Below, piece by piece: positions 1 to 64,000 of a stretch of 64,000 bases of DNA (the stretch's first letter is position 1; every line of letters begins with the position of its first letter). The notes under the pieces were generated by a model. That model had not been told where the DNA came from. It worked only from the letters and a program-made list of their open reading frames with translations, and made no database searches. Both the position numbers and the translations under genes were made by a program. Origin of the DNA: a virus. The stretch lies in the IMG/VR virus record IMGVR_UViG_3300043570_001980, positions 1 through 64,000 of that record. One strand, given 5' to 3'.

Positions 1-2
1 TA

Positions 3-737
3 GACGCATGGCGCATACAACAAAACCGCTGGCGCTGGAAACAAAGTCATACCAATGTTGTTCGTAGAGTATTAGGTCATGCCAAGCGTGGCACTAGAGT
101 TGTATATGTCGCAGGCAATCACGATGAATTCCTAAGACCCATGATACCATATGGGTTTTCTTTTGGTCTAATAGAAATACACAATCAAACGGAGCACATA
201 GGTGCTGATGGTAAGCACTACTTAGTTGTCCACGGTGACTTGTTTGATGGCATCACTAGACTTGCACCATGGATAGCGTTCTTAGGAGATAAAGCATATG
301 ACTTTGTTCTTGGCCTCAACAATAAATTTAATTGGATTCGTCGCCGCATGGGTTTTGGGTACTTTAGCCTTAGCAGGTATCTTAAGTACAAGGTTAAAAA
401 AGCAGTAGACTTTGTGTTCAAGTTTGAAGAGAACTTGGCCAACTACTGTAAGAAGCGAGGCTTTGATGGAGTCATATGCGGACACATACACCATGCAGAA
501 ATAAAAGAAATCAACGGTGTCGCATACATGAATGATGGCGACTGGGTTGAATCATGCACAGCACTTGTAGAACACTGGGATGGCCGTTGGGAAATAGTTA
601 CTTGGACTCGGGAGAAGGACGATGTGGATACTGATAATACTGGCAGTTCATATAAACGACTCAAAAGACGTGCCGGGACGGATAGAACTGATGTTCCAAG
701 ACCAACACTCTTGCCAACAGGCATTAAGTACAATTAA
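3..737 (+). CDS. lpxH: UDP-2,3-diacylglucosamine hydrolase-like metallophosphoesterase (5' end outside window)
   Basis: The frame is open from base 3, so the gene begins left of the window; an internal ATG at 141 lies inside the conserved core and is not the start. Calcineurin-type metal motifs are visible: GNHDE (bases 114-128), HGDLFD (about 231-248) and GHIHH (about 480-494), followed by NDGDWVESCTALVEH. This set matches the LpxH/YbbF-type family that cleaves UDP-2,3-diacylglucosamine in lipid A synthesis; the family assignment is from motifs, the substrate is inferred. It stands upstream of a glycosyltransferase and PstS, consistent with an envelope-directed module. Another phosphoesterase substrate is possible. 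Confidence 0.85.
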   Translation, partial: DAWRIQQNRWRWKQSHTNVVRRVLGHAKRGTRVVYVAGNHDEFLRPMIPYGFSFGLIEIHNQTEHIGADGKHYLVVHGDLFDGITRLAPWIAFLGDKAYDFVLGLNNKFNWIRRRMGFGYFSLSRYLKYKVKKAVDFVFKFEENLANYCKKRGFDGVICGHIHHAEIKEINGVAYMNDGDWVESCTALVEHWDGRWEIVTWTREKDDVDTDNTGSSYKRLKRRAGTDRTDVPRPTLLPTGIKYN

Positions 738-776
738 GTACAAATTAAAGTTTGAAAATTTTAAGGTGGTAGCAGA

Positions 777-1493
777 ATGCAAAAAACAATAAGTGATAAA
801 ATAACTATCGTAGTACCTTGCAAGAATGAAGAAAATTACATTCATCATTTGCTAGACTCTCTGCGAGCACAAAATATTAGCACAACCAGAATCATCATTG
901 CTGATTGTTCTACTGATAACACTAGACAAGTTATACAAGATAACAGCTCGGGATTGAACGTTGAAATCATTGATGGTGGCCCTGTTAGTTTTGCCAAGAA
1001 CAACGGAGCACGATTGGTTACCACACCCTACATCTTGTTTATTGATGCTGATGTTCGCTTTTTTAAAAATACTGTGATTCAAGATGCGGTTGACAAAATT
1101 CAATCAAAAAACTTGGACCTGGTTGGACTAAACATCAAATGTTATGATCGTGACATGCGAGCCATGGTTGGATTTGCTCTTTTTAACACCATAAATCACA
1201 CATTGAAATTTTTCTCACCTTTTGCAGTTGGAGCATTCATGCTGACACGCAAAGATAAATTTGACGAGTTTGGTGGATTTCCTGAACAGTTTGCAACCTC
1301 TGAGGATTACTTTTTGTCAAGAAAGTATAGTCCTCGAAAGTTTAAAATTGTTCGACATTACTTTGGGCAGGATAGTCGTAGATTTAAAAAGATGGGATAT
1401 CTTGGAATGGGCAAGTATCTAATCAAGAACTTTATCAACCGCAACAACAAGAAATACTGGGACAGTTTAGATTCATCCAAATATTGGTCATAA
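777..1493 (+). CDS. Family 2 glycosyltransferase
   Basis: This 238-residue GT-A fold protein opens with ITIVVPCKNEENYI (residues 9-22), a typical nucleotide-sugar binding start, and has the metal-binding DAD at residues 90-92 after YILFI. A later ED pair in ATSEDYF fits the catalytic base region of GT2 enzymes. It would transfer a sugar from a nucleotide-sugar donor; acceptor unknown. ATG 777 is preceded by an AAGGTGG ribosome site. No membrane segment is clear. It sits between an LpxH-like hydrolase and PstS, so surface glycan modification is a reasonable inference. Confidence 0.85.
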   Translation: MQKTISDKITIVVPCKNEENYIHHLLDSLRAQNISTTRIIIADCSTDNTRQVIQDNSSGLNVEIIDGGPVSFAKNNGARLVTTPYILFIDADVRFFKNTVIQDAVDKIQSKNLDLVGLNIKCYDRDMRAMVGFALFNTINHTLKFFSPFAVGAFMLTRKDKFDEFGGFPEQFATSEDYFLSRKYSPRKFKIVRHYFGQDSRRFKKMGYLGMGKYLIKNFINRNNKKYWDSLDSSKYWS

Positions 1494-1524
1494 TTTTGTA
1501 ATAAAATTGTAATATTATTCTCCT

Positions 1525-1530
1525 TAAATA
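1525..1530 (+). promoter_or_regulatory. Late-type promoter box upstream of pstS
   Basis: TTAAATA resembles the T4 late -10 box. It is followed by a short CTTGT/ACAAG hairpin and an AAGGAG ribosome site before the GTG at 1556. There is no sigma70 -35 at the proper distance. Confidence 0.5.
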
Positions 1531-1555
1531 ATCTTGTCACAACAAGGAGAACTCA

Positions 1556-2557
1556 GTGAACAAACTACTAGCAATTTTATTAGCCGCAGTAACTTTATCA
1601 GCACAAGCAGACATCACAGGTGCTGGCGCAACATTTCCATTCCCAATCTATGCCAAGTGGGCCGAAGGATATAAGAAAACCACAGGCACTAGTTTAAACT
1701 ATCAGAGTATTGGTAGTTCGGGCGGCATCAGACAGATCAATGCCAAGACCGTGGACTTTGGAGCAACTGATGCCCCAGTAAGCGGTGAGAACTTGGACAA
1801 GATGGGACAAGTTCAGTTTCCTGCTATCATTGGCGGAACAGTTCCTGTTGTAAACTTAGACGGATTCAAGCCAGGTGAACTACGCATCACTGGTACAGTT
1901 ATGGCAGAAGTGTTCTTGGGCAACATTGCCAAGTGGAATGATCCTAAATTAACAGCATTGAATCCAGGTAAACAGTTACCCGATCAACCTATCACCATTG
2001 TACATCGTGCTGATGGGTCAGGTACAACATTTAACTGGACAGACTATCTTGCCACAGTTAGCCCTGAGTGGTTACAGCGTGTGGGTCGTGGTGCCGCAGT
2101 CAAGTGGCCGGCGGCTACAGCAGTTGGTGGCAAAGGTAATGAAGGCGTTGCTGCCAATGTGAACAGAATCAAAGGTTCAATTGGCTATGTAGAGTATGCG
2201 TATGTTAAGAAAAACAACATGACATTCCTACAACTACAGAACAAATCAGGCCGGTATGTTAGTCCAGATGACCTAACATTTGCCGCAGCCGCAGACGGTG
2301 CTGATTGGTTTAGTGTTCCTGGTATGGGGTTGAGTATTGTGGATCAACGTAATCCCAATGCTTGGCCTGTCAGTTCAGCTAGTTTCATCATCATGTACAA
2401 AGAACCGAAGAGCAAAGCCACCAGTGACGAAGTACTAAAGTTCTTTGATTGGGCATTTAAGAATGGTAAGAAAGATGCCGCTGATTTGGACTATGTGGCA
2501 TTGCCAGACAGTTTAACCAAGCAGATCCGTGAGCGTGTGTGGACACAGATTAAATAA
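1556..2557 (+). CDS. pstS: Periplasmic phosphate-binding protein PstS
   Basis: This is the substrate-binding component of the Pst phosphate ABC transporter. A signal peptide (about residues 1-18, cut after AQA) is followed by the PstS core: GAGATFPFPIY (22-32), SIGSSGG (51-57), DFGATDAP (67-74) and RADGSGTTF (151-159), all phosphate-contact regions in the family. At 333 residues it is full length. The start is GTG 1556 with an AAGGAG site about 8 nt upstream. No other Pst genes are nearby, so the protein would have to feed the host PstCAB. Phage-borne PstS is known from marine T4-type phages. A strong terminator follows. Confidence 0.95.
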   Translation: MNKLLAILLAAVTLSAQADITGAGATFPFPIYAKWAEGYKKTTGTSLNYQSIGSSGGIRQINAKTVDFGATDAPVSGENLDKMGQVQFPAIIGGTVPVVNLDGFKPGELRITGTVMAEVFLGNIAKWNDPKLTALNPGKQLPDQPITIVHRADGSGTTFNWTDYLATVSPEWLQRVGRGAAVKWPAATAVGGKGNEGVAANVNRIKGSIGYVEYAYVKKNNMTFLQLQNKSGRYVSPDDLTFAAAADGADWFSVPGMGLSIVDQRNPNAWPVSSASFIIMYKEPKSKATSDEVLKFFDWAFKNGKKDAADLDYVALPDSLTKQIRERVWTQIK

Positions 2558-2602
2558 ACCGCGTACAAAATAGAGTACGGCTAGAACTCGTAACTGGCAC
2601 TG

Positions 2603-2624
2603 AGCCCCGAAAGGGGCTTTTTTA
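2603..2624 (+). terminator. Rho-independent terminator after pstS
   Basis: AGCCCC, loop GAAA, GGGGCT, then a run of six T. It lies 46 nt after the pstS stop. Confidence 0.9.
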
Positions 2625-2653
2625 TACCCACTAAACTGTTGATTTATAACAAA

Positions 2654-2659
2654 TAAATA
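2654..2659 (+). promoter_or_regulatory. Late-type promoter box
   Basis: AATAAATA in the short gap after the pstS terminator, about 29 nt before the ATG at 2688. A new transcript is needed here because a terminator precedes it. Confidence 0.5.
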
Positions 2660-2687
2660 CGGAGACAATAACAACTATAAGGTGAGT

Positions 2688-3911
2688 ATGATGAAAAAAA
2701 TTGCCCTGGGCCTGGCTAGCCTGGTGCTCGTGGTCACTGCCACTGCCACGGCACAAACAACTACTACATCCAGTTCTGCTGGTGGAACAACCACCGGCAC
2801 AAGTACACTTATTAATCAAGGTACCTACGACTCCAAGACTCTAGTTGATACTAACAGTACATCAAACAGTACCAGCACAGTAACATCAAACAGCAATACC
2901 AATAGCAACAGCACTAGCACCAGCGCAGCCACGGTCAACAGCACCAGTGTTAACACCAACAACAATAACAACGTTAGCACCAGTGTCAACACCAACAACA
3001 ACATTAATTCAGGTACCAGCACAATTAATAACAATAATGTCAACTCCGGTACAATGACATACAACAATAACAACAACAATGTTAATAGCGGTACAATGAC
3101 TTACAATAACAACAATGCAAGCACCAGTTCAAGTACTAATGTTAATACCAATAACAATATCAACACTGGTGATATGACTTATAGAAATATTAATACTTCA
3201 ACTAGTACTAGCACAGCAACTAACAATAATAACAACGTCAACACCGGTGATATGACGTATAGAAACATTAATAACAGTACAAGTACTGCCACCAACAACA
3301 ATAATAACGTTAGTACAAGCACTTCTACTAACAATAATGTAAACACTGGTGATATGACCAATCGTAATATCAGTACTTCAACCAGCGCAATCACAGCTAC
3401 CAATAATAATATTAATCAAAACAGTTCTGTGAATACAAATATTCAGCAAGGCGAGGTAACCAATACTAATATTAATAAAACTGAAATTACGCAACGAGTG
3501 ATTCAACCTCCTCCTACTGCGGTAGCACCTGCCATGCTGAGTGGCGGCAACGCTGATTTATGTTCAACAGGTAGTTCAGGCTCTGTACAGACACAGGTAT
3601 TTGGTGTAAGTTCGGGTGGCACAGTTAGAGATATGAATTGCGAACGATTGAAGTTATCTAAAACCTTGTATGACATGGGCATGAAGGTTGCGGCGGTTGC
3701 TACCATGTGCCAAGACCGTAGAGTGTTTGATGCTATGTTGGCCGCAGGCACCCCTTGCCCATACGAAGGCAAGATTGGTGAACAAGCACGAGCACAGTGG
3801 GAAGCAAATCCAGACAAGATTCCAAAGTTGGATGAGGTAAAAATAGATGACACTTATAAGAAAGTTGGCATTGGCGCTATCCTTGGCGTTGTTGTCCGCA
3901 AGTTATTCTAA
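2688..3911 (+). CDS. Secreted Asn/Thr/Ser-rich repeat protein with a Cys-containing C-terminal domain
   Basis: A signal peptide (MMKKIALGLASLVLVVTATATAQ) leads into about 240 residues made almost only of N, T, S, V and G, with recurring units such as NNNVNTGDMTYRN and VNSGTMTYN. A globular tail of about 120 residues follows, with Cys at NADLCSTG, DMNCERLKLS, TMCQDRRVF and GTPCPYEG. The tail resembles one recalled from hypothetical proteins of other T4-type phages of open water; function unknown. GTG 2682 is possible but ATG 2688 sits better behind the AAGG site. The composition is prion-like, so an extended or amyloid-like surface fibre is conceivable (inference). Its 3' end overlaps the next gene by 65 nt. 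Confidence 0.8.
   Translation: MMKKIALGLASLVLVVTATATAQTTTTSSSAGGTTTGTSTLINQGTYDSKTLVDTNSTSNSTSTVTSNSNTNSNSTSTSAATVNSTSVNTNNNNNVSTSVNTNNNINSGTSTINNNNVNSGTMTYNNNNNNVNSGTMTYNNNNASTSSSTNVNTNNNINTGDMTYRNINTSTSTSTATNNNNNVNTGDMTYRNINNSTSTATNNNNNVSTSTSTNNNVNTGDMTNRNISTSTSAITATNNNINQNSSVNTNIQQGEVTNTNINKTEITQRVIQPPPTAVAPAMLSGGNADLCSTGSSGSVQTQVFGVSSGGTVRDMNCERLKLSKTLYDMGMKVAAVATMCQDRRVFDAMLAAGTPCPYEGKIGEQARAQWEANPDKIPKLDEVKIDDTYKKVGIGAILGVVVRKLF
2870..3480 (+). repeat. Degenerate coding repeat region (Asn/Thr/Ser units)
   Basis: Short imperfect units rich in AAC, AAT, AGT and ACT codons repeat through the middle of the preceding gene. Three copies of an NTGDMT-type unit start near 3165, 3240 and 3343, and two SGTMTYNN units near 3044 and 3089. 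Confidence 0.8.
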
Positions 3912-6213
3912 CAGTCAAGATATATCCACTACAGGTAATTTAATAAATTACAGTACTTCACCTACGGGTACAACCAGTACCTGGAACAATGGCGTGTATG
4001 TTAATCAACTGTGCTTTTATGCCGGTGAACCAGGCAACTGTGGACCAAACCCTAGTATTAGACCAGGCGGCTACATCAATTTCAGTTATGGCACCGCAGA
4101 CCTGAATCAGGTCATTAACATAAACACAGCATTATCTGCGGGCGGAGCAGGTGTGCAACTTTCTGGATTTAACTACAGCTTCATGGCCAAGAACGGCAAT
4201 GGATGGGACGATGCTAGACAGGATTATCTTGCCGCTTATGTCAAGTTGTATGGTTCAGGTGGCAACTTAATAGCAAACTATGATTACTCTGCGGCAACTA
4301 ATAACAAATACAACTGGACTACTTTTAATTTCAACGAGACATTTGCTACATCTTACATTGCATCAACACTAAGCACAGCACAAGTAGGTATGGTGGGCAG
4401 AGATAATAATTTCTGGGCAGGCAATTATGGTCCAGAAGTTATGAATGTTGATTTTCGTTTAAAATACAAAGTAGATCCGTGTGCTACCAATCCTGCTTAT
4501 AGTTCAACATGTGCTGGCTTCAGCAGTATTCTTAATACCAATAATTTGTTAGATTCAACTCAAGGTGGATCAAGTCTAAATCAAGCGTTTGCAATCAACA
4601 CCGCATTGCAGAATGCCGGAGTTGGGGCAACCATACATGGATTCAACTACGGGTTCAACTGGAGAGTTGGGCAAGGTTTTTCAGGATGTACTGCTTGGAA
4701 TCAAGATGGGTCGTGTAGTTGGACCATGAACATACCTGCGTATGCTAATGCCACAGTCTCACTTACAAACAGTGGCAACCAGTCTATACAATCAAAGACT
4801 TACAGTTTTACGGGTGATGGCACCAGTGGATCGGTTAGTGACAAATATTTGTTGCCAGTTAGTATGAATCAATCCATGTTGGGTACAGGTAGAATTGTAG
4901 GGTCAGCATCAGGCACCGGTTCTTCTGTGGAAGGTGCATGGGCAACAATGATTTATACTGCTGATCCTTGTGTTGCTAATCCCTTATATAGTACTAATTG
5001 TAAGGGCTATGCTTATGCTATGGCTAAACAATCCATGGCTAATAATACAACTTCAAACAATATGATGGGCACTGATGGTGCACCATTCATAGACCCAACA
5101 ACTGGTACACAGTCTGACCCCACGCGACCTCCACCTCCACCGGGCACTGAAGGAGCTGCCGGATCCCCGCCGGGAAGTCAGCCACCACCAGGTTCAGAGC
5201 CCCCACCTGGAAGTCAGCCTCCTCCGGGTAGTCCACCACCGCCAGGAACAACACAAACTGCTTCTAATAATCCAGCAGGTCCACCGCCTGCAAATCAACC
5301 TCCTCCACCAAGTGGCGGCAGTAGTCAACCCCGAGCAGGTGAAGTTAAAACAGCCGGTGATAACAAAAGCACATCATCTTCGCCGGTATCATTAAGTTCC
5401 GTAATGAGTATGATTAGTAGTAATCAAGCTAGAATAGGCAATGAAGCAAAAGCAGTTGTTCAGGCCGCCGAAGCACAGGCTACTCAATCTGCTACATCTG
5501 CACAGCAACAAGCAGAAGCAGTAGCTGGTTCCGCAGTTGCACAAAGTATGGCTAGTAGTTCAACAGTAACAGGTGCATCATCGGGTACCACAACTAGAAC
5601 AGCAACTCAAACTCAAGTCAGTGCATTTTCATTACCAACAGGTCAAGCTTCTACTGCCACAAGTATAGAAGCAATACGCCCGCCAACGCAAGCAACCACA
5701 ACTGAAACTGTTCAAAGTACTGGTACAGGATTATCGGCACTTACTACAACATATCAATTCAGCTCTATTTCAGCACCTTCTACTAGTGCATTTTCAGCAG
5801 TTGAATCATCATTAACCAACTTTGGATTTCAGTTACCAACTGGACGATCAAATATACAAATAGAACCCGAATCAACTCCCCAAACTGAAGGTATCAAAGT
5901 AGGCGGTCGTTCACCGTTAAATGATGCTATAGAACAGCGCCCGATGTTGCCAAATGCAATTACACAAGAACAAAAGACAGACGCAGTAAACAAAAATGTT
6001 CAACCAAATGAACTAGCAGGCAGGGTAGATATAACTAGAATGGCGACACAACCTGCTGGTTATCAAGCATACTCAATGATGATGCCTGATGTGGCATTCT
6101 ATGCACCACGAGAGATTTACCGGAATCAAGTTAATGTAGACAATGCCAGAGTCTTACGTCAATTGTCTAGTGATCGATTACACCAAGACTTGGTGAACCT
6201 ACAATACAAATAA
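3847..6213 (+). CDS. Large secreted protein with duplicated DPC/NPxYS domains and a polyproline hinge
   Basis: At 788 residues this is the largest protein of the envelope block. A signal peptide (about residues 1-23, ending SNSQ) precedes two related beta-rich domains of about 190 residues, each closed by the same motif: DPCATNPAYSSTCAGF and DPCVANPLYSTNCKGY. A Pro/Gly hinge with PPPG repeats (about residues 425-490) follows, then an Ala/Thr/Ser-rich stretch, then a conserved-looking C-terminus with MMMPDVAFYAPREIYRN. CxxNPxYSxxC repeats are recalled from hypothetical T4-type phage proteins; no function is established. It starts inside the 3' end of the previous gene, which suggests translational coupling. 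A surface or virion-associated role is inferred. Confidence 0.8.
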   Translation: MTLIRKLALALSLALLSASYSNSQDISTTGNLINYSTSPTGTTSTWNNGVYVNQLCFYAGEPGNCGPNPSIRPGGYINFSYGTADLNQVININTALSAGGAGVQLSGFNYSFMAKNGNGWDDARQDYLAAYVKLYGSGGNLIANYDYSAATNNKYNWTTFNFNETFATSYIASTLSTAQVGMVGRDNNFWAGNYGPEVMNVDFRLKYKVDPCATNPAYSSTCAGFSSILNTNNLLDSTQGGSSLNQAFAINTALQNAGVGATIHGFNYGFNWRVGQGFSGCTAWNQDGSCSWTMNIPAYANATVSLTNSGNQSIQSKTYSFTGDGTSGSVSDKYLLPVSMNQSMLGTGRIVGSASGTGSSVEGAWATMIYTADPCVANPLYSTNCKGYAYAMAKQSMANNTTSNNMMGTDGAPFIDPTTGTQSDPTRPPPPPGTEGAAGSPPGSQPPPGSEPPPGSQPPPGSPPPPGTTQTASNNPAGPPPANQPPPPSGGSSQPRAGEVKTAGDNKSTSSSPVSLSSVMSMISSNQARIGNEAKAVVQAAEAQATQSATSAQQQAEAVAGSAVAQSMASSSTVTGASSGTTTRTATQTQVSAFSLPTGQASTATSIEAIRPPTQATTTETVQSTGTGLSALTTTYQFSSISAPSTSAFSAVESSLTNFGFQLPTGRSNIQIEPESTPQTEGIKVGGRSPLNDAIEQRPMLPNAITQEQKTDAVNKNVQPNELAGRVDITRMATQPAGYQAYSMMMPDVAFYAPREIYRNQVNVDNARVLRQLSSDRLHQDLVNLQYK

Positions 6214-6223
6214 GGAAACAAAA

Positions 6224-6844
6224 ATGGCAGAAGAAATAAAAAACGTAAACGCAAAGGTTGATGAACTAGAAGCAGCCGCCAAAAAGTACGCATCAAAAGA
6301 TACTGTTATAAGCATTGGCGGCTACGAGTTTACCCCAGCCAAACTAATGGTTGCAGCCACAATCGTATCATCTATACTAGGTGGACTGTATGGATCATTT
6401 GAAGTGTACAAAGACTACGTGGGCATGAAGAAAAAGATTGCTGAATATGCCGCTCCAGACCTAAGTGGATTTGACAAGCGACTGGCAGTGATCGAAGAAA
6501 ACTCTAGCAAAACCAGCGACTACACACGTGATATCAAAACTGATTTGAAGAATGATATTCGCCGTAATGAAACTGTGACCGAGCAAGTAGAACGTAGCGT
6601 TAAGAATGCACAGCGTGAAACTGAGTCAGAAATGCGTGACATGCGCAAGGCTGTGCGTGAAGACCTGGAACGTGCTAGGACCGAAGCGGCTGCAATTCGC
6701 CGAGATATGGAAAACACACGCAAAGAAATCAACAGTGAATTTACTGCGGCCCGTAGAGAAATCAATCGCGAAGTAGAAACACTAAAGAGAGAAGTCGATA
6801 GTAAAATACAAAAAGCCATGGATAATCCATTGGCCAACAAGTAA
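6224..6844 (+). CDS. Membrane-anchored coiled-coil protein
   Basis: In this 206-residue protein a single hydrophobic segment (LMVAATIVSSILGGLYGSF, about residues 41-59) is followed by a long charged heptad-like region rich in E, R, K and A that runs to the C-terminus, giving a membrane anchor plus a long coiled coil. There is no signal cleavage site. It lies 10 nt after the Pro-rich secreted protein, with AAGGAAAC as ribosome site, so it is probably in the same operon. Not recognised as a named family. Confidence 0.75.
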   Translation: MAEEIKNVNAKVDELEAAAKKYASKDTVISIGGYEFTPAKLMVAATIVSSILGGLYGSFEVYKDYVGMKKKIAEYAAPDLSGFDKRLAVIEENSSKTSDYTRDIKTDLKNDIRRNETVTEQVERSVKNAQRETESEMRDMRKAVREDLERARTEAAAIRRDMENTRKEINSEFTAARREINREVETLKREVDSKIQKAMDNPLANK

Positions 6845-6845
6845 C

Positions 6846-7010
6846 ATGTTCAACGCCATAGGCTCAATAATGTTAGCAGGTATGCTAGCCCAAGAGCCAA
6901 GGTGTGTGAAATGGACATGGACGGGCGATGTCTACAATCGCAGAGTGGTATGCCTAGAATGGTCTAAACCCCCGCCGCAACCTAAAGATAAGGATCCTAA
7001 GAAAACATGA
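6846..7010 (+). CDS. Small exported protein, 54 residues
   Basis: ATG 6846 starts 1 nt after the previous stop and the TGA overlaps the next ATG as ATGA, so the frame fits tightly in the operon. A short hydrophobic N-terminus (SIMLAGMLA) is followed by two Cys (CVKWTWTGDVYNRRVVC) and a Pro/Lys tail. It is too short for function assignment. The tight overlaps on both sides are the main evidence that it is real. Confidence 0.65.
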   Translation: MFNAIGSIMLAGMLAQEPRCVKWTWTGDVYNRRVVCLEWSKPPPQPKDKDPKKT

Positions 7011-7489
7011 TTGATCCTATCACAATTGGCATTGCGTTCACGGCCGCTCAACAATCGGTAAATTATATCAAAAAGGCCATTGCCCTAGGCAAAGATGTCA
7101 ACAGTCTATACGGTCAGTTTGCTAAGTTTTTTGAAAACAGCGACACAATTCACGCTGCCAGCATAGAGGCACAAACCAGTAAAAAAATTCTCACTGACGG
7201 ACAGATTAGAGCAATGTCTGTACAGATTGCCATGCAGAGTAAAGCCCTGCGTGATGCTGAAAAAGAACTAAAAGAAATGTTGATATGGTCTGGCAACAAA
7301 GATGTCTGGGATGAAATGATGGCCGAGCGTGTGCGTATGTACAAGGAACGTGCCAAACTACAGGCAGACATAAAAAATGCCAGGATACAAGCACAGTCCG
7401 ACATGATAGATAGACTGCTTATAGGTACAAGTTTCATGGCAATAGCGATCCCTGTTGTGCTGTTCACTTTTGCTATGATCACCAGATAA
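7007..7489 (+). CDS. Tail-anchored helical protein
   Basis: This 160-residue, mostly helical protein has a charged central region (about residues 60-130) and one C-terminal membrane segment (LLIGTSFMAIAIPVVLFTFAMI, about 136-157). It overlaps the preceding small gene as ATGA. It belongs to the group of coiled-coil membrane proteins between 6.2 and 8.05 kb. No named family was recognised. Confidence 0.75.
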   Translation: MIDPITIGIAFTAAQQSVNYIKKAIALGKDVNSLYGQFAKFFENSDTIHAASIEAQTSKKILTDGQIRAMSVQIAMQSKALRDAEKELKEMLIWSGNKDVWDEMMAERVRMYKERAKLQADIKNARIQAQSDMIDRLLIGTSFMAIAIPVVLFTFAMITR

Positions 7490-7492
7490 ATA
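7487..7492 (+). promoter_or_regulatory. Possible late-type promoter box
   Basis: GATAAATA at the end of the preceding gene, 22 nt before ATG 7515. Position fits a leadered late transcript. It also overlaps the stop codon, so chance is possible. Confidence 0.35.
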
Positions 7493-7514
7493 ATATATTA
7501 AAGAAAGACTTAAC

Positions 7515-8051
7515 ATGGCAGAAGTAAAAACATTGTCACGTTCTGAACGTGAAGCACAAATTAAAGATAGAGCAGGATGGGTCATTACTGTCATTGCACT
7601 ATTATTAGCAATTACAACCTATATGTCTAGCGGATTTAGTAGCAAGATATTAAGTAACACCATCAAAGCAAATGATACTTGGAACTTTTATCAAGCCAAG
7701 AGTATCAAACAAAGTATTGCCGAAGGACAGTTAGAAACCACCACAGATCCAAAACGCAAAGAACAACTACAAGCCAAGATTGATCGTTACGAGTCTGACC
7801 CAGCCAAAGGTGAGGGCAAGAAAGAGTTGATGGCCAAAGCATTACAGATTGAAGCCGAACGTGATGAAGCCAAGAAACATACCCCATGGTTGACGTTTGC
7901 CGCAATGGCATTCCAGTTGGCCATTGTACTACTGTCTGCTAGTATTTTAGCTGTGGACAAACGTATGTTTTGGGGCAGTATCGGCGTAAGTATTTTTGGA
8001 ACATTGCTGTTAACCCAAGGCATTTGGCTTGTTATACCACTTGTGATATAA
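7515..8051 (+). CDS. Three-helix membrane protein with a soluble helical loop
   Basis: This 178-residue protein has a membrane segment at about residues 18-38 (WVITVIALLLAITTYMSSGF), a charged helical loop (about 45-118), then two more membrane segments (about 120-140 and 148-176). The loop has heptad-like spacing of L, K and E. Last gene of the 6.2-8.05 kb membrane group. No named family recognised; a holin or envelope-remodelling role would be guesswork. Confidence 0.7.
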   Translation: MAEVKTLSRSEREAQIKDRAGWVITVIALLLAITTYMSSGFSSKILSNTIKANDTWNFYQAKSIKQSIAEGQLETTTDPKRKEQLQAKIDRYESDPAKGEGKKELMAKALQIEAERDEAKKHTPWLTFAAMAFQLAIVLLSASILAVDKRMFWGSIGVSIFGTLLLTQGIWLVIPLVI

Positions 8052-8062
8052 TCTAAAGAATT

Positions 8063-8371
8063 TTATTTTGCCGGGGGTTTTCGGGGTGTTCGAGATTTTG
8101 TAGGTGCTTTGACAGCAGCCGGTTTCTTTTTAGGCTGTTGTTTCTTAACAGTTGCTTTGGGTTTAGCTGGTACTTCTGTTGGTGCAACTGTCACTGGCAT
8201 GTCAGCAAAGCCCACGGGCACAATTTCAGCTACCGGGGTTGGAAGTTGAGCAATAGCAATGTCTGCTGTATCAACCATTGGTGCAACTTCAACCTTATAC
8301 GGTGCTTCTGTCTTTGCTTCCGCAACTGCGGGTTTCTCTAGCCCAAAAAGTTTTTTAATAAATGTAATCAT
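8063..8371 (-). CDS. Basic Ala/Pro/Lys-rich protein
   Basis: This 102-residue protein has a short amphipathic start (MITFIKKLFGLEKP), an Ala/Val/Pro/Thr-rich middle and a strongly basic tail (repeated PKKK, RTPRKPPAK). The composition resembles a histone-tail-like or nucleic-acid-binding linker protein, but no domain is recognisable. Start ATG 8371 is supported by a GGAGAATC site and a TAAATA box 17 nt upstream. Confidence 0.6.
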   Translation of the reverse strand: MITFIKKLFGLEKPAVAEAKTEAPYKVEVAPMVDTADIAIAQLPTPVAEIVPVGFADMPVTVAPTEVPAKPKATVKKQQPKKKPAAVKAPTKSRTPRKPPAK

Positions 8372-8387
8372 TTGATTCTCCTATATG

Positions 8388-9458
8388 TTATTTACTATGA
8401 TCTTTAAGATAACGGTATTTTATTAGAACACTTGCAATGTCTTTATGCATTGTTTGTTGCCAATCAGTGTCCATCATGACATTGTAATTATGTTCAACAA
8501 TGGATTGTATTTGATGTGTGACTTCTGCTGGATCTAAAGCGGTCAAGTATTCTGCTTGGTCACAGGCCATTTTAACGCGAGTTTCTGTGTTGTCTATGCC
8601 ATCGTAGCTTTCATCTATGACTTTGTTAAATGTTTTAAACCCAAGACGTCTTAGATTTTTCAGATAGTGCTTGCCAGCCGCCACAATAAACAGTCTACGT
8701 GCCAGTATTGGTTTAACTATCTTTTCTGTAAAAAAAGTCCATTCGTTAGCAGGCACAGTTTCTGCCACAAATGAAAAATGTGTTTTATTATAAATGTCCA
8801 CTGGTATAATTTGACTCAAGCTAACAATTTGATTGTTTACCAGGACTTCTTGCACAGTAAATGGAATTTCCTGTTCGGGCTTGGGCAATATTTCAGAAGG
8901 CCATGCAAATTCAGATTCAGAGTAATTTCTTAGGTCAAGATCTTGATCTGTTGGAAAATATGTAACAATATTTTTATCATGGTCAATATTTTTAAACACC
9001 ATGTCTCTGTGCAACTTGTGTCGGCCCAACAACACATCAAAATAATGTGTTTTGTTTTCAAATGTCAACTGTTCCAGTATATTTGGATTACCAACATAAA
9101 AATCTTTGGTACTCCAAAAGAAATAAGGGCACAAATTTACTTCTGAGTAGTTTAATTCAAAATTTAAACTACCACCTATAAAAAAGAACACATTAGAAGA
9201 ATCAAATTCTTTGCACCAATCGGATTCAACCAGTTTGGGCATGAAAATCAACACCATGTGCCCGGTTTTACAAATGTGGGTGACTTTTTCTTTAACTTCA
9301 TTGGAAAATTCTAAAATTTCAACCAGGGCTATTCGGTCTGGTGAAGCCGACCATTCTTCTAAATCTGATGTAACAGTATAGTCTCCAATTTTTAAAAATG
9401 TGGTTGCTTGACTGAGCCACCAGTGGGCTTGTTCTGTGTCTACGTAAATGTTGTACAT
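8388..9458 (-). CDS. Putative glycosyltransferase (exostosin/GT10-like C-terminus)
   Basis: This 356-residue protein carries, in its last third, FFTEKIVKPILARRLFIVAAGKHYL followed by LRRLGFKTFNKVIDESYDGI. The pattern TEK..KP......F......YL..LGF.TF...IDESYD is shared by exostosin/fucosyltransferase-like enzymes found in many large phages, where it marks the donor-sugar pocket. The N-terminal half is not recognisable. The gene runs opposite to the surrounding envelope genes and starts 5 nt after a TAAATA box, with no ribosome site. Sugar and acceptor unknown. Confidence 0.6.
   Translation of the reverse strand: MYNIYVDTEQAHWWLSQATTFLKIGDYTVTSDLEEWSASPDRIALVEILEFSNEVKEKVTHICKTGHMVLIFMPKLVESDWCKEFDSSNVFFFIGGSLNFELNYSEVNLCPYFFWSTKDFYVGNPNILEQLTFENKTHYFDVLLGRHKLHRDMVFKNIDHDKNIVTYFPTDQDLDLRNYSESEFAWPSEILPKPEQEIPFTVQEVLVNNQIVSLSQIIPVDIYNKTHFSFVAETVPANEWTFFTEKIVKPILARRLFIVAAGKHYLKNLRRLGFKTFNKVIDESYDGIDNTETRVKMACDQAEYLTALDPAEVTHQIQSIVEHNYNVMMDTDWQQTMHKDIASVLIKYRYLKDHSK
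8389..8394 (-). promoter_or_regulatory. Late-type promoter box, minus strand
   Basis: TAAATA read on the minus strand, 17 nt upstream of ATG 8371, with a GGAG ribosome site between. It overlaps the stop of the upstream minus-strand gene. Confidence 0.45.
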
Positions 9459-9463
9459 AATAA

Positions 9464-9469
9464 TATTTA
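9464..9469 (-). promoter_or_regulatory. Late-type promoter box placing +1 on the start codon
   Basis: TTAAATA on the minus strand ends 5 nt before ATG 9458. If transcription starts where T4 late promoters start, the mRNA is leaderless. No ribosome site is visible. Confidence 0.45.
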
Positions 9470-9528
9470 ACTACTAAACTCAGACACTATCAATTTATCC
9501 AAAAGTACCAAAATAGCACGTAAAAATG

Positions 9529-9557
9529 TTGCGGTGCAACAATTTATCATATATAAT
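9529..9557 (+). promoter_or_regulatory. Sigma70-like promoter of the phasin-like gene
   Basis: TTGCGG, 17 nt, TATAAT. Predicted +1 near 9564, giving a 60-nt leader that contains a strong hairpin and an AAAGGAG ribosome site. Confidence 0.7.
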
Positions 9558-9565
9558 ATACACTA

Positions 9566-9589
9566 AGGACGCTGGATAGGCCGGGTCCT
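9566..9589 (+). promoter_or_regulatory. 5' leader hairpin
   Basis: AGGAC-G-CTGG, loop ATAGG, CCGG-GTCCT: nine pairs (one of them T-G) with one bulged G, starting two bases after the predicted +1. Probably a 5' mRNA-stabilising hairpin (inference). Confidence 0.6.
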
Positions 9590-9623
9590 AAATTGTAAAC
9601 TCGCTTAATTAAAGGAGAACACT

Positions 9624-9899
9624 ATGTTCACAGCAGACGCACTAATCGACACCGTTCAAACCGGTAAAAAAACTTTTGTTAATACATTCGTTCAAAACGA
9701 AACTGTTAAAGACTCAATGGTCAAGTTTATTGACGCCCAAGCAGACTACACCAAAAAAGCTGCCAAGGTTGGAATGGATACTTTTACTACAGTATCACAA
9801 GAAATGGTAAAAGCTGGCCAGGAAGCAATGAAATTTGACTACACCAAGTTTGGTGAAGGTATCATGAAGGCTTACCAAAATAACACAGCCAAGAAGTAA
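9624..9899 (+). CDS. Phasin-like helical protein
   Basis: A 91-residue, all-helical, amphipathic protein without signal peptide or membrane segment. Repeated short segments such as DTVQTGKKTFVNTFVQNE, FIDAQADYTKKAAKVGMDTF and MVKAGQEAMKF resemble phasins, which coat polyhydroxyalkanoate granules in betaproteobacteria. The similarity is of pattern, not of a diagnostic motif, so it could be another helical phage protein. It has its own strong promoter and structured leader, suggesting high early expression. Confidence 0.45.
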   Translation: MFTADALIDTVQTGKKTFVNTFVQNETVKDSMVKFIDAQADYTKKAAKVGMDTFTTVSQEMVKAGQEAMKFDYTKFGEGIMKAYQNNTAKK

Positions 9900-9916
9900 T
9901 TTGGCTACCGGTCTAG

Positions 9917-9945
9917 TTGACCAATAAATCCTGTTTGTGTATAAT
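9917..9945 (+). promoter_or_regulatory. Sigma70-like promoter with +1 on the start codon
   Basis: TTGACC, 17 nt, TATAAT, then 6 nt to ATG 9952. The predicted transcription start coincides with the start codon; there is no ribosome site. Confidence 0.75.
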
Positions 9946-9951
9946 AGCTAC

Positions 9952-10167
9952 ATGAACAGGATTTTTCTTTTATCCATTTTATTAATTACAGGGTGTACAT
10001 CTACCCGGCCGCCTGTTGACGTCACACTCATTCCTGATGATTGTGCCAATCGACATGCTATAATCAGATGGTTAGAAACTCAGAGTACCCAAAATGATTC
10101 TGCAGAATTTCAACGCCAAGTCCGTGGCCGTATTTGGCGCATCCGTTATATTTGTCAGCCTGTTTAG
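9952..10167 (+). CDS. Small lipoprotein, 71 residues
   Basis: MNRIFLLSILLITGC is a classic lipoprotein signal with lipobox ITGC (acylated Cys14). The mature part has two further Cys (DDCANRH and YICQPV). An upstream in-frame ATG at 9937 lies upstream of the -10 box, so ATG 9952 is chosen. The 3' part overlaps the next lipoprotein gene by 74 nt in another frame. The nested arrangement recalls spanin pairs, but both proteins carry lipoboxes, so a two-component spanin is not well supported. Confidence 0.7.
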   Translation: MNRIFLLSILLITGCTSTRPPVDVTLIPDDCANRHAIIRWLETQSTQNDSAEFQRQVRGRIWRIRYICQPV

Positions 10168-10435
10168 TGGCTGTGCTGTACAACAGCCGATGCATGCCAT
10201 TGATTTAGAAAGCTTTCAAATCAATTGTCGCATTAAAGAACAGCAAATGCAATTTTTGCAGAGCATGCGTTCTGGAAGAGATGAACGCATGCTGGCAGGT
10301 GTGGGAAATTTAACACAACCCTGGAGCCGTTGGACAAACAATGAAGAACACTACCAGCGTCGAAGTATTCATAATGGGCGCACAAACTGGTTGATTAATC
10401 AACATCTAATGCACTTGTCTAGAGATTGTTCATGA
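10094..10435 (+). CDS. Lipoprotein, 113 residues
   Basis: An N-terminal hydrophobic segment ends in the lipobox LFSGC (Cys at about residue 27). The mature domain has Cys at FQINCRIKE and a final DCS, with a helical middle rich in Q, R and M. It starts inside the previous lipoprotein gene and its TGA overlaps the next ATG as ATGA, giving a coupled three-gene series. No family recognised. Confidence 0.7.
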   Translation: MILQNFNAKSVAVFGASVIFVSLFSGCAVQQPMHAIDLESFQINCRIKEQQMQFLQSMRSGRDERMLAGVGNLTQPWSRWTNNEEHYQRRSIHNGRTNWLINQHLMHLSRDCS

Positions 10436-10989
10436 AAAAAACATTAATACTTTTACTGATACCAGCGGCTGTTAGTGCTCAAGAATGTGTGCTACAAGAT
10501 CGTACAGTGACCAAAACGTCAGCGGTTATTGCAGAACGCAGTCAGATCAGGAGAGATGTAGTTGCCACTGCTTCTGGTAAAAAATGCATAGTTGACTTCA
10601 GAGCCAGAGTGGGGGTAAATTGGCATACTGCATTTGGTGAGTACAATTGGTCCGGTGACAGACCTGAAAATGAAGCCTGTGCCATTGCAGTTTCTAGAGC
10701 CGATGATTCGGTTAGAGAACGTGTGGGCAAAAACCAAACCACCAATGAAAAAGTTCTGGTCTGCAAGGACCAACCAAAATTGTCCGTTCTGTCTAGCACA
10801 CAAGTTGGTACAGTTGGTGATGTTGGTCAATTTAGGCCCCATCCAGAATACCCAAAACGTTTTTATCATAATGGAACCGAATGTAAATGGTTTGTTGAAT
10901 CTAATTTTGTTGCTCGTGATATTCGAACATACCAAGGTGTTATCTGCCAAATCCGAGAAGGAAAATGGGTAGTTACGGACAAATTTTGA
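10432..10989 (+). CDS. Secreted Cys-containing protein
   Basis: A signal peptide (MKKTLILLLIPAAVSAQ, cut near residue 17) precedes a mature protein of about 168 residues with six Cys, including QECVLQD, KKCIVDF, NEACAIAV, LVCKDQ, TECKWFV and VICQIRE, probably forming disulfides in the periplasm. ATG 10432 is preferred over the in-frame 10426 because it gives the ATGA overlap and a clean signal sequence. Function unknown. Third gene of the 9952-10989 secreted series. Confidence 0.75.
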   Translation: MKKTLILLLIPAAVSAQECVLQDRTVTKTSAVIAERSQIRRDVVATASGKKCIVDFRARVGVNWHTAFGEYNWSGDRPENEACAIAVSRADDSVRERVGKNQTTNEKVLVCKDQPKLSVLSSTQVGTVGDVGQFRPHPEYPKRFYHNGTECKWFVESNFVARDIRTYQGVICQIREGKWVVTDKF

Positions 10990-10990
10990 C

Positions 10991-11019
10991 TTGACTGGAT
11001 ATTGCGTTTTATGTACAAT
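10991..11019 (+). promoter_or_regulatory. Sigma70-like promoter of the entericidin-like micro-gene set
   Basis: TTGACT, 17 nt, TACAAT; an overlapping alternative is TTGCGT (11002), 17 nt, TATGTT. An AGGAGG ribosome site at 11041 precedes ATG 11052. Confidence 0.55.
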
Positions 11020-11051
11020 TGTGCTATGTTAACTAATGCCAGGAGGCTACA

Positions 11052-11180
11052 ATGAAGATGTTTGTTATTGGTACCATTTTTGGTCTAATACTTGCTACGG
11101 TTGGATTCAGCGGTATTGCTCGTATGCTAGACAAAGGGGTGGATACAGTTAAAACTCAAAGTCAGGAGATGGCAAAATGA
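11052..11180 (+). CDS. Membrane micro-protein 1 of a tandem set, 42 residues
   Basis: AGGAGG ribosome site, ATG 11052, one membrane segment (FVIGTIFGLILATVGF), then a charged tail DKGVDTVKTQSQEMAK identical to that of the next gene. Its TGA overlaps the next ATG. The tail codons are part of an exact 77-nt direct repeat. Function unknown; size and layout resemble entericidin-type small membrane proteins, without the lipobox. Confidence 0.65.
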   Translation: MKMFVIGTIFGLILATVGFSGIARMLDKGVDTVKTQSQEMAK

Positions 11181-11206
11181 AAAAAGCAGTTGCTATATTA
11201 CTTGTC
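11130..11206 (+). repeat. Direct repeat, copy 1 (77 nt)
   Basis: Begins GACAAAGGGG and ends TTACTTGTC. Identical to 11267-11343, offset 137 nt. It spans the end of one micro-gene and the start of the next. Confidence 0.95.
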
Positions 11207-11317
11207 CTAATGCTTGCAGTTTTTGGTCAGATACTTGCTACTAACAGCAGTATTGCTCGCATGTCAGACAAAGGGGTGGATACAGTTAAAACTCAAAGTC
11301 AGGAGATGGCAAAATGA
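11177..11317 (+). CDS. Membrane micro-protein 2, chimeric tandem copy, 46 residues
   Basis: The N-terminus MKKAVAILLV is identical to the following entericidin-like gene, and the C-terminus DKGVDTVKTQSQEMAK is identical to the preceding gene, so this gene looks like the junction product of a 137-bp tandem duplication. One membrane segment or uncleaved signal; the Cys of the lipobox is missing. ATGA overlaps on both sides. Confidence 0.65.
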   Translation: MKKAVAILLVLMLAVFGQILATNSSIARMSDKGVDTVKTQSQEMAK

Positions 11318-11343
11318 AAAAAGCAGTTGCTATATTACTTGTC
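11267..11343 (+). repeat. Direct repeat, copy 2 (77 nt)
   Basis: Exact second copy of 11130-11206. The lack of any substitution suggests a recent duplication. Confidence 0.95.
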
Positions 11344-11436
11344 TCGATGCTCACAGCCTGTGGAACCATGGGCGGAGCAGTAGGTGGTGCCGGCGAAGAT
11401 CTTAAAAAAGCCGGCGAATGGATTAAAACTCGTTAA
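11314..11436 (+). CDS. Entericidin-like lipoprotein, 40 residues
   Basis: A lipoprotein signal with lipobox LTAC (Cys15) is followed by GTMGGAVGGAGEDLKKAGEWIKTR. The pattern Cys-x-T-...-G-A-G-x-D-x-x-x-A-G is that of the entericidin EcnA/EcnB family of small membrane lipoproteins tied to host cell lysis or antitoxin balance. Overlap with the preceding gene is ATGA, and an AAGGAAAA site for the next lipoprotein follows directly. Family by motif; a lysis-related role is inference. Confidence 0.7.
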   Translation: MKKAVAILLVSMLTACGTMGGAVGGAGEDLKKAGEWIKTR

Positions 11437-11445
11437 GGAAAAATT

Positions 11446-12033
11446 ATGAAAAAACTTATTTTATTGGCACCCATTGTGGTTATTTTGGCGGCATGTAGTT
11501 CGTCTCCCAAAGACCCCTACGAACGCAGGGTTTACCATGATGAACAGCGCAGAGAAAAAGCGGCCGAACAGGCCATTGACCGAGCACCCAAATGGATGAC
11601 TGACCTACCAGTTTCTAAATCTGCTGTTTATCAAAATGGTACGGCTGTGAGCCCAGATTACAGCATGGCAGTTAGCAAAGCTAAAACCGTTGCATTTGGT
11701 AAAATTTGTATGAGTGCAGGCGGCCGTGTAAATCAGCAAAGCAAGATTTACCGAACAGACAGTGAAAATGCCAGCACTGAGTTCAGCGAACTGGCAATTA
11801 AAACATATTGCCCAGGTGTTGATATTTCGGGTGTGGAAGTTGCCGCAGAAGGCATCAAAGTTATTCCAGAAAATGGGCGTTTCAGAGCCTATGTTTTAAT
11901 TGCACTACCAATTGGGGAGGCAAACGGAATCCAGAAAGTGACTGATGCTCGTAACCAGCGCAGATTAGCCGAAACCCGTAGTCGTGAAAGCTTTAAAGAG
12001 ATGGAACGTACAGAAACTCAAAAGCCCCAGTAA
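11446..12033 (+). CDS. LPP20-like lipoprotein
   Basis: A signal with lipobox LAAC (Cys17) precedes a 179-residue mature protein. The core APKWMTDLP...VYQNGTAVSPDYSMAVSKAKTVAFGKIC resembles the LPP20 family of outer-membrane lipoproteins (P-x-W-x-x-x-P start, then a helix of A-x-x-x-A spacing). The charged C-terminus (about residues 170-195) is probably helical. It ends the lipoprotein series that begins at 9952. Confidence 0.6.
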   Translation: MKKLILLAPIVVILAACSSSPKDPYERRVYHDEQRREKAAEQAIDRAPKWMTDLPVSKSAVYQNGTAVSPDYSMAVSKAKTVAFGKICMSAGGRVNQQSKIYRTDSENASTEFSELAIKTYCPGVDISGVEVAAEGIKVIPENGRFRAYVLIALPIGEANGIQKVTDARNQRRLAETRSRESFKEMERTETQKPQ

Positions 12034-12057
12034 GTTCACCATAAGTACTAGGGTTAG

Positions 12058-12085
12058 CTAAAAGTGTGCTATAATACACTTTTAG
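12058..12085 (+). promoter_or_regulatory. Extended -10 promoter inside a perfect 10-bp inverted repeat
   Basis: Arms CTAAAAGTGT (12058-12067) and ACACTTTTAG (12076-12085) flank GCTATAAT, so the -10 hexamer TATAAT (12070-12075) forms most of the 8-nt loop. The -35 is poor. It could be a repressor operator, or a hairpin that ends upstream transcription. Confidence 0.65.
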
Positions 12086-12113
12086 TTGACCCTTTTCTTT
12101 TGAGCGAGATTAC

Positions 12114-12689
12114 ATGACACAAATTAAAGATGACGAAGATTACATTAGCCCTGGACAAAGCTTGCTTGAAGCTGGTATGTATGCCTTTATGGGTCCAGTA
12201 GATACCGAAAGTGTTAAGCCGGTAATTGAATGGATTCTTCATGCCAACTATGTTGTTAAGAAAAAGAAAAAAGAACTACTGCTAATGATTTGCAGTGAAG
12301 GTGGAGATTTGGAGCCTGCCTTTGCATTGATCGACGTAATGCAGAGTAGCAACATACCAATCAAGACTGTTGGGCTAGGTCAGATTTCTTCTTCGGGTTT
12401 GTTGATATTTCTAGCAGGAACTCCAGGCCGAAGATTGTTAACCCCAAATACCAGTATTTTGAGTCATCAATTTAGTTGGGGATCAGATGGCAAAGCACAC
12501 GAACTGTTTGCCACAGTCAAAGAGTTTGAACTCTGCCAGAAACGAATGCTTAATCACTATAAACAGGCCACTGGACTTGATGAAGATAAACTAAAACAAT
12601 GCTTGTTGCCACCACATGATGTCTGGCTCAGTGCCGAGGAAGCACTGGACTTTGGAATCTGCAATTCCATTAGCCGACTTGCTCGTTAA
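12114..12689 (+). CDS. clpP: ClpP-like serine protease
   Basis: A 191-residue protein of the ClpP/SppA crotonase fold. GLGQISSSGLLIFLAGTPGRR aligns with the ClpP nucleophile region (Ser93), SHQF supplies His118, and PHDVWLSAEEALDFG supplies Asp169, completing the triad. The ICSEGGD strand (60-65) matches the ClpP oxyanion-side glycine motif. Full ClpP length without propeptide. No ATPase partner is nearby. In phages ClpP-like proteases are often prohead or capsid-maturation enzymes, but this one sits by lipoprotein genes. It is transcribed from its own palindrome-embedded promoter. Confidence 0.85.
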   Translation: MTQIKDDEDYISPGQSLLEAGMYAFMGPVDTESVKPVIEWILHANYVVKKKKKELLLMICSEGGDLEPAFALIDVMQSSNIPIKTVGLGQISSSGLLIFLAGTPGRRLLTPNTSILSHQFSWGSDGKAHELFATVKEFELCQKRMLNHYKQATGLDEDKLKQCLLPPHDVWLSAEEALDFGICNSISRLAR

Positions 12690-14263
12690 CGACCACCAGG
12701 ACGGCGCTTGCGACCCAATGCTTGATCGGGATTCTTTGGAGCACCAACATCCCCGGCCGCTTTGATATCACTGCGTGGTGGAATGTAGTCTACCAATTCT
12801 CCAGCGTTGTTTGCTCCGGGTGTGTTAGTGGTAGCTGACTTTTCTACGTTGGGCTCTACTCTAGGTTCTTTGTTGATATTAAATACCAACTTGCCGCCCG
12901 AGCTCGAAGTACTTGAATAACTCTTTTGTGCTTCTAACGTCACTTCGGTAAACAACTTGCTGGGCCATACTGTGGTAAACCCAGTGATGATAAATTCTTC
13001 CTTGCCTTTTTTAGCTTCAGTGTACATTTGAACAAACGCAGAGTTATTGAGAATATCTGCACCTGCTTCACTAAAATTTGTTTTTAAATTAATTTCGTTA
13101 CAGACTTTGTAGGCAATGCTAGACACCAAATGATTCAATGGTACAATTTTAGATGGATCATCGGCTTTGCGTTCTTTGTAAATTGCTTTTAGATTATCAG
13201 TTAAGTCAGTGTTGTCAATATCAAAGCCCTTTACACCAGCATACTGTTTTAAAGTCATGACCTGTTGTGCTTCAGTTTTGTCGATTATGCCAAGTTGTGT
13301 TGCAAGGTTTAATGGTCCTGAGTCGTGATTGCCTTTGTTGATGGTTTCCAAGATATCAATTACATCTGCATACTGCTCAGTAAACTGTGTCATCCCTGCC
13401 GCTTCAAGTTCACGCACACTCTTGAGTAAATTAACACTAGATGCCATTGCACCTTTGGCACCTTTACTGGATAGTTTAATCTGTTTACCATTTGGCGCTA
13501 TTAATAAACTGTCATAGAGTTCTCCGCCCACACCCTCATTGAATGACACAACACAATCGCTGTAGTCGCCCCCAAGGAACAATTCTGCGGCCTTGCCAGC
13601 ATTGCCCTTGACTGGCATGTTGTTTATTAAAGCAATAGGCTGTAGCATTTCGCAGAAGTAATCACGAAAAGCCCCAAAGTCCATGTTACCAGCAGGAACC
13701 ACAACTGGAAACTGTGTGGACTTGTTAAAAATTGCTGCCGCTTGATACTCGGTGCTGTCTGCACCAAATTTGGTTTTTATTTGTTCTAATATACTAGATG
13801 GGGTTTGACTCTTGAAGTTAGTTAACACATCACTGGGCTTGTATCCAACTTTTTCTTTACTGCCTCTTGCGCTGACTTGGTTAAATCCCCCAGGGATGTC
13901 TACTGTTTGAAAAAAAGTATTTTGGGTACGCACTGGTTTAATGTCCGAAGCAAACTTGGCTAGATATCTACGACCAACAGCAGTATCAAATTGTGCAATA
14001 GCAAATGCTAGTGTACGTGCAGTTGGTTGATTAATTTTTTCAATTGGGTGCTTGATTGATCGTTGTACTTGATCAAACGCCGCAATCATATCTTCGTAGC
14101 TGGGATATTTTCCTGGATCTGGATAAAATTGCATGCCTTGAAAAACAATTTTGTCCTGATCATCAGTGGATCCGGTACGTACAAACGCATCGCCGGGATT
14201 TCTGGCACTAAGGCCACGTGCTTCAAAAACAAGGTTATCTAGAATATTAATTAAGTCTCGCAT
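12686..14263 (-). CDS. Large conserved-looking phage protein of unknown function
   Basis: The longer frame opens at 14374, but the likely start is ATG 14263 (MRDLINILDNL), because the longer version would run into the divergent radical SAM gene and because a TAAATA box lies 4 nt upstream. The resulting 525-residue protein is soluble, has no signal peptide, and includes ISxKG-like LSSKGAKGAMASSVNLLKS and a Ser/Gly-rich C-terminus followed by a basic tail (LGRKRRPGGR). I do not recognise the family. A virion or DNA-associated role is possible. Confidence 0.7.
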   Translation of the reverse strand: MRDLINILDNLVFEARGLSARNPGDAFVRTGSTDDQDKIVFQGMQFYPDPGKYPSYEDMIAAFDQVQRSIKHPIEKINQPTARTLAFAIAQFDTAVGRRYLAKFASDIKPVRTQNTFFQTVDIPGGFNQVSARGSKEKVGYKPSDVLTNFKSQTPSSILEQIKTKFGADSTEYQAAAIFNKSTQFPVVVPAGNMDFGAFRDYFCEMLQPIALINNMPVKGNAGKAAELFLGGDYSDCVVSFNEGVGGELYDSLLIAPNGKQIKLSSKGAKGAMASSVNLLKSVRELEAAGMTQFTEQYADVIDILETINKGNHDSGPLNLATQLGIIDKTEAQQVMTLKQYAGVKGFDIDNTDLTDNLKAIYKERKADDPSKIVPLNHLVSSIAYKVCNEINLKTNFSEAGADILNNSAFVQMYTEAKKGKEEFIITGFTTVWPSKLFTEVTLEAQKSYSSTSSSGGKLVFNINKEPRVEPNVEKSATTNTPGANNAGELVDYIPPRSDIKAAGDVGAPKNPDQALGRKRRPGGR

Positions 14264-14267
14264 CCTA

Positions 14268-14273
14268 TATTTA
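14268..14273 (-). promoter_or_regulatory. Late-type promoter box, minus strand
   Basis: GGTAAATA on the minus strand ends 4 nt before ATG 14263. No ribosome site; a leaderless or nearly leaderless late mRNA is predicted. Confidence 0.45.
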
Positions 14274-14291
14274 CCACGATAAGTAACAACA

Positions 14292-15599
14292 ATGGAACAA
14301 AATAAATTGAATATCAACCAACAAACTTTTTGTATTAGTCCCTGGACTGAAGTCAGGATCAATTCAGACGGCACAATGAACTTTTGTCATTTTGCTGATC
14401 GTGCTGACTTACCAAACAGTGAGCATATCAATTCAATGACTGTGGATGAGTATTTTTCAAATTCAAATTCAGCACAATCTGCAAGAAAAAATATACTCAA
14501 TGGAAACCCTGTTGCCCGATGTCATCGTTGCTATAAAGAAGATCAACACAGTGAAGTAACATTTCGTAGTCGCAGAAATCTGCAGGCTGCTATATTTCCG
14601 GGACAGGATTTTCAACAAAGCGCAGAAGAAAGTCCTGTTTGGAAAATTATCAATGCTGATAAATCTAGTCCAAGATTTTATCATATTAGCTTTAGTAATA
14701 TTTGCAACATGGCCTGTGTGATGTGTGATGGGTTTAACAGCACACTATTGGCTGCCGATTTAAATAAAATTGGCCTAAGAGATTCTAGTATTCCGATCAA
14801 ACACGACTGGACTGATACACCCACTTGGGGAAAATTCTGTGATCACTTGTTAAACAACAATGATATTGTTTGTCTGCATGTCATGGGCGGAGAACCGTTG
14901 TACCATAAACGATTTAGAGATTTGATAACATTCTTGTGCAACAACAATCACACAGATTTCCATCTTACTTTTGTGACCAATGGAACTATCTACGATCCAG
15001 AGTTGATGACACAATTAGAAAAATTTAAGTCTGTGCAGATTGAAATCAGCATTGAGAATCTAGACATTAGTAATGATTATATTCGATACCCAGGAAAAAC
15101 TAGCAAGATTGTCGACAACATTCGACAATATCTAGCCCACTCAAATGAAAAATTTAGCACAGTATTACGCACAGTTCCGCAACTGTTAAGTCTGATGCAC
15201 TACGATAAACTTTTGGATTTTTGTCTAGAACACTCTATCATTATTGACAGTAATGTCCTACATCGTCCAGAGTTTTTTAGACCCTGTTACCTTCCTAACT
15301 CGGCCAAGGAAGTAATTAAATCAAGACTTGCAAGATTTATTCTCAAAGATAAAGATGTACTGCACAATATTAACGTTAGAAATCAATCAAGAGTGGTAGA
15401 ATCAATATCTCATCATGCACAAATGATTATAGGATTGTTGGACCAGACTGGAGTCAACATAGAAACTGTTAGACAAGAACTAACTGACTATTGTGCTAAA
15501 TTTGATCAATTACGAGAACATGACTTGCGTGAGTTTGTGCCAGAACTAGCAGAATTTTTAGATGAGTACGGTTATGCAAAAAAACGATATCAAAATTAA
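14292..15599 (+). CDS. Twitch-domain radical SAM enzyme
   Basis: A 435-residue protein with the radical SAM cluster motif CNMACVMC (Cys138, Cys142, Cys145) and MGGEPL (SAM-binding GGE) after it. Upstream Cys residues in FCISPW (14), FCHF (32) and CHRC (77, 80) form the N-terminal twitch or auxiliary-cluster region, as in the N-terminal-twitch radical SAM family. Substrate unknown; members often sit by glycosyltransferases or peptide-modification genes. The next gene overlaps its end by 26 nt. Confidence 0.85.
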   Translation: MEQNKLNINQQTFCISPWTEVRINSDGTMNFCHFADRADLPNSEHINSMTVDEYFSNSNSAQSARKNILNGNPVARCHRCYKEDQHSEVTFRSRRNLQAAIFPGQDFQQSAEESPVWKIINADKSSPRFYHISFSNICNMACVMCDGFNSTLLAADLNKIGLRDSSIPIKHDWTDTPTWGKFCDHLLNNNDIVCLHVMGGEPLYHKRFRDLITFLCNNNHTDFHLTFVTNGTIYDPELMTQLEKFKSVQIEISIENLDISNDYIRYPGKTSKIVDNIRQYLAHSNEKFSTVLRTVPQLLSLMHYDKLLDFCLEHSIIIDSNVLHRPEFFRPCYLPNSAKEVIKSRLARFILKDKDVLHNINVRNQSRVVESISHHAQMIIGLLDQTGVNIETVRQELTDYCAKFDQLREHDLREFVPELAEFLDEYGYAKKRYQN

Positions 15600-16014
15600 T
15601 CTTTCAGTCAGTACAAGAATGGTAACAACTGTTCCTGAATATACTATCAAACTCGATGACCATGTGTTATGGACAGTTACAGATTCAAGTAGACAGGATT
15701 TTTTAATTGTACAGTCAGTGTATCCTGGACAGCACAGATTAAGTATTGAGTTCTTTAATAAAAATTACAAGGAAATACAGCCCCCGAAATCTGACATGGC
15801 AGTGATTATTGATTCTATTAGATTTCAAAATATCAAATCAGATTTCAAAGTTTACTCAAAGTATCAGCCAACATATCCCGACGATTGGCTAGGAAACAAG
15901 GATAAGATTGTACATGCCAATTACCTGGGTTGGAATGGCATTTGGTATATAGATTTTGAAACGCCAATTTATCCGTGGATACATCAGCGTCTAGATCTAG
16001 GTTGGTTGTTGTAA
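15574..16014 (+). CDS. Beta-sandwich protein of unknown function
   Basis: A 146-residue protein that starts inside the end of the radical SAM gene (ATG 15574). The sequence alternates hydrophobic and polar residues (INLSVSTRM, PEYTIKLDDHVLW, HRLSIEFFNK, MAVIIDSIRF) in the way of a jelly-roll or carbohydrate-binding fold, ending in an aromatic-rich tail (WNGIWYIDFETPIYPWI). Similar small beta proteins occur in other T4-type phages (recalled). A glycan-binding role is only a guess. Confidence 0.65.
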   Translation: MQKNDIKINLSVSTRMVTTVPEYTIKLDDHVLWTVTDSSRQDFLIVQSVYPGQHRLSIEFFNKNYKEIQPPKSDMAVIIDSIRFQNIKSDFKVYSKYQPTYPDDWLGNKDKIVHANYLGWNGIWYIDFETPIYPWIHQRLDLGWLL

Positions 16015-16015
16015 C

Positions 16016-16114
16016 TTAAAACCAGCCAGCAAAGTCATCACCGATAACAGGATGTACTTCCCATCCTTGTTGTTTCCAACGCAACAACATCACAAGAGTT
16101 TCTATAAATGTCAT
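16016..16114 (-). CDS. Micro-protein, 32 residues, last of a four-gene overlapping set
   Basis: Start ATG overlaps the previous stop as ATGA. MTFIETLVMLLRW then a Trp-rich polar tail (QGWEVHPVIGDDFAGWF). Too short to classify. The chain of ATGA overlaps is the main support. Confidence 0.5.
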   Translation of the reverse strand: MTFIETLVMLLRWKQQGWEVHPVIGDDFAGWF

Positions 16115-16188
16115 TTATCAGACTCCTCTGCCAGGTATACAAGAATTATTACTCCAAATAATATGATTTGAATTGCTGCCAATTCCAT
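16111..16188 (-). CDS. Single-span membrane micro-protein, 25 residues
   Basis: A hydrophobic helix (AAIQIILFGVIILVYLA) with an acidic end (EESDK). Preceded by a TTGGAAATAATT spacer and coupled to the next frame by ATGA. It resembles phage small membrane peptides that target host membrane enzymes, but no homologue is recognised. Confidence 0.5.
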   Translation of the reverse strand: MELAAIQIILFGVIILVYLAEESDK

Positions 16189-16190
16189 AA

Positions 16191-16292
16191 TTATTTCCAA
16201 TAGTTGTATTTGCTTGCAGGGCTTTGACGATATGCATGGATTATTTCTGCCCAAGCAATTAAACATTCGTAAATTGTTGTAATAATTTTCAT
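16191..16292 (-). CDS. Micro-protein, 33 residues
   Basis: Start overlaps the upstream stop as ATGA and is preceded by AAGGAAA. IIHAYRQSPASKYNYWK makes up the polar half. No family recognised. Confidence 0.5.
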   Translation of the reverse strand: MKIITTIYECLIAWAEIIHAYRQSPASKYNYWK

Positions 16293-16465
16293 AGATAATT
16301 TTCCTTTTGAGAATTAAAATGTCGGATATAATTTTCCAACTGTGCGGCATCGGTAATGCCTTTGGTGTTTAGATAAGCATCTAAACGGCTTTGATAACTG
16401 CTACCTGGAAACATTTCGGCCAGGCGTTCTATAATTCCTAACATAAAGTCAGATAAAGTTTTCAT
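16289..16465 (-). CDS. DUF3563-like small protein, 58 residues
   Basis: First gene of the minus-strand micro-operon, with an AAAGGAAAAC ribosome site. SRLDAYLNTKGITDAAQLENYIRHF resembles the DUF3563 pattern (R-x-x-AYLA-x-A-x-D-x-x-x-LE-x-x-x-R), a family of small proteins common in Burkholderiales. This hints at a betaproteobacterial source. Function of the family unknown to me. Confidence 0.55.
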   Translation of the reverse strand: MKTLSDFMLGIIERLAEMFPGSSYQSRLDAYLNTKGITDAAQLENYIRHFNSQKENYL

Positions 16466-16495
16466 TGTGTGTTTTCCTTTTGATATAGAGACTTG

Positions 16496-16557
16496 TGGTT
16501 TCTACGGAGTATTTATGTTGCGTTGCAATATCTCTAATGGTTTCTACTGAGTAATTA
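16496..16557 (-). promoter_or_regulatory. Two 20-nt direct repeats carrying late-type boxes
   Basis: TGGTTTCTAC-GAGTA-TTA occurs at 16496-16515 and 16538-16557 (period 42, two mismatches). On the minus strand the first copy holds CATAAATA (16510-16517) and the second TAATTA, so they may be tandem promoters or activator sites for the micro-operon ending at 16465. Confidence 0.45.
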
Positions 16558-16638
16558 AAAATCAATCATTAAGCACCAAGTTAATGACTAAAATACCCAA
16601 GAATCGGACTCAACTAGCCCTGATACTGGATATATCTT

Positions 16639-16644
16639 TAAATA
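16639..16644 (+). promoter_or_regulatory. Late-type promoter box
   Basis: TTTAAATA, 43 nt before ATG 16688, with an AAGGAG ribosome site in the leader. Confidence 0.45.
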
Positions 16645-16687
16645 ATTCTGCAGGTTATACAATCTGCTTTTTTAAGGAGTCTATATT

Positions 16688-16918
16688 ATGGACAAAGCGT
16701 ATGGAATGGTCAGTGCCTTTTTAGGCCAAATTGTTGACCTTGGTATTAAGTTAATCGCCGTTGGCGTTGTACTTCAAATTTTATTTGGAGCCGCCGTGCC
16801 CTTCTTGGGTATCGACGTTGTTGGTAGCATTGTTAAACTGGTCTCTGCCTTGGGCAGTCAAGGACTAGTTGGCTTGGTATCAATTGGTGTGATATATTGG
16901 GCATTTAACAAGAAGTAA
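16688..16918 (+). CDS. Small two-span membrane protein
   Basis: A 76-residue protein with two hydrophobic helices, LGIKLIAVGVVLQILFGAAVPFLGI (about residues 18-42) and LVGLVSIGVIYWAF (60-73), short polar ends and a NKK tail. It has an AAGGAG site and is followed at once by a terminator, so it is a single-gene unit. Size and layout fit a holin-like or minor membrane protein, but no specific family is recognised. Confidence 0.7.
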   Translation: MDKAYGMVSAFLGQIVDLGIKLIAVGVVLQILFGAAVPFLGIDVVGSIVKLVSALGSQGLVGLVSIGVIYWAFNKK

Positions 16919-16940
16919 AAATAGACTTCAATATCACTGA

Positions 16941-16964
16941 AAAGCCACCCTAGGGTGGCTTTTA
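16941..16964. terminator. Bidirectional terminator
   Basis: A perfect palindrome: AAAGCCACC, CTAG, GGTGGCTTT. A-run on one side and T-run on the other, so it can serve both the plus-strand gene at 16688 and the minus-strand frame ending at 16962. Confidence 0.9.
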
Positions 16965-17195
16965 TGTTTGCTCATGCAGTTGTTTATACTTCATAAGGGC
17001 TAGATTCCTAGCCAACCATAATCTAAATTTTACGTAATCAGATAGTTCATTGTCGTGTACTAATTGTCCAAACTCCAAACTCCTCCGATTACGTCCAAAT
17101 GTAACTTCATCATCAACGACGACAAAGTCACTATCGTCTAGATTATTTTGCGGCTTTTGCGTCTGCTTTAGGTGCGTCTTTCTTCGCAGGCTCAC
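16962..17195 (-). CDS. Coding-like frame without a clear start (possible frameshift product)
   Basis: The last 60 residues (DDSDFVVVDDEVTFGRNRRSLEFG, then QLVHDNELSDYVKFRLWLARNLALMKYKQLHEQT) look like a real phage protein. No ATG, GTG or TTG with a ribosome site lies at its head; a GTG at 17195 lies inside the upstream gene. The frame is +1 relative to 17143-17355, whose stop (AAA TAA) is just before it, so a fusion by +1 frameshifting or a non-standard start are the options. The terminator at 16941 follows the stop directly. Confidence 0.45.
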   Translation of the reverse strand: MSLRRKTHLKQTQKPQNNLDDSDFVVVDDEVTFGRNRRSLEFGQLVHDNELSDYVKFRLWLARNLALMKYKQLHEQT

Positions 17196-17355
17196 TTTTG
17201 GCAGGCGTTGCTGGTGTTGCAGTAACAGCAGGCTTGGCTGCCGGGGCAGTAACAGCAGGCTTGGCATCAGCTTTCTTTTCTTCTTTCTTGGCAGGTTCTG
17301 CGGCGAAAGCGGTAACAGCAAATGCTGAAGCGATTAATGTTGCGACTAATTTCAT
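17143..17355 (-). CDS. Secreted Ala/Lys/Pro-rich small protein
   Basis: A 70-residue protein with a cleavable signal peptide (MKLVATLIASAFAVTAFA, cut near residue 19) and a mature part made of A, K, P and E in short repeats (KPAVTAPAAKPAVTATPA). Composition resembles acid-shock-like or wall-spanning linker proteins. AAAGGAAAC ribosome site. An 8-bp inverted repeat lies 25 nt upstream. Confidence 0.65.
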   Translation of the reverse strand: MKLVATLIASAFAVTAFAAEPAKKEEKKADAKPAVTAPAAKPAVTATPATPAKSEPAKKDAPKADAKAAK

Positions 17356-17379
17356 GGTAAGTTTCCTTTAAAGTTAAAA

Positions 17380-17401
17380 TATACAGAATTATCTCTGTAT
17401 A
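17380..17401. promoter_or_regulatory. Perfect 8-bp inverted repeat (possible operator)
   Basis: TATACAGA, ATTATC, TCTGTATA. It lies in the upstream region of the minus-strand secreted protein and overlaps AT-rich -10-like sequence, as a repressor site would. Confidence 0.45.
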
Positions 17402-17462
17402 ATATAATAACGCCTGTGCTCACAAGATCGTTGACACAAAATGGGTAAATTTTCATTAAATT

Positions 17463-17482
17463 TTGTTGTTTTTTTACAACAA
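17463..17482 (+). promoter_or_regulatory. Stem-loop just upstream of a promoter
   Basis: TTGTTGT, six T, ACAACAA, ending 7 nt before the -35 at 17490. Same stem-loop plus promoter layout as at 29971, 30468 and 32315. Confidence 0.6.
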
Positions 17483-17489
17483 ATTTTGG

Positions 17490-17518
17490 TTGACCAATAA
17501 TTACCATTTTGCTATAAT
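17490..17518 (+). promoter_or_regulatory. Sigma70-like promoter with +1 on the start codon
   Basis: TTGACC, 17 nt, TATAAT with TGC before the -10. ATG 17525 is exactly 7 nt downstream of the hexamer end. Confidence 0.8.
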
Positions 17519-17524
17519 AATAAC

Positions 17525-17758
17525 ATGAAATTAGATACTAACGAAATACTACAATGGGCAGGTGCCGTGTTTATAGTAGCAGGGCACAGTTTAAACGCCG
17601 TCGGACCCGAGGCTTATCCCTACAATATCCTTACATTTTTTATAGGAACCATACTGTTTCTAGCATGGACTGTGCGTGTTGTAAATAAACCACAGATGTT
17701 TGTAAATCTTGTAAGTGTAGCAATTGGTTTTTCTGGGCTGGTAAAAGCATACAGTTGA
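17525..17758 (+). CDS. Small membrane protein, 77 residues
   Basis: Three hydrophobic segments (about residues 9-28, 33-50 and 56-75) with few charges; PYNILTFFIGTILFLAWTVRVVNKPQMF is the middle section. The mRNA is predicted leaderless. It resembles the candidate holin at 25639 in layout (hydrophobic, R-V-V-x-K/R-x-x-x-N region, hydrophobic). No family recognised. Confidence 0.65.
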   Translation: MKLDTNEILQWAGAVFIVAGHSLNAVGPEAYPYNILTFFIGTILFLAWTVRVVNKPQMFVNLVSVAIGFSGLVKAYS

Positions 17759-17783
17759 CCAATAATTGCCAATTTGCTATAAT
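17755..17783 (+). promoter_or_regulatory. Sigma70-like promoter
   Basis: TTGACC, 17 nt, TATAAT. Its -35 overlaps the stop codon of the preceding gene. +1 near 17790, where an ATG also lies. Confidence 0.8.
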
Positions 17784-17813
17784 ACGAGTATGAAAACAAA
17801 AAAGGAACCAAAG

Positions 17814-17915
17814 ATGCCAAAACAAAAAAAGAAAACCCTGGGTGAACTTTTACGTAAGAAGTTGGGACTCAAACCAACCCTGAATCAGTTATTGATAAAA
17901 CGGTTGACCAAATAA
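17814..17915 (+). CDS. Basic micro-protein, 33 residues
   Basis: An AAAGGAACC site precedes ATG 17814; an in-frame ATG at 17790 would coincide with the predicted +1 and add eight residues. The peptide MPKQKKKTLGELLRKKLG is strongly basic and helical. It ends within the next promoter. Role unknown; a host-protein-binding or nucleic-acid-binding peptide is possible. Confidence 0.5.
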   Translation: MPKQKKKTLGELLRKKLGLKPTLNQLLIKRLTK

Positions 17916-17932
17916 TCCCAATTTGCTATAAT
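17904..17932 (+). promoter_or_regulatory. Sigma70-like promoter
   Basis: TTGACC, 17 nt, TATAAT, overlapping the previous stop. Leader of about 24 nt with AAAGGAG before ATG 17963. Confidence 0.8.
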
Positions 17933-17962
17933 ACTTGTATAGTAATTAAAAAGGAGCCACAA

Positions 17963-18340
17963 ATGACTACAGAACTTAAATCGTGGGACGAGATGTCGGA
18001 TTTGGAACAAGCCCAATGCACATTTTGGGACATGTACAAGGATGCCTACGGCTTTCGTCCCCGTGGTATTGATACATCCGCTTGGACTCTTGACGATTTT
18101 ACATCTGAGTTTGTGGTCCTGGGTCAAGCCATTGAGCGTGAAGAAACTGCTCGCAAGGCCGCTGAAGCTGAGGCTATCGACAAGTTTGAGCGTCATGTGG
18201 TCAATACCATCTGTATGGGTGCTGGCAACCGTGAGACAGCACTTCGTTGGATCATGGATGCCTCTAACGCCAATGGCGACTGGGAATACCTGTGCTACGA
18301 TCTGGGTTTGCCCTACCAATACTTTCGCAAAGTGGCTTAA
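17963..18340 (+). CDS. Acidic helical protein of unknown function
   Basis: A 125-residue soluble protein. N-terminus LKSWDEMSDLEQAQCTFWDMYKDAYGFRPRG, a helical centre rich in E and A, then a region with CMGAGNRETALRWIMDA. No membrane segment or catalytic motif seen. It heads a series of small genes running to 19558 from the promoter at 17904. Confidence 0.7.
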   Translation: MTTELKSWDEMSDLEQAQCTFWDMYKDAYGFRPRGIDTSAWTLDDFTSEFVVLGQAIEREETARKAAEAEAIDKFERHVVNTICMGAGNRETALRWIMDASNANGDWEYLCYDLGLPYQYFRKVA

Positions 18341-18352
18341 GGTGTTGTCAGC

Positions 18353-18559
18353 ATGAATATCTCAAGAGCGGAACAAAGTGCTATAAAGTACAATACCGAA
18401 CAGTATCGGTTGGATCAGGCTCGTTTGGAAAAGCAACGGGAACAAGATTACAGTAAAAAAATTGAACAACGACGACTTGACCAAATCATTGCAGAGCGAG
18501 TAAGTAGAAACCTTCGTTTAGATTTAGACAAAGGTCGTAATATTGATATTGAATGTTAA
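18353..18559 (+). CDS. Charged helical small protein
   Basis: 68 residues, almost entirely charged helix (RLDQARLEKQREQDYSKKIEQRRLD), probably a coiled coil. The 12-nt gap to the upstream gene suggests one transcript. Function unknown. Confidence 0.55.
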   Translation: MNISRAEQSAIKYNTEQYRLDQARLEKQREQDYSKKIEQRRLDQIIAERVSRNLRLDLDKGRNIDIEC

Positions 18560-18569
18560 GGAAACAACC

Positions 18570-18863
18570 ATGACTACCATCCAAGAAATTAATAGTGCAA
18601 TCATTGCCGGATCATTTACCAATGATGAGCTGGTTAGCATTGGTGATGCAATTAGATTTGCCCGAACCCAACTTACCCAACAAAAGAAACGAAGTGTGAC
18701 CATTGGTAGTACTGTAAAGTTTACCAGTGCCAAACGTGGAGTAACTGTTGTTGGTACTGTGGAAAAGATTGCTATCAAATACATTACAATTCGCGAATCT
18801 AATAATGGTCGATTGACCACTGGGTTGTGGAAAGTTCCTGCTAACATGTTAGAGGTGGTATGA
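18570..18863 (+). CDS. Small protein with a possible SH3-like barrel
   Basis: 97 residues; ATG 18570 has an AAGGAAAC site. A helical start (TIQEINSAIIAG) is followed by a beta-rich half, SVTIGSTVKFTSAKRGVTVVGTVEKIAIKYITIRE, that has the look of a small SH3 or KOW-type barrel (G-x-x-V-x-F ... G-x-V). Binding partner unknown. Ends in an ATGA overlap. Confidence 0.6.
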   Translation: MTTIQEINSAIIAGSFTNDELVSIGDAIRFARTQLTQQKKRSVTIGSTVKFTSAKRGVTVVGTVEKIAIKYITIRESNNGRLTTGLWKVPANMLEVV

Positions 18864-19018
18864 CTGCTAAACCGTTTCGTCAATGGCTCAATGATCTCTG
18901 GAGAGACAACTGCGACGAACACGACGGTTGGGGACAGCCACGTTTGACCATGAAAGAATATTTTCAAAAATACAAATATTGGCTCAAACGTGAGTATCGA
19001 CATCAGACAAAAGGATAA
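18860..19018 (+). CDS. Small Trp-rich protein, 52 residues
   Basis: ATGA overlap with the previous gene. Polar, with WLNDLWRDNCDEHDGWGQ and YFQKYKYWLKREYRHQTKG. Not recognised. The tight junctions on both sides support it. Confidence 0.55.
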   Translation: MTAKPFRQWLNDLWRDNCDEHDGWGQPRLTMKEYFQKYKYWLKREYRHQTKG

Positions 19019-19022
19019 TTTT

Positions 19023-19205
19023 ATGTCAAAGCTTTTTCTCGCAATTCTATTCATTGTATTTTTGGTCGTCATTGGCCCTATTGTAACCATTTGGTCATTG
19101 AACACATTGTTTCCTGCGTTGGCTATTCCTTACTCGTTTGAGACTTGGTTGGCTATAGTAGTGATAGGTGGCGTATTCAAATCTAGTGTGACGGTGAACA
19201 AATGA
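19023..19205 (+). CDS. Two-span membrane protein, 60 residues
   Basis: Start ATG 19023, 5 nt after the previous stop. Hydrophobic helices FLAILFIVFLVVIGPIVTIW and FETWLAIVVIGGVF. Stop overlaps the next ATG. Function unknown. Confidence 0.6.
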   Translation: MSKLFLAILFIVFLVVIGPIVTIWSLNTLFPALAIPYSFETWLAIVVIGGVFKSSVTVNK

Positions 19206-19558
19206 AGGCATATCTCGAAGTGACTGAATGGGCCGACGAGTTCCCAAATCATGTTTACTTTCTAAATGATTCCAAAAGCAAAATGTATGCTTATGTACGG
19301 CATGGCACCAACTCTCCGTTCAAATTTAAAAAGCCCATTGGATTTAATGTACGTGGTCGTAAATTTGTTGAAGTGCCAAATTCATGGAAATTCCAGGCCA
19401 AAGAGGAACAACCTGAAGGTCGTGTGTGGATAGTAACGGGCAGTCGCGGAGATGAATACAAAGTGTCCGAACTCAACGGAACCTATTCTTGCACTTGTAG
19501 TGGTTTTAGATTTCGAGGCGACTGTAAACATATCAAAATGAATATCAATGCAGATTAA
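19202..19558 (+). CDS. SWIM zinc-finger protein
   Basis: 118 residues ending in the SWIM pattern CxC-x8-CxH: Cys97, Cys99, Cys108 and His110 in YSCTCSGFRFRGDCKHIK. SWIM domains bind nucleic acid or protein partners. The N-terminal 70 residues look like a small beta domain (YAYVRHGTNSPFKFKKPIGF). Phage SWIM proteins may act on transcription or recombination; the target here is unknown. Confidence 0.75.
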   Translation: MKAYLEVTEWADEFPNHVYFLNDSKSKMYAYVRHGTNSPFKFKKPIGFNVRGRKFVEVPNSWKFQAKEEQPEGRVWIVTGSRGDEYKVSELNGTYSCTCSGFRFRGDCKHIKMNINAD

Positions 19559-19588
19559 TTGGCAAACTGTTTTAACTTAGTTTGCCAA
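19559..19588. promoter_or_regulatory. Perfect 10-bp inverted repeat
   Basis: TTGGCAAACT, 10-nt loop, AGTTTGCCAA, starting right after the SWIM gene stop and ending 6 nt before a -35. No T-run follows, so it is either a weak transcript end or an upstream operator. Confidence 0.5.
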
Positions 19589-19594
19589 ACACTA

Positions 19595-19623
19595 TTGCAT
19601 ATCTACACTAAACGTAATATAAT
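19595..19623 (+). promoter_or_regulatory. Sigma70-like promoter of the HTH gene
   Basis: TTGCAT, 17 nt, TATAAT. Predicted +1 near 19630, at the edge of a perfect inverted repeat (19629-19650). Confidence 0.65.
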
Positions 19624-19628
19624 AACAC

Positions 19629-19650
19629 ATGATGTAAAACAAAACATCAT
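19629..19650. promoter_or_regulatory. Inverted repeat at +1 (candidate autoregulatory operator)
   Basis: ATGATGT, AAAACAAA, ACATCAT: 7-bp perfect arms covering +1 to about +21 of the HTH gene transcript. Position is that of a repressor operator; it could also act as a 5' hairpin. Confidence 0.55.
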
Positions 19651-19678
19651 TTTATTTTAAATCTGAAAGGTGAAAACT

Positions 19679-19948
19679 GTGAAACATTTTAACGAAACTA
19701 CCAAAACTTACAAGGTCTTCCGTGCCTTACAAAGCGGTGAAACACTCAGCCCAGCTGAAGCCAAGAAACGCTTTGGCGTTGGTAACTTGGGTGCTGAAGT
19801 AAGCCGCATCCGCCAAAACGGCTTTGCTGTTTATGCCAATAGCCGCACAGCTGGCAATGGCATTCGCGTAACTGAGTACGCACTTGGCAAACCAAGTCGC
19901 AAGATTGTAGCCGCTGGTTACAAGGCTTTGGCCCTGGGTCTGGTCTAA
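19679..19948 (+). CDS. Small helix-turn-helix protein
   Basis: 89 residues. KTYKVFRALQSGETLSPAEAKKRFGVGNLGAEVSRIRQNGFAVYANS has the form of a winged helix: a first helix, then S-P-A-E-A-x-x-R-F as turn, then a recognition helix, then a wing. Similar small proteins occur in cyanophage-type myoviruses (recalled). GTG 19679 is chosen because the GAAAGG site is spaced correctly; GTG 19670 is too close. A role as transcription regulator is inferred, perhaps of its own promoter. Confidence 0.7.
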   Translation: MKHFNETTKTYKVFRALQSGETLSPAEAKKRFGVGNLGAEVSRIRQNGFAVYANSRTAGNGIRVTEYALGKPSRKIVAAGYKALALGLV

Positions 19949-19990
19949 TCTAATTTAGACCCAAATTCGCTGTCCAGCCCAAACTGGACA
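19942..19990 (+). other. Two consecutive hairpins after the HTH gene
   Basis: GGTCTAA, TCTAAT, TTAGACC (19942-19961) and TGTCCAG, CCCAAA, CTGGACA (19971-19990). Together with the terminator at 19999 they make three hairpins in 82 nt. Confidence 0.7.
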
Positions 19991-19998
19991 CATTTGCC

Positions 19999-20023
19999 AA
20001 AAGCCCTACCAAGTAGGGCTTTT
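19999..20023. terminator. Bidirectional terminator between convergent genes
   Basis: AAAAGCCCTA, CCAAG, TAGGGCTTTT: 10-bp perfect stem with A-run and T-run flanks, between the HTH gene and the minus-strand gene ending at 20034. Confidence 0.9.
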
Positions 20024-20033
20024 GCTTGACCAA

Positions 20034-20693
20034 TTAATCAAAACTTGGAAAACCTTTAAACTCCGGGGCTTGATAATCTGGATCATAATATGGAATGATT
20101 GAAAAAGTCACAGCTCCCGGTGTAGTAGCAATCAGGTCTCGTTTGACAGCCATTACTGTTTCAATATTGTAATAGTTGAAGTTGGGGTCAATGGGCTCAT
20201 CATATTTGTAAAAGGATCCCAGTTGTCCATCATTATTGATCTTGTAGTTTGCATCCACACAACCTGAAAATGTATGCCAATCCTCACTGAATGCCAGTGG
20301 GTAATCTCCAACAATCAATCTCCATCCTGGAGCCATCTTTGCCCGCCAGGGCAATGCCATAAGGACTATTTTCCAAACATATTCTCCAGAAGAATTTTTT
20401 TCGCACCACTTGGTACCATGCAACTGCTCAGGATGAAATACCACGTGACCTCCAACATATGGGTACTTTGGATCAATAATGGTCCATCCCACACTATTAA
20501 TACCACGCAAGCCTAAACATACTCGAGCTGTGTGATTTTGCATATGACCTTGGGGTAAGTAATGTCTAACGTCAGCTTTGAGATTTTTGAACCAATCTGG
20601 GTAATAGTCACCTAATCTAAATGGTGGATCCAAAAAATTAACAGCATTAGAAGCACGTTGCCAAGTTAACCAATTAGTAGCAGAAAATTCCAT
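20034..20693 (-). CDS. Conserved-looking phage protein (DUF6065-like?)
   Basis: A 219-residue soluble protein rich in Trp, Tyr and Pro: FRLGDYYPDWFKNLKADVRHYLP, CLGLRGINSVGWTI, VVFHPEQLHG. The layout vaguely recalls DUF6065-type proteins in large phages (substrate unknown), but I cannot confirm it. Start ATG 20693 lies 7 nt from a TAAATA box, with no ribosome site, so a nearly leaderless late mRNA is predicted. Divergent to the cupin gene. Confidence 0.6.
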   Translation of the reverse strand: MEFSATNWLTWQRASNAVNFLDPPFRLGDYYPDWFKNLKADVRHYLPQGHMQNHTARVCLGLRGINSVGWTIIDPKYPYVGGHVVFHPEQLHGTKWCEKNSSGEYVWKIVLMALPWRAKMAPGWRLIVGDYPLAFSEDWHTFSGCVDANYKINNDGQLGSFYKYDEPIDPNFNYYNIETVMAVKRDLIATTPGAVTFSIIPYYDPDYQAPEFKGFPSFD

Positions 20694-20700
20694 TGTGCGA

Positions 20701-20706
20701 TATTTA
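20701..20706 (-). promoter_or_regulatory. Late-type promoter box, minus strand
   Basis: TTAAATA on the minus strand, 7 nt upstream of ATG 20693. It stands back to back with the sigma70-like promoter at 20721. Confidence 0.4.
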
Positions 20707-20720
20707 ACCTTGTACTACAC

Positions 20721-20749
20721 TTGACTAACAAATCATTTTAGTGTATAAT
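20721..20749 (+). promoter_or_regulatory. Sigma70-like promoter with +1 on the start codon
   Basis: TTGACT, 17 nt, TATAAT, then 6 nt to ATG 20756. No ribosome site. Confidence 0.75.
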
Positions 20750-20755
20750 TTATAT

Positions 20756-21205
20756 ATGATTAAAAAACTCATGCATCGACTAGGCCGATATCGGTTGATT
20801 CTGGATCGACAATCAAATGAACCATATCTAGAACGCTACTATGTGTTCCTTAAAGATCGTACATGGTTTCCGTTTAACATTTTTGTACATAAGTTTCTCA
20901 AAAGCGATCCCGATGATGTACATGATCATCCATGGCCTTATGCTACTGTAATTTTGAAAGGTGGATACTATGAATGGATTCCTCAGTTTAATTCAAACGG
21001 CGAAAAAATTGGCGAGATTGCAAAGTGGCGAGCTCCTGGTCATTTTAGGATTTGTAGTGCTACTAGTTATCACAGGATTGAACTAGATCCCACAGTAGAA
21101 TGTTGGACCATGTTCATGCCTGGTCCTCAAAAACGTGAATGGGGATTTTTAGTCAACAACAAATGGATACAACACGAACAATATCTTAACAATCGTGCCA
21201 AATAA
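20756..21205 (+). CDS. Cupin-like protein
   Basis: 149 residues. DDVHDHPWPYATVILKGGYYEW has the cupin metal motif (HDH followed by G-G-Y-Y-E), and SATSYHRIEL supplies the second-motif His. Cupins of this form occur in many large phages and are often near sulfotransferase-like genes; reaction unknown. The in-frame ATG at 20741 overlaps the -10 region, so ATG 20756 is used, which makes the mRNA leaderless. The next gene overlaps its end by 11 nt. Confidence 0.7.
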   Translation: MIKKLMHRLGRYRLILDRQSNEPYLERYYVFLKDRTWFPFNIFVHKFLKSDPDDVHDHPWPYATVILKGGYYEWIPQFNSNGEKIGEIAKWRAPGHFRICSATSYHRIELDPTVECWTMFMPGPQKREWGFLVNNKWIQHEQYLNNRAK

Positions 21206-21923
21206 AAACTTGCGTAAAGGTATAATTTTCCCCAGGGGCGGTTGTGGCAATCATTTGAGATGGTTGCTGTCTCTTGATGACAAATGTAACTACGCTGATA
21301 TTTTTAATATTGATATTGACAATACTGTCAGTGCCAAAATTGAATTTATTCGCAGAAAAGTTTATAACTCCGGCCGTAATCAAAAAAATTGGTTGAAAAA
21401 AGAATTTTTACATAGAGAAAAATTAGATTCTTTTATGCAGATATTACACACACATGATTGGCCGACCTATGATTATGATAAGCTATTGATATTGGATTTT
21501 GACAATGAAAAAAGTTGTTTAGCACACTACTTGAATGTTCATCCAACACTGGGTGGTAGACCAGTGCAACAATACATAGATGATTTCAATGCCTTTAAAT
21601 CCAGCATTCAAGGCAACGACTGGAGAGAATTCTATCAAGGAATCAAAGAAGAAAACTGGCCCTGGTATGACTCTGCTAAAGAATTTTATGAAACAGCACC
21701 CACAACAGTAATCGCAGAAGCAGTAGAAGTTCATAATTTAGTAAAACATGTTCGTCCTGTACCTGACGAATATTGTGTTGTGAACGCAGAGTCTTTGCAT
21801 AATATTGATTTAAATAAAGATCTATACACAAAATGTACTGAGTACTTTGAATTTGAAGAACACTACGAGTCTGCCGCAGAGATTCACAAGTTGTATTGGG
21901 ATTGTAGAAAGCGTATGGGATAA
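21195..21923 (+). CDS. P-loop sulfotransferase-like protein
   Basis: 242 residues, start GTG 21195. FPRGGCGNHLRWLLSLDD at residues 12-29 is a variant P-loop (P-R-G-G-x-G-N-H), like the one at 63867 (G-P-Q-G-S-G-N-H). The rest is acidic and Trp-rich (YQGIKEENWPWYDSA). Family is inferred from the P-loop position and similarity to the other three such genes in the window; PAPS as donor is not shown. Confidence 0.5.
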   Translation: MPNKNLRKGIIFPRGGCGNHLRWLLSLDDKCNYADIFNIDIDNTVSAKIEFIRRKVYNSGRNQKNWLKKEFLHREKLDSFMQILHTHDWPTYDYDKLLILDFDNEKSCLAHYLNVHPTLGGRPVQQYIDDFNAFKSSIQGNDWREFYQGIKEENWPWYDSAKEFYETAPTTVIAEAVEVHNLVKHVRPVPDEYCVVNAESLHNIDLNKDLYTKCTEYFEFEEHYESAAEIHKLYWDCRKRMG

Positions 21924-21927
21924 AATA

Positions 21928-22251
21928 ATGGAATTGAACGATTTTTTATTAGGCACATTATTTGGAATTATTGTTTGCATGTGGCTGGGATATATTGTGT
22001 TGGGCCGACTTGCAGACATGCTAATTAATGCAAACAGTCAAGAAACTCGTGAAGCGTCAGAGTTAGTTATTAGAGCACGAATAGAAGAAGTTGGTGGCAT
22101 GTTTTACGTTTGGAATACAGACAACAATGAATTTGTAGTGCAAGGACGATCAGTTAAAGAGATGCAGGACAAACTGTCAAATAAACAATTACAAATTAAG
22201 ATCACTGACGGTGATGACGCTGTTATTCAGCGATTTAAGTCTACTGGTTGA
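21928..22251 (+). CDS. Single-span membrane protein with a small beta domain
   Basis: 107 residues. N-terminal helix FLLGTLFGIIVCMWLGYIVLG (about 6-26), then a soluble part with ARIEEVGGMFYVWNTDNNEFVVQGRSVKEMQDKL, which looks like a short beta-alpha module. Start ATG 21928 is 4 nt after the previous stop. Function unknown. Confidence 0.6.
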   Translation: MELNDFLLGTLFGIIVCMWLGYIVLGRLADMLINANSQETREASELVIRARIEEVGGMFYVWNTDNNEFVVQGRSVKEMQDKLSNKQLQIKITDGDDAVIQRFKSTG

Positions 22252-22262
22252 TCTGACAAATG

Positions 22263-22433
22263 ATGGTGTTCGATTCCTGGAAACTACTGGAAATTTCCAA
22301 TTGGTTATCTAGTATTGGGTTTGAAACTGGTCAAGATTATTGTTGGGCTTGGTACAACAATTCCTGGGCTATTAAATTTAAAGATACAAAAAAGGAAATG
22401 GTAGCAATGTTAAAGTGGAAAGAAATGAAATGA
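22263..22433 (+). CDS. Small protein, 56 residues
   Basis: Lies between two coupled genes and ends in an ATGA overlap with the next start. Trp-rich (WKLLEISNWLSS, DYCWAWYNNSWAIKF) with a Lys-rich tail. Not recognised. Confidence 0.55.
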   Translation: MVFDSWKLLEISNWLSSIGFETGQDYCWAWYNNSWAIKFKDTKKEMVAMLKWKEMK

Positions 22434-23170
22434 AAGTTTATCTCAGCGGATATCGAGATCACTGGATCTCACCTTACACCATGTTGGATTATGCATTCTT
22501 CTGGACTGACTGGTCCAAGTGTGCTCGCTGGAAACTTTTGCAGACTCTACAAGATGACCTTGAGGCAGTCAAGGCCGGTGGTAAGAGTTCCTATGTAGAA
22601 CGTCCTGAGTGGTGCGAGAAGTGGAGTGACCGATTGGAACCTGTCAGCAGAGCAATCCAGTGGGTGTTAGATCGTGTGCATCCAAAGATTGAATACGTTA
22701 AGATTGATCGCTACGATACCTGGAGCATGGATCACACATTGGCTCACATTGTGTTGCCCATGCTTAAACAGCTCAAAGCAACCAAACATGGTAGCCCGCT
22801 AGTGGAAGATGAGGATGTGCCTGAACACCTACGTAGCACCACCGCACCGCCTAAAGAAAATGAGTGGGACATAGATGATAATCACTTCCGGCGTTGGGAT
22901 TGGGTCATGGATGAAATGATCTTTGCATTTGAGTGCAAGATAGACGACTCATGGCAAGATGCTTTTCGTTCAGGTGAAATTGATTGGATTAGTGTTCCTG
23001 TAGACAAGGACGGAAACGAAGTGCCCAAAGGTGAACACCGGTACTTTCAAATGAAAGATGGTCCCAATAACACCTACCAATGTGACTATGAAGCCATGAA
23101 GATAGTAGAAGCACGTATTCAAAACGGTTTCCGTTTGTTTGGCAAGTACTACCAGGGTCTGTGGGATTAA
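22430..23170 (+). CDS. Conserved phage protein of unknown function (SGYRDHWISPYT type)
   Basis: 246 residues. The N-terminus KVYLSGYRDHWISPYTMLDYAFFW is a hallmark of a protein found in many large phages (recalled). A central D-x-W-S-M-D-H-T-L-A motif follows. No catalytic assignment is known to me. ATG 22430 gives the ATGA overlap. The stop is TAATG-coupled to the DUF2452 gene. Confidence 0.7.
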   Translation: MKVYLSGYRDHWISPYTMLDYAFFWTDWSKCARWKLLQTLQDDLEAVKAGGKSSYVERPEWCEKWSDRLEPVSRAIQWVLDRVHPKIEYVKIDRYDTWSMDHTLAHIVLPMLKQLKATKHGSPLVEDEDVPEHLRSTTAPPKENEWDIDDNHFRRWDWVMDEMIFAFECKIDDSWQDAFRSGEIDWISVPVDKDGNEVPKGEHRYFQMKDGPNNTYQCDYEAMKIVEARIQNGFRLFGKYYQGLWD

Positions 23171-23640
23171 TGGGAGACCAGCCAAACTCTGCCAAAGGTC
23201 GAACCAGTTTTGATGTTGCCACAGGCAACACACTGATTCATTTCTTTAATAGGAACGTAACTCCTTACGCAACTGAATCTGGTGGACCTAAATTTGATCT
23301 GGTACCAGTTACCAAACAAAAAGATATAATGATCAATCATGCCAGGATCTATGCCCAGCAAGAATATGATCGTATTATGGAACTGGTTGCAGTATTGGAA
23401 AAACAAGCACAGGATATCAAACGTAGACTAGATGTTACAGATGCTGTGCATGCGGCCGAATATCAATTTCAAGTTGTAATGGGACAATGTTATTGGTTGG
23501 CCTGGGATAAACGAAAAGAAAAGATGTTGCTAACACATCACGGCCCTAATGATTGGAATACCGGTGCACCAGTTGATTATGAGTATATAACTCAAGTAAA
23601 ATACATGGGTGACCATACCTGGATGGAAATTGACAAATAA
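23170..23640 (+). CDS. DUF2452-like protein
   Basis: 156 residues. N-terminus GDQPNSAKGRTSFDVATGNTLIHFF and C-terminus HHGPNDWNTGAPVDYEYITQVKYMGDHTWMEID match the DUF2452 pattern, where a helical middle (EYDRIMELVAVLEKQAQDIKRRL) joins two short beta parts. Function unknown; it is widespread in eukaryotes, bacteria and phages. Confidence 0.65.
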   Translation: MGDQPNSAKGRTSFDVATGNTLIHFFNRNVTPYATESGGPKFDLVPVTKQKDIMINHARIYAQQEYDRIMELVAVLEKQAQDIKRRLDVTDAVHAAEYQFQVVMGQCYWLAWDKRKEKMLLTHHGPNDWNTGAPVDYEYITQVKYMGDHTWMEIDK

Positions 23641-23658
23641 TACAACTTGTGCTATAAT
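23630..23658 (+). promoter_or_regulatory. Sigma70-like promoter
   Basis: TTGACA, 17 nt, TATAAT; the -35 lies in the last codons of the DUF2452 gene. Predicted +1 near 23665. Confidence 0.75.
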
Positions 23659-23672
23659 GAATGACTGCAACT

Positions 23673-24404
23673 ATGACTGATTTGATATTGGAAAATACTA
23701 TGAATCTCTCTGAAAATAATGCGTTAACCACACTTGAATCTCTGCTTAATCCAATCCTGCCCTGTGTATCTTTTAAAGACGACCCAATTGCACTATCTTG
23801 TGCCAGCTATCGACATTGGTTGAGTCACCCAGGCACACGCTGGCTTGATCTTGATGCTGTAACTGTCACTGACGAGGACCGTACCACAGCCAGTAAAATT
23901 AGAGAATACTACAGAGGTCGTATCACTTGGAGCCAACTCAAGTATGGCGGGACTCTAAGCGATTTTCGTTCCAAACTTGGAAAATTAGTCTGCGGTGATT
24001 TAAATATTACTAAAAACGAACTTGGCCTGATTTACCGGCTTCCTTATTTTTATGCCGAGGATTGTGCCATGGATCGTGTAATAGAACAAACTTCTGATGA
24101 TGTAACCAAGAATAAAATTATTGGAATAAATCTTGACAAGATAGATGGAACCTATCGATTGATTGAGCGTATCTTCAAGAGTCGTCGATCCAGGGAGTCA
24201 GTGGATTTTTGGCTCATGTCAGACCTTTGTAGATCTCCTTGCTTGATATCAGTAGATCATCAGAATCCATTGTTGTCCATGCTTACTGGTGTGTTGGCGC
24301 AAGATAATATACGTCTACGATCTTATTTGTTTCCCAAGCAACATCGTGGATACCATCGAGCACGTGCCTACTACCAACTTGGTAACGCTGAGGTGATCTT
24401 TTGA
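23673..24404 (+). CDS. Unknown protein, about 243 residues
   Basis: Soluble protein without obvious motifs. It contains SYRHWLSHPGTRWLDLDAVTVTDEDRTTASKIREYYRGR and a C-terminal half with FKSRRSRESVDFWLMSDLC. The first in-frame ATG (23661) lies upstream of the predicted +1; 23673 or 23700 are the usable starts, neither with a good ribosome site. T-T-G-A overlap with the next gene. Confidence 0.6.
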   Translation: MTDLILENTMNLSENNALTTLESLLNPILPCVSFKDDPIALSCASYRHWLSHPGTRWLDLDAVTVTDEDRTTASKIREYYRGRITWSQLKYGGTLSDFRSKLGKLVCGDLNITKNELGLIYRLPYFYAEDCAMDRVIEQTSDDVTKNKIIGINLDKIDGTYRLIERIFKSRRSRESVDFWLMSDLCRSPCLISVDHQNPLLSMLTGVLAQDNIRLRSYLFPKQHRGYHRARAYYQLGNAEVIF

Positions 24405-24649
24405 CTGTTAAACAACCGTGGTTTCAACCACTGATCAAAGACATCAATCCAGTGATTCGAGAAACGTTTCTAGAATTACAACAATACGAGCAATTTAAAA
24501 AAGAATATACATTTGAGTCTTTGAAATATGGAACAAGATTAGGGCAGTCGTTCTGCAATCATTTTAACATAACAGATCATGTATTGTTTTACAAACCCTC
24601 CGCAGAAAGTGCAGACCGATATATTCACAAGAACTATATAAAGGTCTAA
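24401..24649 (+). CDS. Small protein, 82 residues, TTG start
   Basis: Starts TTG 24401 overlapping the previous stop (TTGA) and ends TAATG-coupled to the next gene. Contains ESLKYGTRLGQSFCNHFNITDHVLFYKPSAESADRYI. No family recognised. Confidence 0.55.
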   Translation: MTVKQPWFQPLIKDINPVIRETFLELQQYEQFKKEYTFESLKYGTRLGQSFCNHFNITDHVLFYKPSAESADRYIHKNYIKV

Positions 24650-24906
24650 TGGGCACAATACAACTTACCCCTGTTCCGGAATACGAATCCTATGTCAGCA
24701 GGGCCGGCGACACCTTTCCTTATGTCAAGGAAATTTCCAAACCACACGGCGCAATTGATGATATAATTTCTTGGTCCAAATCAGAGTTAATTGATGAGTG
24801 GCGCTGGCAATTGGTAGAGGTAAGCTCGGATCAGCGCCCGGGACGTTATCGATTTTATTTTGATTCTGACAGAGATTGCTGTGCGTTTCTGTTAAAATGG
24901 GCATAG
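24649..24906 (+). CDS. Small protein, 85 residues
   Basis: TAATG-coupled to the preceding gene. The C-terminal part WRWQLVEVSSDQRPGRYRFYFDSDRDCCAFLLKWA has the beta-alpha look of small phage proteins. Function unknown. Confidence 0.6.
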   Translation: MGTIQLTPVPEYESYVSRAGDTFPYVKEISKPHGAIDDIISWSKSELIDEWRWQLVEVSSDQRPGRYRFYFDSDRDCCAFLLKWA

Positions 24907-24918
24907 TTATCAAATTAG

Positions 24919-24947
24919 TTGACAAGATAAAGTATAGTTTATATAAT
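24919..24947 (+). promoter_or_regulatory. Sigma70-like promoter of the wall-hydrolase gene
   Basis: TTGACA, 17 nt, TATAAT. Predicted +1 near 24954, giving a leader of about 117 nt. Confidence 0.75.
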
Positions 24948-25000
24948 ACATAGATCCCATATATAAACTTACGTCCTCGGAAATTTAGAGTATGGAAAAT

Positions 25001-25050
25001 CAAGAGCTTTTGTATATTTTCAGGCTCTTGGTGCACAGGCAACTGCGCAC
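25001..25050 (+). promoter_or_regulatory. Structured leader: two adjacent hairpins
   Basis: CAAGAGC, 16-nt loop, GCTCTTG (25001-25030), then GTGC-A-CAG, loop GCAA, CTG-C-GCAC (25031-25050). They stand right before the AAAGGAG ribosome site of the wall hydrolase and could control its translation. Confidence 0.6.
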
Positions 25051-25070
25051 TATAACCAAAGGAGAAACCA

Positions 25071-25631
25071 ATGACAAAATATATCAAAATGACAGTTAAT
25101 TTGTCAATATTTTTGATAATTGCCTTGTTCGGCATAGCAGTAGTTAATACAGTGGTCCAAAACAAACTTGATAGCTTGGCCACTGTTGATTTTGAAAATG
25201 TAGGTTCGATCGGAGCCTACAAAACAGCTCTCAAAGAGAAAGAGCGCAAGTTACAATGTATGACTCAAAATGTCTACTGGGAAGCCGCAGGCGAACCAGC
25301 AGAAGGAAAGCTGGCAGTAGCACAGGTGGTCATGAATCGTGTGGAAAGCGGAAAATTTCCCAATGATCCGTGTCAAGTGGTTCACCAAAAGAACGTGATT
25401 TATGAACGGGTGCTTTGCCAATTCTCATGGTACTGTGAACAGAATTTCAAAACCAAACCTGTTCACAAAAAGCTATGGGACGAGAGTGCTGAAGCCGCCA
25501 AGATGGTCATGGTTGATGGATTCCGACTGCCTGAACTTAAAGATGCACTTTACTATCATGCAGACTATGTGAATCCGCAGTGGAACAAGAAACAAGTGGC
25601 CAAGATTGGCCGACATATTTTTTACAAGTGA
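25071..25631 (+). CDS. SleB/CwlJ-type cell wall hydrolase (membrane-anchored)
   Basis: 186 residues. An N-terminal signal anchor (about 8-28) precedes the Hydrolase_2 domain: NVYWEAAGEPAEGKLAVAQVVMNRV with catalytic Glu71, then CQFSWYCE and ALYYHADYVNPQW. The family cleaves peptidoglycan; here it would be an endolysin or wall-remodelling enzyme exported with its own anchor (SAR-like release is inference). AAAGGAG site. Followed 8 nt later by a three-span membrane protein that may be the holin. Confidence 0.85.
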   Translation: MTKYIKMTVNLSIFLIIALFGIAVVNTVVQNKLDSLATVDFENVGSIGAYKTALKEKERKLQCMTQNVYWEAAGEPAEGKLAVAQVVMNRVESGKFPNDPCQVVHQKNVIYERVLCQFSWYCEQNFKTKPVHKKLWDESAEAAKMVMVDGFRLPELKDALYYHADYVNPQWNKKQVAKIGRHIFYK

Positions 25632-25638
25632 GATCTAA

Positions 25639-25944
25639 ATGAAAAACTTTGATATTGAAAAAACTGTTGCATGGTTACAAGAATGGATTGCTCCAATCTC
25701 GGCAGCCACACTAAGTTGGTTGGCAGTTGTGCTATTACACTCAGCCACATTACCAACACTGATTGCAGTTTTAACTGGACTCAGTGATCGAATGCCCAGT
25801 GTAGACATGGTCCTATTGACCTGGGCAGGACTCACTGCTATGTTTGCACAGGCAGTGGTACAACGTAACTTCCTTAATATTGTGACCATTGCACTTGGGT
25901 TTATTATCCAAAGTAGCCTGATGGTCTTGATCTTTTTTAAGTAA
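25639..25944 (+). CDS. Three-span membrane protein, possible holin
   Basis: 101 residues. Hydrophobic helices at about 18-44 (ISAATLSWLAVVLLHSATLPTLIAVL), 56-70 (VDMVLLTWAGLTAMFA) and 78-100 (LNIVTIALGFIIQSSLMVLIF). Size, topology and position next to the wall hydrolase fit a class I holin, but no sequence motif proves it. Confidence 0.5.
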   Translation: MKNFDIEKTVAWLQEWIAPISAATLSWLAVVLLHSATLPTLIAVLTGLSDRMPSVDMVLLTWAGLTAMFAQAVVQRNFLNIVTIALGFIIQSSLMVLIFFK

Positions 25945-25955
25945 AAAGTACTAGG

Positions 25956-25984
25956 TTGACAAATATCTAACAGTTTGTTATACT
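25956..25984 (+). promoter_or_regulatory. Sigma70-like promoter
   Basis: TTGACA, 17 nt, TATACT. Leader of about 73 nt to ATG 26064. Confidence 0.75.
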
Positions 25985-26063
25985 AACACTTGAACGGTAT
26001 CAAACAGATCGAGCATGGTGCTTGTAACGATGATACTTTCATTAACACCGAAAGAAAGATACT

Positions 26064-27104
26064 ATGGCCAAACGCCTCACACGTAAACTCACCGATGTGG
26101 CTTCAGAAGTTGAAGCCACCATCATCAAAGAACTAAACATTACCAAAGGACAGATTGATGCAATGCGCAATCGTGTTCAATCTTTGGCTGTGTATTTCCC
26201 AACAAGCAATCAAGAAAAAATTGATATTTTGTGGATTGACTACGAAGTCCAACGAGATGTAATTCACAAACACATTCTTAGTATCATGAAAAAGTGGGAT
26301 CCTCGCATCTGCTCCCCAGTGAGCGCATGTCGTGTGCTAGGTCGTGACAGGGTGGAAACATACGATGGACAGCACCGTACCCTGGCCGCGGCCATCTTGG
26401 GCTATACCGAGGTACCTTGTGCTGTGGTAGAAACAGACGACCCTAACTTTCCTAGTTATGCATTTGAAATGCTCAACGACACAGGCGTTAAACGTCTTAA
26501 TCCCGGCGACCTTCATCGCAATGCACTAGTTCGTTACAAGAACGGTAGCAGAGAGACAAAAACTGTTCGTGCTCGTAAAATGCAAGATCAATTTGATGCC
26601 CTGGGCATCGACCTTGAAGATAAGAATACTCGCAAAAGTGTGGCCTTGCGTGGCGACAGTGATTATTTCTTTAGCCACTTCAAGTATGCGCAAAAAGTAA
26701 TTGACGCCGACCCAACAGGACGAGTATTGTTTAATATATTGGATGCAATTCAGCACACCTGGCCCGAGCAAGAAGAAATCGATCAAGGTTGCTTTATTGG
26801 ATTGTACGAGTTATTCCGCCTGGCTGGTAGTGCAGGGCTAACCTTGCCCGACGGTTGGATGCGTAAATTGTGCGCCAGCATCGCCAATGTATGGAATGAC
26901 TCCAGCGTGGTACATGCCAAAGGGCGTCAACAATGGGCCTTTTACAAAGGCGACGGTGCCACCTGGACTGCTCCGACTGCAATGAGTAACTTCTTGCGAG
27001 AAGTACATGTTGTAGGTGGCGGCAAACTGGAATTACCATTCCACGGTGACGGTTCTAAAATGGGCATCGAAGAAGGCGTTGTTGCTCCGGGACTAATGCA
27101 ATGA
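26064..27104 (+). CDS. ParB/sulfiredoxin-like protein
   Basis: 346 residues. The motif VETYDGQHRTLAAAILGYTEVPCAVVETDD (DGQHR at 101-105) is the ParB/Srx-type catalytic core (C/D-G-x-H-R-x-x-A), preceded by DPRICSPVSACRVLGRD. Such proteins act as CTPases, nucleases or kinases; which applies here is unknown. The C-terminal half is helical and Trp-rich. Overlaps the next gene as ATGA. Own promoter at 25956. Confidence 0.65.
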   Translation: MAKRLTRKLTDVASEVEATIIKELNITKGQIDAMRNRVQSLAVYFPTSNQEKIDILWIDYEVQRDVIHKHILSIMKKWDPRICSPVSACRVLGRDRVETYDGQHRTLAAAILGYTEVPCAVVETDDPNFPSYAFEMLNDTGVKRLNPGDLHRNALVRYKNGSRETKTVRARKMQDQFDALGIDLEDKNTRKSVALRGDSDYFFSHFKYAQKVIDADPTGRVLFNILDAIQHTWPEQEEIDQGCFIGLYELFRLAGSAGLTLPDGWMRKLCASIANVWNDSSVVHAKGRQQWAFYKGDGATWTAPTAMSNFLREVHVVGGGKLELPFHGDGSKMGIEEGVVAPGLMQ

Positions 27105-27688
27105 ACCATGCACTTGCCATTGGATGTAGCCACACAGCAGGTGTGGGTGTAAATCCCGATGAATGCTATGTAAGCTTACTAAGCAAACATTATCAACGTT
27201 CTGTAAAAAATTTAGGAACACCAGGTGGCAATTGTTTTCATGTAGAAAAACATTTAGTTCATGAACTAAAAATAAATTTACCTGATTTTGTAATATGCCA
27301 ATGGCCTAATGTTTTTAGACGTATCACCTGGGTCAATGGCTATGCTACAAACGAAAACATTCAGAGTGACAGCGCCGTTTTTAAACAGCTATTAGTATTG
27401 GGTGAAGAAAACTTTTATAATCCTTGGCTACAAACAATCATCACTTGTAATTTATTATGCAATCTTGCCAAGGTGCCTATTGTTAACATCATGATTGAAA
27501 ACATCAATCAACAATACCATGCAGTATTAAACAGTCAAGGTATTGTTTTGCATGTTGATGAAAAACTGCCAGGGCTATCTTGGATAGTAGATAATAAAGG
27601 AAATGATGGAATGCATCACAGCGCCAGCTGTCATGCACAATGGGCCAAACGATTGATAGGATTAATAGATGAATCAACAACTACTTGA
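27101..27688 (+). CDS. SGNH-hydrolase-like protein
   Basis: 195 residues. GCSHTAGVG (Ser10 in block I), a G-T-P-G-G-N block II and a C-terminal DGMHHSASCHAQWA (Asp/His) match the GDSL/SGNH layout. These enzymes are esterases, often acting on sugar acetyl groups. It overlaps neighbours on both sides, so it belongs to the 26064-29954 operon. Confidence 0.65.
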   Translation: MNHALAIGCSHTAGVGVNPDECYVSLLSKHYQRSVKNLGTPGGNCFHVEKHLVHELKINLPDFVICQWPNVFRRITWVNGYATNENIQSDSAVFKQLLVLGEENFYNPWLQTIITCNLLCNLAKVPIVNIMIENINQQYHAVLNSQGIVLHVDEKLPGLSWIVDNKGNDGMHHSASCHAQWAKRLIGLIDESTTT

Positions 27689-28232
27689 AAACTTTGTTGC
27701 GCCAGTTTATTCAAAAACACCTCGCAACCAAGAAGCATACAGAGCCACTTATCGTTACTGTCATGACCGACTGGTTTCTGTGCTAGACATCTATCGTAAC
27801 AGCACAAATGACCAACAGACTCTACGACTGGTCAGAGATGACATGGACAATTTACTAAGAAGATATCACGAGTATTGCATTAAACAACGTGACGGCATGG
27901 GTGCTCATTATCACGAAATTGGCGCCGATGTTGAAACAGACTTTGAACACTTGATTCCTGCCGCAAGAATTCGAGACTTAATGATTGTAGGACTAATTAC
28001 TATTGATCAAGCTCTTAATTGCCCAACTGTAAAACTCAGTAGAGAAAAACATCATTTGCTTAAAGAATCAGGTTGGGGCAGTCATACTCCGAGTGTTTGG
28101 AATCCGTGGCAACGTTATACTGATATTTTTAATGCAAGATTTCGAACTCACGATGGCACTGACGTTGATCTAGCCGCCTGGACGTTAGACAAGCACTACG
28201 AGTATTATAACTATCTTATTCAACAACCTTAA
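27669..28232 (+). CDS. Unknown protein (EH-x-IPAARIRDLMIVGLIT type)
   Basis: 187 residues. FEHLIPAARIRDLMIVGLITIDQALNCPTVKLSREKHHLLKESGW resembles the core of a phage nuclease-like family (E-H-x-x-P ... L-x-x-G-x-x-x-x-x-A-L-N-x-P), though the HNH metal residues cannot be assigned with confidence. It overlaps the SGNH gene by 20 nt and abuts the next one. Confidence 0.55.
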   Translation: MNQQLLENFVAPVYSKTPRNQEAYRATYRYCHDRLVSVLDIYRNSTNDQQTLRLVRDDMDNLLRRYHEYCIKQRDGMGAHYHEIGADVETDFEHLIPAARIRDLMIVGLITIDQALNCPTVKLSREKHHLLKESGWGSHTPSVWNPWQRYTDIFNARFRTHDGTDVDLAAWTLDKHYEYYNYLIQQP

Positions 28233-29263
28233 TGTACTTTTGCATCGCTGAACAAGAGCTCACAGAGTTCCCATATCGTCATCAACTGGCCCCTCATCTT
28301 TGGGTTAATGCCTACTATGATATTAATCAAGATAAATTTTTTGGTTATCGTTTAGGCGAGCACGGAGGAAACTTTGTTGAGTTTGAGTTTGGTGACGAAG
28401 AAGTCACAGTTGAGTTTAGTTTTTATAAAGACTTTAATCTTGGGTTTGGCAAAGGCATTATTCTTACCAATATTAACAAGTACATAGACACAGCAATATC
28501 TCCGTTGACGGTTAAATTTAATTGTCACGACGAGCTAGGAATCAATTGGTTACAGTATAAAAAAATCAAATCTGCTATTGTTCCTGAAATTAAAACTTGG
28601 GAACAGGTACTTGTTGACATTGAGCTAAGGTTATTGTCTAATTTACAAACTTGCGCAAACATCAGTGATAAAACACAGATTGCATTCTCGGGCGGACTTG
28701 ACTCCAGTACCCTTGCGTTTTTGGCATTGCATCATCAGGTTGAGTTTACTGGAGTTGTAGCCAATCACACAAGGTTTTATTTTAACAAACTTCCATTTGA
28801 CGTAGTCTACAGTGACACTCAAGAAACAATAGATTATCCGTATAGTCAGTTAGACAATGTCAAGCCGGCATTTTACAATACAAATAATTTAATCACAGGA
28901 TACTACGGCGATCTGGCACTCTTGCATCACGGTGAACTGTACGCACAATCTTCAAAGTTGGTCAATCAAATATTTGACTGTTACGATACTGCAATCTATC
29001 TGCCAGAACATACATTTGACAATGTTAATTCATTGAGATCAGCAATTGTTAAATTGCATTCTCAACCAACGTTCCAGCAATGGTTTGGTGATTTTCAAAT
29101 ACTAGATCCCTACAGAGACCCTGAATTGTTTTTGACTGTGATCAGTTTAGACACAGAAGATCTGGTTAAACAACTAGCCACGGGACAGTTACAGAAAGAT
29201 TTAATCGATCGCTGGAATCCTGATTGGCTTTCTCATATCTGCAAACATAAAAATGAATACTGA
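28232..29263 (+). CDS. PP-loop ATPase, asparagine-synthetase-like
   Basis: 343 residues. QIAFSGGLDSSTLAFLAL with SGGLDSS at 153-159 is the PP-loop that activates carboxylates with ATP, as in asparagine synthetase and NAD synthetase. The N-terminal 130 residues lack the Cys2 glutaminase nucleophile (sequence begins MYFCIAEQEL), so amide nitrogen would have to be free ammonia or a different donor. Amidation of a surface sugar or peptide is inferred. Confidence 0.7.
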   Translation: MYFCIAEQELTEFPYRHQLAPHLWVNAYYDINQDKFFGYRLGEHGGNFVEFEFGDEEVTVEFSFYKDFNLGFGKGIILTNINKYIDTAISPLTVKFNCHDELGINWLQYKKIKSAIVPEIKTWEQVLVDIELRLLSNLQTCANISDKTQIAFSGGLDSSTLAFLALHHQVEFTGVVANHTRFYFNKLPFDVVYSDTQETIDYPYSQLDNVKPAFYNTNNLITGYYGDLALLHHGELYAQSSKLVNQIFDCYDTAIYLPEHTFDNVNSLRSAIVKLHSQPTFQQWFGDFQILDPYRDPELFLTVISLDTEDLVKQLATGQLQKDLIDRWNPDWLSHICKHKNEY

Positions 29264-29954
29264 TTATACTTTTGTTTCCTACAATGGCGGCTCAGCTGGT
29301 GATTTGTTTGTGACCAGTTGCAATGGAATAAAGCTAACCAAAATATCCGGTATCAGCGTTCCTACTGATCATTCTTTAAAAAAGTTTGAAAGAAAAATAC
29401 AAGACAACGAAATGTCAGTGTTGGATGCTGTTCAGCAATTACCTGTACCCCCAAATGGTTTTGTTAGCACACATTTATTTGAACCAATTATCAACAGCAA
29501 CTGGTCATTGATTAATATTGTAGTCACTGACCCACAGGTACAAGAGCAGATAGTTCTAAGACAAATGAAACTGCAAAAACTTGCTATCAAAGTTGCACCT
29601 GGCGAATCTTGGTTTGAGATAGCTAAAACTCTTTGCCTCAATGGAAAGTTTGAAAAAGCCGCTTCGTATTGGTTTGAACAATCAAAAAGATTATGGATGC
29701 AGACCATGTACGATCGTGTTGCAAATACCTACGGTAAAAACATTAATTTTAACTTGTTGTTTAAAGAAAATTTTGTCAATAACCTACAGCAACAAGGCTG
29801 GACGACCAACATTGATGTGTTGGCAGAAAATCATCGACGTTGGATTAAAAAGAACGCAGAGTTTTCCAAAGAAGAAACACTGACTGCTATTGCAAAGAAA
29901 TTGTCAACCATGGACTGGACTGCTGAATCTGGTTATATAGATTTTGTTGCGTAA
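29253..29954 (+). CDS. P-loop-like protein (sulfotransferase-type fold?)
   Basis: 233 residues. YTFVSYNGGSAGDLFVTSCNG (residues 5-25) has the position and spacing of a P-loop variant, as in the genes at 21195 and 62388. The C-terminus is helical (LAENHRRWIKKNAEFSKEE). Overlaps the PP-loop gene by 11 nt. Family only tentative. Confidence 0.45.
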   Translation: MNTDYTFVSYNGGSAGDLFVTSCNGIKLTKISGISVPTDHSLKKFERKIQDNEMSVLDAVQQLPVPPNGFVSTHLFEPIINSNWSLINIVVTDPQVQEQIVLRQMKLQKLAIKVAPGESWFEIAKTLCLNGKFEKAASYWFEQSKRLWMQTMYDRVANTYGKNINFNLLFKENFVNNLQQQGWTTNIDVLAENHRRWIKKNAEFSKEETLTAIAKKLSTMDWTAESGYIDFVA

Positions 29955-29970
29955 AAACAACACTATAAAA

Positions 29971-29989
29971 CTGCTTAAAAATTAAGCAG
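29971..29989 (+). terminator. Stem-loop upstream of promoter
   Basis: CTGCTTAA, AAA, TTAAGCAG: 8-bp stem, 17 nt after the stop of the preceding gene and 10 nt before the -35 at 30000. No T-run, so it may be a spacer hairpin of a promoter cassette more than a terminator. Confidence 0.5.
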
Positions 29990-29999
29990 AAATCTGTGG

Positions 30000-30028
30000 T
30001 TGACCAGAATTCCCTGTTTTGTTATAAT
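30000..30028 (+). promoter_or_regulatory. Sigma70-like promoter
   Basis: TTGACC, 17 nt, TATAAT. Leader about 21 nt with AAGGAGC before ATG 30056. Confidence 0.85.
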
Positions 30029-30055
30029 AGAAGTTATAGCAACAAGGAGCAACGC

Positions 30056-30457
30056 ATGGAATTTTATGTTGAAGGCAATCCCAAAGCCAAAAAATACGTA
30101 GAAGCACTTCTACCTTCTATGATAGAGCAATTGAAGCTCGTAAAACATAAAAAACTCCTGCACATCATATTAGATCCTGACCTTGAAGACCTGGGCACCA
30201 CAGTTCCTCTCAAAGGTTTGGACACCTATTTGATTGTGCTCAAACCCGTTAAGGATCTTCAGGCCATGGGTGCCACCCTGGCGCACGAGCTCACTCATGT
30301 GGCACAGTTTGCCAAAGGCACCTTGCAGTTGACACCACGTGGCAAGCTGTGGAAAGGCAAGTACTACGGACGCAAAGTCCCGTATCTGGAACAGCCTTGG
30401 GAAATACAGGCATTTTCCAAACAAGAAATCTTGTTCCGCAGAGCCATTGAACTCTGA
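30056..30457 (+). CDS. HELTH zinc metallopeptidase-like protein
   Basis: 133 residues. MGATLAHELTHVAQF (residues 71-85) has the zinc protease HExxH (His77, Glu78, His81), and EQPWEIQAF could supply the third ligand Glu. A short amphipathic start and a long helix precede. Substrate unknown; SprT-like or other minimal metallopeptidase is the nearest class. The start is ATG 30056, after the ribosome site, and not the longer frame from 29996 which would overlap the promoter. Confidence 0.7.
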   Translation: MEFYVEGNPKAKKYVEALLPSMIEQLKLVKHKKLLHIILDPDLEDLGTTVPLKGLDTYLIVLKPVKDLQAMGATLAHELTHVAQFAKGTLQLTPRGKLWKGKYYGRKVPYLEQPWEIQAFSKQEILFRRAIEL

Positions 30458-30467
30458 TCTGTTGCGT

Positions 30468-30517
30468 AAAAACAACACTCAATCTGCTTAAAAAATAGAC
30501 AGAAAGTGTTGTTTTTT
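30468..30517 (+). terminator. Terminator with long A/T-rich stem
   Basis: AAAAACAACACT (30468-30479) pairs perfectly with AGTGTTGTTTTT (30505-30516), enclosing a smaller TCTG...CAGA stem. T-run at the end. A second hairpin (GTGTTG, TTTTTTCA, CAACAC, 30506-30525) is alternative. It ends 18 nt before the next -35. Confidence 0.75.
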
Positions 30518-30534
30518 CACAACACACAAAACAG

Positions 30535-30563
30535 TTGACCAGAATTACCCATTTTGCTATAAT
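30535..30563 (+). promoter_or_regulatory. Sigma70-like promoter
   Basis: TTGACC, 17 nt, TATAAT with TGC extension; AAAGGAG site before ATG 30595. Confidence 0.85.
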
Positions 30564-30594
30564 AGAAGTATAGTAAGAAACAAAGGAGTTAGAT

Positions 30595-30873
30595 ATGTCA
30601 TACGTAATTGTCTCAAAAGGTACTGGTTTAATCGTTACCGACGGTCCCAACAAGACTCGTGCCTACAAAACATTTGGTGCCGCCAAAGCAACTCGTACCC
30701 GTCTCTGCAACAAAGCAGGTTGGAACGAAAGCCAACTGAACATTGTGAGCCGTGACACTTACACGGCACCCAAGATCACTGTTCGTAATTTGATGACAGG
30801 CAAGCCAGTGAAAATTGACGCTGACACACCTTGGGCTTGCCGAGTTGACAGCGAAGCCTACTGGAGCAATTGA
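30595..30873 (+). CDS. Small basic protein, 92 residues
   Basis: SYVIVSKGTGLIVTDGPNKTRAYKTFGAAKATRTRLCNKAG then SRDTYTAPKITVRNLMTGKPVKIDADTPW. Looks like a compact alpha/beta domain similar in form to other small T4-type accessory proteins. First gene of a run (30595-32342) from the promoter at 30535. Function unknown. Confidence 0.6.
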   Translation: MSYVIVSKGTGLIVTDGPNKTRAYKTFGAAKATRTRLCNKAGWNESQLNIVSRDTYTAPKITVRNLMTGKPVKIDADTPWACRVDSEAYWSN

Positions 30874-30874
30874 T

Positions 30875-31135
30875 ATGCGATACGGTAACATGCCTTACAA
30901 ATATCGAGTGGTAACTAAGGTATCATCTAAGGAAGATGCTATCACAGATGTATTTGGACGTCAAATTTTGTTGACAACAAATAACTATCAAACAGCTCGC
31001 AAAGAGTGTATTGAGTGGGCCGCTTATGATGACATTCTTGTGCATGTGATCAACCAGTTTGGCTCTAGCAAATTCTCATGTGACGGAGCCAGTGAGGCTT
31101 ACGATCGTTATCCTAAAACAGCGGAGACAGTATAA
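30875..31135 (+). CDS. Small protein, 86 residues
   Basis: Begins MRYGNMPYKYRVVTKVSSKEDAITDVFGRQ; stop overlaps the next start as TAATG. No motif recognised. Confidence 0.55.
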   Translation: MRYGNMPYKYRVVTKVSSKEDAITDVFGRQILLTTNNYQTARKECIEWAAYDDILVHVINQFGSSKFSCDGASEAYDRYPKTAETV

Positions 31136-31278
31136 TGAAAGTCGTATATAATGGTTTGTTGGGTGGCTGGTACATTGTGCGTGGAGCCCACCAAACACCT
31201 ATCAGTGGTAGGTTCGACAGCAAAGAATCGGCACTGGCTCATTTGCGTAGACGCAACCCTTTCCATACCGGAGTTTAA
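31135..31278 (+). CDS. Small protein, 47 residues
   Basis: TAATG-coupled start. VVYNGLLGGWYIVRGAHQTPISGRFDSKESALAHLRRR has a beta-turn-beta-helix look typical of tiny phage adaptor domains. Function unknown. Confidence 0.55.
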   Translation: MKVVYNGLLGGWYIVRGAHQTPISGRFDSKESALAHLRRRNPFHTGV

Positions 31279-31282
31279 TACA

Positions 31283-31483
31283 ATGCATCAAAACGTAGAT
31301 AACCTTATTATTAAATTTGCGGAAATCCTGGACAGAGATCCCTTGGATCAGATGGAGGACACCTACTCCATTCTGCGCAAATTTACAGAAGCCATTGCTC
31401 AAGACTGTATGTCCAACTTGTATCTGAATGGATACGACGATGCAATGATGCAGATAAAACAACATTTGGGAATTGAAAAATGA
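31283..31483 (+). CDS. Small helical protein, 66 residues
   Basis: Start ATG 31283 is used; the longer frame overlaps the previous gene. Helical and acidic (ILDRDPLDQMEDTYSILRKFTEAIAQD). ATGA overlap with the next gene. Confidence 0.55.
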   Translation: MHQNVDNLIIKFAEILDRDPLDQMEDTYSILRKFTEAIAQDCMSNLYLNGYDDAMMQIKQHLGIEK

Positions 31484-31788
31484 AAAAATTAATCAGAGAC
31501 GGTAAAGTAGCAGTATTGTACTCGCCCGGCTTTGGTGCTGGTTGGTCAACTTGGAATCAAGAGTTGCCCGAGCTGGTGTTCAATCCTGTGATTGTTGATT
31601 TTGTAGAAAAAGAACAATGGGATGAATTAGCAGTTTACGTTAGCCTCAAGTATCCTGACATCTACGACGGTGGCATGAGAGATCTAGAAATTGCCTGGCT
31701 TGATGTGGGTGCTGAATTTAGAATCCACGAGTACGACGGTAGCGAAAGCATTGAAGTCAAAGAAGAATTGATGTGGTTGGTTGCGTAA
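31480..31788 (+). CDS. Conserved phage protein (DGKVAVLYSPGFGAGW type)
   Basis: 102 residues beginning MKKLIRDGKVAVLYSPGFGAGWSTWN, a pattern seen in many large phages (recalled) with no assigned function. Acidic, single domain, ATGA-coupled. Confidence 0.65.
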   Translation: MKKLIRDGKVAVLYSPGFGAGWSTWNQELPELVFNPVIVDFVEKEQWDELAVYVSLKYPDIYDGGMRDLEIAWLDVGAEFRIHEYDGSESIEVKEELMWLVA

Positions 31789-31797
31789 GGAAATAAA

Positions 31798-32094
31798 ATG
31801 ACAGTAGAATACGGAACTTGTCCTGTGTGCAACGGCTCTGGTCGTGTGACGCCAAGCCCTGAACAACAAAAATACAAACATGTCTATTCAGGCTACGACA
31901 AAGACACAGACACCCTAGGTTGTTCCAATTGTGGCGGCCAGTACATGTACGGCACCCCACGTGGCAAAGTCCGATTGAACGCACAAGGTGATCCATGCAC
32001 TCACCATTATCAAAGCAGTAATGCCGGGCGATGTTTGACCAATTATGATTGTGTCCACTGTGGCGATCGTTATCAAATTGATTCGGGTGACTAA
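31798..32094 (+). CDS. Zinc-ribbon protein (DnaJ-type CxxCxGxG)
   Basis: 98 residues with CPVCNGSGRV, CSNCGG and CVHCGDRY, three CxxC pairs fit to bind zinc, the first with the CxxCxGxG form of the DnaJ zinc-binding domain. No J-domain. It may act as an adaptor for nucleic acid or protein. Stop overlaps the next start. Confidence 0.7.
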   Translation: MTVEYGTCPVCNGSGRVTPSPEQQKYKHVYSGYDKDTDTLGCSNCGGQYMYGTPRGKVRLNAQGDPCTHHYQSSNAGRCLTNYDCVHCGDRYQIDSGD

Positions 32095-32342
32095 TGAAAA
32101 CCACACGAGTTGATGGCGGTAAAATTAGTTGGACCGATGAGTGGAAGGTTGGTGCTGTGGCAACAGCCACCGAGATGTTTGGCCTCCCGGGTACCCAAGC
32201 AGGTCGACGTTGGTTTTATCGTGTGCAATTTCTCAACGAAGAATGGCGCAGAAAAGGCAGAAAATCAGAGTTAAAAGTTCTGTTGTATTTTCGCAACACA
32301 GTAGATGCCACGTTTTTCTGCTTAAAAAAGTCGCAGAAATAG
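32094..32342 (+). CDS. Small protein, 82 residues
   Basis: TAATG-coupled start. Contains DEWKVGAVATATEMFGLPG and a basic C-terminus RRKGRKSELKVLLYFRN. The 3' end holds a hairpin (32315-32339) that precedes the next promoter. Function unknown. Confidence 0.5.
   Translation: MKTTRVDGGKISWTDEWKVGAVATATEMFGLPGTQAGRRWFYRVQFLNEEWRRKGRKSELKVLLYFRNTVDATFFCLKKSQK
32315..32339 (+). other. Stem-loop upstream of promoter
   Basis: TTTCTGC, 11-nt loop, GCAGAAA, within the last codons of the preceding gene and 8 nt before a -35. Same CTGCTTAAAA core as the hairpins at 29971 and 30484. Confidence 0.6.
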
Positions 32343-32346
32343 CTGG

Positions 32347-32375
32347 TTGACCAGAATTGCCCATTTTGCTATAAT
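32347..32375 (+). promoter_or_regulatory. Sigma70-like promoter
   Basis: TTGACC, 17 nt, TATAAT. AAAGGAG before ATG 32405. Confidence 0.85.
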
Positions 32376-32404
32376 ACTTGTATAGTAAACAAAAAGGAGC
32401 TGGT

Positions 32405-32668
32405 ATGTTAAAATTTGCAAAGATTGCTCAAGTCGGTGACACCATCCGTGCATATGATTTCAAGCCGTTGATAGGCCGCGAAGATTGTTTTGTTGAAGGT
32501 GTTGTTCAAAAAATTGACAACCGTGGCTACGATTGTTTTGTGATTGTAGTGACCAAAGACAGCTGGTCAGATGCTGAAGATGCTGGCCGTGTTGGCAAAG
32601 AAGTGTTTGTTCCATTTGAAGTCAGCTTCATGGAATTTGATGCCCGTGTTATGAATCTCAGCCGCTAA
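32405..32668 (+). CDS. Small beta-barrel-like protein, 87 residues
   Basis: FAKIAQVGDTIRAYDFKPLIGREDCFVEGVVQKIDNRGYDCFVIVVTKD has the alternating pattern of an SH3/KOW-type barrel: V-G-D-x-I-x-A-Y-D, then E-G-V-V-x-K-I. Similar small proteins are common in T4-type phages of fresh and marine water (recalled). Function unknown. Confidence 0.6.
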   Translation: MLKFAKIAQVGDTIRAYDFKPLIGREDCFVEGVVQKIDNRGYDCFVIVVTKDSWSDAEDAGRVGKEVFVPFEVSFMEFDARVMNLSR

Positions 32669-32680
32669 AAGGAAATCAAA

Positions 32681-32932
32681 ATGCGTCACGTATCTGGTTT
32701 TAGCAACAGCACCCGAATTCGTTTTATCATTGACGGATTTGGTATGTATGCAACCATCAATGATGTTTTTACAAAAACAGCCACAGTATCGCATGGTGCG
32801 GCTCTGCGATATGCTGTGGAGTATCTGGCAGAAATTCGTCGTCGTAGTCCAGTTCTGGGCGAAAGCCGTCCAGTGGGCACCGTGATTACACACGAAGGTC
32901 ACCAGGTCCAAATCAATTTGATGGCCAATTGA
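32681..32932 (+). CDS. Small protein, 83 residues
   Basis: AAGGAAATC site before ATG 32681. Contains GFGMYATINDVFTKTATVSHGAALRYAVEYLAEIRRRS, a beta-alpha unit. Function unknown. Last gene before the promoter at 32939. Confidence 0.55.
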   Translation: MRHVSGFSNSTRIRFIIDGFGMYATINDVFTKTATVSHGAALRYAVEYLAEIRRRSPVLGESRPVGTVITHEGHQVQINLMAN

Positions 32933-32938
32933 TTTTGG

Positions 32939-32967
32939 TTGACCAATAATTCCCAATTTGCTATAAT
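32939..32967 (+). promoter_or_regulatory. Sigma70-like promoter
   Basis: TTGACC, 17 nt, TATAAT with TGC extension. CAGGAG site before ATG 33000. Leads the longest small-gene run (33000-35597). Confidence 0.85.
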
Positions 32968-32999
32968 ATACACATACACTAACAAAACAGGAGCAGAAA

Positions 33000-33407
33000 A
33001 TGGCATATATCGGAGCACAAGAAGTCAAGTCAATTCGCGACGCACTCAAAGCACAATTCCCCAAGTTTAAATTCAGTGCCCGTAAAGGCAGTGGTTCACT
33101 CAGCGTTGAAGTCACTGTTAAATCTGGTCCTATTGATTTCTTTGAAAATCACAATCAGACCATAGATCACCGTCATGTTGACAGTCGTCTTGCAGAAGGT
33201 TACATGCAGATTAACCCCTACTGGTTCCAAGATCATTTTACTGGCGAAGCCAAGGATGCAATTGATCAGTTCTTGCGTATCATCAAGACTGCACCCGAGC
33301 GTCAGTGGTACGACCGCAGTGATGCAATGACAGATTATTTTGACACCGCTTTTTACATTCACCTGAATATTGGTGAGTGGAGCAAGCCCTACGTATTAGT
33401 TAAGTAA
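33000..33407 (+). CDS. LPD29-like protein
   Basis: 135 residues. IRDALKAQFPKFKFSARKGSGSLSVEVTVKSGPIDFF then HVDSRLAEGYMQINPYWFQDHF resembles LPD29, a small domain found in large polyvalent proteins and phage accessory genes. Function unknown to me. AT-rich leader with own promoter. Confidence 0.5.
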   Translation: MAYIGAQEVKSIRDALKAQFPKFKFSARKGSGSLSVEVTVKSGPIDFFENHNQTIDHRHVDSRLAEGYMQINPYWFQDHFTGEAKDAIDQFLRIIKTAPERQWYDRSDAMTDYFDTAFYIHLNIGEWSKPYVLVK

Positions 33408-33419
33408 ACAGGAGACACC

Positions 33420-34151
33420 GTGAATCCCAAGACTTATTTTCACCCAGCAAATGGTTACAATCCTCGTTATGGTGTTCGTCGCACCAAAGCTACAGTGAAT
33501 TCATTTAAGTATTCTGTTGATGATGTTTGGGGTGCGGCTGTAGCGGCACAACGTGTTAACGGAGAATATCTCAAAGAAGATAAGACCAATATAACTGAAG
33601 ATGGTTCCTATGAGACTCTCCAGAAGCGCAATCGTGACATCATGATGGACTTCCTGGCTGTGCCCGGTACCATCACCGACGAGGATCGTTTGATTGGTCG
33701 CGAGTGCCGTAGATTCTTGCAAAATGATCTTACCTTCCGTGCGCTCAAAGGCCAGCTCAGTGCATTTGATGCAAGTGTCAGCCGGGTTGTGGCTGTTGAA
33801 GATGAATTTGATACTGTACAACATCGACTGGAATTGGCTGTGGTTGCATGTTTGCCACAGAGCCATCAACGTGCATTGGTGCGCCAGTCAATCCAGGACC
33901 GTGTACGCAATGCCAGCGGCGGCTATGTTGGCAATGTCAGCGACAAAGTAGCATTAGATGCAGAAGTTGTGAGTGCCAACTGGAGCAACACATACAACAT
34001 TTTTTGGGTCACTGCAATTACCCAAGATAATCGAGCCTTGTTTTTCAGCTACAAATCTCAGCTGAATTCAGGTATCCAAATCAAATTGATTGGTACTGTA
34101 AAAGCTCATCGTGACAACAAAACCCAACTCAATCGTGTTAAGGTGTTATAA
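33420..34151 (+). CDS. Unknown protein, 243 residues, GTG start
   Basis: Start GTG 33420 with a CAGGAG site. Residues 40-90 are charged helices; the C-terminus (SNTYNIFWVTAITQDNRALFFSYKSQLNSGIQIKLIGTVKAHRDNKTQLNRVKV) looks like an OB-type beta barrel, so a nucleic-acid-binding role is possible but unproven. TAATG-coupled to the next gene. Confidence 0.6.
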   Translation: MNPKTYFHPANGYNPRYGVRRTKATVNSFKYSVDDVWGAAVAAQRVNGEYLKEDKTNITEDGSYETLQKRNRDIMMDFLAVPGTITDEDRLIGRECRRFLQNDLTFRALKGQLSAFDASVSRVVAVEDEFDTVQHRLELAVVACLPQSHQRALVRQSIQDRVRNASGGYVGNVSDKVALDAEVVSANWSNTYNIFWVTAITQDNRALFFSYKSQLNSGIQIKLIGTVKAHRDNKTQLNRVKVL

Positions 34152-34399
34152 TGTTTGATAAAGATATTAATATTAGTAATCTCACTGGTCGTCAGGTTGA
34201 AATGCTGGACATAATGTGGAGTCTTGAACACTATGAAGACATAGAAGCTTGGCAGGCAACTTTAGATCTTCAAGAACGAGAAATGAGCGAAACACTCATG
34301 CGATTGATTTTGCTAGAACTAGTTGACGAAACCATTAATGCTATTAACAAAGAAGACTTGTCCTTGGCCAAAGACTATTTGAAAAAGTTTCAACTATGA
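34151..34399 (+). CDS. Small acidic helical protein, 82 residues
   Basis: TAATG-coupled. Helical and acidic throughout (LTGRQVEMLDIMWSLEHYEDIEAWQATL), ends ATGA-coupled. Function unknown. Confidence 0.55.
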   Translation: MFDKDINISNLTGRQVEMLDIMWSLEHYEDIEAWQATLDLQEREMSETLMRLILLELVDETINAINKEDLSLAKDYLKKFQL

Positions 34400-34737
34400 A
34401 TCCCAAAGACCATCAATTTTTGGCCATGTGGGACTGCTACGGTCTTGAGACCTTGATTGACATTACCGAAACTCAGGGCGCCAAAGTTTGGGCCGCACTA
34501 AAAGGTGAACCCGATACTGTGAGGATTCCCAATTTGATGCACCTTGAACTCAGAGCACGTTATAATAGTCAACGACACTACGAAATTTATATTTTTAATG
34601 CTCAAGAAGGCATTACCAAAGATGACATTCAGGATATGTTTGATGCTGATCCGCAGACAGCCGCAGATACTATTCGCAGGATCGGTCATCGTTATTACAG
34701 CAATCGACGTGACGAACATGCAATTGCAATTAGATAA
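34396..34737 (+). CDS. Small protein, 113 residues
   Basis: Begins MNPKDHQFLAMWDCYGLETLID; alpha/beta with a C-terminal ADTIRRIGHRYYSNRR. Coupled by ATGA. Similar proteins seem to occur in other T4-type genomes, but I cannot name a family. Confidence 0.6.
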   Translation: MNPKDHQFLAMWDCYGLETLIDITETQGAKVWAALKGEPDTVRIPNLMHLELRARYNSQRHYEIYIFNAQEGITKDDIQDMFDADPQTAADTIRRIGHRYYSNRRDEHAIAIR

Positions 34738-34748
34738 GGAGCGCCAGC

Positions 34749-35171
34749 ATGGGACTTGATATGTATGCATACGTGGCTGCCAGAGCTGGACAACAAAGTG
34801 AGTTTTACGAGGGTGCCGAATTTGACCAAGATTCTAGGGATTTTGTCAACAAGGTAGTATCTAAACCACGTGAACTTGCTTACTGGCGCAAGCACCCTAA
34901 CCTGCATGGTTGGATGGAACAACTGTGGAATCAACGCAACGGTGGCAATCAGGATGGCAACACCTTTAATGGTATTGAACTTGAGTTAACTTATGATGAT
35001 TTAGAACGACTTGAGCTTGATGTCATTGCAGGTACATTACCAGGTACATCTGGATTCTTTTTTGGTGATGATGCAGATGACCACTATCAAGATCAAGATC
35101 TTGAATTTATACGGAACGCTCGAGCTGAGTTGTTCATGGGATTGAAAGTATTTTATAATTCTTCATGGTAA
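34749..35171 (+). CDS. Conserved phage protein (MGLDMYAY type)
   Basis: 140 residues. The start MGLDMYAYVAARAG and ELAYWRKHPNLHGWMEQLW are typical of a very common phage accessory protein of unknown function, sometimes mislabelled as an enzyme. AAGGAG site at 34736. Confidence 0.7.
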   Translation: MGLDMYAYVAARAGQQSEFYEGAEFDQDSRDFVNKVVSKPRELAYWRKHPNLHGWMEQLWNQRNGGNQDGNTFNGIELELTYDDLERLELDVIAGTLPGTSGFFFGDDADDHYQDQDLEFIRNARAELFMGLKVFYNSSW

Positions 35172-35177
35172 CATTGT

Positions 35178-35597
35178 ATGAAAATTGGACTTAGTTACAG
35201 CCGTTGTGTCCGAGATATTGTGGACGGTCGAGTAGACATCAACGACGTTTTGATTATCATCAGTCGCACGGATTTTGATCCTCACGATGATGAACAATGG
35301 GCTGGTATCTGGCAAGGATATCATCAGAGTAGCGGTTGGAGTAATCCCGAATGGGGCCACTATACAGACGAAGATGAAGCTAAGTTTCGTAGTGTCAGCA
35401 TTGAACTTTGGGAATCAGGTAAACTGCACCAACCACGCAAGTTTGGTGCTCATCCAGCTCGCCGCTCTGAGATTTGGCTTGAGGCAGTACTGCCCAGCAG
35501 TGAACTCAAACGCAACCCTGCGGCCCAGGATGCCTGGAATCGTTTCCAAACCATTGCAGGTCTGACCAATGTTAAATTGGACAAAGACTACCAATAA
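35178..35597 (+). CDS. Conserved T4-type protein (GLSYSRCVRDIVDG type)
   Basis: 139 residues. KIGLSYSRCVRDIVDGRVDINDVLIIISRTDFDPHDDEQW is a well-known start of an uncharacterised T4-family protein. It supports the T4-type assignment of the window. Function unknown. Confidence 0.75.
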   Translation: MKIGLSYSRCVRDIVDGRVDINDVLIIISRTDFDPHDDEQWAGIWQGYHQSSGWSNPEWGHYTDEDEAKFRSVSIELWESGKLHQPRKFGAHPARRSEIWLEAVLPSSELKRNPAAQDAWNRFQTIAGLTNVKLDKDYQ

Positions 35598-35602
35598 AAT
35601 GG

Positions 35603-35631
35603 TTGACCAATTAATTGATTCGTGCTATAAT
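35603..35631 (+). promoter_or_regulatory. Sigma70-like promoter with +1 on a start codon
   Basis: TTGACC, 17 nt, TATAAT, then 6 nt to ATG 35638. No ribosome site. Confidence 0.75.
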
Positions 35632-35637
35632 ACATAC

Positions 35638-35787
35638 ATGGACAAAAAATTAACCAGTTTTGAGCGGGTAAATATGTTGCAAAAAAACAACACATTTGCT
35701 TGCTCAAATATAGCAGGAAAGGTTGACACAAAAACCCTTTTTTGCTATACTAATGATATGCTGATAAAAACAGCATACAAACTTTAA
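35638..35787 (+). CDS. Small protein, 49 residues, predicted leaderless
   Basis: MDKKLTSFERVNMLQKNNTF then SNIAGKVDTKTLFCYTNDM. The 3' half contains the next promoter (35723-35751), so it may be a leader ORF more than a functional protein. Not recognised. Confidence 0.35.
   Translation: MDKKLTSFERVNMLQKNNTFACSNIAGKVDTKTLFCYTNDMLIKTAYKL
35723..35751 (+). promoter_or_regulatory. Sigma70-like promoter
   Basis: TTGACA, 17 nt, TATACT. An ATG lies exactly at the predicted +1 (35758) and opens a nine-codon frame ending at 35787; the main gene starts at 35817 with GAAAGG. Confidence 0.75.
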
Positions 35788-35816
35788 CTTAATAGGCAAC
35801 TTTGAAAGGCAACATT

Positions 35817-36176
35817 ATGTCAGAATCTAAACTCTTTACAGTAGCAGGTACCGCAACTAACGCAGACGGTACCACAAAGGCTCGCTTTGCTAACGACCTC
35901 GTCGCTCGCATCAAGATCCTCAACAAGGCAGGATGCACAGCCATTAATTTGGTTGAACTCCCATCGCCCATGACAAAACTGCAGGCCCTGCAGTTCTTGC
36001 AAGACACACAAGGCTACACTGGTGATGCCAGCTATGCCGTAGCCAACAAGCTGTCTGAGAAGACCAAGCTTGCCAAGAAAGGCGAGATCAAGGTAACTGC
36101 AAAGTCTGCAAAGACTGTGGCAACCAAGGCTCCTGTTGCAAAAACAGAAGTAAAGGCTCCTGAAGCCCAAGTATAA
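35817..36176 (+). CDS. Protein with N-terminal folded domain and Ala/Lys-rich tail
   Basis: 119 residues. The first 80 residues (LFTVAGTATNADGTTKARFANDLVARIKILNKAG then LQFLQDTQGYTGD) look folded; the last 35 (KGEIKVTAKSAKTVATKAPVAKTEVKAPEA) are a disordered basic tail. A DNA-bound or virion-internal protein is possible. Followed by a strong terminator. ATG 35817 preferred over TTG 35802. Confidence 0.65.
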   Translation: MSESKLFTVAGTATNADGTTKARFANDLVARIKILNKAGCTAINLVELPSPMTKLQALQFLQDTQGYTGDASYAVANKLSEKTKLAKKGEIKVTAKSAKTVATKAPVAKTEVKAPEAQV

Positions 36177-36195
36177 GCGCAATGCTTATATTAAC

Positions 36196-36220
36196 AAGCG
36201 GCCCAAGAGGCCGCTTTTTT
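36196..36220 (+). terminator. Rho-independent terminator
   Basis: AAGCGGCC, CAAGA, GGCCGCTT, then T-run. 20 nt after the preceding stop. Confidence 0.9.
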
Positions 36221-36297
36221 ATGGCCTCTTAATCTAAAACCATAAATTATTAGAGTGCCAAAAACACCATATCTTTGTATCAGTCATAATTAAAAAT

Positions 36298-36552
36298 ATG
36301 TTAGATGACAAAGTCTCAGAGGACACAATAAAATTACTACTCCTTGATTTATGCAAAGTAATGCACTCATATGGTTATAAAAAAATACGCATGGGACACA
36401 TAATGCGTCTTTTAGGAATGGATTCTAAGTCTGCTAGCAAGTACGATGAAGACTACATAGAGCTTAACCATGAGTTTGAAGATTTGATTCACGAAACTGA
36501 GCAATCTCTGTTAAACGATATAACAATACCAATCGGTACAACCATACATTAA
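36298..36552 (+). CDS. Small helical protein, 84 residues
   Basis: Helical (TIKLLLLDLCKVMHSYGYKKIRMGHIMRLLGM) with an acidic second half. No good ribosome site; a 14-nt motif AGAGTGCCAAAAAC lies upstream at 36251 and recurs at 36790. Function unknown. Confidence 0.6.
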   Translation: MLDDKVSEDTIKLLLLDLCKVMHSYGYKKIRMGHIMRLLGMDSKSASKYDEDYIELNHEFEDLIHETEQSLLNDITIPIGTTIH

Positions 36553-36553
36553 A

Positions 36554-36790
36554 ATGAGTATAAGCAATTTCAGAGCTCAAGAAGCTCTGTACATAGTTAT
36601 TCTGCGAGATAAGAATGCAGAGCAACTGCTCAAACAATGGGCCAAAGATTCAAATGTTCAGGTATCCATAGAAAATAATCGCATGAAGATATTTGAACAA
36701 CGAGGCCTATCTGTATTCCATTTGAATTGGTCACATGGTTGGGACAATATCACAATCTGGGATTGCTGGAACAAAAGACACATAGACTAA
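36554..36790 (+). CDS. Small protein, 78 residues
   Basis: Starts 1 nt after the previous stop. Contains ALYIVILRDKNAEQLLKQWAKDSNVQVSIENNRMKIFEQRGLSVFHLNW, an alpha/beta arrangement. Function unknown. Confidence 0.55.
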   Translation: MSISNFRAQEALYIVILRDKNAEQLLKQWAKDSNVQVSIENNRMKIFEQRGLSVFHLNWSHGWDNITIWDCWNKRHID

Positions 36791-36805
36791 GAGTGCCAAA
36801 AACCA

Positions 36806-36834
36806 TTGACATTGGTGGCATTTAATCATAAAAT
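36806..36834 (+). promoter_or_regulatory. Sigma70-like promoter
   Basis: TTGACA, 17 nt, TAAAAT. AAGGAG site before ATG 36861. Confidence 0.75.
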
Positions 36835-36860
36835 ACTAGAGTCAACTTAAGGAGATTACA

Positions 36861-37046
36861 ATGACACAACACGAACAAATCGTAGCCGCTTACGAAAGCT
36901 ACCTGGCAGAAAATGAGAAGTTTACCCAAAAGGGTGTTAAAGCGGCAGCCGCCCGTGCTCGCAAGGCCTTGCAAGAAATGAGCAAAGGCATCAAAGAGCG
37001 CCGTAAAGAAATCACAGCAGAAAAAGAAGCTTTGGCAACAAAATAA
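36861..37046 (+). CDS. Histone Hc1-like basic helical protein
   Basis: 61 residues. KGVKAAAARARKALQEMSKGIKERRKEITAEKEA follows the pattern of the Hc1-type bacterial histone-like proteins (KG-x-KAAA-x-RAR-x-x-L ... R-x-E-I-x-A-E-K), with a polar N-terminal helix in front. DNA binding is inferred. Own strong promoter and the following AbrB-like gene suggest a regulatory pair. Confidence 0.5.
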   Translation: MTQHEQIVAAYESYLAENEKFTQKGVKAAAARARKALQEMSKGIKERRKEITAEKEALATK

Positions 37047-37047
37047 A

Positions 37048-37221
37048 ATGACTCAGTCCTGGACTCTTACAGTTGAAGAAGACCCAGAAACCGGTGATGC
37101 TATTCTTAAGTTCCCAGAGGATTTATTAGAAGCTGCCGGTTGGCAAGAAGGTGATGTCCTTAATTGGACAGACTTAAAGGATGGATCATGGGAATTAAAA
37201 AAGATTATACAGAACAATTAG
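37048..37221 (+). CDS. AbrB/SpoVT-like small protein, 57 residues
   Basis: Starts 1 nt after the previous stop. SWTLTVEEDPETGDAILKFPEDLLEAAGWQEGDVLNWTDLKDGSWELKK has the AbrB swapped-hairpin form: strand, P-x-x-L-L-E-x-A-G-W-x-E-G-D-x-L turn, strand. Common in T4-type phages (recalled). DNA-binding role inferred. Overlaps the next gene by 34 nt. Confidence 0.65.
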   Translation: MTQSWTLTVEEDPETGDAILKFPEDLLEAAGWQEGDVLNWTDLKDGSWELKKIIQNN

Positions 37222-37739
37222 ATTTGTTTAATAGTATGTCCTCCACAACCGATACATTAAGTTTGGATTTAACAGACTCAACTGATGACAGTTCATGGCT
37301 TGATCAAGATACCATGGCGTCCTCTAATACTGTGGATACAATTACACTAGGGTCAGGATACGGGTCAATGACAATATCAGGTGGAAGCCCGGTGTACACA
37401 ATTGGACCAATAACAACCGGAGTTTCAGGGCCAGGATTTAATTGGAGCAACACAGGTGCAGCCTCATCCGGTGTGCATGTTAACTCTAATCAAGGCAGTG
37501 GCGTAATTGATGTCAAAGGTGAAAACGCTGATATCAAAATCAACGGAGTCAGTCTCAGTGACACACTAAAAGTAATTCAGGATCGTCTTAATTTATTACA
37601 ACCCAATCCTGAATTAGAAGCTGAATGGGACCAACTACGTGAAGTAGGCGACCAGTATAGAAAACTCGAAGCTGAGTTTAAAGAAAAAACCAAAATGTGG
37701 AATACACTCAAAAGCATGCCACCACCGGAGATCAAATGA
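37188..37739 (+). CDS. Phage protein with Ser/Thr/Gly-rich middle and coiled-coil end
   Basis: 183 residues; start ATG 37188 has AAAGGA at proper spacing. After DYTEQLDLFNS comes a long Ser/Thr/Gly region (TITLGSGYGSMTISGGSP), then DIKINGVSLSDTLKVIQDRLNLLQPNPELEAEWDQLREVGDQYRKLEAEFKEK. A similar architecture is recalled from other T4-type phages. Possibly virion-associated; function unknown. ATGA-coupled to nadE. Confidence 0.65.
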   Translation: MGIKKDYTEQLDLFNSMSSTTDTLSLDLTDSTDDSSWLDQDTMASSNTVDTITLGSGYGSMTISGGSPVYTIGPITTGVSGPGFNWSNTGAASSGVHVNSNQGSGVIDVKGENADIKINGVSLSDTLKVIQDRLNLLQPNPELEAEWDQLREVGDQYRKLEAEFKEKTKMWNTLKSMPPPEIK

Positions 37740-38530
37740 CACCCAAGCAACGCATTAAACACATTACCAAGTGGATCAAAGACTACGCCCGTAGTGCCAA
37801 AGTTGATACCCTGGTTGTTGGCATTTCGGGTGGGATTGACAGCTCAGTTGTCAGCGCACTTTGTGCCAACACTGGACTAAAAACCATTGTGGTGCAAATG
37901 CCTATTAGGCAAAACAAGAAACTAGATAATCGCAGTTCAATGCAGGCTTCTTGGTTGTTGGATCGCTATCAAGAAAACGTCACACACATGAGCATGGACT
38001 TGACCAAAGTTTTTGATTCATTTGAAAAAAATCTCATACCTTACTGTAGGGAAAATGCAGATGAACAACGAGTTTATCTAGCTTTTGCCAACTCACGTGC
38101 TAGATTGAGAATGATGACCTTGTACCAAATTGCACAAAGCCATGGTGGTATTGTTGTGGGCACAGGCAATCGGGTAGAAGACTTTGGTGTGGGCTTCTTT
38201 ACCAAATACGGTGATGGCGGCGTAGATATCAGTCCTATTGGTGACTGCATGAAAACTGCTGTGTGGGACATGGGTCGTGAATTTGGCTTGCCACAAGAAA
38301 TCATTGATGCGGCTCCTACAGATGGCCTATGGACAGATGGTCGTACCGACGAAGATCAATTGGGTATGACTTATCCAGAATTAGAACAGGCCATGCACCA
38401 AGCAGAAACCAATTCGGGTGTTGATAATGCACAAGAAAAGAAAAGGCTCAAAGCATACCGTGCTATACGTGCCCGAAACTTGCACAAAATGGAACCAATT
38501 CCGGTTTGTAAAATACCAGTTGACCACTAA
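37736..38530 (+). CDS. nadE: NAD synthetase (ammonia-type)
   Basis: 264 residues. LVVGISGGIDSSVVSALCA has the PP-loop SGGIDSS (31-37); the later GTGNRVEDFGVGFFTKYGDGGVDISPIGDC is the conserved NadE nicotinic-acid and ATP contact segment (G-T-x-N-x-x-E ... K-Y-G-D-G-x-x-D-x-x-P). No glutaminase domain, so it uses ammonia, the usual short bacterial type. It makes NAD from nicotinic acid adenine dinucleotide in the cytoplasm. ATG 37736 overlaps the upstream stop. No other NAD genes in the window. Confidence 0.95.
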   Translation: MTPKQRIKHITKWIKDYARSAKVDTLVVGISGGIDSSVVSALCANTGLKTIVVQMPIRQNKKLDNRSSMQASWLLDRYQENVTHMSMDLTKVFDSFEKNLIPYCRENADEQRVYLAFANSRARLRMMTLYQIAQSHGGIVVGTGNRVEDFGVGFFTKYGDGGVDISPIGDCMKTAVWDMGREFGLPQEIIDAAPTDGLWTDGRTDEDQLGMTYPELEQAMHQAETNSGVDNAQEKKRLKAYRAIRARNLHKMEPIPVCKIPVDH

Positions 38531-38548
38531 ATCTTGTTATGCTATAAT
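38520..38548 (+). promoter_or_regulatory. Sigma70-like promoter with +1 on the start codon
   Basis: TTGACC, 17 nt, TATAAT, 6 nt, ATG 38555. The -10 to ATG segment is itself an inverted repeat: ATGCTAT, AATA, ATAGCAT (38539-38556). Confidence 0.8.
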
Positions 38549-38554
38549 AATAGC

Positions 38555-38818
38555 ATGAAACTTGTACACAATCACTGCGATATTGTTGTTGAAACTCGCC
38601 CGTTTATGCAGGACGTTATGGTCATACTAGAAGGTGGCCTCGATGCAGGCGACTGGAGGTGGGCTCGGAAAGAGTTTACAGCTCGGCACGAACGCTGGAT
38701 AAAATGGATGATCCAACACGGCTACGAAGCAGGCCGACACTACTGGCCCTGCAAAGAAGGCTATCGTTTTTCTTCCGGCGCCCTGGCCACAGCATTTGTA
38801 TTGGGAATAACAAAATGA
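38555..38818 (+). CDS. Small Trp-rich protein, predicted leaderless
   Basis: 87 residues. KLVHNHCDIVVETRPFMQDVMVILEGGLDAGDWRWARKEFTARHERWIKWMIQHGYEAGRHYW. Alpha/beta, no motif. The longer frame from 38534 overlaps the -10 box, so ATG 38555 is chosen. Next gene coupled by ATGA. Confidence 0.6.
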   Translation: MKLVHNHCDIVVETRPFMQDVMVILEGGLDAGDWRWARKEFTARHERWIKWMIQHGYEAGRHYWPCKEGYRFSSGALATAFVLGITK

Positions 38819-39207
38819 GCATGCACTTACATCACCCTAGCTTGAGCCTTAACGGCAAGAAGCGTGGCAAAATCAAATTCCGTAATGCCGCAGAAGCACA
38901 ACGTGCTCGCGAACTCGAAGAGTCCTGGAAAGAACTACTAAAGACACAGGGCATTGAACAAGAAGAACGTCGACGTCGCCGTGCTATGACAGCCGAGCCA
39001 TTGACATATAAATTGAGCACACCTGCGGGTAGAGAAACTCCTAAAATTCCCAGTCTTGACACATGGGTCACTGGTGCTGTAACTATCAAACAAACTCCAC
39101 AGTACACAGGGACAAAGGTCAAAGGTATTGGTACCATGCACAAGAGCAATGCTGTCCCTATCTTTAGTGATGAGGAAGCCATTGAAATTTCAACAATGAG
39201 ACGATAA
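38815..39207 (+). CDS. Unknown basic protein with HHPSLSLNGKKRGK start
   Basis: 130 residues. N-terminal LHHPSLSLNGKKRGKIKFRNAAEAQRARELEESWKELL is basic and helical, followed by a beta region with TPKIPSLDTW. It resembles a conserved hypothetical protein of other large phages. Function unknown. Start by ATGA overlap. Confidence 0.65.
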   Translation: MSMHLHHPSLSLNGKKRGKIKFRNAAEAQRARELEESWKELLKTQGIEQEERRRRRAMTAEPLTYKLSTPAGRETPKIPSLDTWVTGAVTIKQTPQYTGTKVKGIGTMHKSNAVPIFSDEEAIEISTMRR

Positions 39208-39480
39208 ATGAACAAAGAAATTGTAGAAAAGTTAATTAAAAAAGTAGGAACAGATGTCAGTGGACGTTGGATGAGCATCATGGATGTAGAAAAACTAATT
39301 GAACTCACAGTTAGAGAATGCATTGAATTGATTGATCAAACTCCAACACATTGTGCATACACCTCCTACGATCTGAGTATTGTAAAATGTACATTGGAAA
39401 AATCAATTGACAAATTACACATGGATTTTGAACTAAAAAAACACCACAGCAAGGACTTTGATTATGACAGCATTTGTTGA
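39208..39480 (+). CDS. Small acidic helical protein, 90 residues
   Basis: Starts directly after the previous stop. KEIVEKLIKKVGTDVSGRWMSIMDVEKLIELTVRECIELIDQTPTH is a helical domain recalled from other T4-type genomes, function unknown. Confidence 0.6.
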   Translation: MNKEIVEKLIKKVGTDVSGRWMSIMDVEKLIELTVRECIELIDQTPTHCAYTSYDLSIVKCTLEKSIDKLHMDFELKKHHSKDFDYDSIC

Positions 39481-39613
39481 CGCAATGAATTTTTTCTTAG
39501 CAGGGTTTATTCTTGGCTTGTTTGGTCCAACACTTTATAAATTAATTCTAAAAATAATTGAAGAATTTAAACTAGCTAAACAACAATGGCGAGACAATGG
39601 GCAATCTCACTGA
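39464..39613 (+). CDS. Single-span membrane protein, 49 residues
   Basis: Overlaps the end of the preceding gene and the start of the next. One helix (FVDAMNFFLAGFILGLFGPTLYKLIL), then a basic amphipathic tail. Function unknown. Confidence 0.55.
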   Translation: MTAFVDAMNFFLAGFILGLFGPTLYKLILKIIEEFKLAKQQWRDNGQSH

Positions 39614-39836
39614 CTATTTTGAACGCAATGCTTATAAGCCAACTTGGTTTATTGGCGATCGCGTTGTAGGCAAATGGAATAAAATTCCCTTTGTTGGTAC
39701 TGTTGGCAATGATACTGTGATTAACCTGGTTGAGGGTCCTAGAGTTAGTGTACACTTAGACCTACCAATCAAGTATAAAGATACAGTACATAATGTTATA
39801 ATTGTCAAGCCAACTGACTTAAAAGTATTCAAATGA
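39597..39836 (+). CDS. Small beta-rich protein, 79 residues
   Basis: YKPTWFIGDRVVGKWNKIPFVGTVGNDTVINLVEGPRVSVHLDLPIKYKDTVHNVIIVKPTDL looks like an SH3-like small barrel. Coupled at both ends. Function unknown. Confidence 0.6.
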   Translation: MGNLTDYFERNAYKPTWFIGDRVVGKWNKIPFVGTVGNDTVINLVEGPRVSVHLDLPIKYKDTVHNVIIVKPTDLKVFK

Positions 39837-40678
39837 AAATTTATGTAACTAGCGATATCCATCTTGAGTTTGGAGATTGCATGATCAAGAACGAGGACAA
39901 TGCTGATGTGTTGATTCTTGGTGGCGACATCATGCTGGCACAAGACTTGCACGACCATCCTGAAAGCAACCAATTACTCACCGGGGCAATGTTGGAAACT
40001 CTGGGCTCTCGACAGAAAAATGCTGTGCGCTTTCGTGAGTTCTTGAGTCGCTGTAGCTTTCAATTTCCGCATGTGATCTATGTGGCTGGCAATCATGAAT
40101 TCTATCATGGCAAGTGGCCTATTGGCATCGAATACCTAAGAGAAGAATGTGTCAAGTTCCCCAACGTATACTTCATGGAAAACGACTCTAAAACCATCAA
40201 TGATGTCACCTTTGTTGGAAGCACATTGTGGACTGACATGAACCGAGGTGATCCACTGACCTTGCATGCCATTGCGGACATGATGAACGACTTCCGAATC
40301 ATCCGCAACAGTGATCTTGGTTTTACTACCCTGCGTCCAGCACATGTGGCACAGGCACACAAAAAGAGTGTGAGCTACATTAGATCAGTTGTAGCAGAAC
40401 AACATGATAGAAAGTTTGTGGTTGTGGGACACATGGCACCCAGTCGTATGAGTACTCATCCAAGATGGGCCAATGAACAGTTGATGAACGGTGGCTATAG
40501 CAGTAGTCTAGATGAGTTTATCCTGGATCACCCGCAGATTAAACTGTGGACACACGGGCACACCCATGAAGATTTTGACTATATGATTGGATCAACTCGT
40601 ATTGTGTGCAACCCACGTGGATACATCAACTACGAAGAACGTGCTGATCAATGGAAACCAAAGCTGGTGGAAATTTGA
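39833..40678 (+). CDS. Calcineurin-type metallophosphoesterase
   Basis: 281 residues with the full metal-site series: TSDIHLEF (7-14), LGGDIM (about 29-34), AGNHEFY (about 84-90), VVGHMAPS (about 198-205) and HGHTHEDF (about 240-247). It cleaves phosphate esters or anhydrides; substrate unknown. It is ATGA-coupled to the gene before and lies just upstream of IF-1, so both may share a transcript. Confidence 0.85.
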   Translation: MKIYVTSDIHLEFGDCMIKNEDNADVLILGGDIMLAQDLHDHPESNQLLTGAMLETLGSRQKNAVRFREFLSRCSFQFPHVIYVAGNHEFYHGKWPIGIEYLREECVKFPNVYFMENDSKTINDVTFVGSTLWTDMNRGDPLTLHAIADMMNDFRIIRNSDLGFTTLRPAHVAQAHKKSVSYIRSVVAEQHDRKFVVVGHMAPSRMSTHPRWANEQLMNGGYSSSLDEFILDHPQIKLWTHGHTHEDFDYMIGSTRIVCNPRGYINYEERADQWKPKLVEI

Positions 40679-40716
40679 CTAAGTAATTGTTTACTAAAAA
40701 GGAAATAATTTAAAAC

Positions 40717-40935
40717 GTGGCTAAAGAAGAAGGTTTCAGAATAGACGGGCAAGTGATCGACGTGTTGCCCAATGCAATGTTTAGAGTAAAACTTGCACAC
40801 ATGGAAGAGCCTGTAACAGGCGTAATTTCCGGAAAAATGCGACAACATAACATTAAGATTTTACTAGGCGACACAGTAGAAGTAGAGTTTAGTCCATACG
40901 ATCTCACACGTGGCCGTATCACTCGACGCCGGTAA
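40717..40935 (+). CDS. infA: Translation initiation factor IF-1
   Basis: A complete 72-residue S1-type OB-fold protein: [24 protein letters not shown], then [39 protein letters not shown]. The ISGKMR, I-x-I-L-x-GD and SPYDL-x-x-GRI motifs are those of bacterial IF-1, which binds the 30S A site and checks initiation. GTG start with AAAGGAAA site. Phage copies are rare and known mainly from very large phages. It could retune host initiation, for instance toward leaderless mRNAs (inference). Confidence 0.95.
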
Positions 40936-40938
40936 ATA
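40933..40938 (+). promoter_or_regulatory. Late-type box placing +1 on the SOD start
   Basis: GGTAAATA, with 5 nt to ATG 40944. It overlaps the infA stop, so chance is possible. Confidence 0.35.
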
Positions 40939-40943
40939 CATGT

Positions 40944-41492
40944 ATGGAATTACGTGACCACATCAATCTAGTAGAAGCAAGTACCCGTCCTGCCAAGCTG
41001 GAAACCACCCCGCTACCTTATGGCAAGAAAGACCTTGAACCTGTCATGAGTGAAGAAACCATAGACTATCATTTTGAACACTTGGCCCGAGGCTACGCCA
41101 AGCGGTACAACGCAGGAGAAGGCAATGCGGATTTTAATCGTGCTGGCAGTTTTTTACACAACAAGTTTTTCCCTCAGCTTAGGGCTCCCAAAGGCGCCAA
41201 TAGACCAAAAGGTGCAGTACTTGCGCTGATAGAAGAAAAGTTTAAAACCTACGAAGATTTCAAAGACGCTTTCAAAGAAACTGCAATGAAAATTCAAGGA
41301 TCAGGTTGGGTATACTTGAGCACCGGTGGTGACATCAAGACCATTGCCAACCATGCTGTTCGCACAGATATATGCGTACTTATTGATTGGTGGGAACATG
41401 CCTGGGCACTGGATTACCAAGCAGACAAAGAACGCTATCTAGACAATATTTGGAAGATCATTGACTGGGACGTTTGCAACCAACGTCTATAA
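40944..41492 (+). CDS. Fe/Mn superoxide dismutase
   Basis: 182 residues. Metal ligands can be placed: His43 in IDYHFEHLARGY, His72 in GSFLHNKFF, Asp148 and His152 in IDWWEHAWALDY. The start PLPYGKKDLEPVMSEETIDYH parallels the N-terminus of bacterial SODs. It removes superoxide, giving oxygen and hydrogen peroxide. The second His context (FLHNKFF for the usual WNHxFxW) is atypical. Fe or Mn cannot be told. No ribosome site is visible upstream, and the following gene overlaps by 19 nt. Confidence 0.9.
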   Translation: MELRDHINLVEASTRPAKLETTPLPYGKKDLEPVMSEETIDYHFEHLARGYAKRYNAGEGNADFNRAGSFLHNKFFPQLRAPKGANRPKGAVLALIEEKFKTYEDFKDAFKETAMKIQGSGWVYLSTGGDIKTIANHAVRTDICVLIDWWEHAWALDYQADKERYLDNIWKIIDWDVCNQRL

Positions 41493-42559
41493 TATCCAGA
41501 AATGGAATAAAAGTGTATTCAGTTTATCAGCATTGGGATCCATTAAAGGTAATGTCGGTGGGCATTAGCTATCCTCCTGAACTGTACGATTATATCACAA
41601 ACAAAAAAGTTCGTGAAGTATTTTATCAAATTGCCAACGAAACAGAACAAGATTACCAAAATCTAATCAAGTTATTAAACAGCTTTGGTGTAGAAACTGT
41701 CAGACCTGACATTGATGCCATGGTGGATCGTGCCCAGTACAGTATTAAAAATAATCAGCCTGTACCAGGACCCTGGGAAATGCAACCTAGAGATAATTCA
41801 ATAATGCTAGGAGAAACGTTTTATTTTTTAGGAAATAAAAAAACAAACTCCTCAATATTGTCATTGATAGAAAAACAAGGCAATCAAATTGAATTTCCAA
41901 TTGATACCGGATTTGAGTACATGGGCATGTCTGTCAAAATGAACGCCGCAATGACCACTCGCATTGGTAAAGATTTAATTGTGGGAACGTATCAAGAAGA
42001 ACCGGGCAAATATGCACTGAGTAATTTACAAAAGAACTTGCAGAGTAAATTACCAAACTATCGTGTTAAAATGATGGACACCAGCGGACACACAGACGGA
42101 TGTTTTTGTCCTGTGGTTCCTGGGCTGATATTAAGTATAATGCAACCCTATAATTACACAGAAAACTTTCCTGATTGGGAAATAGTTTACTTGCCGGGCG
42201 AGTCCTGGGAAAAAGTGCAACCGTTTCTAACTTTAAAACAAAAAAATCAAGGCAAATGGTGGGTTCCAGGGCAAGAGTTAAATCAAGATTTTACTGATTA
42301 CGTAGAAAGCTGGATGAATCATTGGGTGGGATACGTAGAAGAATCAGTGTTTGATGTAAATATGATTGTTGTTGACAAACAAAATGTCATTGTAAACGGA
42401 TACAACAAAACAGTATTTGATGCGTTTAGCAGGCATGGGGTTACTCCTCATATATGTAATTTCCGGCATAGGTATTTTTGGGATGGTGGATTACATTGTA
42501 TTACCAACGATTTACACCGTGAGGGTGTGATGCAGGATTATTTTCCTGGCAGGGGATAG
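41474..42559 (+). CDS. Amidinotransferase/deiminase superfamily enzyme
   Basis: 361 residues from TTG 41474; GTG 41513 is an alternative start. The guanidine-modifying signature is clear: QPRDNSIM (Pro-Arg-Asp at 105-107), DTSGHTDGCFCPVVPGLIL (His206-x-Asp208) and GGLHCITNDLHREG (catalytic Cys342). These match arginine:glycine amidinotransferase and StrB-like enzymes (N-P-R-D, H-x-D-x-x-x-x-P-L-x-P-G, G-x-x-H-C). Substrate could be arginine or another guanidino compound; the reaction is not provable from sequence. Unusual in a phage genome. Confidence 0.75.
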   Translation: MQPTSIISRNGIKVYSVYQHWDPLKVMSVGISYPPELYDYITNKKVREVFYQIANETEQDYQNLIKLLNSFGVETVRPDIDAMVDRAQYSIKNNQPVPGPWEMQPRDNSIMLGETFYFLGNKKTNSSILSLIEKQGNQIEFPIDTGFEYMGMSVKMNAAMTTRIGKDLIVGTYQEEPGKYALSNLQKNLQSKLPNYRVKMMDTSGHTDGCFCPVVPGLILSIMQPYNYTENFPDWEIVYLPGESWEKVQPFLTLKQKNQGKWWVPGQELNQDFTDYVESWMNHWVGYVEESVFDVNMIVVDKQNVIVNGYNKTVFDAFSRHGVTPHICNFRHRYFWDGGLHCITNDLHREGVMQDYFPGRG

Positions 42560-42584
42560 TGTGAAAAACATCACCATGTACAAC

Positions 42585-42590
42585 TATAAT
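42585..42590 (+). promoter_or_regulatory. Possible -10 box of the Fe-S carrier gene
   Basis: TATAAT 11 nt before ATG 42602; the -35 region is poor. If used, the leader is about five nt. Confidence 0.35.
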
Positions 42591-42601
42591 ATACATACAT
42601 T

Positions 42602-42922
42602 ATGAACATATCAGAATCAGCAGTTACTCGGCTTAGAGAGTTAAAACTTGAAGAAAACAACCCCAATCTCAAATTCCGTGTGTTTGTGCAAGGTGGCGGA
42701 TGTTCGGGTTTCCAATACGGATTTACCTTTGATGAAGAACAAAATGAAGACGATTTTGATTTTAAGTTTGACGATTTAACTATTGTGGTTGATTCTATGT
42801 CAATGACCTACATGCAAGAATGTGAAATTCGCTTTGATGAAAACGAATGGGGCAGTAGTTTTGTAATCAACAACCCGCAGGCTGCCACCACCTGCGGATG
42901 CGGATCAAGCTTTAGCGTTTAA
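42602..42922 (+). CDS. A-type iron-sulfur cluster carrier (IscA/ErpA/HesB family)
   Basis: 106 residues with all three ligand Cys: GGCSGFQYGF (Cys34) and TTCGCGSSF (Cys98, Cys100), spaced as in A-type carriers (C-x63-C-x-C). N-terminus ISESAVTRLRELKLEEN is the standard helix. It would carry Fe-S clusters to client proteins in the cytoplasm. Together with SOD it suggests a need to keep Fe-S or redox enzymes active in infection, including the radical SAM enzymes in this window (inference). Confidence 0.9.
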   Translation: MNISESAVTRLRELKLEENNPNLKFRVFVQGGGCSGFQYGFTFDEEQNEDDFDFKFDDLTIVVDSMSMTYMQECEIRFDENEWGSSFVINNPQAATTCGCGSSFSV

Positions 42923-42942
42923 CTGCAAATCTAACATGCGCA

Positions 42943-42966
42943 GGTTTGCGGTAAATACTGCAAACC
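42943..42966 (+). promoter_or_regulatory. Late-type promoter box inside an inverted repeat, tail-fibre operon
   Basis: Arms GGTTTGC (42943-42949) and GCAAACC (42960-42966) enclose GGTAAATACT, so the TAAATA box (42952-42957) is in the loop. A GGATC region and ATG 42983 follow. Confidence 0.6.
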
Positions 42967-42982
42967 AAAAGGATCTAGGCGC

Positions 42983-45900
42983 ATGTCCCAAGAAATTATC
43001 AATTACGGAGCCGCACCCAATGACGGCACAGGTGATCCGTTACGTGTAGCATTCATAAAAACCGACAATAATTTTGACCAAATCTGGGCCGCCGGTCCTG
43101 TTGGCTCAAATATTACCATACTCAACAACACCATACAGGTTACCAATACCAATGGTAATCTAACGCTGGCCACCAACGGAACTGGTGTTATTTCTACTAG
43201 AAATCATGTGCGCCCAAATATATCGCAGGTGTATGATATTGGTACCGCAAATCTACGATATCGGTTGGGTTATTTTACTGGCCTAAACATTGACGGCAAC
43301 GTGACAATTACAGGAAACTTGTCAGCAGGAAATATCAGTTACACCAGCAACGTTTTTGTTGGGGATTTAAAAGGTAGTGTGTTTGCAGATGACAGCACCA
43401 TAATGGTTGATGCCATTGACAATGTACTACGAGCCGGGGCAATTTACACAGATGACTATTTCTATGCCAATGGATCACCACTGGTATCCAGCTACGGCAA
43501 TGCCAATGTTACTGCATTGCTGGGCAATTTGGGCAGTAATACTATCAGCGGCACAGGTAACATCACAAGCACTGGTAACATTTCAGGTGGAAATATTCTT
43601 GGCAATGGTAGACAACTAACTGGCATTGTAAGTTCATATGGCAATAGTAATGTCACCACATTGTTGGGCAATTTAGGTAGTAATACTATCAGCGGAACAG
43701 GTAACATCACAAGCACTGGCAACATTTCAGGTGGATTTATTTTAGGTAACATCAGCCTAGCAAATGGATTTCCGGCAACATATGGCAATAGTAATGTCAC
43801 AACTTTGTTGAGCAATTTAGGTACCAATGTCATCAGTGGAACAGGCAACATCACAACCACCGCCAACATTTCTGGTTCTTACGTCAAAGGCAACGGCAGT
43901 CAACTCACTGGAATTTCAACTGCCGACACAGGCAATGTGACCTTTGATGATGTCAACATCATTGGCACAGGTAACTTAAATCTACAACCAAATGGTAGCA
44001 GTAGCGAATATTTAAATATTTACTTGACCGGGGCCGCGGATATACATGTGGCAGCCGGTGGTGGTAGTGGAAATGTAATTTTGGGCACAGATGAAGAAGC
44101 CAATGTTGCTGTTTTACAGGGCGGCAACGTGGCCATACAGGCCGGTAATGTTGCTGGAACCAAAACCTGGACATTTGACACCGCTGGCAACTTGACCTTG
44201 CCATTGAATAGTGTTGTTTATGAAACCAACATTCCGGATCAGGGACTTAGTGGTAGTGCCATTGCTTTAAAACCAACAGGTGGAACCAATGCTGATCAAG
44301 AGTTGTTGATTTATCCCACAGTCAATGATGCAAATCACTTGCACTTGACCACGGGCAACTTATACAACACAGAGTTGTTCTTAGGTGACGATAACCTGTA
44401 CGTCAAACTGGCCAACACCGGTAATATAGTGATCAACAGCAATGACGATGTGGGCAACTCAGCACAATGGACATTTGATCCCACTGGTAACTTGACCTTG
44501 CCATTAGGCAGTATTGTTTATGAAACCAACATTCCGGACCAATCACTTAGTGGTAGTGCCATTGCTTTAAAACCAACAGGTGGAACTACTACCAATCAAC
44601 AGTTATTGATTTATCCAACAGCGAATGACGGTGACCATATACACATGACAAGTGGAAACTTGTATACAACCGAGTTGTTCTTAGGTAGTGATAACTTCTA
44701 TGTCAAGTTAGCAAATACAGGTAATGTTGTTATCAATACCAACGACAACGCAGGCAACACAGCACAGTGGACCTTTGGCACAGGTGGTACTACACAATTC
44801 CCTAATAGCGTAATACTAGCACCAGTTAGTGAAAGTATCACTATGCAGAGTGATCAATATTCACAGTTGATGTGGCAAAACGCTAATGTAATCGTGGCCC
44901 CAAATATGGCCATTAACTCAAACTTCTATGTATCACAAAACAATGCTACCTTGGATATTGCCAAACGCGATGGTAGTGGTACTCAAGTAACCAAATCGTG
45001 GTATTGGAATGCAGATGGCACCCTAACATTACCAACCGCTGGTCGAATAAATTTTGATTATCTTTCTATCAGCAGTGATGCCAATGTTTCGGCATTTTAT
45101 GCTCCGGCTGGAAATGTTCAACTTGCTGCCGGCATTGGTGATGCACAAATAGTTGCAAATTCTCTAAATGATTCTAAGACCTGGACCTTTGGCAACACTG
45201 GTAATTTAACTGCTCCTGGCAACGTCAGTGCTGTGGGCAATGTCACTGCTGGTAACATATCAGCTGGATCAGGCACTATAACTGGCGGAAATATCAATGG
45301 TGCAAATTTCAATGGCAATGTAGCATTTGGCACTGGTACAGTAGGAGGTTCTGGCAACATCACAGGTGGCAACATCTTAACTGCAGGCATTGTCAGTGCC
45401 ACTGGCAACGTGTCTGGTAACTTTTTTATTGGTAATGGTAGCCAGTTAACTGGCATAGCCTCAAGTTATGGCAATGCCAATGTGGCCACATTCTTGGCTG
45501 CATATGGTAGCAATACTATCACAACCACAGGAAACATCACAGCCGGTAACTTGATTGGTAACATTTCAATTACCAGCAATGTGGTCGGTACGCAGGCAAA
45601 TGTTACCCTAGTTGCCGGCAGTTATTCCACTGTGTTTGACAACACCGGAAACTTGACTCTACCTGGCAATACTTTTGCTGTGAACTATGCCAACAACACC
45701 CCGGTGCCTGTGGTCACAAGGGTTGAGGGTTCCTGGACGGTGCCTGTGGGCAACAGCACCCAGAGTTTCACTGTGCCGATCAACAACACATATCAACTAT
45801 GGGTCAACTGCAACATACCCAACGGTATCATAGTCTACAATGCCACGGTCAGTGTGTCCAACACCAACGTGCCAGCAATAGGATATCAGTATGCCTGGAA

Positions 45901-46081
45901 CTATACAGGCGGTGGCAACATATTGGCGTTTACTAGCATCCCTGCTCAAATCATAGGCACAGCCGGTGCTATCAGCAATGCTTCCCCTGCTGTGGCCAAT
46001 ACCAATGTGTTCTCTTTTGGTATCGACAACACCAGCGGCGGTAATGTCACTGTGAATTACGGTTGGATCCAAATCAGTTAA
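42983..46081 (+). CDS. Large tail-fibre protein
   Basis: 1032 residues. The N-terminal module QEIINYGAAPNDGTGDPLRVAFIKTDNNFDQIW is a virion attachment module shared with the gene at 48124. The body is built from repeats: three units of about 45-50 residues with YGNxNVTxLLxNLGxNxISGTGNIT (43490-43920) and two of about 100 residues with NIPDQxLSGSAIALKPTGGT (44200-44740), plus many NGSQLTGI and TGNLTLP short units that form beta-helix-like shafts. The C-terminal domain (from about 890) is beta-rich. It binds host surface in tail fibres; receptor unknown. Confidence 0.85.
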   Translation: MSQEIINYGAAPNDGTGDPLRVAFIKTDNNFDQIWAAGPVGSNITILNNTIQVTNTNGNLTLATNGTGVISTRNHVRPNISQVYDIGTANLRYRLGYFTGLNIDGNVTITGNLSAGNISYTSNVFVGDLKGSVFADDSTIMVDAIDNVLRAGAIYTDDYFYANGSPLVSSYGNANVTALLGNLGSNTISGTGNITSTGNISGGNILGNGRQLTGIVSSYGNSNVTTLLGNLGSNTISGTGNITSTGNISGGFILGNISLANGFPATYGNSNVTTLLSNLGTNVISGTGNITTTANISGSYVKGNGSQLTGISTADTGNVTFDDVNIIGTGNLNLQPNGSSSEYLNIYLTGAADIHVAAGGGSGNVILGTDEEANVAVLQGGNVAIQAGNVAGTKTWTFDTAGNLTLPLNSVVYETNIPDQGLSGSAIALKPTGGTNADQELLIYPTVNDANHLHLTTGNLYNTELFLGDDNLYVKLANTGNIVINSNDDVGNSAQWTFDPTGNLTLPLGSIVYETNIPDQSLSGSAIALKPTGGTTTNQQLLIYPTANDGDHIHMTSGNLYTTELFLGSDNFYVKLANTGNVVINTNDNAGNTAQWTFGTGGTTQFPNSVILAPVSESITMQSDQYSQLMWQNANVIVAPNMAINSNFYVSQNNATLDIAKRDGSGTQVTKSWYWNADGTLTLPTAGRINFDYLSISSDANVSAFYAPAGNVQLAAGIGDAQIVANSLNDSKTWTFGNTGNLTAPGNVSAVGNVTAGNISAGSGTITGGNINGANFNGNVAFGTGTVGGSGNITGGNILTAGIVSATGNVSGNFFIGNGSQLTGIASSYGNANVATFLAAYGSNTITTTGNITAGNLIGNISITSNVVGTQANVTLVAGSYSTVFDNTGNLTLPGNTFAVNYANNTPVPVVTRVEGSWTVPVGNSTQSFTVPINNTYQLWVNCNIPNGIIVYNATVSVSNTNVPAIGYQYAWNYTGGGNILAFTSIPAQIIGTAGAISNASPAVANTNVFSFGIDNTSGGNVTVNYGWIQIS
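43490..43920 (+). repeat. Three tandem coding repeats in the tail fibre
   Basis: Units start near 43490, 43635 and 43782, each encoding YGNxNVTxLLxNLG, then ISGTGNIT. They are DNA-level similar, with sequence drift increasing in the third. Confidence 0.75.
44200..44740 (+). repeat. Two long coding repeats in the tail fibre
   Basis: Two units of about 300 nt, starting near 44190 and 44490, both encoding TFDxxGNLTLPLxSxVYETNIPDQ and then LSGSAIALKPTGG. DNA identity is high at the beginning and decays later. Confidence 0.75.
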
Positions 46082-46131
46082 TGGATCAACCATGATCATA
46101 TCAAACTAACACAAAAAACAAAGGAACAATT

Positions 46132-46641
46132 ATGGGATTTTTAAAAGGCACAGATGGTATAGCAAGAACAATACGCAATCCTTTGGAAGGCTCCATTGGT
46201 GATGTAGCACTGGACGATATCAAAACAAACACGCTGACAGCCACAGGCAACGTCACAGGTGGCAACTTGGTTACCAGTGGCAACGTGACTGGCAATGTCA
46301 ACGGTTTTGCGTTGGGTTACCGAGACATACCGCAGGTGGCATTTACAGGCAACACAACCATTACCACAACCGATGCTGGCAAACATTATTACTCAACACA
46401 AAGCACAAACTACAGCCTGGTTATACCTCCCAATTCTGGCCAAATACAACAGATTGGTGCCGCCATCACTGTGGTCAATCAAGGCACAGGCAACATCACC
46501 GTGTCACAAGGGCCTGGCGTTACACTATATCTAGCTGGCAATGCCACCTCTAGCAATAGAACCGTATCCACATTTGGTATGGCCACTCTGATAAAAGTTG
46601 ATACTGACACTTGGTTTATCAACGGTACGGGGGTGGCATAA
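46132..46641 (+). CDS. Short fibre or collar protein
   Basis: 169 residues. GFLKGTDGIARTIRNPLEGSIGDVALDDIKTNTLTATGNVTGGNLVTSGNVTGNV repeats the fibre-type G-N-V-T-G units, then a beta domain (TITTTDAGKHYYSTQSTNYSLVIPPNSGQIQQIGAAITVVNQGTGNI). AAAGGAAC site. Belongs to the tail operon; TAATG-coupled to the next gene. Confidence 0.7.
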   Translation: MGFLKGTDGIARTIRNPLEGSIGDVALDDIKTNTLTATGNVTGGNLVTSGNVTGNVNGFALGYRDIPQVAFTGNTTITTTDAGKHYYSTQSTNYSLVIPPNSGQIQQIGAAITVVNQGTGNITVSQGPGVTLYLAGNATSSNRTVSTFGMATLIKVDTDTWFINGTGVA

Positions 46642-47381
46642 TGAGCGGTGCAATGATGGCCATGATGGCTAATGTACCCAGTGCTGTGAGTTATACCGCC
46701 TTGGCCGGTAGCCTGCAGTTCAACGGAAGCAGTCAATATCTCAGTATGACGCCAGGCTTTGCTCTGGGCACCGGTGCTTATACCATAGAAGGTTGGTTCT
46801 ACAACAATGCCGACTATACCAGTCAAAGGGCGTTTGTTGCCACAGATCAATCTGGTGCGCTAAGTTTGTTCAACACTGATGCACAGTCATTTACCTTGGA
46901 CAAATATGGTGGTGGTGGTGCCAGGACTTATACTTTTCCCAGCAACACCCTACAAATCAACAAGTGGCAATACATCATATTGAACCGCAATGCCAGCACA
47001 CAGGTAGAAACCATGTGGGTGGGCACCTTTGTCAACACCAATTCTTATGTGACCTGCAGTCGTGCTACAGGTGCCGCAGGCGGAACCAGTGTGAGCGGTG
47101 GCACACAGGTCAATAATCTTGATTACACAGGCGTGTGTAACTGGATAGGCAAATTCTACGGGGGCTATTGGCCTGGCTTTATCACCAATCTAAGAGCCAC
47201 TGTGGGCACAGCAGTTTATGACAGCACCAGTGCCACTGTGACAGCACCTTCGGCACCATTAACTAGTCCGGCCAATACCCAGTATTTGATGTTGGGTGCG
47301 GCTGTGACCACTGACACTTCAAGTGTTCAGACTGTTACAAACAACAACACAGTAACGCAAAATGCATTGAAACCTTTTTAA
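46641..47381 (+). CDS. LamG-type (ConA-like) adhesin
   Basis: 246 residues. AGSLQFNGSSQYLSMTPGFALGTGAYTIEGWFYNN opens a concanavalin-A-like lectin domain of the LamG type: L-x-F-N-G-S-x-Q-Y-L ... F-T-I-E-x-W-F-Y. It continues with WQYIILNRNASTQVETMWVG and GFITNLRATVGTAVYD. Probably a tail-fibre tip that binds host surface glycans. Start ATG 46641 by TAATG overlap, not the earlier 46611. Confidence 0.75.
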   Translation: MSGAMMAMMANVPSAVSYTALAGSLQFNGSSQYLSMTPGFALGTGAYTIEGWFYNNADYTSQRAFVATDQSGALSLFNTDAQSFTLDKYGGGGARTYTFPSNTLQINKWQYIILNRNASTQVETMWVGTFVNTNSYVTCSRATGAAGGTSVSGGTQVNNLDYTGVCNWIGKFYGGYWPGFITNLRATVGTAVYDSTSATVTAPSAPLTSPANTQYLMLGAAVTTDTSSVQTVTNNNTVTQNALKPF

Positions 47382-47391
47382 AGAATAATAA

Positions 47392-48081
47392 ATGATAATC
47401 CAAGGCGTAACCCTCAACGGCACAAGAGTAGTAGATGCTAGTATCATCACACAGAATCTTGCCATCTGGATCGATGCTGACAATGCTAGCAGTTATCCCG
47501 GTAGTGGAACAACAGTAACAGATTTATCTGGAAATGGATACACCAATACATTGACTGGCGCAACATACACTATGTTGAACGGGGTAAAGTGTTTTGATTG
47601 TACCACAGGTAATAGTAGAGTTGTTGTAAATGGTACCGGTCCTACATTACCAACAACAGGATATACATATATCACATGGGCTAGATTAGAAGCAGGCAAT
47701 CCAGCATCATTTAGAACATTGCTTTATACAAATTCACCTAAATACACTCCAATCACAATTCCCAATAACTCAAATACATTAGGATATTGGGACACCGCAT
47801 TCAGAAGTTCAGGATATGACCTCGCTTCTTCGGTTGGCGTATGGGTTCAATATGCTGTGGTAGGGGACGATTCATCTCAAACATTTTATATAAATGGCAT
47901 ACAAGCGGGAAGTTCAATAGCATATGGGGCAGGCGGAACCACACATTGGGGTTGGGGTAATAACGATACTGCGGGTCAACCCTGGGGCTATGTGGCCAAT
48001 ATGTTCCTGTATAATACCAAACTCACCCAGGAACAGCTACAGCAGAACTACTATGGTCTACGATCAAGATTTGGATTGTAA
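47392..48081 (+). CDS. LamG-type adhesin, second copy
   Basis: 229 residues. NLAIWIDADNASSYPGSGTTVTDLSGNGYTNTLTGAT is a typical start of a phage LamG domain, with SSVGVWVQYAVVGDDSSQTFYINGIQAGSS and the ending LTQEQLQQNYYGLRSRFGL. The L-S-x-E-Q-x-x-x-N-Y-x-x-L-x-x-R-F end is common in fibre adhesins. It complements the first adhesin, so the tail may carry two receptor-binding modules. Confidence 0.8.
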   Translation: MIIQGVTLNGTRVVDASIITQNLAIWIDADNASSYPGSGTTVTDLSGNGYTNTLTGATYTMLNGVKCFDCTTGNSRVVVNGTGPTLPTTGYTYITWARLEAGNPASFRTLLYTNSPKYTPITIPNNSNTLGYWDTAFRSSGYDLASSVGVWVQYAVVGDDSSQTFYINGIQAGSSIAYGAGGTTHWGWGNNDTAGQPWGYVANMFLYNTKLTQEQLQQNYYGLRSRFGL

Positions 48082-48099
48082 AACTGATACTAAACGCCA

Positions 48100-48105
48100 T
48101 AAATA
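48100..48105 (+). promoter_or_regulatory. Late-type promoter box
   Basis: CATAAATA, 18 nt before ATG 48124 with an AAGGA site in between. Confidence 0.5.
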
Positions 48106-48123
48106 TTGTAAACAAGGATTAGC

Positions 48124-48384
48124 ATGTCAAGAGAAATTATCAACGTAGGAACCTCGCCAAACGATGGCACCGGTGATCCTCTACGCACAGCATACACAAA
48201 ATGTAACAATAATTTTGCTGAATTATATAGTCGTGTACAAGATATTCCCCCAGGAACGTCTGTGGGCACCACTGGCGATCTAGCCGGAATGATTGCCTAC
48301 GATGATCAATATTTTTATTACTGCTATCAAGACTACGACGGCAGCAGTAATGTTTGGAAAAGAGTAGCTGGATCATCTTTCTAA
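48124..48384 (+). CDS. Small virion attachment module
   Basis: 86 residues. SREIINVGTSPNDGTGDPLRTAYTKCNNNFAELY is homologous to the first 35 residues of the large fibre at 42983 (N-D-G-T-G-D-P-L-R). The C-terminal half (GTTGDLAGMIAYDDQYFYYCYQDY) looks like a small beta domain. It may be a linker or a chaperone for fibre assembly. Confidence 0.7.
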   Translation: MSREIINVGTSPNDGTGDPLRTAYTKCNNNFAELYSRVQDIPPGTSVGTTGDLAGMIAYDDQYFYYCYQDYDGSSNVWKRVAGSSF

Positions 48385-48385
48385 C

Positions 48386-51300
48386 ATGTCAACCCAACCA
48401 ACTTGGATCACAGCGGCTGGTAGTTTAGGTACTATACCTGAGGGTATATTTTACCAAGTTCCAATTTTGGCTGAAACATACGGCGAAGAAATCTACTATC
48501 GAATGATTGCCGGACAACTGCCCGATGGAATCCAATGTCGTAAAACTGGTATTATTGAAGGTGTCCCAAAAGCAATTGCCAGCCTGCAAGGTGTTCCTGC
48601 AGAGGTTTCTAGAGATGTCACTTATAGATTTGCGGTCCGAGCATACACTGAAAAATTAGTCAACGGAAAAGAAGTTGTAGACCGTCTTACTGACAGAACC
48701 TTTGAGCTAACAGTAACAGGGCAGGATGCTCCTGACTTTATTACTCCGCCAGGCAATATTGGCACGTTCTATGATGGAACCGAAGTGCATATTCAAATTG
48801 AGTATGTAGACACTGACCCCGGAGACACAGTAAAAGTCAGTTATTTGTCAGGCACCCTTCCTCCTGGATTGATTGTTACTTCTTCAGGATTAATAACTGG
48901 AATTATTAAACCATTAACTGGTGTGCCAGGCACAGCCGAACCCGGCTACGATATGTCACAGTACGAAGAATATCCTTTTGATTTTTCAACACGTAGTACC
49001 AGTAAAAATTATCAATTTAGCCTAGAACTCAGTGACGGCAAAGACAGTAACATACGCACTTTTGAAATATTTGTCTACAGCAAAGATTCAATGAGTGCAG
49101 ACACCACAGATTTCACAGCAGACAACACATTTATCACTGCCGACGTTGTTCCCATACGTACTCCAGTGATGATTACCCCTCCTGGCGATCTAGGCAGGAT
49201 CAGAGCTGACAATTTCTTTGCATTTAAATTTGATGCCATTGACTTTGACGGAGATCCAATTGAGTACAGCTTAACTGTTGGCGCCGGCATTGGATTTGAC
49301 GCCAGCGGAACAGTATACGACGAAGATGGTGTTGGATTTGATCGTGGAACATTTAGTCTCCCACCAGGTCTTTCACTGAATCCAACAACTGGTTGGTTTT
49401 ATGGATATATTCCGGCCATTGGAGCAACAGAAAATACCTACAAGTTTGCAATCCGTGTATTAAAAGCCAACGACCCCACAATCATTTCTGAGTTTTACTA
49501 TTACACAATGACCATCATTGGCAATGTGGAAACAGATGTTATCTGGCTGACTGACCCAGATTTAGGCACTATAGACAATGGTGCTATTAGTCTCTACTCA
49601 GTGGAAGCATACAACACCGGGGGTCGTCCTTTAGAATATCAACTGTTGTCAGGTTCTGACAGCAAGCTTCCTCAGGGTCTTAGATTATTGCCTTCAGGGA
49701 ACATAGTAGGTAAAGTTAGTTTTAATACATTTGCCCTGGACAGCGGAACAACCACGTTTGACACAGATCCTAGTACCCGAGTTGTTGCTGATCCAACTAC
49801 GTTTGACTTAAAGTTTGATTTTACTGTCAACGCATACAGTCCTCAAACAGCTACCTCGGGTTATAAAGTTTCAGCAATTCAGATTACCAACGGTGGATCA
49901 GGATATGTATCTGCACCAACTGTGACTATTTCTGCTCCCCCAAGCACTTCGAATTCAGAACGTGCAACTGCTGGCGTAGTGACCATAGTTGGTGGTGTTA
50001 TCACTAGTATTGCTCTGGGCAACGGCGGATTTGGATATGTAAGCCCACCAACTGTTACCATCACTGGCGGTGGCGGAGTTGGTGCAACAGCCACAGTACA
50101 AGTTGAAGATACAGCAAATATAAACCTTGTGTCTGTGTTCCGTAGATTTTCTATCACAGTAAATCGTGCATACAACGAGCCTTACGAAAAATTATATATC
50201 AAGGCCATGCCTCCTCTAAAAGATCGTGCAATCATTGGACAACTGGTACAAAATCAGGATATTATTCCTGCAGATTTGATATATCGCTCTGATGATGCCA
50301 ATTTTGGAATATCACAGAATGTGGTATATGATCACGCATATGGATTGACTGCATCAAGTTTAGAAAAATATATTTCTAGCTTAGACATCAACCACTATTG
50401 GAAAAACCTAACACTTGGCGATATCAAAACTGCACAAGCACTGGACAACAATGGCAAGGTTATCTATGAAATTGTCTACAGTGAAATTATTGACAATCTA
50501 GTCAACAACGAAGGACAAAGTGTTGGCAAGGCTGTGACTCTTGCTTACCCTATTAATGCTGGTGATTCAACTGAGGTATCGGTGGTGTATCCAAATAGCC
50601 TAGTTGACATGCGAACCCAAGTGATCGATGTTGTTGGGCAAATTAGTCCAGTATTACCATTGTGGATGACATCAAAACAATCAAATGGACAAGTTTTAGG
50701 ATTTACAACTGCCTGGGTAATTGCGTATGTTAAACCAGGCAGTTCGGGTAGAATTGCCTATAACATTAAAGAACTGTTTGGTCAAGAGCTCAATATCATT
50801 GATTTTGAAGTTGATAGATATGAACTAGACCGCTCACTGACTTACAACTGGTTCCCTTATGAAGATAGTGTGTTTGGCGGCAAGTGGATTCCGTACCCAC
50901 CGGCAGCCACTACATTTGATACTGTAGAACGCCCGCTGGGATTAAGATACATTGGACAGGTTGATTATGTTACTACATTGGCATATTCACAAATTAATAA
51001 TCAAACGTTAGACTACATCAGATCCCTGGGTGGTATAGATGGAGCATCAGGACGTTTTTTAAACGGCGAAACTCTCATCTTAAAGAAGCAAGAAAACTTT
51101 GGTGGAATGACTATAGATGAAGCCTTTAGCAATTATCTAGGAGGTTACGATCCCACACAACCAGCTATAGTTCCCTACGATGATGGCACCTATGATGAGT
51201 CAGTGGTAATTCCCCCGCCTGAACGTCTGGATGTTTATAGAATTTCCATCACTGCTGAAAATGTGGTATTTTTAACTCCAGTTCTACAAGTGGTCCCCAA

Positions 51301-51535
51301 CGACTATGTTAAAATTTTAAACGGGAATACTTATAGGGGTCAAGAGTTGTATGTTCCTTACGCGGCGCCGCCCGGATTAACCTATCGCGCCTGGACTTAC
51401 ATTCCAGAAAGACCAACAACTCCTACCATCTTTGATGGTAATAGTACTAGATTTATAGCACCAGTTAATATATTAACAAACACCGATGTGTACGATAAAT
51501 ATCTGGTATTTCCAAAGAGGACAATTTTAGGATAA
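48386..51535 (+). CDS. Large virion protein with Ig-like domains
   Basis: 1049 residues. Several He_PIG/Ig-type modules are visible, each with a pattern like P-G-x-L-G-x-I ... F-x-F-x-A-x-D-x-D-x-D-x-I-x-Y ... L-P-P-G-L-x-L-x-x-x-T-G: around residues 15-60, 115-170, 265-330, 390-450. Two short GGSGYVSAPTVTI / GGFGYVSPPTVTI units occur near residues 505-575. Probably baseplate or long-fibre component that contacts the cell surface. Start follows the previous stop by 1 nt. Confidence 0.75.
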   Translation: MSTQPTWITAAGSLGTIPEGIFYQVPILAETYGEEIYYRMIAGQLPDGIQCRKTGIIEGVPKAIASLQGVPAEVSRDVTYRFAVRAYTEKLVNGKEVVDRLTDRTFELTVTGQDAPDFITPPGNIGTFYDGTEVHIQIEYVDTDPGDTVKVSYLSGTLPPGLIVTSSGLITGIIKPLTGVPGTAEPGYDMSQYEEYPFDFSTRSTSKNYQFSLELSDGKDSNIRTFEIFVYSKDSMSADTTDFTADNTFITADVVPIRTPVMITPPGDLGRIRADNFFAFKFDAIDFDGDPIEYSLTVGAGIGFDASGTVYDEDGVGFDRGTFSLPPGLSLNPTTGWFYGYIPAIGATENTYKFAIRVLKANDPTIISEFYYYTMTIIGNVETDVIWLTDPDLGTIDNGAISLYSVEAYNTGGRPLEYQLLSGSDSKLPQGLRLLPSGNIVGKVSFNTFALDSGTTTFDTDPSTRVVADPTTFDLKFDFTVNAYSPQTATSGYKVSAIQITNGGSGYVSAPTVTISAPPSTSNSERATAGVVTIVGGVITSIALGNGGFGYVSPPTVTITGGGGVGATATVQVEDTANINLVSVFRRFSITVNRAYNEPYEKLYIKAMPPLKDRAIIGQLVQNQDIIPADLIYRSDDANFGISQNVVYDHAYGLTASSLEKYISSLDINHYWKNLTLGDIKTAQALDNNGKVIYEIVYSEIIDNLVNNEGQSVGKAVTLAYPINAGDSTEVSVVYPNSLVDMRTQVIDVVGQISPVLPLWMTSKQSNGQVLGFTTAWVIAYVKPGSSGRIAYNIKELFGQELNIIDFEVDRYELDRSLTYNWFPYEDSVFGGKWIPYPPAATTFDTVERPLGLRYIGQVDYVTTLAYSQINNQTLDYIRSLGGIDGASGRFLNGETLILKKQENFGGMTIDEAFSNYLGGYDPTQPAIVPYDDGTYDESVVIPPPERLDVYRISITAENVVFLTPVLQVVPNDYVKILNGNTYRGQELYVPYAAPPGLTYRAWTYIPERPTTPTIFDGNSTRFIAPVNILTNTDVYDKYLVFPKRTILG

Positions 51536-51538
51536 AAT

Positions 51539-52420
51539 ATGGCAAGTAATATCAACCCAAACAACATTGACGGCACCTACCCAGTTGCTGGTCAGGACAA
51601 CGATAGTCAAGGTTTTCGTGACAATTTTACCAACACAAAAACCAATTTTGCTTATGCGTCGGCTGAAATCAGCGACCTTCAGAGCAAGGTAATTTTAAAA
51701 GCGGCGCTAACCGGATCAACCTTGGACAATAACATGGGTGGTAGTTTACTACAAAACGCTCAGTTACAAGACATGAGCGAAACTCGTGTTGCACTAGGAA
51801 CAGTCACTGGATCGCAGACAATTAACTACGCTGCCGGACCATACTATACATTAACAACATCTGGCGCTATTACTCTTTCTTTTACTAATTTTCCAGCCGC
51901 AGGATCAGTGGCACGTTTGCGCTTGCAGATCAACATTGCCAGCACCAGCCACACGCTGACATTGCCAGCTGCCGTTAGTCTAGGAACTAGCAACATTCAA
52001 GGTCTTGCCAGCAATATTATTACATTTAATAAAACAGGTACCTATGAATTTGAATTTGAAACTGGCGATGGTGGAAGTACAATTACCATCATTGACCAAA
52101 ACAGAAACCTAGATCCAATTTACCTACCAAGTTCCGAAGACTTGGCATCTGGTGGTGCCGCAAACGTATTGTTGACTACATCATATTTTAGTACGTCGGC
52201 TGCTGAAACTGCTACGTTGGCAGCCGGTTACACTGGTCAGGTCAAAGTATTTGCCATGTACGCTGACAGCGGAGACATGGTTATTACAGTGACCAATGCA
52301 GGATGGAAGTCATCAGGCACAGGCACAATTACATTTGACACTATTGGCGATGCATGTACACTGATGTACATTAACTCAAAATGGTTTGCCATTGGCGCAA
52401 ACGGTGTGACATTTGCCTAA
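51539..52420 (+). CDS. Virion-associated fibre or decoration protein
   Basis: 293 residues. NINPNNIDGTYPVAGQDNDSQGFRDNFTNTKTNFAYASAEISDLQSKV is a known attachment-type module in pelagic myophages (recalled), followed by beta-rich repeats (LTTSGAITLSFTNFPAAGSVARLRLQI). The last gene of the structural run; a terminator/promoter hairpin follows at 52442. Confidence 0.7.
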   Translation: MASNINPNNIDGTYPVAGQDNDSQGFRDNFTNTKTNFAYASAEISDLQSKVILKAALTGSTLDNNMGGSLLQNAQLQDMSETRVALGTVTGSQTINYAAGPYYTLTTSGAITLSFTNFPAAGSVARLRLQINIASTSHTLTLPAAVSLGTSNIQGLASNIITFNKTGTYEFEFETGDGGSTITIIDQNRNLDPIYLPSSEDLASGGAANVLLTTSYFSTSAAETATLAAGYTGQVKVFAMYADSGDMVITVTNAGWKSSGTGTITFDTIGDACTLMYINSKWFAIGANGVTFA

Positions 52421-52429
52421 CCAAAACAC

Positions 52430-52458
52430 TTGACCTTACAGGCCCTTATTGCTATAAT
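52430..52458 (+). promoter_or_regulatory. Sigma70-like promoter embedded in a terminator
   Basis: TTGACC, 17 nt, TATAAT. The -10 (52453-52458) is the middle of the stem-loop listed next. Predicted +1 near 52465; ATG 52481. Confidence 0.75.
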
Positions 52459-52476
52459 AGCATCAAGGGCTTTTTT
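52442..52476 (+). terminator. Terminator overlapping a promoter
   Basis: GCCCTT, then TGCTAT-A-ATAGCA, then AAGGGC and a six-T run: outer 6-bp and inner 6-bp stems around two mismatches. It would end transcripts of the structural operon, while its centre is the -10 of the next gene. Confidence 0.8.
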
Positions 52477-52480
52477 ATTC

Positions 52481-52720
52481 ATGGAACATCCACTAATAAA
52501 CAACATTGACGGACTGAGCTTAGAAGAATTACAATCTAAGATATCCGAGTTGAACAAAAAATTAGGTTTTGCACATCGGACAGGAAATGCATTTTTGTCA
52601 GACCAGATAAGAATGGCCATAGAAACATACACTAACAAGTATCGAGAAAAAACACAAAAAATGTATGATGCAAGTAAAAAATCAGGTCCTGATTTCTCAG
52701 ATAAAATAGATATATCATGA
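52481..52720 (+). CDS. Small conserved helical protein, 79 residues
   Basis: EHPLINNIDGLSLEELQSKISELNKKLGFAHRTGNAFLSDQIRMAIETYTNKYREK is a recurrent T4-type phage protein (recalled), helical with a Q-I-R-M-A-x-E-x-Y core. The earlier TTG at 52430 lies inside the promoter, so ATG 52481 is used. Confidence 0.7.
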   Translation: MEHPLINNIDGLSLEELQSKISELNKKLGFAHRTGNAFLSDQIRMAIETYTNKYREKTQKMYDASKKSGPDFSDKIDIS

Positions 52721-53328
52721 ATGTTAAATTAAGAAAAACATTTGACTTTGCCGCTGGCATGGTATATCAAAAAAAGTTTTTAATTAACTTGTATTCCATA
52801 GAATTAAAAATGGTCACAGCAACCAGTGATCCCAATGAGCAAAATATTGCCTACGAAAGAATACGCTACTGGATAGATTCGGTGTTGAATGACGGTGTGT
52901 TGATTGCAGATGACAGTGAACTAATCACAGCTTATAGAGAAACAGAGCAACGACTAATTACGTTACCTACTGAACCTGTTGACCAAGTGATTGGATTTGT
53001 GCTATTTTCAAAATTCAATGCAATCACAGAGTCTAGACTGATTATTACAGACATAGAAATATCCAGTATACACGGCGACAGTATGATTTATGCACACAAC
53101 GAAAATGAATCTATCAATGGATTTGAATACACCGGTTGGTGGAACGACTCCAAACCTTCCTGGACAAATAATTCTAAAAAGAAACGTGGAACTAGCAAAG
53201 TTATTACTTTGGATAGAATGCCTGAATGGAAAGAGTTAGATCTAGACTGGGAAAATACCGAGTTGACAAACGACAAAGATCATAGTACTGTGTTATTTGC
53301 AGATTTTTTAAAAGATGAAAAAAAGTAA
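52717..53328 (+). CDS. Conserved T4-type protein of unknown function
   Basis: 203 residues. NVKLRKTFDFAAGMVYQKKFLINLYSIELKMVTATSDPNEQNIAYERIRYWIDSVLNDGVLI has the look of a known protein near gp31/44-type genes in T4-type marine phages (recalled). It may be related to the adjacent polymerase-like fragment. ATGA-type junction; overlaps the next start by 14 nt. Confidence 0.65.
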   Translation: MNVKLRKTFDFAAGMVYQKKFLINLYSIELKMVTATSDPNEQNIAYERIRYWIDSVLNDGVLIADDSELITAYRETEQRLITLPTEPVDQVIGFVLFSKFNAITESRLIITDIEISSIHGDSMIYAHNENESINGFEYTGWWNDSKPSWTNNSKKKRGTSKVITLDRMPEWKELDLDWENTELTNDKDHSTVLFADFLKDEKK

Positions 53329-53839
53329 ATTTGGAGAATTAATATTCTCTGATCATGATCTATGTGACCTTACCATGCAAGGACATGATGTTTGTTCAAT
53401 GTCCGGAATCATAGTTGACAAATCTGTGAACATTGAGCAATTGGTATCTCTCTTAGAGGAAGCGCCGGAGTCGTTGACCACCTGGACATTTCCGGATAAC
53501 AATGATGTTTCTATTTCAGATTGGGACAGATTTAAACAAGATACCTGGTATATGCCCGATGCTTATAAAAATTTAGATATTGCTGAACATGTGTTAACTC
53601 TTTGTAAAACTGATGCAGAACTACAAAGAGTCGGGCAAGAATTATTGTTATTTCAAGAACGTAATTTATTTGGGCTACTGCGTTATTTGAAATACTTAGT
53701 AGATGTAATGAAGGAAAATCGTGTAATCTGGGGAGTAGGCCGTGGATCTAGTGTGGCCAGTTATGTGTTATACTTGTTGGAAGTTCATCAAGTAGACAGT
53801 CTGCACTATGATTTAGACCCTACCGAGTTTTTACGTTAA
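53315..53839 (+). CDS. DnaE-like (Pol III alpha) fragment without catalytic residues
   Basis: 174 residues. The C-terminal half aligns with the DnaE palm entry: LLFQERNLFGLLRYLKYLVDVMKENRVIWGVGRGSSVASYVLYLLEVHQVDSLHYDLDPTEFLR, compare the bacterial G-x-G-R-G-S-x-x-x-S-L-V-x-Y ... D-P-x-x-x-x-L-x-F-E-R-F-L. VGRGSS is at residues 141-146. It stops just before the PDxDxDF catalytic aspartates, so it cannot polymerise DNA. It may be a binding or regulatory module. Confidence 0.7.
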   Translation: MKKSKFGELIFSDHDLCDLTMQGHDVCSMSGIIVDKSVNIEQLVSLLEEAPESLTTWTFPDNNDVSISDWDRFKQDTWYMPDAYKNLDIAEHVLTLCKTDAELQRVGQELLLFQERNLFGLLRYLKYLVDVMKENRVIWGVGRGSSVASYVLYLLEVHQVDSLHYDLDPTEFLR

Positions 53840-53842
53840 ATA
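53837..53842 (+). promoter_or_regulatory. Late-type promoter box
   Basis: GTTAAATA, overlapping the stop of the DnaE-like gene; AGAGGA ribosome site before ATG 53863. Confidence 0.5.
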
Positions 53843-53862
53843 AAATTTTAAGAGGATAGACA

Positions 53863-54306
53863 ATGACACGCAAAATTTATAAAACTGCCAACGGAAAAAC
53901 CGTTGACCTTGGAGCACTACAACTTCAGAATGAAGAAGTACGTGCTGTGGGTAATATGGGCGTAAATGCTCGTGGTGATTTAATTGACAGTATGAATCGT
54001 CCTATTGATTCTCGCAATAATCGAGTAAACAAACAATATGGACGTCAAACAAATGTGCAAGATACAAAGATTTATTCTAGTGCCAAATCAGCAGAAGCAT
54101 CAACTCCAGTGGTTGAAATACCCGATGCACCAGAAGATTTCAATGATAATTTTGTCAAACCAATTGATGTACCTGAGGCTGCCTCAGGTCCTGAGGCTCA
54201 GGAAGTTGTTGGTTTAGCCGCGGCCATTGCCAGAGCAAGACAGGTCAAACAAGAACCATTAAAAACAGCACGTCAGATGGCACAGGAAGAAAACAGGAAA
54301 ATTTAA
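53863..54306 (+). CDS. Structural or scaffold-like protein
   Basis: 147 residues. TRKIYKTANGKTVDLGALQLQNEEVRAVGNMGVNARGDLIDSMNRPIDSRNNRVNKQYGRQTNVQ matches a phage protein common next to gp31-type genes (recalled). The tail is acidic then helical, like a scaffold or head protein. Immediately followed by the GroES-like gene. Confidence 0.65.
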   Translation: MTRKIYKTANGKTVDLGALQLQNEEVRAVGNMGVNARGDLIDSMNRPIDSRNNRVNKQYGRQTNVQDTKIYSSAKSAEASTPVVEIPDAPEDFNDNFVKPIDVPEAASGPEAQEVVGLAAAIARARQVKQEPLKTARQMAQEENRKI

Positions 54307-54307
54307 G

Positions 54308-54682
54308 ATGAAATTAGCTTTTGCACCGCATAAAATTTCCAAACTACGACCACTAGGCGACACAGTAATTGTTGCTGAAATGGAGTTTTCGGGCCGCAAA
54401 CTACAAAGCGGTATTTTGCTATTAAACGACAATGGCACCACAGCCGGAATCAGACCACGCTGGGGTGAAGTTTATGCTGTTGGTCCTGAACAAAAAGATG
54501 TCACTGTTGGACAATGGATTTGTGTAGCACACGGACGTTGGACACGTGGTGTGGAAATTGAAGATGACGTTGGAACAAAAACAATTCGAAAAGTTGATCC
54601 AAAGGATATCCTATTGATATCTGAGACTCAGCCGTCTGATGACACTATGTCTGACGCCATTCAAGCATCCTCTCGCCGTTAA
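54308..54682 (+). CDS. 31: GroES/gp31-like co-chaperonin
   Basis: 124 residues. ISKLRPLGDTVIVAEMEFSGRKLQSGILLLNDNG then RPRWGEVYAVGPEQKDVTVGQWICVAHGRWTRGVEI follows the GroES plan: K-L-R-P-L-G-D-x-V-I-V, mobile loop with Ser/Gly, then G-x-V-x-A-V-G. T4 gp31 replaces host GroES to fold the capsid protein with GroEL; here the mobile loop is short and its I-x-L-type anchor appears as SGILLL. It follows a structural gene with 1 nt spacing. Confidence 0.8.
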   Translation: MKLAFAPHKISKLRPLGDTVIVAEMEFSGRKLQSGILLLNDNGTTAGIRPRWGEVYAVGPEQKDVTVGQWICVAHGRWTRGVEIEDDVGTKTIRKVDPKDILLISETQPSDDTMSDAIQASSRR

Positions 54683-54924
54683 TGGGTTTTAAACAAGACT
54701 GGGACGTTGCTGACATTTATCAGCAACTGCGTTCTATTGCCTCTCAAGTTCGTTCCCCATACAACGACGGTTTTACCTCTTCCTGTTGCAAACAAGACTT
54801 ATATCGTGTAAAATGCTTTATAGAAGACTTGTATGTAGACCTGCCTAAATTTGCAGATGAAGATCGGTGGGAACAAGATAGGATGATTGAGATACTAAAA
54901 AGAAATGACAAAAATCGTAATTAG
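54682..54924 (+). CDS. Small helical protein, 80 residues
   Basis: Starts on the last base of the previous stop (TAATG). Contains DVADIYQQLRSIASQVRSPYNDGFTSSCCKQDLYRVKCFIEDLY. Similar to T4-type accessory proteins near gene 44. Function unknown. Confidence 0.6.
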   Translation: MGFKQDWDVADIYQQLRSIASQVRSPYNDGFTSSCCKQDLYRVKCFIEDLYVDLPKFADEDRWEQDRMIEILKRNDKNRN

Positions 54925-55087
54925 CAGAAACCAATTTGAAAAACTTAAAGAAGTTTTTGAAATGTATGATCTTGACAGAGTAACGTGGTCAGAAGAATCC
55001 GTCAGCGGTATCGGGCCCAATGTTAGCATTGAGTTTGATCCTAAGTCAACAATTAAATTAGATATAACAGACGTGGAGAGTTGGTAA
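54905..55087 (+). CDS. Small protein, 60 residues
   Basis: TKIVISRNQFEKLKEVFEMYDLDRVTWSEESVSGIGPNVSIEFDPKSTIKLDITDVESW, alpha then beta. It overlaps the end of the preceding gene by 20 nt and ends 1 nt before the clamp loader. Typical of T4-type operons, function unknown. Confidence 0.6.
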   Translation: MTKIVISRNQFEKLKEVFEMYDLDRVTWSEESVSGIGPNVSIEFDPKSTIKLDITDVESW

Positions 55088-55088
55088 T

Positions 55089-56009
55089 ATGAAAGAACTT
55101 TGGACAGAAAAGTATCGCCCAAAAGACCTAGATGGATATGTGTTTAGAGATACTGCACAAAAAGAACAGGTAGCAGGATGGGTCAAGTCAGGTTCAATAC
55201 CTCACTTGTTGTTCAGTGGTGCCCCGGGTGTGGGCAAAACTACATTGGCTAAAATACTAATACATCAATTGGGCATTGACGAATATGATTTATTAGAAAT
55301 TAATGCATCAAGAGAAAACTCTGTGGACACAATCAGAGATAAGATCACCGGCTTTGTACAAACAATGCCATTTGGTGAATTTAAAGTTGTACTGTTAGAC
55401 GAGGCAGACTATATTACTCCAAATGGACAGGCTGCGTTGCGTGGTGTTATGGAAACTTATCATGCCAGTGCTAGATTCATTCTTACTTGTAATTACCCTA
55501 ACCGTATTATTCCTGCACTACATTCCAGATGCCAAGGCTTTCACATTGAACGAGTAGATGTCACTGAGTTTACTGCTCGCATTGCCACTGTATTGGTCAC
55601 AGAAGGTGTAGAGTTTGACTTGGATACCTTGGACACATACGTAAAAGCAACGTATCCTGATCTGCGTAAATGTCTTAACATGTGTCAGATGAATTCTACC
55701 AGTGGGCAACTCACTTCCCCCAAGGGCGACGAAGGCGGTGCAATTAAAGATTGGAAATTGGATGTAGTTAATTTATTCAAAGCTGGTCGAGTTAAAGAAG
55801 CACGTATTTTGTTATGCTCAAGTGTGCGGCCGGAGGAGATGGAAGAAGTGTATCGTTGGATGTATGATAATCTTGATTTATGGAGTGATGACCCTATGAA
55901 GCAAGATCAGGCCATTGTTATTATTAGACAAGGCATTGTTAATATTCCAATGATGGCAGACCAAGAAATTAATTTATCAGCAACACTAGTGGAATTAAGT
56001 CAACTATGA
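55089..56009 (+). CDS. 44: Clamp-loader large subunit (gp44, RFC-small-type AAA+)
   Basis: 306 residues, AAA+ ATPase. FSGAPGVGKTTLAKIL (Walker A 44-51), VVLLDEADYIT (Walker B 102-107), and the SRC arginine-finger motif in LHSRCQGF (145-147). It loads the sliding clamp onto DNA; in T4-type phages the loaded clamp also activates late transcription, which fits the TAAATA boxes in this window. The partner gp62 is not visible here; the next gene is different. Strong marker for a T4-type genome. Confidence 0.95.
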   Translation: MKELWTEKYRPKDLDGYVFRDTAQKEQVAGWVKSGSIPHLLFSGAPGVGKTTLAKILIHQLGIDEYDLLEINASRENSVDTIRDKITGFVQTMPFGEFKVVLLDEADYITPNGQAALRGVMETYHASARFILTCNYPNRIIPALHSRCQGFHIERVDVTEFTARIATVLVTEGVEFDLDTLDTYVKATYPDLRKCLNMCQMNSTSGQLTSPKGDEGGAIKDWKLDVVNLFKAGRVKEARILLCSSVRPEEMEEVYRWMYDNLDLWSDDPMKQDQAIVIIRQGIVNIPMMADQEINLSATLVELSQL

Positions 56010-56314
56010 GATACATGCTTATTACATACTTTAGAAAAGCAGATGGCAAAATTGACGAAGTTATGGCTGTGTCTAAAAATGTTAGAACCAAAGACATTCA
56101 GACCTGTAATGTTATCTTGGACTTTAAAAAATTACAAGTAACAAAGTGTACTATGGAGGGTCAAAATTTACCCAAAGATTGGGATAAAATTATGACATAT
56201 TTTTATCAATACTACGAGTCAACCATTACACGATTACTTAAAGAAAACGGATATGAAATTACTAAACAAGAACCGATCTCTCAGCCAGCTGAACAGTCAA
56301 GTAATCCTGGTTGA
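56006..56314 (+). CDS. Conserved T4-type protein, 102 residues
   Basis: RYMLITYFRKADGKIDEVMAVSKNVRTKDIQTCNVILDFKKLQVTKCTMEGQNLPKDWDKIMTYFYQYYESTI is a frequent neighbour of gp44 in T4-type phages (recalled), small alpha/beta, function unknown. ATGA overlap with the clamp loader; 62-nt overlap with the HAD gene. Confidence 0.65.
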   Translation: MRYMLITYFRKADGKIDEVMAVSKNVRTKDIQTCNVILDFKKLQVTKCTMEGQNLPKDWDKIMTYFYQYYESTITRLLKENGYEITKQEPISQPAEQSSNPG

Positions 56315-56876
56315 TTGTGACGGAGTACTGCTTAATTGGGAGTACGCTTTTGCTATCTGGATGGACGAACATGGATTTACAAAGGTACCCGGCGGTGATC
56401 TAAACTACGACATTGGGGAACGCTACAATATCTCTCACGAACAAGGTCGCAAACTGATCAAGATGTTTAATGAAAGCGCCGCAATTGGATTCTTGCCGCC
56501 CCTGCGTGATGCCATGTACTATGTAAAACGTCTGCATGAAGAACATGGCTATGTGTTTCATTGTATTACTAGCCTTAGTACAGATCCCAACGCACAAAAA
56601 TTACGCAGAATGAATCTTGACAAATTGTTTGGCGATACAGTATTTGAAGAGATTGTTTGTTTGCCTACAGGTGCTGACAAACACGAAGCACTTGAGCCTT
56701 ACAGAGGTTCAGCATGTTGGTGGGTAGAAGACAAACCCGAAAATGCCAAAGTCGGGTTTGATATTGGACTCAAATCAATTATCATCGAACACGGGCATAA
56801 CATGCACCACTATCATGCATCGATTCCAATAGTAAAAAACTGGAAAGAACTCTACAATATTATCATTGGTGAATAG
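56253..56876 (+). CDS. HAD-superfamily 5'(3')-nucleotidase-like protein
   Basis: 207 residues. ILVDCDGVLLNWEYAFAIWMDEHG has the HAD motif I DxDGV (Asp21, Asp23); GSACWWVEDKPENAKVGFDIGLKSIIIEHGHN contains motif III/IV-like K and D residues. The 5'-nucleotidase type of HAD is common in phages for dNTP balance. It overlaps the previous gene and is followed by a convergent radical SAM gene. Confidence 0.75.
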   Translation: MKLLNKNRSLSQLNSQVILVDCDGVLLNWEYAFAIWMDEHGFTKVPGGDLNYDIGERYNISHEQGRKLIKMFNESAAIGFLPPLRDAMYYVKRLHEEHGYVFHCITSLSTDPNAQKLRRMNLDKLFGDTVFEEIVCLPTGADKHEALEPYRGSACWWVEDKPENAKVGFDIGLKSIIIEHGHNMHHYHASIPIVKNWKELYNIIIGE

Positions 56877-56883
56877 AAAAGTA

Positions 56884-57870
56884 TCAGTGTCCGCATGCAC
56901 TAACACACATATACAACTTACCCTGCGCCACACTGGGTAAAGTCCAGGTTTTTTCTACCTGTTCAAACCAATCAATACAATGCTCTAGACTGTATTCTAA
57001 TGCATTGTTTTCTTTAACTAAATCTTTAAATTGACTATTACCGGGCTGGTGCATTGTCTTTGGAAAAAATCCCAAATAACAACAAGGATACACAGATCCG
57101 TCGGCAGCTATGTAAATCTCTTTTTGTTTTATATGGCCACAATCTATTTGTGCATTATCATCAACCCAGGGTATTTTCTTTTTATGATCAAACCAGGTAA
57201 CATGATCTTCAATCAAATTGTTAGCGTCGGGTATGTCAGGTTGTGCATCACCTAGCCAATGACTAAACTCGCCGTTTCTTGTAAATACCGGTCCTTGGTT
57301 ACGTCCGTGATCTCGTACTATAAAATCTGAAAATCCCAACTGACGGCTCAGTGTCTGACAACTATCAAATTGATGTTGATTATGTTTAAACGGGATAAAT
57401 TTCCAAACAGCATTTCCGCCTGCCTGGATTAATGCCACAGCATTATCGATGATCTTCTCCCAGTCAGTGTCCTGACGGTACAGACTGTGTGTGTCTTTGA
57501 GCCCGTCTAATGCAAATAATACTTCAATTCGATGGTTGTTTAATTTCTGCCACCAGGCAGTAGAACGTGTACTGCCATTTGTTTCAATTTGTATTTTGGC
57601 AGTACTATTAGATAAAAAGTACTCGACTATTTCCAACGCATCGCTGGCCAAACTAAAATCTCCAAGATTTCCGTTAAAGTTAATACGGTTAATTTGTTTT
57701 AAAAAGTCTGAAGGGAATATGTGTTGAATATCACTAAGTGACAACTCAGTTAACGGATATCCTCCATTAAAATCTACGCCTCGGTAGTTACGCATACACA
57801 TGGGACATCGTGCATTACAACGAGAACTAAGTTCAATATGTAATGCACGGATTTGGTCTATTTTAATCAT
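56884..57870 (-). CDS. Radical SAM/SPASM enzyme
   Basis: 328 residues. ELSSRCNARCPMCMRNYRG supplies the cluster Cys18, Cys22, Cys25; after the radical SAM barrel a SPASM-like C-terminus has IDCGHIKQKEIYIAADGSVYPCCYLGF and a late VSACGH. Such enzymes modify peptides or carbohydrates. The start lies 5 nt from a TATAAATA box, so a leaderless late mRNA is predicted. A second radical SAM gene is at 14292. Confidence 0.85.
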   Translation of the reverse strand: MIKIDQIRALHIELSSRCNARCPMCMRNYRGVDFNGGYPLTELSLSDIQHIFPSDFLKQINRINFNGNLGDFSLASDALEIVEYFLSNSTAKIQIETNGSTRSTAWWQKLNNHRIEVLFALDGLKDTHSLYRQDTDWEKIIDNAVALIQAGGNAVWKFIPFKHNQHQFDSCQTLSRQLGFSDFIVRDHGRNQGPVFTRNGEFSHWLGDAQPDIPDANNLIEDHVTWFDHKKKIPWVDDNAQIDCGHIKQKEIYIAADGSVYPCCYLGFFPKTMHQPGNSQFKDLVKENNALEYSLEHCIDWFEQVEKTWTLPSVAQGKLYMCVSACGH

Positions 57871-57875
57871 TCAAA

Positions 57876-57883
57876 TATTTATA
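57876..57883 (-). promoter_or_regulatory. Exact TATAAATA late promoter, +1 on the start codon
   Basis: TATAAATA read on the minus strand, full T4 late consensus, with 5 nt to ATG 57870. No ribosome site. Confidence 0.7.
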
Positions 57884-57906
57884 GACTGCCCTTTGTTGTT
57901 AAATGT

Positions 57907-58659
57907 TTATTGATATAATCGCAATACCTCTCCAATTATAGGATGTCTTTGAATGTCACGACCGGTCATCCTGCACACAGCCATACCGTTGATGGGTCTT
58001 GCTTCTAATTTTAAGCACAGATCCAACAACCCATTGTTATCTTGTTGACGGTCTGCTTGTTCCACATCTCCAGTGACCACAATACGACTGCCTGTGCCTA
58101 TGCGGCTTAACAGCATCTTCATTTGTGCAGGAGTAGCGTTTTGCATTTCGTCTGCAACAATCCAAGCATGCTTGAACGTGCGTCCACGCATGTAGGCCAA
58201 GGGTGAGATTTCAATGGTGCCGTCTTCAATCATTGCAGTGATCTCTGTGGGTCGGTAGTACTCACGCAGTACATCAAGCAGGGGTCGTGTCCAGGGTTCC
58301 ATTTTGGCCACTAGATTGCCGGGTAAAAAGCCATGTTGTTCATCCTCCACGCCTATGGCGGGACGAGTTAGAACAATACGCTTGGCTTCTCCACTTCTAA
58401 ATGCTTTGACCGCTGCCAGCATAGCCAGATAAGTTTTACCAGTTCCTGCTGGACCTGCTGTTACTATGATGTGCTGATCTGCGTCGAGTAAATTTAATAT
58501 AAGATTTTCTTGATTTTTAGTTTTGGGTATAAGTTCTATTGCTCGTTGTTTTAAGTTGGGTTGTAAGTTAAATTGAATGGTATTTTCAGTAACTGTTTGG
58601 ATGCGTTTTTGCGCCTTGGCGCCTCGGTTTCTACTCAAGTTCGGTTCTCCTTTGAACAT
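57907..58659 (-). CDS. phoH: PhoH-like ATPase
   Basis: 250 residues, single-domain PhoH. AGPAGTGKTYLAML (Walker A, 69-76), IVADEMQNATPAQMKMLLSRIG (Walker B Asp170-Glu171 and the PhoH signature), and GDVEQADR (sensor). Phage PhoH is common in marine T4-type phages; its exact role (RNA or phosphate-linked) is unknown. It carries a leader of about 23 nt after a TAAATA box with an AGGAAAGGGAG site. Confidence 0.9.
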   Translation of the reverse strand: MFKGEPNLSRNRGAKAQKRIQTVTENTIQFNLQPNLKQRAIELIPKTKNQENLILNLLDADQHIIVTAGPAGTGKTYLAMLAAVKAFRSGEAKRIVLTRPAIGVEDEQHGFLPGNLVAKMEPWTRPLLDVLREYYRPTEITAMIEDGTIEISPLAYMRGRTFKHAWIVADEMQNATPAQMKMLLSRIGTGSRIVVTGDVEQADRQQDNNGLLDLCLKLEARPINGMAVCRMTGRDIQRHPIIGEVLRLYQ

Positions 58660-58685
58660 AGTTAACTCCCTTTCCTGGGCACAAG

Positions 58686-58691
58686 TATTTA
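58686..58691 (-). promoter_or_regulatory. Late-type promoter box for phoH, minus strand
   Basis: CCTAAATA on the minus strand, 26 nt before ATG 58659, with a strong ribosome site between. Confidence 0.55.
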
Positions 58692-58803
58692 GGCATTATA
58701 AAAATAAGTTTAGTGTATCTGTATTTCGGTAAATTATGTCATAAGTATTAGGCTGTCCGGATCCCAACAATAAAGCAAAAACCAACTAGTTTCTAGAGAA
58801 CAA

Positions 58804-58809
58804 TAAATA
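58804..58809 (+). promoter_or_regulatory. Late-type box placing +1 on the start codon
   Basis: AATAAATA, 5 nt before ATG 58815, no ribosome site. Confidence 0.5.
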
Positions 58810-58814
58810 ATAGT

Positions 58815-59420
58815 ATGAGCAATAAACTTGATAAAGATATCTTTAAAGACCACAGTGATTACTGGCTGGTAGCCGACAATATTAAAAACATCTACATGTC
58901 TGAAGGTAGCTTGTTGAGCCTATTAGACTTTGAACGTGTGCTAGATGAGCTAGATATCTATGCATTTAAAAATTGGATTTTGGGTGAACTAGTACAAGGT
59001 CCAACTATCGGAAAATACAAAGTTGGCTGTATTTTTATGTGGCCTGAAAAACTCATGCCCGACCCGCGTGGGGCTCGTCGTTTACTTCCCTTCGACTGCG
59101 AAGTAAAATACATGAAGAAAAACATGAAGATTCCAATTAAAATTGAGGAACCTGATGATTTTATCCCTGGCACACACAAAGCAAGATTAATCGATAAAAA
59201 AGTATGGCTGGTTGAAATAGTCATGCCCAAGACATTGATGACCGATATTCGCACAGGCTCTATTGAGATGGAAGGCGAACAAATTGACCTACAAGATCTA
59301 GACAGCGCCTACGAAGAAGATCTAGATCAAGATGAATTCCGTCAGGAAGACACACCAGAACAATCTGCACAACAACCAGCAATTGGAGGACAAGATGCAC
59401 AACAACCAGCCGCTGTTTGA
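58815..59420 (+). CDS. Conserved phage protein with acidic tail
   Basis: 201 residues. DYWLVADNIKNIYMSEGSLLSLLDFERVLDELDIYAFKNWILGELVQGP opens a T4-type conserved protein (recalled), with a beta-rich middle and a Gln/Glu/Asp-rich tail. A structural or packaging link is possible; function unknown. Predicted leaderless. Its tail overlaps the next gene by 26 nt. Confidence 0.65.
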   Translation: MSNKLDKDIFKDHSDYWLVADNIKNIYMSEGSLLSLLDFERVLDELDIYAFKNWILGELVQGPTIGKYKVGCIFMWPEKLMPDPRGARRLLPFDCEVKYMKKNMKIPIKIEEPDDFIPGTHKARLIDKKVWLVEIVMPKTLMTDIRTGSIEMEGEQIDLQDLDSAYEEDLDQDEFRQEDTPEQSAQQPAIGGQDAQQPAAV

Positions 59421-59937
59421 AGGTCTTGAATACAAGGACCTAGAGGGCATGATGAAGCCCACGATTCACGTTGACGAATTTGCTAGTAAAATGGGCGACG
59501 ACGACGAAATTATTGTACTAAGCTTTTTTGTTCGCAGTAAACAGGCCGCAAAGGATCTTGTGAATTGGTTCGAAAAAGGATACGACTTTGTGTTGGATTC
59601 TGACACCAGTCCTGGAGAAATCAAGGCAGGCAGATATCTTGTGTATGTAGAAATGCGCAGACGCAGTACTTCAGGCAAGCACACAGCAGAATTAATCGAC
59701 GATTTAAGCACACTCACTGAGTTTGGTCCCGACGATTGGACCATGCGCTACGAAGAGAAAGAGCACCCTTTTACTCAAGAAATATTTGACAGTTTGGTTC
59801 CGCTAAGTCCTAAACTGTATCGCAAAGAAAAAGAGTCAGAGCTAAACGAAATGCGCATAGCCGCAGGCATCCAACCAAAACAAATTTTTGAACGCGAAAA
59901 AGATATTCGCAGTCTACAGGCCGCCGCAGGTATATAA
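59395..59937 (+). CDS. Conserved phage protein paired with the preceding gene
   Basis: 180 residues, ATG 59395 with a GGAGG site. PLFEGLEYKDLEGMMKPTIHVDEFASKMGDDDEIIVLSFFVRSKQAAKDLVNWFEKGYDFVLDSD then EFGPDDWTMRYEEKEHPF. Acidic, alpha/beta, no motif. It forms a conserved-looking pair with the gene before. Confidence 0.65.
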   Translation: MHNNQPLFEGLEYKDLEGMMKPTIHVDEFASKMGDDDEIIVLSFFVRSKQAAKDLVNWFEKGYDFVLDSDTSPGEIKAGRYLVYVEMRRRSTSGKHTAELIDDLSTLTEFGPDDWTMRYEEKEHPFTQEIFDSLVPLSPKLYRKEKESELNEMRIAAGIQPKQIFEREKDIRSLQAAAGI

Positions 59938-59945
59938 CTATACCT

Positions 59946-60587
59946 ATGAAACTCAAAAGCTTTGGGTGCAGTTTCATTTTTGGAACAGATTTATCTGACG
60001 ACGGAAATGGCGCTCTTTGGGCCACACCCAGTAAACTAACCTGGCCCGCACATCTTGCTAATCATTTGGATTACCAATATATTTGTTATGCCCGTCCGGG
60101 CATTGGCAATCTCAGCATACTTGACCGTGTGTTAAATCAAGCAGGCTGCAATGAGCACAGCTTGTTTGTTGTTGGATGGACCTGGATTGATCGTTTTGAT
60201 CACACTGATCACAAAGACGATTGGCTAACACTACGCCCTATAGAAGAAGATACTAACTCTAAGTTTTATTTTAAAAATTTGCACTCTGAGTACAGAGATA
60301 AACTCAATACTCTGATGTGCATGCGCCTGGCCATAGACACATTAAAAGAAAAAAACTGCCCATTTATAATGACCTACATGGACGATTTGACCTTTGACAG
60401 TAAATATCATGCGCCGCCAGGAATTATGGACCTACAAAACTATGTACGCCCTTACATGACTAAGTTTGAAGATAAGAATTTCTTAGAGTGGAGTCAGGTT
60501 AAAGGCTATCCTATCAGCAATACCTTACACCCTTTAGAACAAGCTCATTTGGCTGCTTTTGATTTAATCAAAGATATCAAGGTTTAG
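59946..60587 (+). CDS. SGNH-hydrolase-like protein
   Basis: 213 residues. KLKSFGCSFIFGTDLSDDGNG places the nucleophile Ser in GCSF (Ser9); ARPGIGNLSI is the G-x-N block and TLHPLEQAHLAAF has the catalytic His. A typical SGNH-type protein of T4-type phages (family acetyl- or acyl-esterases). Convergent to the methyltransferase; the last 11 nt overlap. Confidence 0.7.
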   Translation: MKLKSFGCSFIFGTDLSDDGNGALWATPSKLTWPAHLANHLDYQYICYARPGIGNLSILDRVLNQAGCNEHSLFVVGWTWIDRFDHTDHKDDWLTLRPIEEDTNSKFYFKNLHSEYRDKLNTLMCMRLAIDTLKEKNCPFIMTYMDDLTFDSKYHAPPGIMDLQNYVRPYMTKFEDKNFLEWSQVKGYPISNTLHPLEQAHLAAFDLIKDIKV

Positions 60588-61311
60588 AATACACAAAGTA
60601 CAGTCTATCGTTGGCATCCTTTTTAAACTCTAATAGCTTAAGATTGTATTTTTCAGCAAACTCGTTTACTACTTCAAAACTCCACGGAAAGATTTCTACG
60701 TAAGGTCCTGTCTTGTGCGTGATACCAGGATTGGCTCTTAGATAAAATTTACCGCCTCTGGCTAACAAATCAACACAGTGGCCAAAACGACTTTCGATTT
60801 CGTCTCGGCTATTAAAGTTAATTGATCCTAGTGCAATAATGTGATCGTGGCTAGCAGGTTTAACCTTGTAGTCAAGGATGTCTACCATGTAATCAGCACA
60901 GTTGTTATAAGGATCAATGCCTACTAGGTTATCGATGCGTCCTTTAAACGGATGATATCCACAGCCTACGTCTAACACACTTTTGGGATTTTGCTTTTGA
61001 ATTTCTTCAGCTAGTTGCCATCCTGTATAATCGTAGTCCCCGGTTCTGGGTTTCCAGATTTCTCCAAAGAAGCGATTGATATAACGCTCGCTGAGATCAT
61101 TGGTGATACTGAGTAATGTACCTACATAATCGCAAGGCAAGCTTAGTTCTACTTCCACAGCGTCTTTGAACTTTCTATAACGTGCAGGAGTCCAAGGAAG
61201 TTTGTCAACTTCAGTGTTTGGTCCAATAGTTTCAAGAATTCTCTGATACTTGGGTAAATTAAAAGCAGTCTGCAAATTTTTGTTGAGTAAGTTAAAAATT
61301 TTGGTATTCAT
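60577..61311 (-). CDS. SAM-dependent methyltransferase
   Basis: 244 residues. KSVLDVGCGYHPFKGRIDNLVGIDPYNN has motif I (V-L-D-V-G-C-G) and the acidic D after strand 2; HDHIIALGSINFNSRDE is the catalytic-loop region. The N-terminal 90 residues are helical. Substrate unknown (surface sugar or small molecule). Divergent to the TctC-type gene. Confidence 0.8.
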   Translation of the reverse strand: MNTKIFNLLNKNLQTAFNLPKYQRILETIGPNTEVDKLPWTPARYRKFKDAVEVELSLPCDYVGTLLSITNDLSERYINRFFGEIWKPRTGDYDYTGWQLAEEIQKQNPKSVLDVGCGYHPFKGRIDNLVGIDPYNNCADYMVDILDYKVKPASHDHIIALGSINFNSRDEIESRFGHCVDLLARGGKFYLRANPGITHKTGPYVEIFPWSFEVVNEFAEKYNLKLLEFKKDANDRLYFVYSKP

Positions 61312-61331
61312 ATAAAATTTTACCTTTAGGA

Positions 61332-61337
61332 TAAATA
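61332..61337 (+). promoter_or_regulatory. Late-type promoter box upstream of tctC-like gene
   Basis: GATAAATA. T4-type +1 would be near 61343, at the first base of the hairpin below. Confidence 0.5.
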
Positions 61338-61342
61338 ATTTT

Positions 61343-61379
61343 ACAAGACCTGTAAAAATTTTCCTGGTCTTGTTTTTTT
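61343..61379 (+). terminator. Terminator-like hairpin in the tctC-like leader
   Basis: ACAAGACC, 15-nt loop, GGTCTTGT, then T-run. It lies between two divergent genes, right after a late-type box, so it would be the 5' end of the downstream mRNA. It may attenuate or protect that mRNA. Confidence 0.6.
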
Positions 61380-61404
61380 AATTAAGTATATTTAAGGAGA
61401 TAAT

Positions 61405-62391
61405 ATGAGTACATTAAAAAAGTTTATAGCCGCATTACTTGTTACTGCAAGTACACTAGTTTACGCATGGGAACCAACCAAACCCGTTACTGTATACATA
61501 GGTAACACACCCGGTGCAGGTAATGAAATGGCCTTTAGAAAACTAGCTGATATTGTACAGAAACAAAACCCAAAGTTTGTGTATGTTGTACAAAACATTC
61601 CTGGAGCAGATAGTGTTATTGCCAACAACCGTTTTTTAGAAGCGCCAAATGACGGCTATACTATTAACTTGCCTAGTCATATGAGCAGTTATGTTACAAA
61701 TGATATCTGGGAAAAGTCAATTAAGAAATACAACTACGACTCATTTGTTGATGTGTTGACCATGGGCAAGAGCCCGTTGGTATTGGTTGCTGGCGTCAAA
61801 AGCGGCATTAACACCCCACAAGAGTTTGTGAAGTATATTCAGTCAGGCAGAACAATCAACATTGCCATTGGTGGTGGCGCACATCGCACAGCATTTGAGT
61901 ATTTGATGGACAAGGGCAAGGGCAACAAAGACACAGTCAAACCCATCAAGTTTAACGGACCACAGCCTGCAGTACAAAGTGCCGCTAGCTTTGATCCAAA
62001 ATTTGCTGGCACTGAGTTTGCTATTATTCCTATTGCAGTGGCCAAAGCTCTAGTTGATGCAGGCAAGGTAAAACCCATTGGATTTACAGGCACACGTCGG
62101 ATGGCACAATTTCCTGATGTCCCATTGTTAAACACAGTAGCGCCTGGTATCAATGTGTATGCGGCCTGGTCAATACAATTGCCGCCTGGCACAGACAAGG
62201 ACATTGTTGCATGGTATCAACAGCAATTCAGCAAGGCTATTCGTTCAGCAGAATACAAAGAGTACACGGATGCCAATGTTATTTTCTATGCTGAAGATGA
62301 GTTGACTCCTGTCGGGCTTCGAAAGCAAATGGACGAATTACGTGCGGCATTTATTCCTGTGTTGAGTCGAATTGATTTAAGTAAAGAATGA
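61405..62391 (+). CDS. TctC/Bug-type periplasmic solute-binding protein
   Basis: 328 residues with signal peptide (about 1-21, ends VYA). The Bug signature is present: KPVTVYIGNTPGAGNEMAFRKLADIVQ, PNDGYTINLPS, and the late IGFTGTRRMAQFPDVPLLNT (in Bug proteins usually A-x-x-x-x-R-x-x-x-x-P-D-V-P-T). These bind small organic acids and feed tripartite or other transporters; the family is much expanded in Burkholderiales. AAGGAG site. No transporter membrane genes in the window. Confidence 0.85.
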   Translation: MSTLKKFIAALLVTASTLVYAWEPTKPVTVYIGNTPGAGNEMAFRKLADIVQKQNPKFVYVVQNIPGADSVIANNRFLEAPNDGYTINLPSHMSSYVTNDIWEKSIKKYNYDSFVDVLTMGKSPLVLVAGVKSGINTPQEFVKYIQSGRTINIAIGGGAHRTAFEYLMDKGKGNKDTVKPIKFNGPQPAVQSAASFDPKFAGTEFAIIPIAVAKALVDAGKVKPIGFTGTRRMAQFPDVPLLNTVAPGINVYAAWSIQLPPGTDKDIVAWYQQQFSKAIRSAEYKEYTDANVIFYAEDELTPVGLRKQMDELRAAFIPVLSRIDLSKE

Positions 62392-63020
62392 AATACATAT
62401 TCGTAGCCGGTGCTCCAGGCTCAAAATGGAGTAGCGTAGTTAAAAACATCTACTACAGCGCAGACATTGATCGTAGCGACTATAGAGATGAGTGGACTTA
62501 TTATCACGACGCTGGCGATACTGGGGTTAAAGAACTAATGCATTTGGGTGCATACTTTGACCCCGGCATGATCTCTCCATTGCCCGAAGATTTAACCGCA
62601 TTGAATCGAGAACAACTGGAAAAAATATTTGCAGAACCCTTTCAATTCAAAGAATCCAAAGGTACACGAATTATCAAAAGCCATGTGTTTTCCAATCATA
62701 TTGAACATTTGCGAGAATTATTCCCTGAAACGCCTGTTGTAATTGTACATCGTGGCGATGATTCATGTCTGGGCTGGTGGGTCAAGTGTGGGCATTTTGA
62801 CATCACTTACCCTGACTATCACGAGTATTTCAAAGACTTAAAACACATGGCTCGGATTATCAAAAGTCAAAATCGAGACATCCTGAAAGCCTGGTGGAAG
62901 TACACTGGTAAAATAGTGTCAGACAATGTTCAATTGGCACAAGCACTAAACATTGAACTCCCGCCTGTGGAATATTCTCAAGACTATGCAACATCAGACG
63001 TAAGGGTAAAAGTAATATGA
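62388..63020 (+). CDS. Sulfotransferase-like P-loop protein
   Basis: 210 residues. KYIFVAGAPGSKWSSVVKNI is a sulfotransferase-type P-loop (G-A-P-G-S-K-W); PVVIVHRGDDSCLGWWVKCGHFDITYPDY is in the place of the 3'-phosphate binding segment. ATGA overlap with tctC-like. Donor PAPS inferred only. Confidence 0.65.
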   Translation: MKYIFVAGAPGSKWSSVVKNIYYSADIDRSDYRDEWTYYHDAGDTGVKELMHLGAYFDPGMISPLPEDLTALNREQLEKIFAEPFQFKESKGTRIIKSHVFSNHIEHLRELFPETPVVIVHRGDDSCLGWWVKCGHFDITYPDYHEYFKDLKHMARIIKSQNRDILKAWWKYTGKIVSDNVQLAQALNIELPPVEYSQDYATSDVRVKVI

Positions 63021-63679
63021 TAACAGAAGAATTCAAAAGCAGTTGGGATTACACAAAGAGTTATAGCACATATCATTTTGACAGCGTCAAAATAGATCGA
63101 TTCAAAGATGTAATCACCCATCTAGGACATATCGAACCCACATGGACAGCAGACATAGCAGACATTGTGGCCAACTCTAATCCAGCAACCTGGGAAACTC
63201 GCGGCTACAAAGGTGAAGGTGTTCCTCCTCCGCGTGAAGATTTGTTAGCAGAAGAATACGACATTGAACGTGTGGGTGCAGATCCCAAAATGATCATTAC
63301 TCACATTAACTGGCGTATTCCCGCTTCGTTGCAAGCAATTACCGCGGCATTTGGCCTTGATGATTGCATGGAACGCATACATGTACAACAACCTGGAGAA
63401 GTGTGGAACTTACACATAGACAAACTGCAGAAATGGTGCCCAGAAGATCCGTCAAAGATAGGACGTTATTTTGTACAATTAACAGACTGGCAACCAGGAC
63501 AGTTTTGGGAATATGGGAACTATCACTGGAATCAATGGCAGGCCGGCGATGTATCAACATTCGACTGGGTTAACATACCGCACTCCACAGCCAATGCAGG
63601 TCACCATCCTAGAGTGACATTTCAGTTGACTGGTGTTATCACAGATAAGACTCGCAATTTCTTATCCTCACTACAATGA
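63017..63679 (+). CDS. 2-oxoglutarate/Fe(II) oxygenase (Asp/Asn hydroxylase-like)
   Basis: 220 residues. The His-x-Asp pair is in WNLHIDKLQKW (His133, Asp135) and the distal ligand and 2OG Arg in IPHSTANAGHHPRVTF (His189, Arg199). RYFVQLTDWQPGQFWEYGNYHWNQW is the central strand region. It would hydroxylate a peptide or small molecule using 2-oxoglutarate and oxygen. Coupled by ATGA on both sides. Confidence 0.75.
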   Translation: MITEEFKSSWDYTKSYSTYHFDSVKIDRFKDVITHLGHIEPTWTADIADIVANSNPATWETRGYKGEGVPPPREDLLAEEYDIERVGADPKMIITHINWRIPASLQAITAAFGLDDCMERIHVQQPGEVWNLHIDKLQKWCPEDPSKIGRYFVQLTDWQPGQFWEYGNYHWNQWQAGDVSTFDWVNIPHSTANAGHHPRVTFQLTGVITDKTRNFLSSLQ

Positions 63680-63885
63680 GCACAGACACATCAACAAGAA
63701 GTTTAGTCAAGACAATTAGTTGGCGTATAACTGGTAGCGGTGCAACTTTTGCAATATCTTATTTGGTGCTAGGTGATTTTTCTGTTGCTGGCACAATTGC
63801 AATAACTCAAGTCACACTGAATACCATATTGTATTACGTACACGAAAGAATTTGGAACAAGATTGCATGGCAAAAACACTTTTAA
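63676..63885 (+). CDS. DUF2061 membrane protein
   Basis: 69 residues. TRSLVKTISWRITGSGATFAISYLVLGDFSVAGTIAITQVTLNTILYYVHERIWNKI matches DUF2061 (S-x-x-K-A/T-I-S-W-R-x-x-x-x-x-x-T-F-x-I-S-x-x-x-T/L-G ... T-x-L-Y-Y-x-H-E-R-x-W), two membrane helices. DUF2061 genes are often near sulfur assimilation or sulfotransferase genes, which fits the flanking P-loop genes. Confidence 0.85.
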   Translation: MSTDTSTRSLVKTISWRITGSGATFAISYLVLGDFSVAGTIAITQVTLNTILYYVHERIWNKIAWQKHF

Positions 63886-64000
63886 TATTAACAGGGCCGC
63901 AGGGATCCGGTAATCATTTATGGTCAAAAATCTTTGCACTACATCCCGATGTGTATGCCTGGCATGCCTTGTTACATGAATACTGGATAGGACATGATCA
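63867..64000 (+). CDS. Sulfotransferase-like P-loop protein (3' end outside window)
   Basis: Open to the right edge. KTLLILTGPQGSGNHLWSKIFALHPDVYAWHALLHEYWIG has a P-loop (G-P-Q-G-S-G-N-H) as in sulfotransferase-type enzymes. It overlaps the DUF2061 gene by 19 nt. Partial. Confidence 0.7.
   Translation, partial: MAKTLLILTGPQGSGNHLWSKIFALHPDVYAWHALLHEYWIGHD

Follow-up and report, generated by a model that had tools for sequence, protein, structure and literature searches.

A giant freshwater-type phage encodes an exported Asn-rich, stalk-like protein and a lectin-like partner with homologs in many uncultured phages

INTRODUCTION

The only phage-encoded fiber systems that we found described for related phages are the curli (type VIII secretion) operons of pelagiphages of the HTVC008M/Melnitz type (PMC7029224, PMC9004378, PMC9599517). 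Prion-like domains of phage proteins have been surveyed by composition (Tetz and Tetz 2017, PMC5694896). Two further points of comparison are PHROG 20531, a family for which no function or module has been described, and the FBA domains of Fbs1/FBXO2 and FBXO6. Fbs1 binds chitobiose through an aromatic-Trp loop.

Here, we analyzed a stretch of 64 kb (the window), which is the first part of a 341,990-base virus record (G000). We found that this giant freshwater-type phage carries two exported proteins, A and B, encoded by adjacent genes, and that the pair is widespread. Together with a third gene, C, these genes resemble pelagiphage curli in that they are phage-encoded, export-related envelope genes of related marine phages with an unconfirmed function. 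However, CsgG is present in HTVC008M and absent from the A-bearing phages examined. A shares its N/Q-rich composition with the prion-like domains of the survey, which was based on composition, but the residue order of A gives a strict two-residue register, and A is exported. B shares a jelly-roll fold and a GxDxxxWAGxYGPxxxN motif with the FBA proteins, but it is exported and has no F-box, and the copy in the window stays under the Pfam threshold.

RESULTS

A is an exported, Asn-rich protein

Gene A is single copy in G000 and is followed on the same strand by genes B, C, D, and E (Table 1). Other possible starts in its frame are at 2682 (GTG) and 2688 (ATG). A preliminary description of this DNA had proposed a signal peptide, then Asn/Thr/Ser-rich repeats, and then a Cys-containing domain, and we found all three in that order: the N terminus, MKKIALGLASLVLVVTATATAQ, is followed by about 250 residues that include 73 N, 59 T, and 40 S, and then by a domain whose four Cys residues are invariant (alignments A1 and A2). 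Simple signal-peptide criteria selected 107 of 108 A homologs and 73 of 75 B homologs; the figure for other neighboring proteins was 48 of 258. We found homologs of A at about 140 viral loci and in several isolates (Pelagibacter and Roseobacter phages). PHROG 20531, of unknown function, was the only family that matched A (E = 5.6e-6), and there was no match to Pfam at E values up to 1, curlin included.

The same description had called A prion-like or amyloid, and in composition this stands. Window A contains 34 N/Q in 80 residues, no other open reading frame in the window has more than 21, and 101 of 116 distinct A homologs pass a Q/N-rich threshold of at least 30 N/Q in 80 residues. In the repeat DNA, AAC and AAT have equal shares, with 36 uses each; of 32 pairs of neighboring Asn codons, 15 consist of the same codon twice, and the 108 in-frame hexamers include 68 different ones. 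Thus, with this codon variety, the coding DNA is no simple microsatellite. Beyond the Cys domain, a hydrophobic C-terminal stretch is found in 82 of the 116 distinct homologs.

Table 1. Features of the A-B-C locus and the genes that follow it, in positions of the window
Feature	Positions	Strand	Description
Gene A	2691..3911	+	Exported Asn/Thr/Ser stalk protein (putative) with C-terminal Cys cap domain; 406 aa counted from second ATG
Signal peptide of A	2691..2756	+	Residues ~1-22; MKKIALGLASLVLVVTATATAQ
Stalk of A	2844..3503	+	220 residues, from conserved VDTN motif (residue 52) to QPPPTA motif (residue 272); six VNSGTMTY-type repeats
Cys cap domain of A	3501..3890	+	Cys at residues 291, 317, 340, 356
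Short hydrophobic C terminus of A	3861..3905	+	VGIGAILGVVVRKL; longer in some homologs, missing from others
Gene B	3847..6213	+	788 aa; exported lectin-like partner; 65-nt overlap with A
B jelly-roll domain 1	3916..4476	+	aa 24-210; FBA/CBM-like; GRDNNFWAGNYGP at aa 184-196; AF2 pLDDT mostly >90
B jelly-roll domain 2	4519..5046	+	aa 225-400; from AF2, conservation profile, and motif scan; no WAGxYGP motif; missing from many homologs
B Pro-rich hinge	5053..5385	+	aa 403-513; predicted disordered, pLDDT ~40-50
B predicted long helix	5392..5559	+	aa 516-571; AF2, pLDDT ~70
B conserved C-terminal segment	5980..6210	+	FYxPKEIYxNQxxVDNxRxLRxLxSDRLHQxMVxxQY; near-invariant residues in alignment A3
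Gene C	6224..6844	+	206 aa; a single predicted TM helix at aa 41-59 precedes a coiled coil; C-terminal end DNPLANK
Gene D	7007..7489	+	160 aa; C-terminal TM helix (aa 133-160)
Gene E	7515..8051	+	DUF4337 membrane protein; PF14235, E = 1.6e-33

The Asn-rich region of A keeps a two-residue register

In the window stalk, T, V, and I favor one parity of positions by 62 to 9, and S favors the other by 31 to 5. The motif [VI]N[ST]GxxT[YN] occurs 4.26 times per protein, compared with 0.02 times in shuffles of the same residues. Across 61 nonredundant homolog regions, the distances between successive motifs gave 242 even values and no odd one, and the register was stronger than in 300 shuffles in 61/61 regions. 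The distance from VDTN to PPPTA ranges from 124 to 490 residues across homologs, and it was even in 54 of 54. Alternation over such lengths is as required by a β strand with two distinct faces, and the fact that insertions and deletions preserve the register suggests that it matters. Unequal crossing-over in dipeptide-coding repeat DNA may be part of the cause of the even-length changes.

The strict even-length register and the conserved VNSGTMTY repeats led us to read this region as a fiber or stalk. As judged from residue order, it suits an ordered, β fiber-like stalk and not a disordered prion domain, so the disorder expected of a prion-like protein did not hold up as its composition did. 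The even-length rule is a sharp and testable structural constraint. In HTVC115P, CRP-810, and like isolates, A has no long Asn-rich stalk; the module can therefore do without it.

The Cys cap is shared with alphaproteobacterial proteins

The AF2 model of the cap, a hairpin and three helices, is weak (pLDDT 71, pTM 0.50). Searches of the PDB with the cap by sequence and by fold, the latter with this weak model as the query, gave nothing useful. We found the cap domain also in metagenome-assembled Hyphomonadaceae and other Alphaproteobacteria, on contigs where its neighbors are ordinary metabolic genes. Like A, these proteins (e.g., L174, L181, and L188) have an export signal, a periodic low-complexity stalk, and the same Cys cap; unlike A, they are chromosomal, lie among housekeeping genes, and are without B or C. 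In the stalk that follows the export signal, either Asn recurs at lag 2 or collagen-like NGx repeats recur at lag 3, with a lag-3 autocorrelation of 0.96 to 0.99. Thus, one cap carries stalks of two periodicities. Some of the cellular proteins end in OmpA (PF00691, E = 1.5e-16 and 2.5e-25), a peptidoglycan-binding family, and these fusions point to the periplasm and wall. No collagen-like or OmpA-fused form was seen in the phages examined, and neither A nor B of the window contains an OmpA domain.

B has a predicted FBA-like fold

The gene after A had been described as overlapping its end and encoding a 788-residue secreted protein with duplicated CxxNPxYS domains and a polyproline hinge, and our analysis agrees on each of these points. 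The same overlap is present in 53 of 97 loci, and B homologs were found in 63 viral loci. The duplicated motif has the longer form DPCxxNPxYSxxC, at aa 210 and aa 373, and the Pro-rich core of the hinge lies at approximately aa 426 to 490, with a tandem repeat at 5165 to 5248.

By structure comparison, domain 1 of B matched the sugar-binding domain of Fbs1 (2e31) with a Z score of 13.2 and an rmsd of 3.1 over 157 residues; CBM16 and phage tailspike domains scored below Fbs1, at a Z of about 10. The domain 1 profile also matched FBXO6 (E = 2e-4), FBXO2 (E = 0.006), and FBXO44 (E = 0.02) among PDB sequences, and the alignment set GRDNNFWAGNYGPEVMN-type sequences against GKDTQFWAGWYGPRVTN of the FBXO matches. 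Pfam FBA was matched by 6 of 43 members of the B family (best E = 6.9e-5), with no match above threshold in G000, window B included. The WAGxYGP-type motif is found in 57 of 75 B homologs, and in window B it occurs in domain 1 only. The aromatic-Trp loop is conserved in B homologs. Because this loop binds chitobiose in Fbs1, B may plausibly bind host glycans that contain GlcNAc, for example, peptidoglycan or LPS. A phage-exported protein with an FBA-type glycan-binding fold would broaden a family of lectins that is known mainly from the F-box proteins of animals. A tblastn search with B against annotated phages gave no match, although in isolates A is followed by diverged B-like genes.

A, B, and C form a conserved module

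We examined 125 loci in which A is followed by 6 kb or more of sequence. The C terminus of B was found downstream of A in 96 of these loci and C in 102, which confirmed the conservation of the neighborhood in related phages that the preliminary description had named as a check. The A-B-C module is conserved in jumbo phages, pelagiphages, and roseophages. HTVC115P, CRP-207, CRP-810, and ctXG6705 likewise have a C homolog downstream of A, and 90 of 91 C homologs end in NPL.

The surrounding genes are less constant. Gene D is present in 63 of 144 neighborhoods, matches PHROG 32327 (E = 1e-5), and has weak homologs in Limnohabitans and Roseobacter phages. Gene E was found in 45 neighborhoods and is a frequent, but not constant, companion of A. 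Upstream of A in the window are a metallophosphoesterase-like gene, a family 2 glycosyltransferase (PF00535, E = 1.6e-20), and a phage PstS-type protein.

Our literature searches, on jumbo-phage proteins that are Asn-rich or exported and on FBA domains in bacteria, turned up no description of the A-B-C module in the libraries searched. As far as we found, then, its homologs are common in uncultured phages and apparently undescribed so far. The pair had been called an unusual object for an infected cell; it is not unusual in the sense of being rare, but it does appear to be new to the literature.

DISCUSSION

The conserved signal peptides, the A-B-C gene order, and the two-residue register support export, fibrous character, and a functional pair, as had been proposed for A and B; the extracellular coat that went with this proposal is unsupported. 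By computation, we found the signals for export, the gene order, the register, a lectin fold, and homologs in cells. We suggest, with moderate confidence, that A and B are exported to the envelope of the infected cell, where they are subunits of a phage-made stalk-plus-lectin complex, with C, and often D, as its inner-membrane parts. A would be an elongated stalk, that is, a length-variable, β-patterned fiber held between the conserved N-terminal motif and a disulfide-bonded cap, with alternate residues on opposite faces (N/S on one and T/V/I on the other). It would probably assemble as an oligomeric fiber, perhaps a trimer. B would be the lectin, gripping a host-envelope glycan with an FBA/galactose-binding-type jelly-roll on a flexible Pro-rich hinge, and its conserved C-terminal segment may be the docking part. 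C would span the inner membrane, with its coiled coil extending into the periplasm. We infer that the complex links the inner membrane, wall, and outer layer of the infected cell and that its role may be envelope remodeling around lysis or surface shielding. That jumbo phages and pelagiphages export large fibrous and lectin proteins suggests a rebuilding of the host envelope during infection, a phage activity that has hardly been studied outside the lysis genes.

A broader interpretation is possible, and we offer it only tentatively. A may represent a new class of fibrous protein with interchangeable stalks on one cap: in phages, an even-length stalk of 124 to 490 residues in the two-residue β register, and in bacteria, an Asn-periodic or collagen-like one. 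In jumbo phages, this protein, an FBA-type lectin that is also exported, and a coiled coil in the membrane would together make up a previously unrecognized envelope-spanning machine of the infected cell.

The main alternatives to the envelope complex are an amyloid fiber, lysis support, and surface shielding. We consider it unlikely that A is a functional, curli-like or prion-like amyloid that forms extracellular cross-β fibers, gluing cells together or shielding their surface, with B as an adhesive partner. The N/Q-rich composition of most A homologs would suit such a protein, and the alternating β pattern with Asn ladders fits cross-β structure. In addition, related pelagiphages encode curli with CsgG and CsgF, for which sibling capture has been proposed (PMC7029224, PMC9599517). 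However, we found no CsgG (PF03783) in G000, which is possibly a fragment, or in six phages with A (Mosig, HTVC115P, HTVC202P, ctXG6705, CRP-207, and CRP-810), whereas HTVC008M, the positive control for this search, was matched. In HTVC008M, in turn, A had no match, either by tblastn or by a profile search that covered 47 kb. A matches neither curlin nor anything else in Pfam, no known outer-membrane exporter is present in the module, and several A homologs are without repeats. The strict register also contradicts prion-like disorder. We therefore rejected curli/type VIII secretion, given that CsgG is absent from G000 and the six phages and that A has no curlin repeats.

A second alternative is that the module is an accessory to lysis or release, in which C would be an inner-membrane spanin-like protein or regulator and A and B would disrupt the wall and outer membrane late in infection. 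Gene context gives this idea some appeal. In 16 loci, A has a GH19 endolysin gene at a distance of no more than about 4 kb, on either side and on either strand, and ten of the 16 also have Rz/Rz1-like genes; in several lineages, a tail fiber-like gene, an Rz-like gene, an Rz1-like gene, and a GH19 endolysin gene precede A, B, and C in this order. In ctXG6705, an endolysin (phrog_7, E = 1e-46) is encoded downstream of the module, and the predicted topology of C, an inner-membrane TM helix and a coiled coil, is spanin-like. However, the best of these lineages already have Rz/Rz1-like spanins next to A, and most jumbo-phage loci have no lysis genes beside A. A two-component spanin pairs a lipobox-bearing outer-membrane lipoprotein with an inner-membrane coiled-coil partner, and the lipobox Cys is missing from the signal peptides of both A and B, so A or B with C does not make such a pair. 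We think this second alternative improbable. The "lysozyme" labels in CRP-207 and CRP-810 were rejected as a link to lysis, since the labeled genes are C homologs without endolysin matches.

It is also rather improbable that the module masks the surface or excludes superinfecting phages, with B binding LPS or capsule sugars and A holding B at the surface so that other phages are blocked. B is lectin-like, and the glycosyltransferase gene lies close upstream of A in the window, but this gene is not conserved as a neighbor elsewhere, and we identified neither a link to a receptor nor a route across the outer membrane. Very improbable is the view that A and B are tail-fiber-like virion parts whose N-terminal hydrophobic stretch is no secretion signal: the fold of B does resemble tailspike carbohydrate-binding domains, and in some phages the A-B-C genes come after tail-fiber-like genes, but export signals are near-universal, the Cys residues of A are invariant, the membrane proteins C and D belong to the module, cellular homologs end in OmpA, and the A-B pair of Mosig lies beside primase and ribonucleotide reductase genes.

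In Roseobacter phages CRP-207 and CRP-810, the homologues of C, which encodes one predicted transmembrane helix followed by a coiled coil, are annotated as lysozymes. Both share the architecture of C, with an N-terminal transmembrane segment, a coiled coil, and an NPL end, and neither gave an endolysin match. The lysozyme label is probably a misannotation. By eye, we noted a possible endolysin of the window's own phage in the SleB-like gene.

Features in the window and in roseophage loci
Feature	Position	Context	Evidence
Phage PstS-type phosphate-binding protein	window 1556-2557	directly upstream of A	phrog_5385, E 3e-65
Putative ClpP-like protease gene	window 12114-12689		by eye
Putative SleB-like cell-wall hydrolase gene	window 25071-25631		by eye
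Lysozyme-annotated gene	L145:3292-3873	CRP-207	C homologue
Lysozyme-annotated gene	L146:7213-7635	CRP-810	C homologue
Small lipoprotein with A cap-domain fragment	L146:5609-5869	just upstream of A, CRP-810	46 bits

Downstream of A, the exported stalk protein gene, three roseophage-like contigs (L134, L135, and L138) carry genes for small exported proteins resembling spore-coat-U/pilin-type and chaperone-like domains; two of these had no match in a PHROG search. In Alphaproteobacteria, the cap-domain genes of L178, L185, and L188 form tandem pairs with NGx collagen-like repeats, the second gene carrying an OmpA fusion. Relatives of the window's jumbo phage (L095 and L065) have genes at positions +3 to +8 from A that, by eye and from sequence alone, resemble those for a dicarboxylate/glutamate transporter, an amino-acid substrate-binding protein, and an aspartate racemase.

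Follow-up and report, generated by a model that had tools for sequence, protein, structure and literature searches.

Sigma70-type promoters spaced for probable leaderless transcripts at conserved genes of a jumbo phage clade

Seven sigma70-type promoters in the DNA analyzed here are each followed by an ATG after exactly 6 nt, which raises the question of whether transcription starts on the start codon itself and produces mRNAs that are translated without a leader. In enterobacteria, translation from leaderless mRNAs is generally regarded as uncommon, and among phages it is represented by a few cases such as lambda cI. The window, the whole stretch of 64,000 bases that we analyzed, is bases 1–64,000 of a 341,990-base virus record (40.7% GC) whose genes run mostly in one direction with little intergenic room and whose strong promoters lie nearly all on one strand. 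Its terminase is 53% identical over 99% to that of PA5oct, a jumbo phage of Pseudomonas, and of related phages, making PA5oct (Arenbergviridae) the closest cultured group by this gene, and there are hundreds of environmental relatives in IMG/VR; a terminase scan across bacterial genomes for a host gave no match. For genome comparison we used the full record (G000) and five relatives of 317–347 kb each, hereafter the six genomes.

All seven promoters, on the + strand, read TTGAC(C/T/A), 17 nt, TATAAT (TATACT at 35723), 6 nt and ATG, exactly as the initial annotation had described them. The promoter at 9917–9951 (−35 at 9917–9922, −10 at 9940–9945) leads into ATG 9952 of gene A (9952–10167), a putatively leaderless gene for a 71-aa lipoprotein that is a candidate Rz1-like outer spanin, with a weak match to a PHROG Rz-like spanin (E 0.007); at its orthologues L502 and L503 a −10-like box of weaker sequence is kept at 5–6 nt. 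Three further candidate leaderless genes are gene B (17525–17758), a 77-aa membrane protein that is DUF6552-like below cut-off, behind the promoter at 17490–17524 (−10 at 17513–17518); gene D (20756–21205), a 149-aa member of a cysteine-dioxygenase-like family (phrog_4786, 3e-36), behind 20721–20755 (−10 at 20744–20749); and gene F (38555–38818), 87 aa with no assigned function, behind 38520–38554 (−10 at 38543–38548), which appears leaderless too in G004, G005 and L438/L439 (5–6 nt). The promoter at 17755–17789 (−10 at 17778–17783), present in G005 too, has both features claimed for it, an ATG at 6 nt (17790) and a downstream start with a ribosome site: ORF C (17790–17915; 41 aa, basic) contains a second in-frame ATG at 17814 preceded by the Shine-Dalgarno (SD) sequence AAGGA at 17802–17806, so it is ambiguous whether the leaderless or the SD-led internal start serves. 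At 35603–35637 (−10 at 35626–35631) the spacing to ATG 35638 is exact as well, but the 49-aa ORF E that it opens (35638–35787) is a doubtful gene because the only orthologue found is in the near relative G005 and it overlaps the next promoter. That promoter, at 35723–35757 (−10 at 35746–35751), belongs to an SD-led gene at 35817. An eighth site on the same strand (10991–11055), absent from the initial list, reads TTGACT-17-TACAAT-6-ATG 11026, with a weaker −10 at the same spacing; its ATG opens a 9-codon ORF whose stop lies in an ATGA on ATG 11052, which is preceded by AGGAGG.

The 6-nt spacing was far more frequent than expected. An ATG at +6 followed 7 of the 17 strict promoters on the + strand of the window (binomial P = 3e-8, computed from the window's own ATG frequency). 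The initial annotation had proposed a genome-wide count, and this count showed the excess: across the six genomes 55 of 293 strict promoters had an ATG at +6, compared with 0–6 at each of the other offsets (3–5 and 7–18; mean 2.9; Poisson P ~1e-49), totals that count orthologues repeatedly and that fall to 223 promoters when near-identical ones are removed. Among these 55 sites, 39 open ORFs of at least 40 aa. A second mode of ATG offsets at 19–33 nt, with its peak at 30, corresponds to the SD-led class. Searching in reverse, from start codons to −10 boxes, gave a coding-strand peak at 6 nt in all six genomes, with heights of 7, 9, 10, 8, 6 and 7 against 0–4 at neighboring distances and 0–1 on the opposite strand. 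The exact 38-base pattern TTGAC-N18-TATAAT-N6-ATG had 94 matches in 15 records, all on the coding strand, whereas the reversed pattern had none and a 9-nt gap gave five. These sites combine the TTGACA-like −35 and TATAAT-like −10 boxes, 16–18 nt apart, of sigma70 promoters with the features of TA-led leaderless genes, namely a −10-like box at a fixed 5–7 nt from the start codon and no SD in the sequence ahead of it.

The bases around the start point to where transcription would begin. A pyrimidine precedes the ATG at 29 of 31 non-redundant leaderless starts but at only 33 of 67 SD-led starts (Fisher 1e-5), which matches a −1Y/+1R initiator and supports the A of the ATG as +1. At the same place, 44 of 127 SD-led promoters of the family carry ATA, 7 carry ATT and 6 carry ATG, and TTGAC-N18-TATAAT-N6-ATA had 123 matches in the 15 records, indicating that the promoter family prefers a YAT initiator; the base after its AT appears largely to separate leaderless from leadered members. 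We picture one sigma70-type phage promoter family with a consensus of about TTGACCAATAAT-N5-TTTGCTATAAT-N5-Y-AT[A/G], which we infer to be used by host RNA polymerase and in which the A located seven bases past the −10 is the most likely transcription start. With G at +3 the mRNA would begin 5′-AUG, and intact 70S ribosomes and initiator tRNA would probably translate it as a leaderless message; A or T at +3 would usually come with a leader of ~15–30 nt containing an AAGGAG-like site. This SD-led form, with ATA or ATT replacing ATG, supports the earlier suggestion that leaderless starts are a chosen option within the family.

The leaderless reading is most strongly supported by the way the spacing recurs at orthologous genes whose DNA has diverged. 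In the primase family (G000 299707), 59 of 70 distinct upstream sequences have a −10 at 5–7 nt and no SD, 58 of them at exactly 6 nt; in ten of the remaining 11 a −10 of weaker, TAnACT type occupies the same position, and the last (L432) is an 8-nt variant. The DexA-like exonuclease (dexA) retains a −10 at 5–7 nt in 49 of 53 distinct upstreams despite widely differing flanking DNA, and the family of gene B keeps exactly 6 nt in 27 of 28, compared with 0–2 in control windows 12–34 nt upstream. Many of the dexA and primase sites have a weak or absent −35 and a TGn-extended −10. The start codons are 66 ATG and 4 GTG in primase, 53 ATG in dexA, and 27 ATG and 1 TTG in the gene B family, and the primase GTG starts of G000, G006 and PA5oct also lie at 6 nt. 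Protein features pin some of these starts: the product of gene A begins with the lipoprotein signal peptide MNRIFLLSILLITGCTS, placing its true start near 9952, and the exonuclease (G000 252231; Pfam Rv2179c-like, 2e-35) has a MIDIE motif beginning at residue 4. Gene D appears leaderless in G000, G005 and G006 and is SD-led (AAAGGAG) in G002 and G004, a second support for a chosen option, and G005, which is closely related to G000, has lost the DexA arrangement. The arrangement is therefore evolvable, yet it is long retained at primase, dexA and gene B. Outside the window, further leaderless candidates in G000 are a GIY-YIG-like gene at 117774, a gene at 148365 (spacing 5 nt), the exonuclease at 252231, a PHROG without assigned function at 295195 (spacing 7 nt) and the primase at 299707. 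Each genome appears to have about ten leaderless genes, some serving DNA replication, repair and lysis.

At gene A the promoter is nested, by its sequence, inside a terminator-like element. A hairpin of 16 bp with a U-run after it (9926–9964, + strand) has a loop overlapping the −10 and a 3′ stem containing ATG 9952, and it folds in read-through RNA with −17.8 kcal/mol (z −5.3). Its pairing is kept with changed bases in the diverged L502 and L503 (53–54% protein identity), and similar covarying elements occur in G002 and G004. Transcripts reading in from upstream would either end here or have their AUG buried in the 16-bp stem, and RNA begun at the AUG would be without the hairpin's left arm, suggesting that the leaderless mRNA is the sole readily translatable form of gene A. 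Burial of the AUG was rejected as a class-wide feature, its pairing in read-through RNA being no different at leaderless promoters from that at others. Inverted repeats spanning promoters numbered 16 against 11 expected, so only covarying cases count, and palindromes over the −10 were not enriched in leaderless promoters overall or in dexA; a swap test that did not control for relatedness showed such enrichment in the primase family.

Overall, four features favor the leaderless mRNAs proposed in the initial annotation: the exact distance of 6 nt, the lack of an SD, a YR initiator positioned on the ATG and the deep conservation of this distance at orthologues. We consider it very probable that these mRNAs are leaderless. 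One competing view is that the ATG is a by-product of the initiator: the family prefers A at +1 and T at +2, as its SD-led promoters also do, and an occasional G at +3 would make an ATG with no translational role. Some of these ATGs do open ORFs of only 2–14 codons, and some such cases are better explained by the initiator or by 5′-terminal hairpins. At 35723 the promoter and its ATG at 6 nt stand as first described, yet this ATG more probably contributes to a hairpin than serves as a start codon: the predicted 5′ end AUGCUG-AUAAAAA-CAGCAU (35758–35776, + strand) includes the ATG, which opens only 9 codons, the pairing is compensated in G004 (AUGUUG..CAACAU), and ATG 35758 probably supplies the 5′ side of a terminal stem in an mRNA that has a leader. 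Among 13 short-ORF sites, 7 have a 5′-terminal stem of at least 5 bp including the ATG, a feature shared by ~23 of the 179 other promoters (Fisher 0.001), and the short-ORF sites that bear it look like leadered mRNAs with a hairpin cap, which again place the start at the A of the ATG. For short ORFs such as 35758 and 322230 the by-product view is likely to be true. Among long, conserved genes it is already refuted, as most sites with ATG at +6 open ORFs of at least 40 aa, many are conserved genes without an alternative start or SD whose ATG or GTG is kept among orthologues, and SD-led promoters show ATG at that place in just 6 of 127; as a general account we judge it very unlikely.

Somewhat less improbable, though still unlikely, are very short leaders of 1–5 nt, in which transcription starts slightly upstream and 70S ribosomes or 30S subunits bind a near-5′-terminal AUG. 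Sigma70 start positions vary by ~1 base, family members with distances of 5 and 7 nt exist (the latter at 295195 and L417), and a start 1–3 bases earlier would give just such a leader; against this, the peak at 6 is sharp, with 5 second and 7 rare, and the pyrimidine at −1 fits the A of the ATG as +1. We regard as least probable that the genes are translated mainly from longer read-through operon transcripts, independently of an SD, with the adjacent promoter incidental or a mere booster. Co-directional, tightly packed genes would allow this, and some orthologues of gene D are promoterless and lie in operons, only 9 of 56 in that family being promoter-adjacent. However, the leaderless starts have no preceding SD, read-through RNA at 9952 would form the terminator-like stem over the AUG, and the conserved spacing at primase, dexA and gene B would be left unexplained.

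Why a phage would keep leaderless transcripts invites a more speculative reading, which we hold only tentatively. A jumbo phage clade may have a promoter family with two modes, leaderless or SD-led translation, chosen by one base at +3, and it may keep the leaderless set (primase, DexA-like exonuclease, UvsW-like helicase, nuclease and spanin) to secure production of these proteins as conditions for initiation in the host shift in infection, for example through altered initiation factors or 30S subunits; the spanin terminator, with a promoter in its loop, would let only self-initiated leaderless mRNA be translated. A bS21 gene was found in G000 and five other records, and in G000 it is suggestive of a link to leaderless use; a phage bS21 is not required as the cause of a leaderless preference, as G002, G003 and G005 have leaderless genes yet no bS21 was found in them.

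Leaderless mRNA is already known, and what is new here is its conserved, systematic use within a phage clade: a large group of phages that would retain leaderless starts at replication, repair and lysis genes beside SD-led genes whose promoters are of the same family. Leaderless and SD-led neighbors would form natural pairs that differ mainly at one base. The reason for a phage to do without SD-led initiation also becomes testable, partly in cultured PA5oct. Recognizing the leaderless class would also improve start annotation in such phages.

In a literature search that was not exhaustive, no earlier account emerged of a jumbo phage clade with a conserved set of leaderless genes. Phage transcripts are said to be often leaderless in the paper on AR9, whose own leaders are 26–491 nt (PMC5312081), and phages T4, Phosso and Atu_ph07 have zero TTGAC-N18-TATAAT matches and are thus uninformative as controls. 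Among cellular genomes, TA-led leaderless genes are strong in Actinobacteria and Deinococcus-Thermus and occur in few gamma-proteobacteria (2011, PMC3160421); that class shares with ours a TANNNT or TATAAT box just ahead of the start codon without an SD, and differs in that our genes belong to a phage clade and have full −35 and −10 boxes and SD-led counterparts under the same promoter family. In Deinococcus-Thermus, an ORF-adjacent −10 motif acts as a promoter that an added −35 enhances, and there, likewise, the −10 must lie a set distance from the ORF to give a leaderless mRNA (PMC12340547), whereas the phage sites mostly have a −35, apart from many at dexA and primase where it is weak or absent. 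In PA5oct, primase EST35_0223 (GTG at 6 nt; 145884 or 145890) and the annotated putative exonuclease EST35_0240 (ATG at 7 nt; 158242) directly follow TTGACA-17-TATAAT, as in the clade studied here, and the genome as a whole has no excess of ATG at 6 nt. Both PMC3160421 and PMC9031893 mention that lambda uses leaderless initiation. The lambda cI mRNA from PRM, the classical phage case, is likewise a phage transcript from a sigma70 promoter that starts at the AUG, but it concerns a single repressor gene, whereas the phages described here appear to have about ten lytic-type leaderless genes per genome, conserved in many phages.

A terminator-like hairpin enclosing a promoter -10 (AATCCTGTATAATTAACTGTACAGGATTTTTT) was found at 71129-71175 (locus L001) of G000, the full 341,990-base record, and it covaries across the orthologues at G002 47886 and G004 172148. 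We regard this as a second instance of a promoter nested in a terminator; downstream lies an ORF starting MTDHYATLGVPK, judged by eye to be J-domain-like. At the primase loci L356-L435, the -10 and 6-nt spacer are covered by an inverted repeat whose arms differ in sequence but remain matched (CTGTT..AACAG, TGCTACA..TGTAGCA, CTATAC..GTATAG). This repeat was enriched in a swap test across these loci, with kinship among them uncontrolled, and is a putative operator.

Start type varied between related phages at the gene beginning MEHPLI (window 52430-52481): in G000 and G005 the start lies 22 nt from the -10 without a clear SD, while the orthologues are leaderless at 6 nt in G001, G002, and G004 and SD-led in G006. 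At window 10991-11055, an arrangement shared with G005, the ATG of a 9-codon ORF lies 6 nt past the -10 and its stop overlaps an AGGAGG-preceded ATG (ATGA), suggesting possible translational coupling to that next ATG. Near-identical promoter and leader modules (TATAATACTTGTATAGTAATTAAAAAGGAG), with the ATG about 30 nt downstream of the -10, are scattered through G000 (window 17904 and 32347; G000 322724 and 323329) and many relatives' genomes, and look like copied promoter-RBS cassettes.

We also detected translation genes, including a cluster of tRNA-Met(CAT), tRNA-Leu(TAA), and tRNA-Arg(TCT) (L003:14874-15125) preceded by a strict promoter at G000 118835. Ribosomal protein bS21 is encoded at G000 329660-329806 (L014; Pfam 1.3e-16) and in G001, G004, G006, G010, and G013, and is likewise annotated in the cultured Pseudomonas jumbo phage PA5oct.
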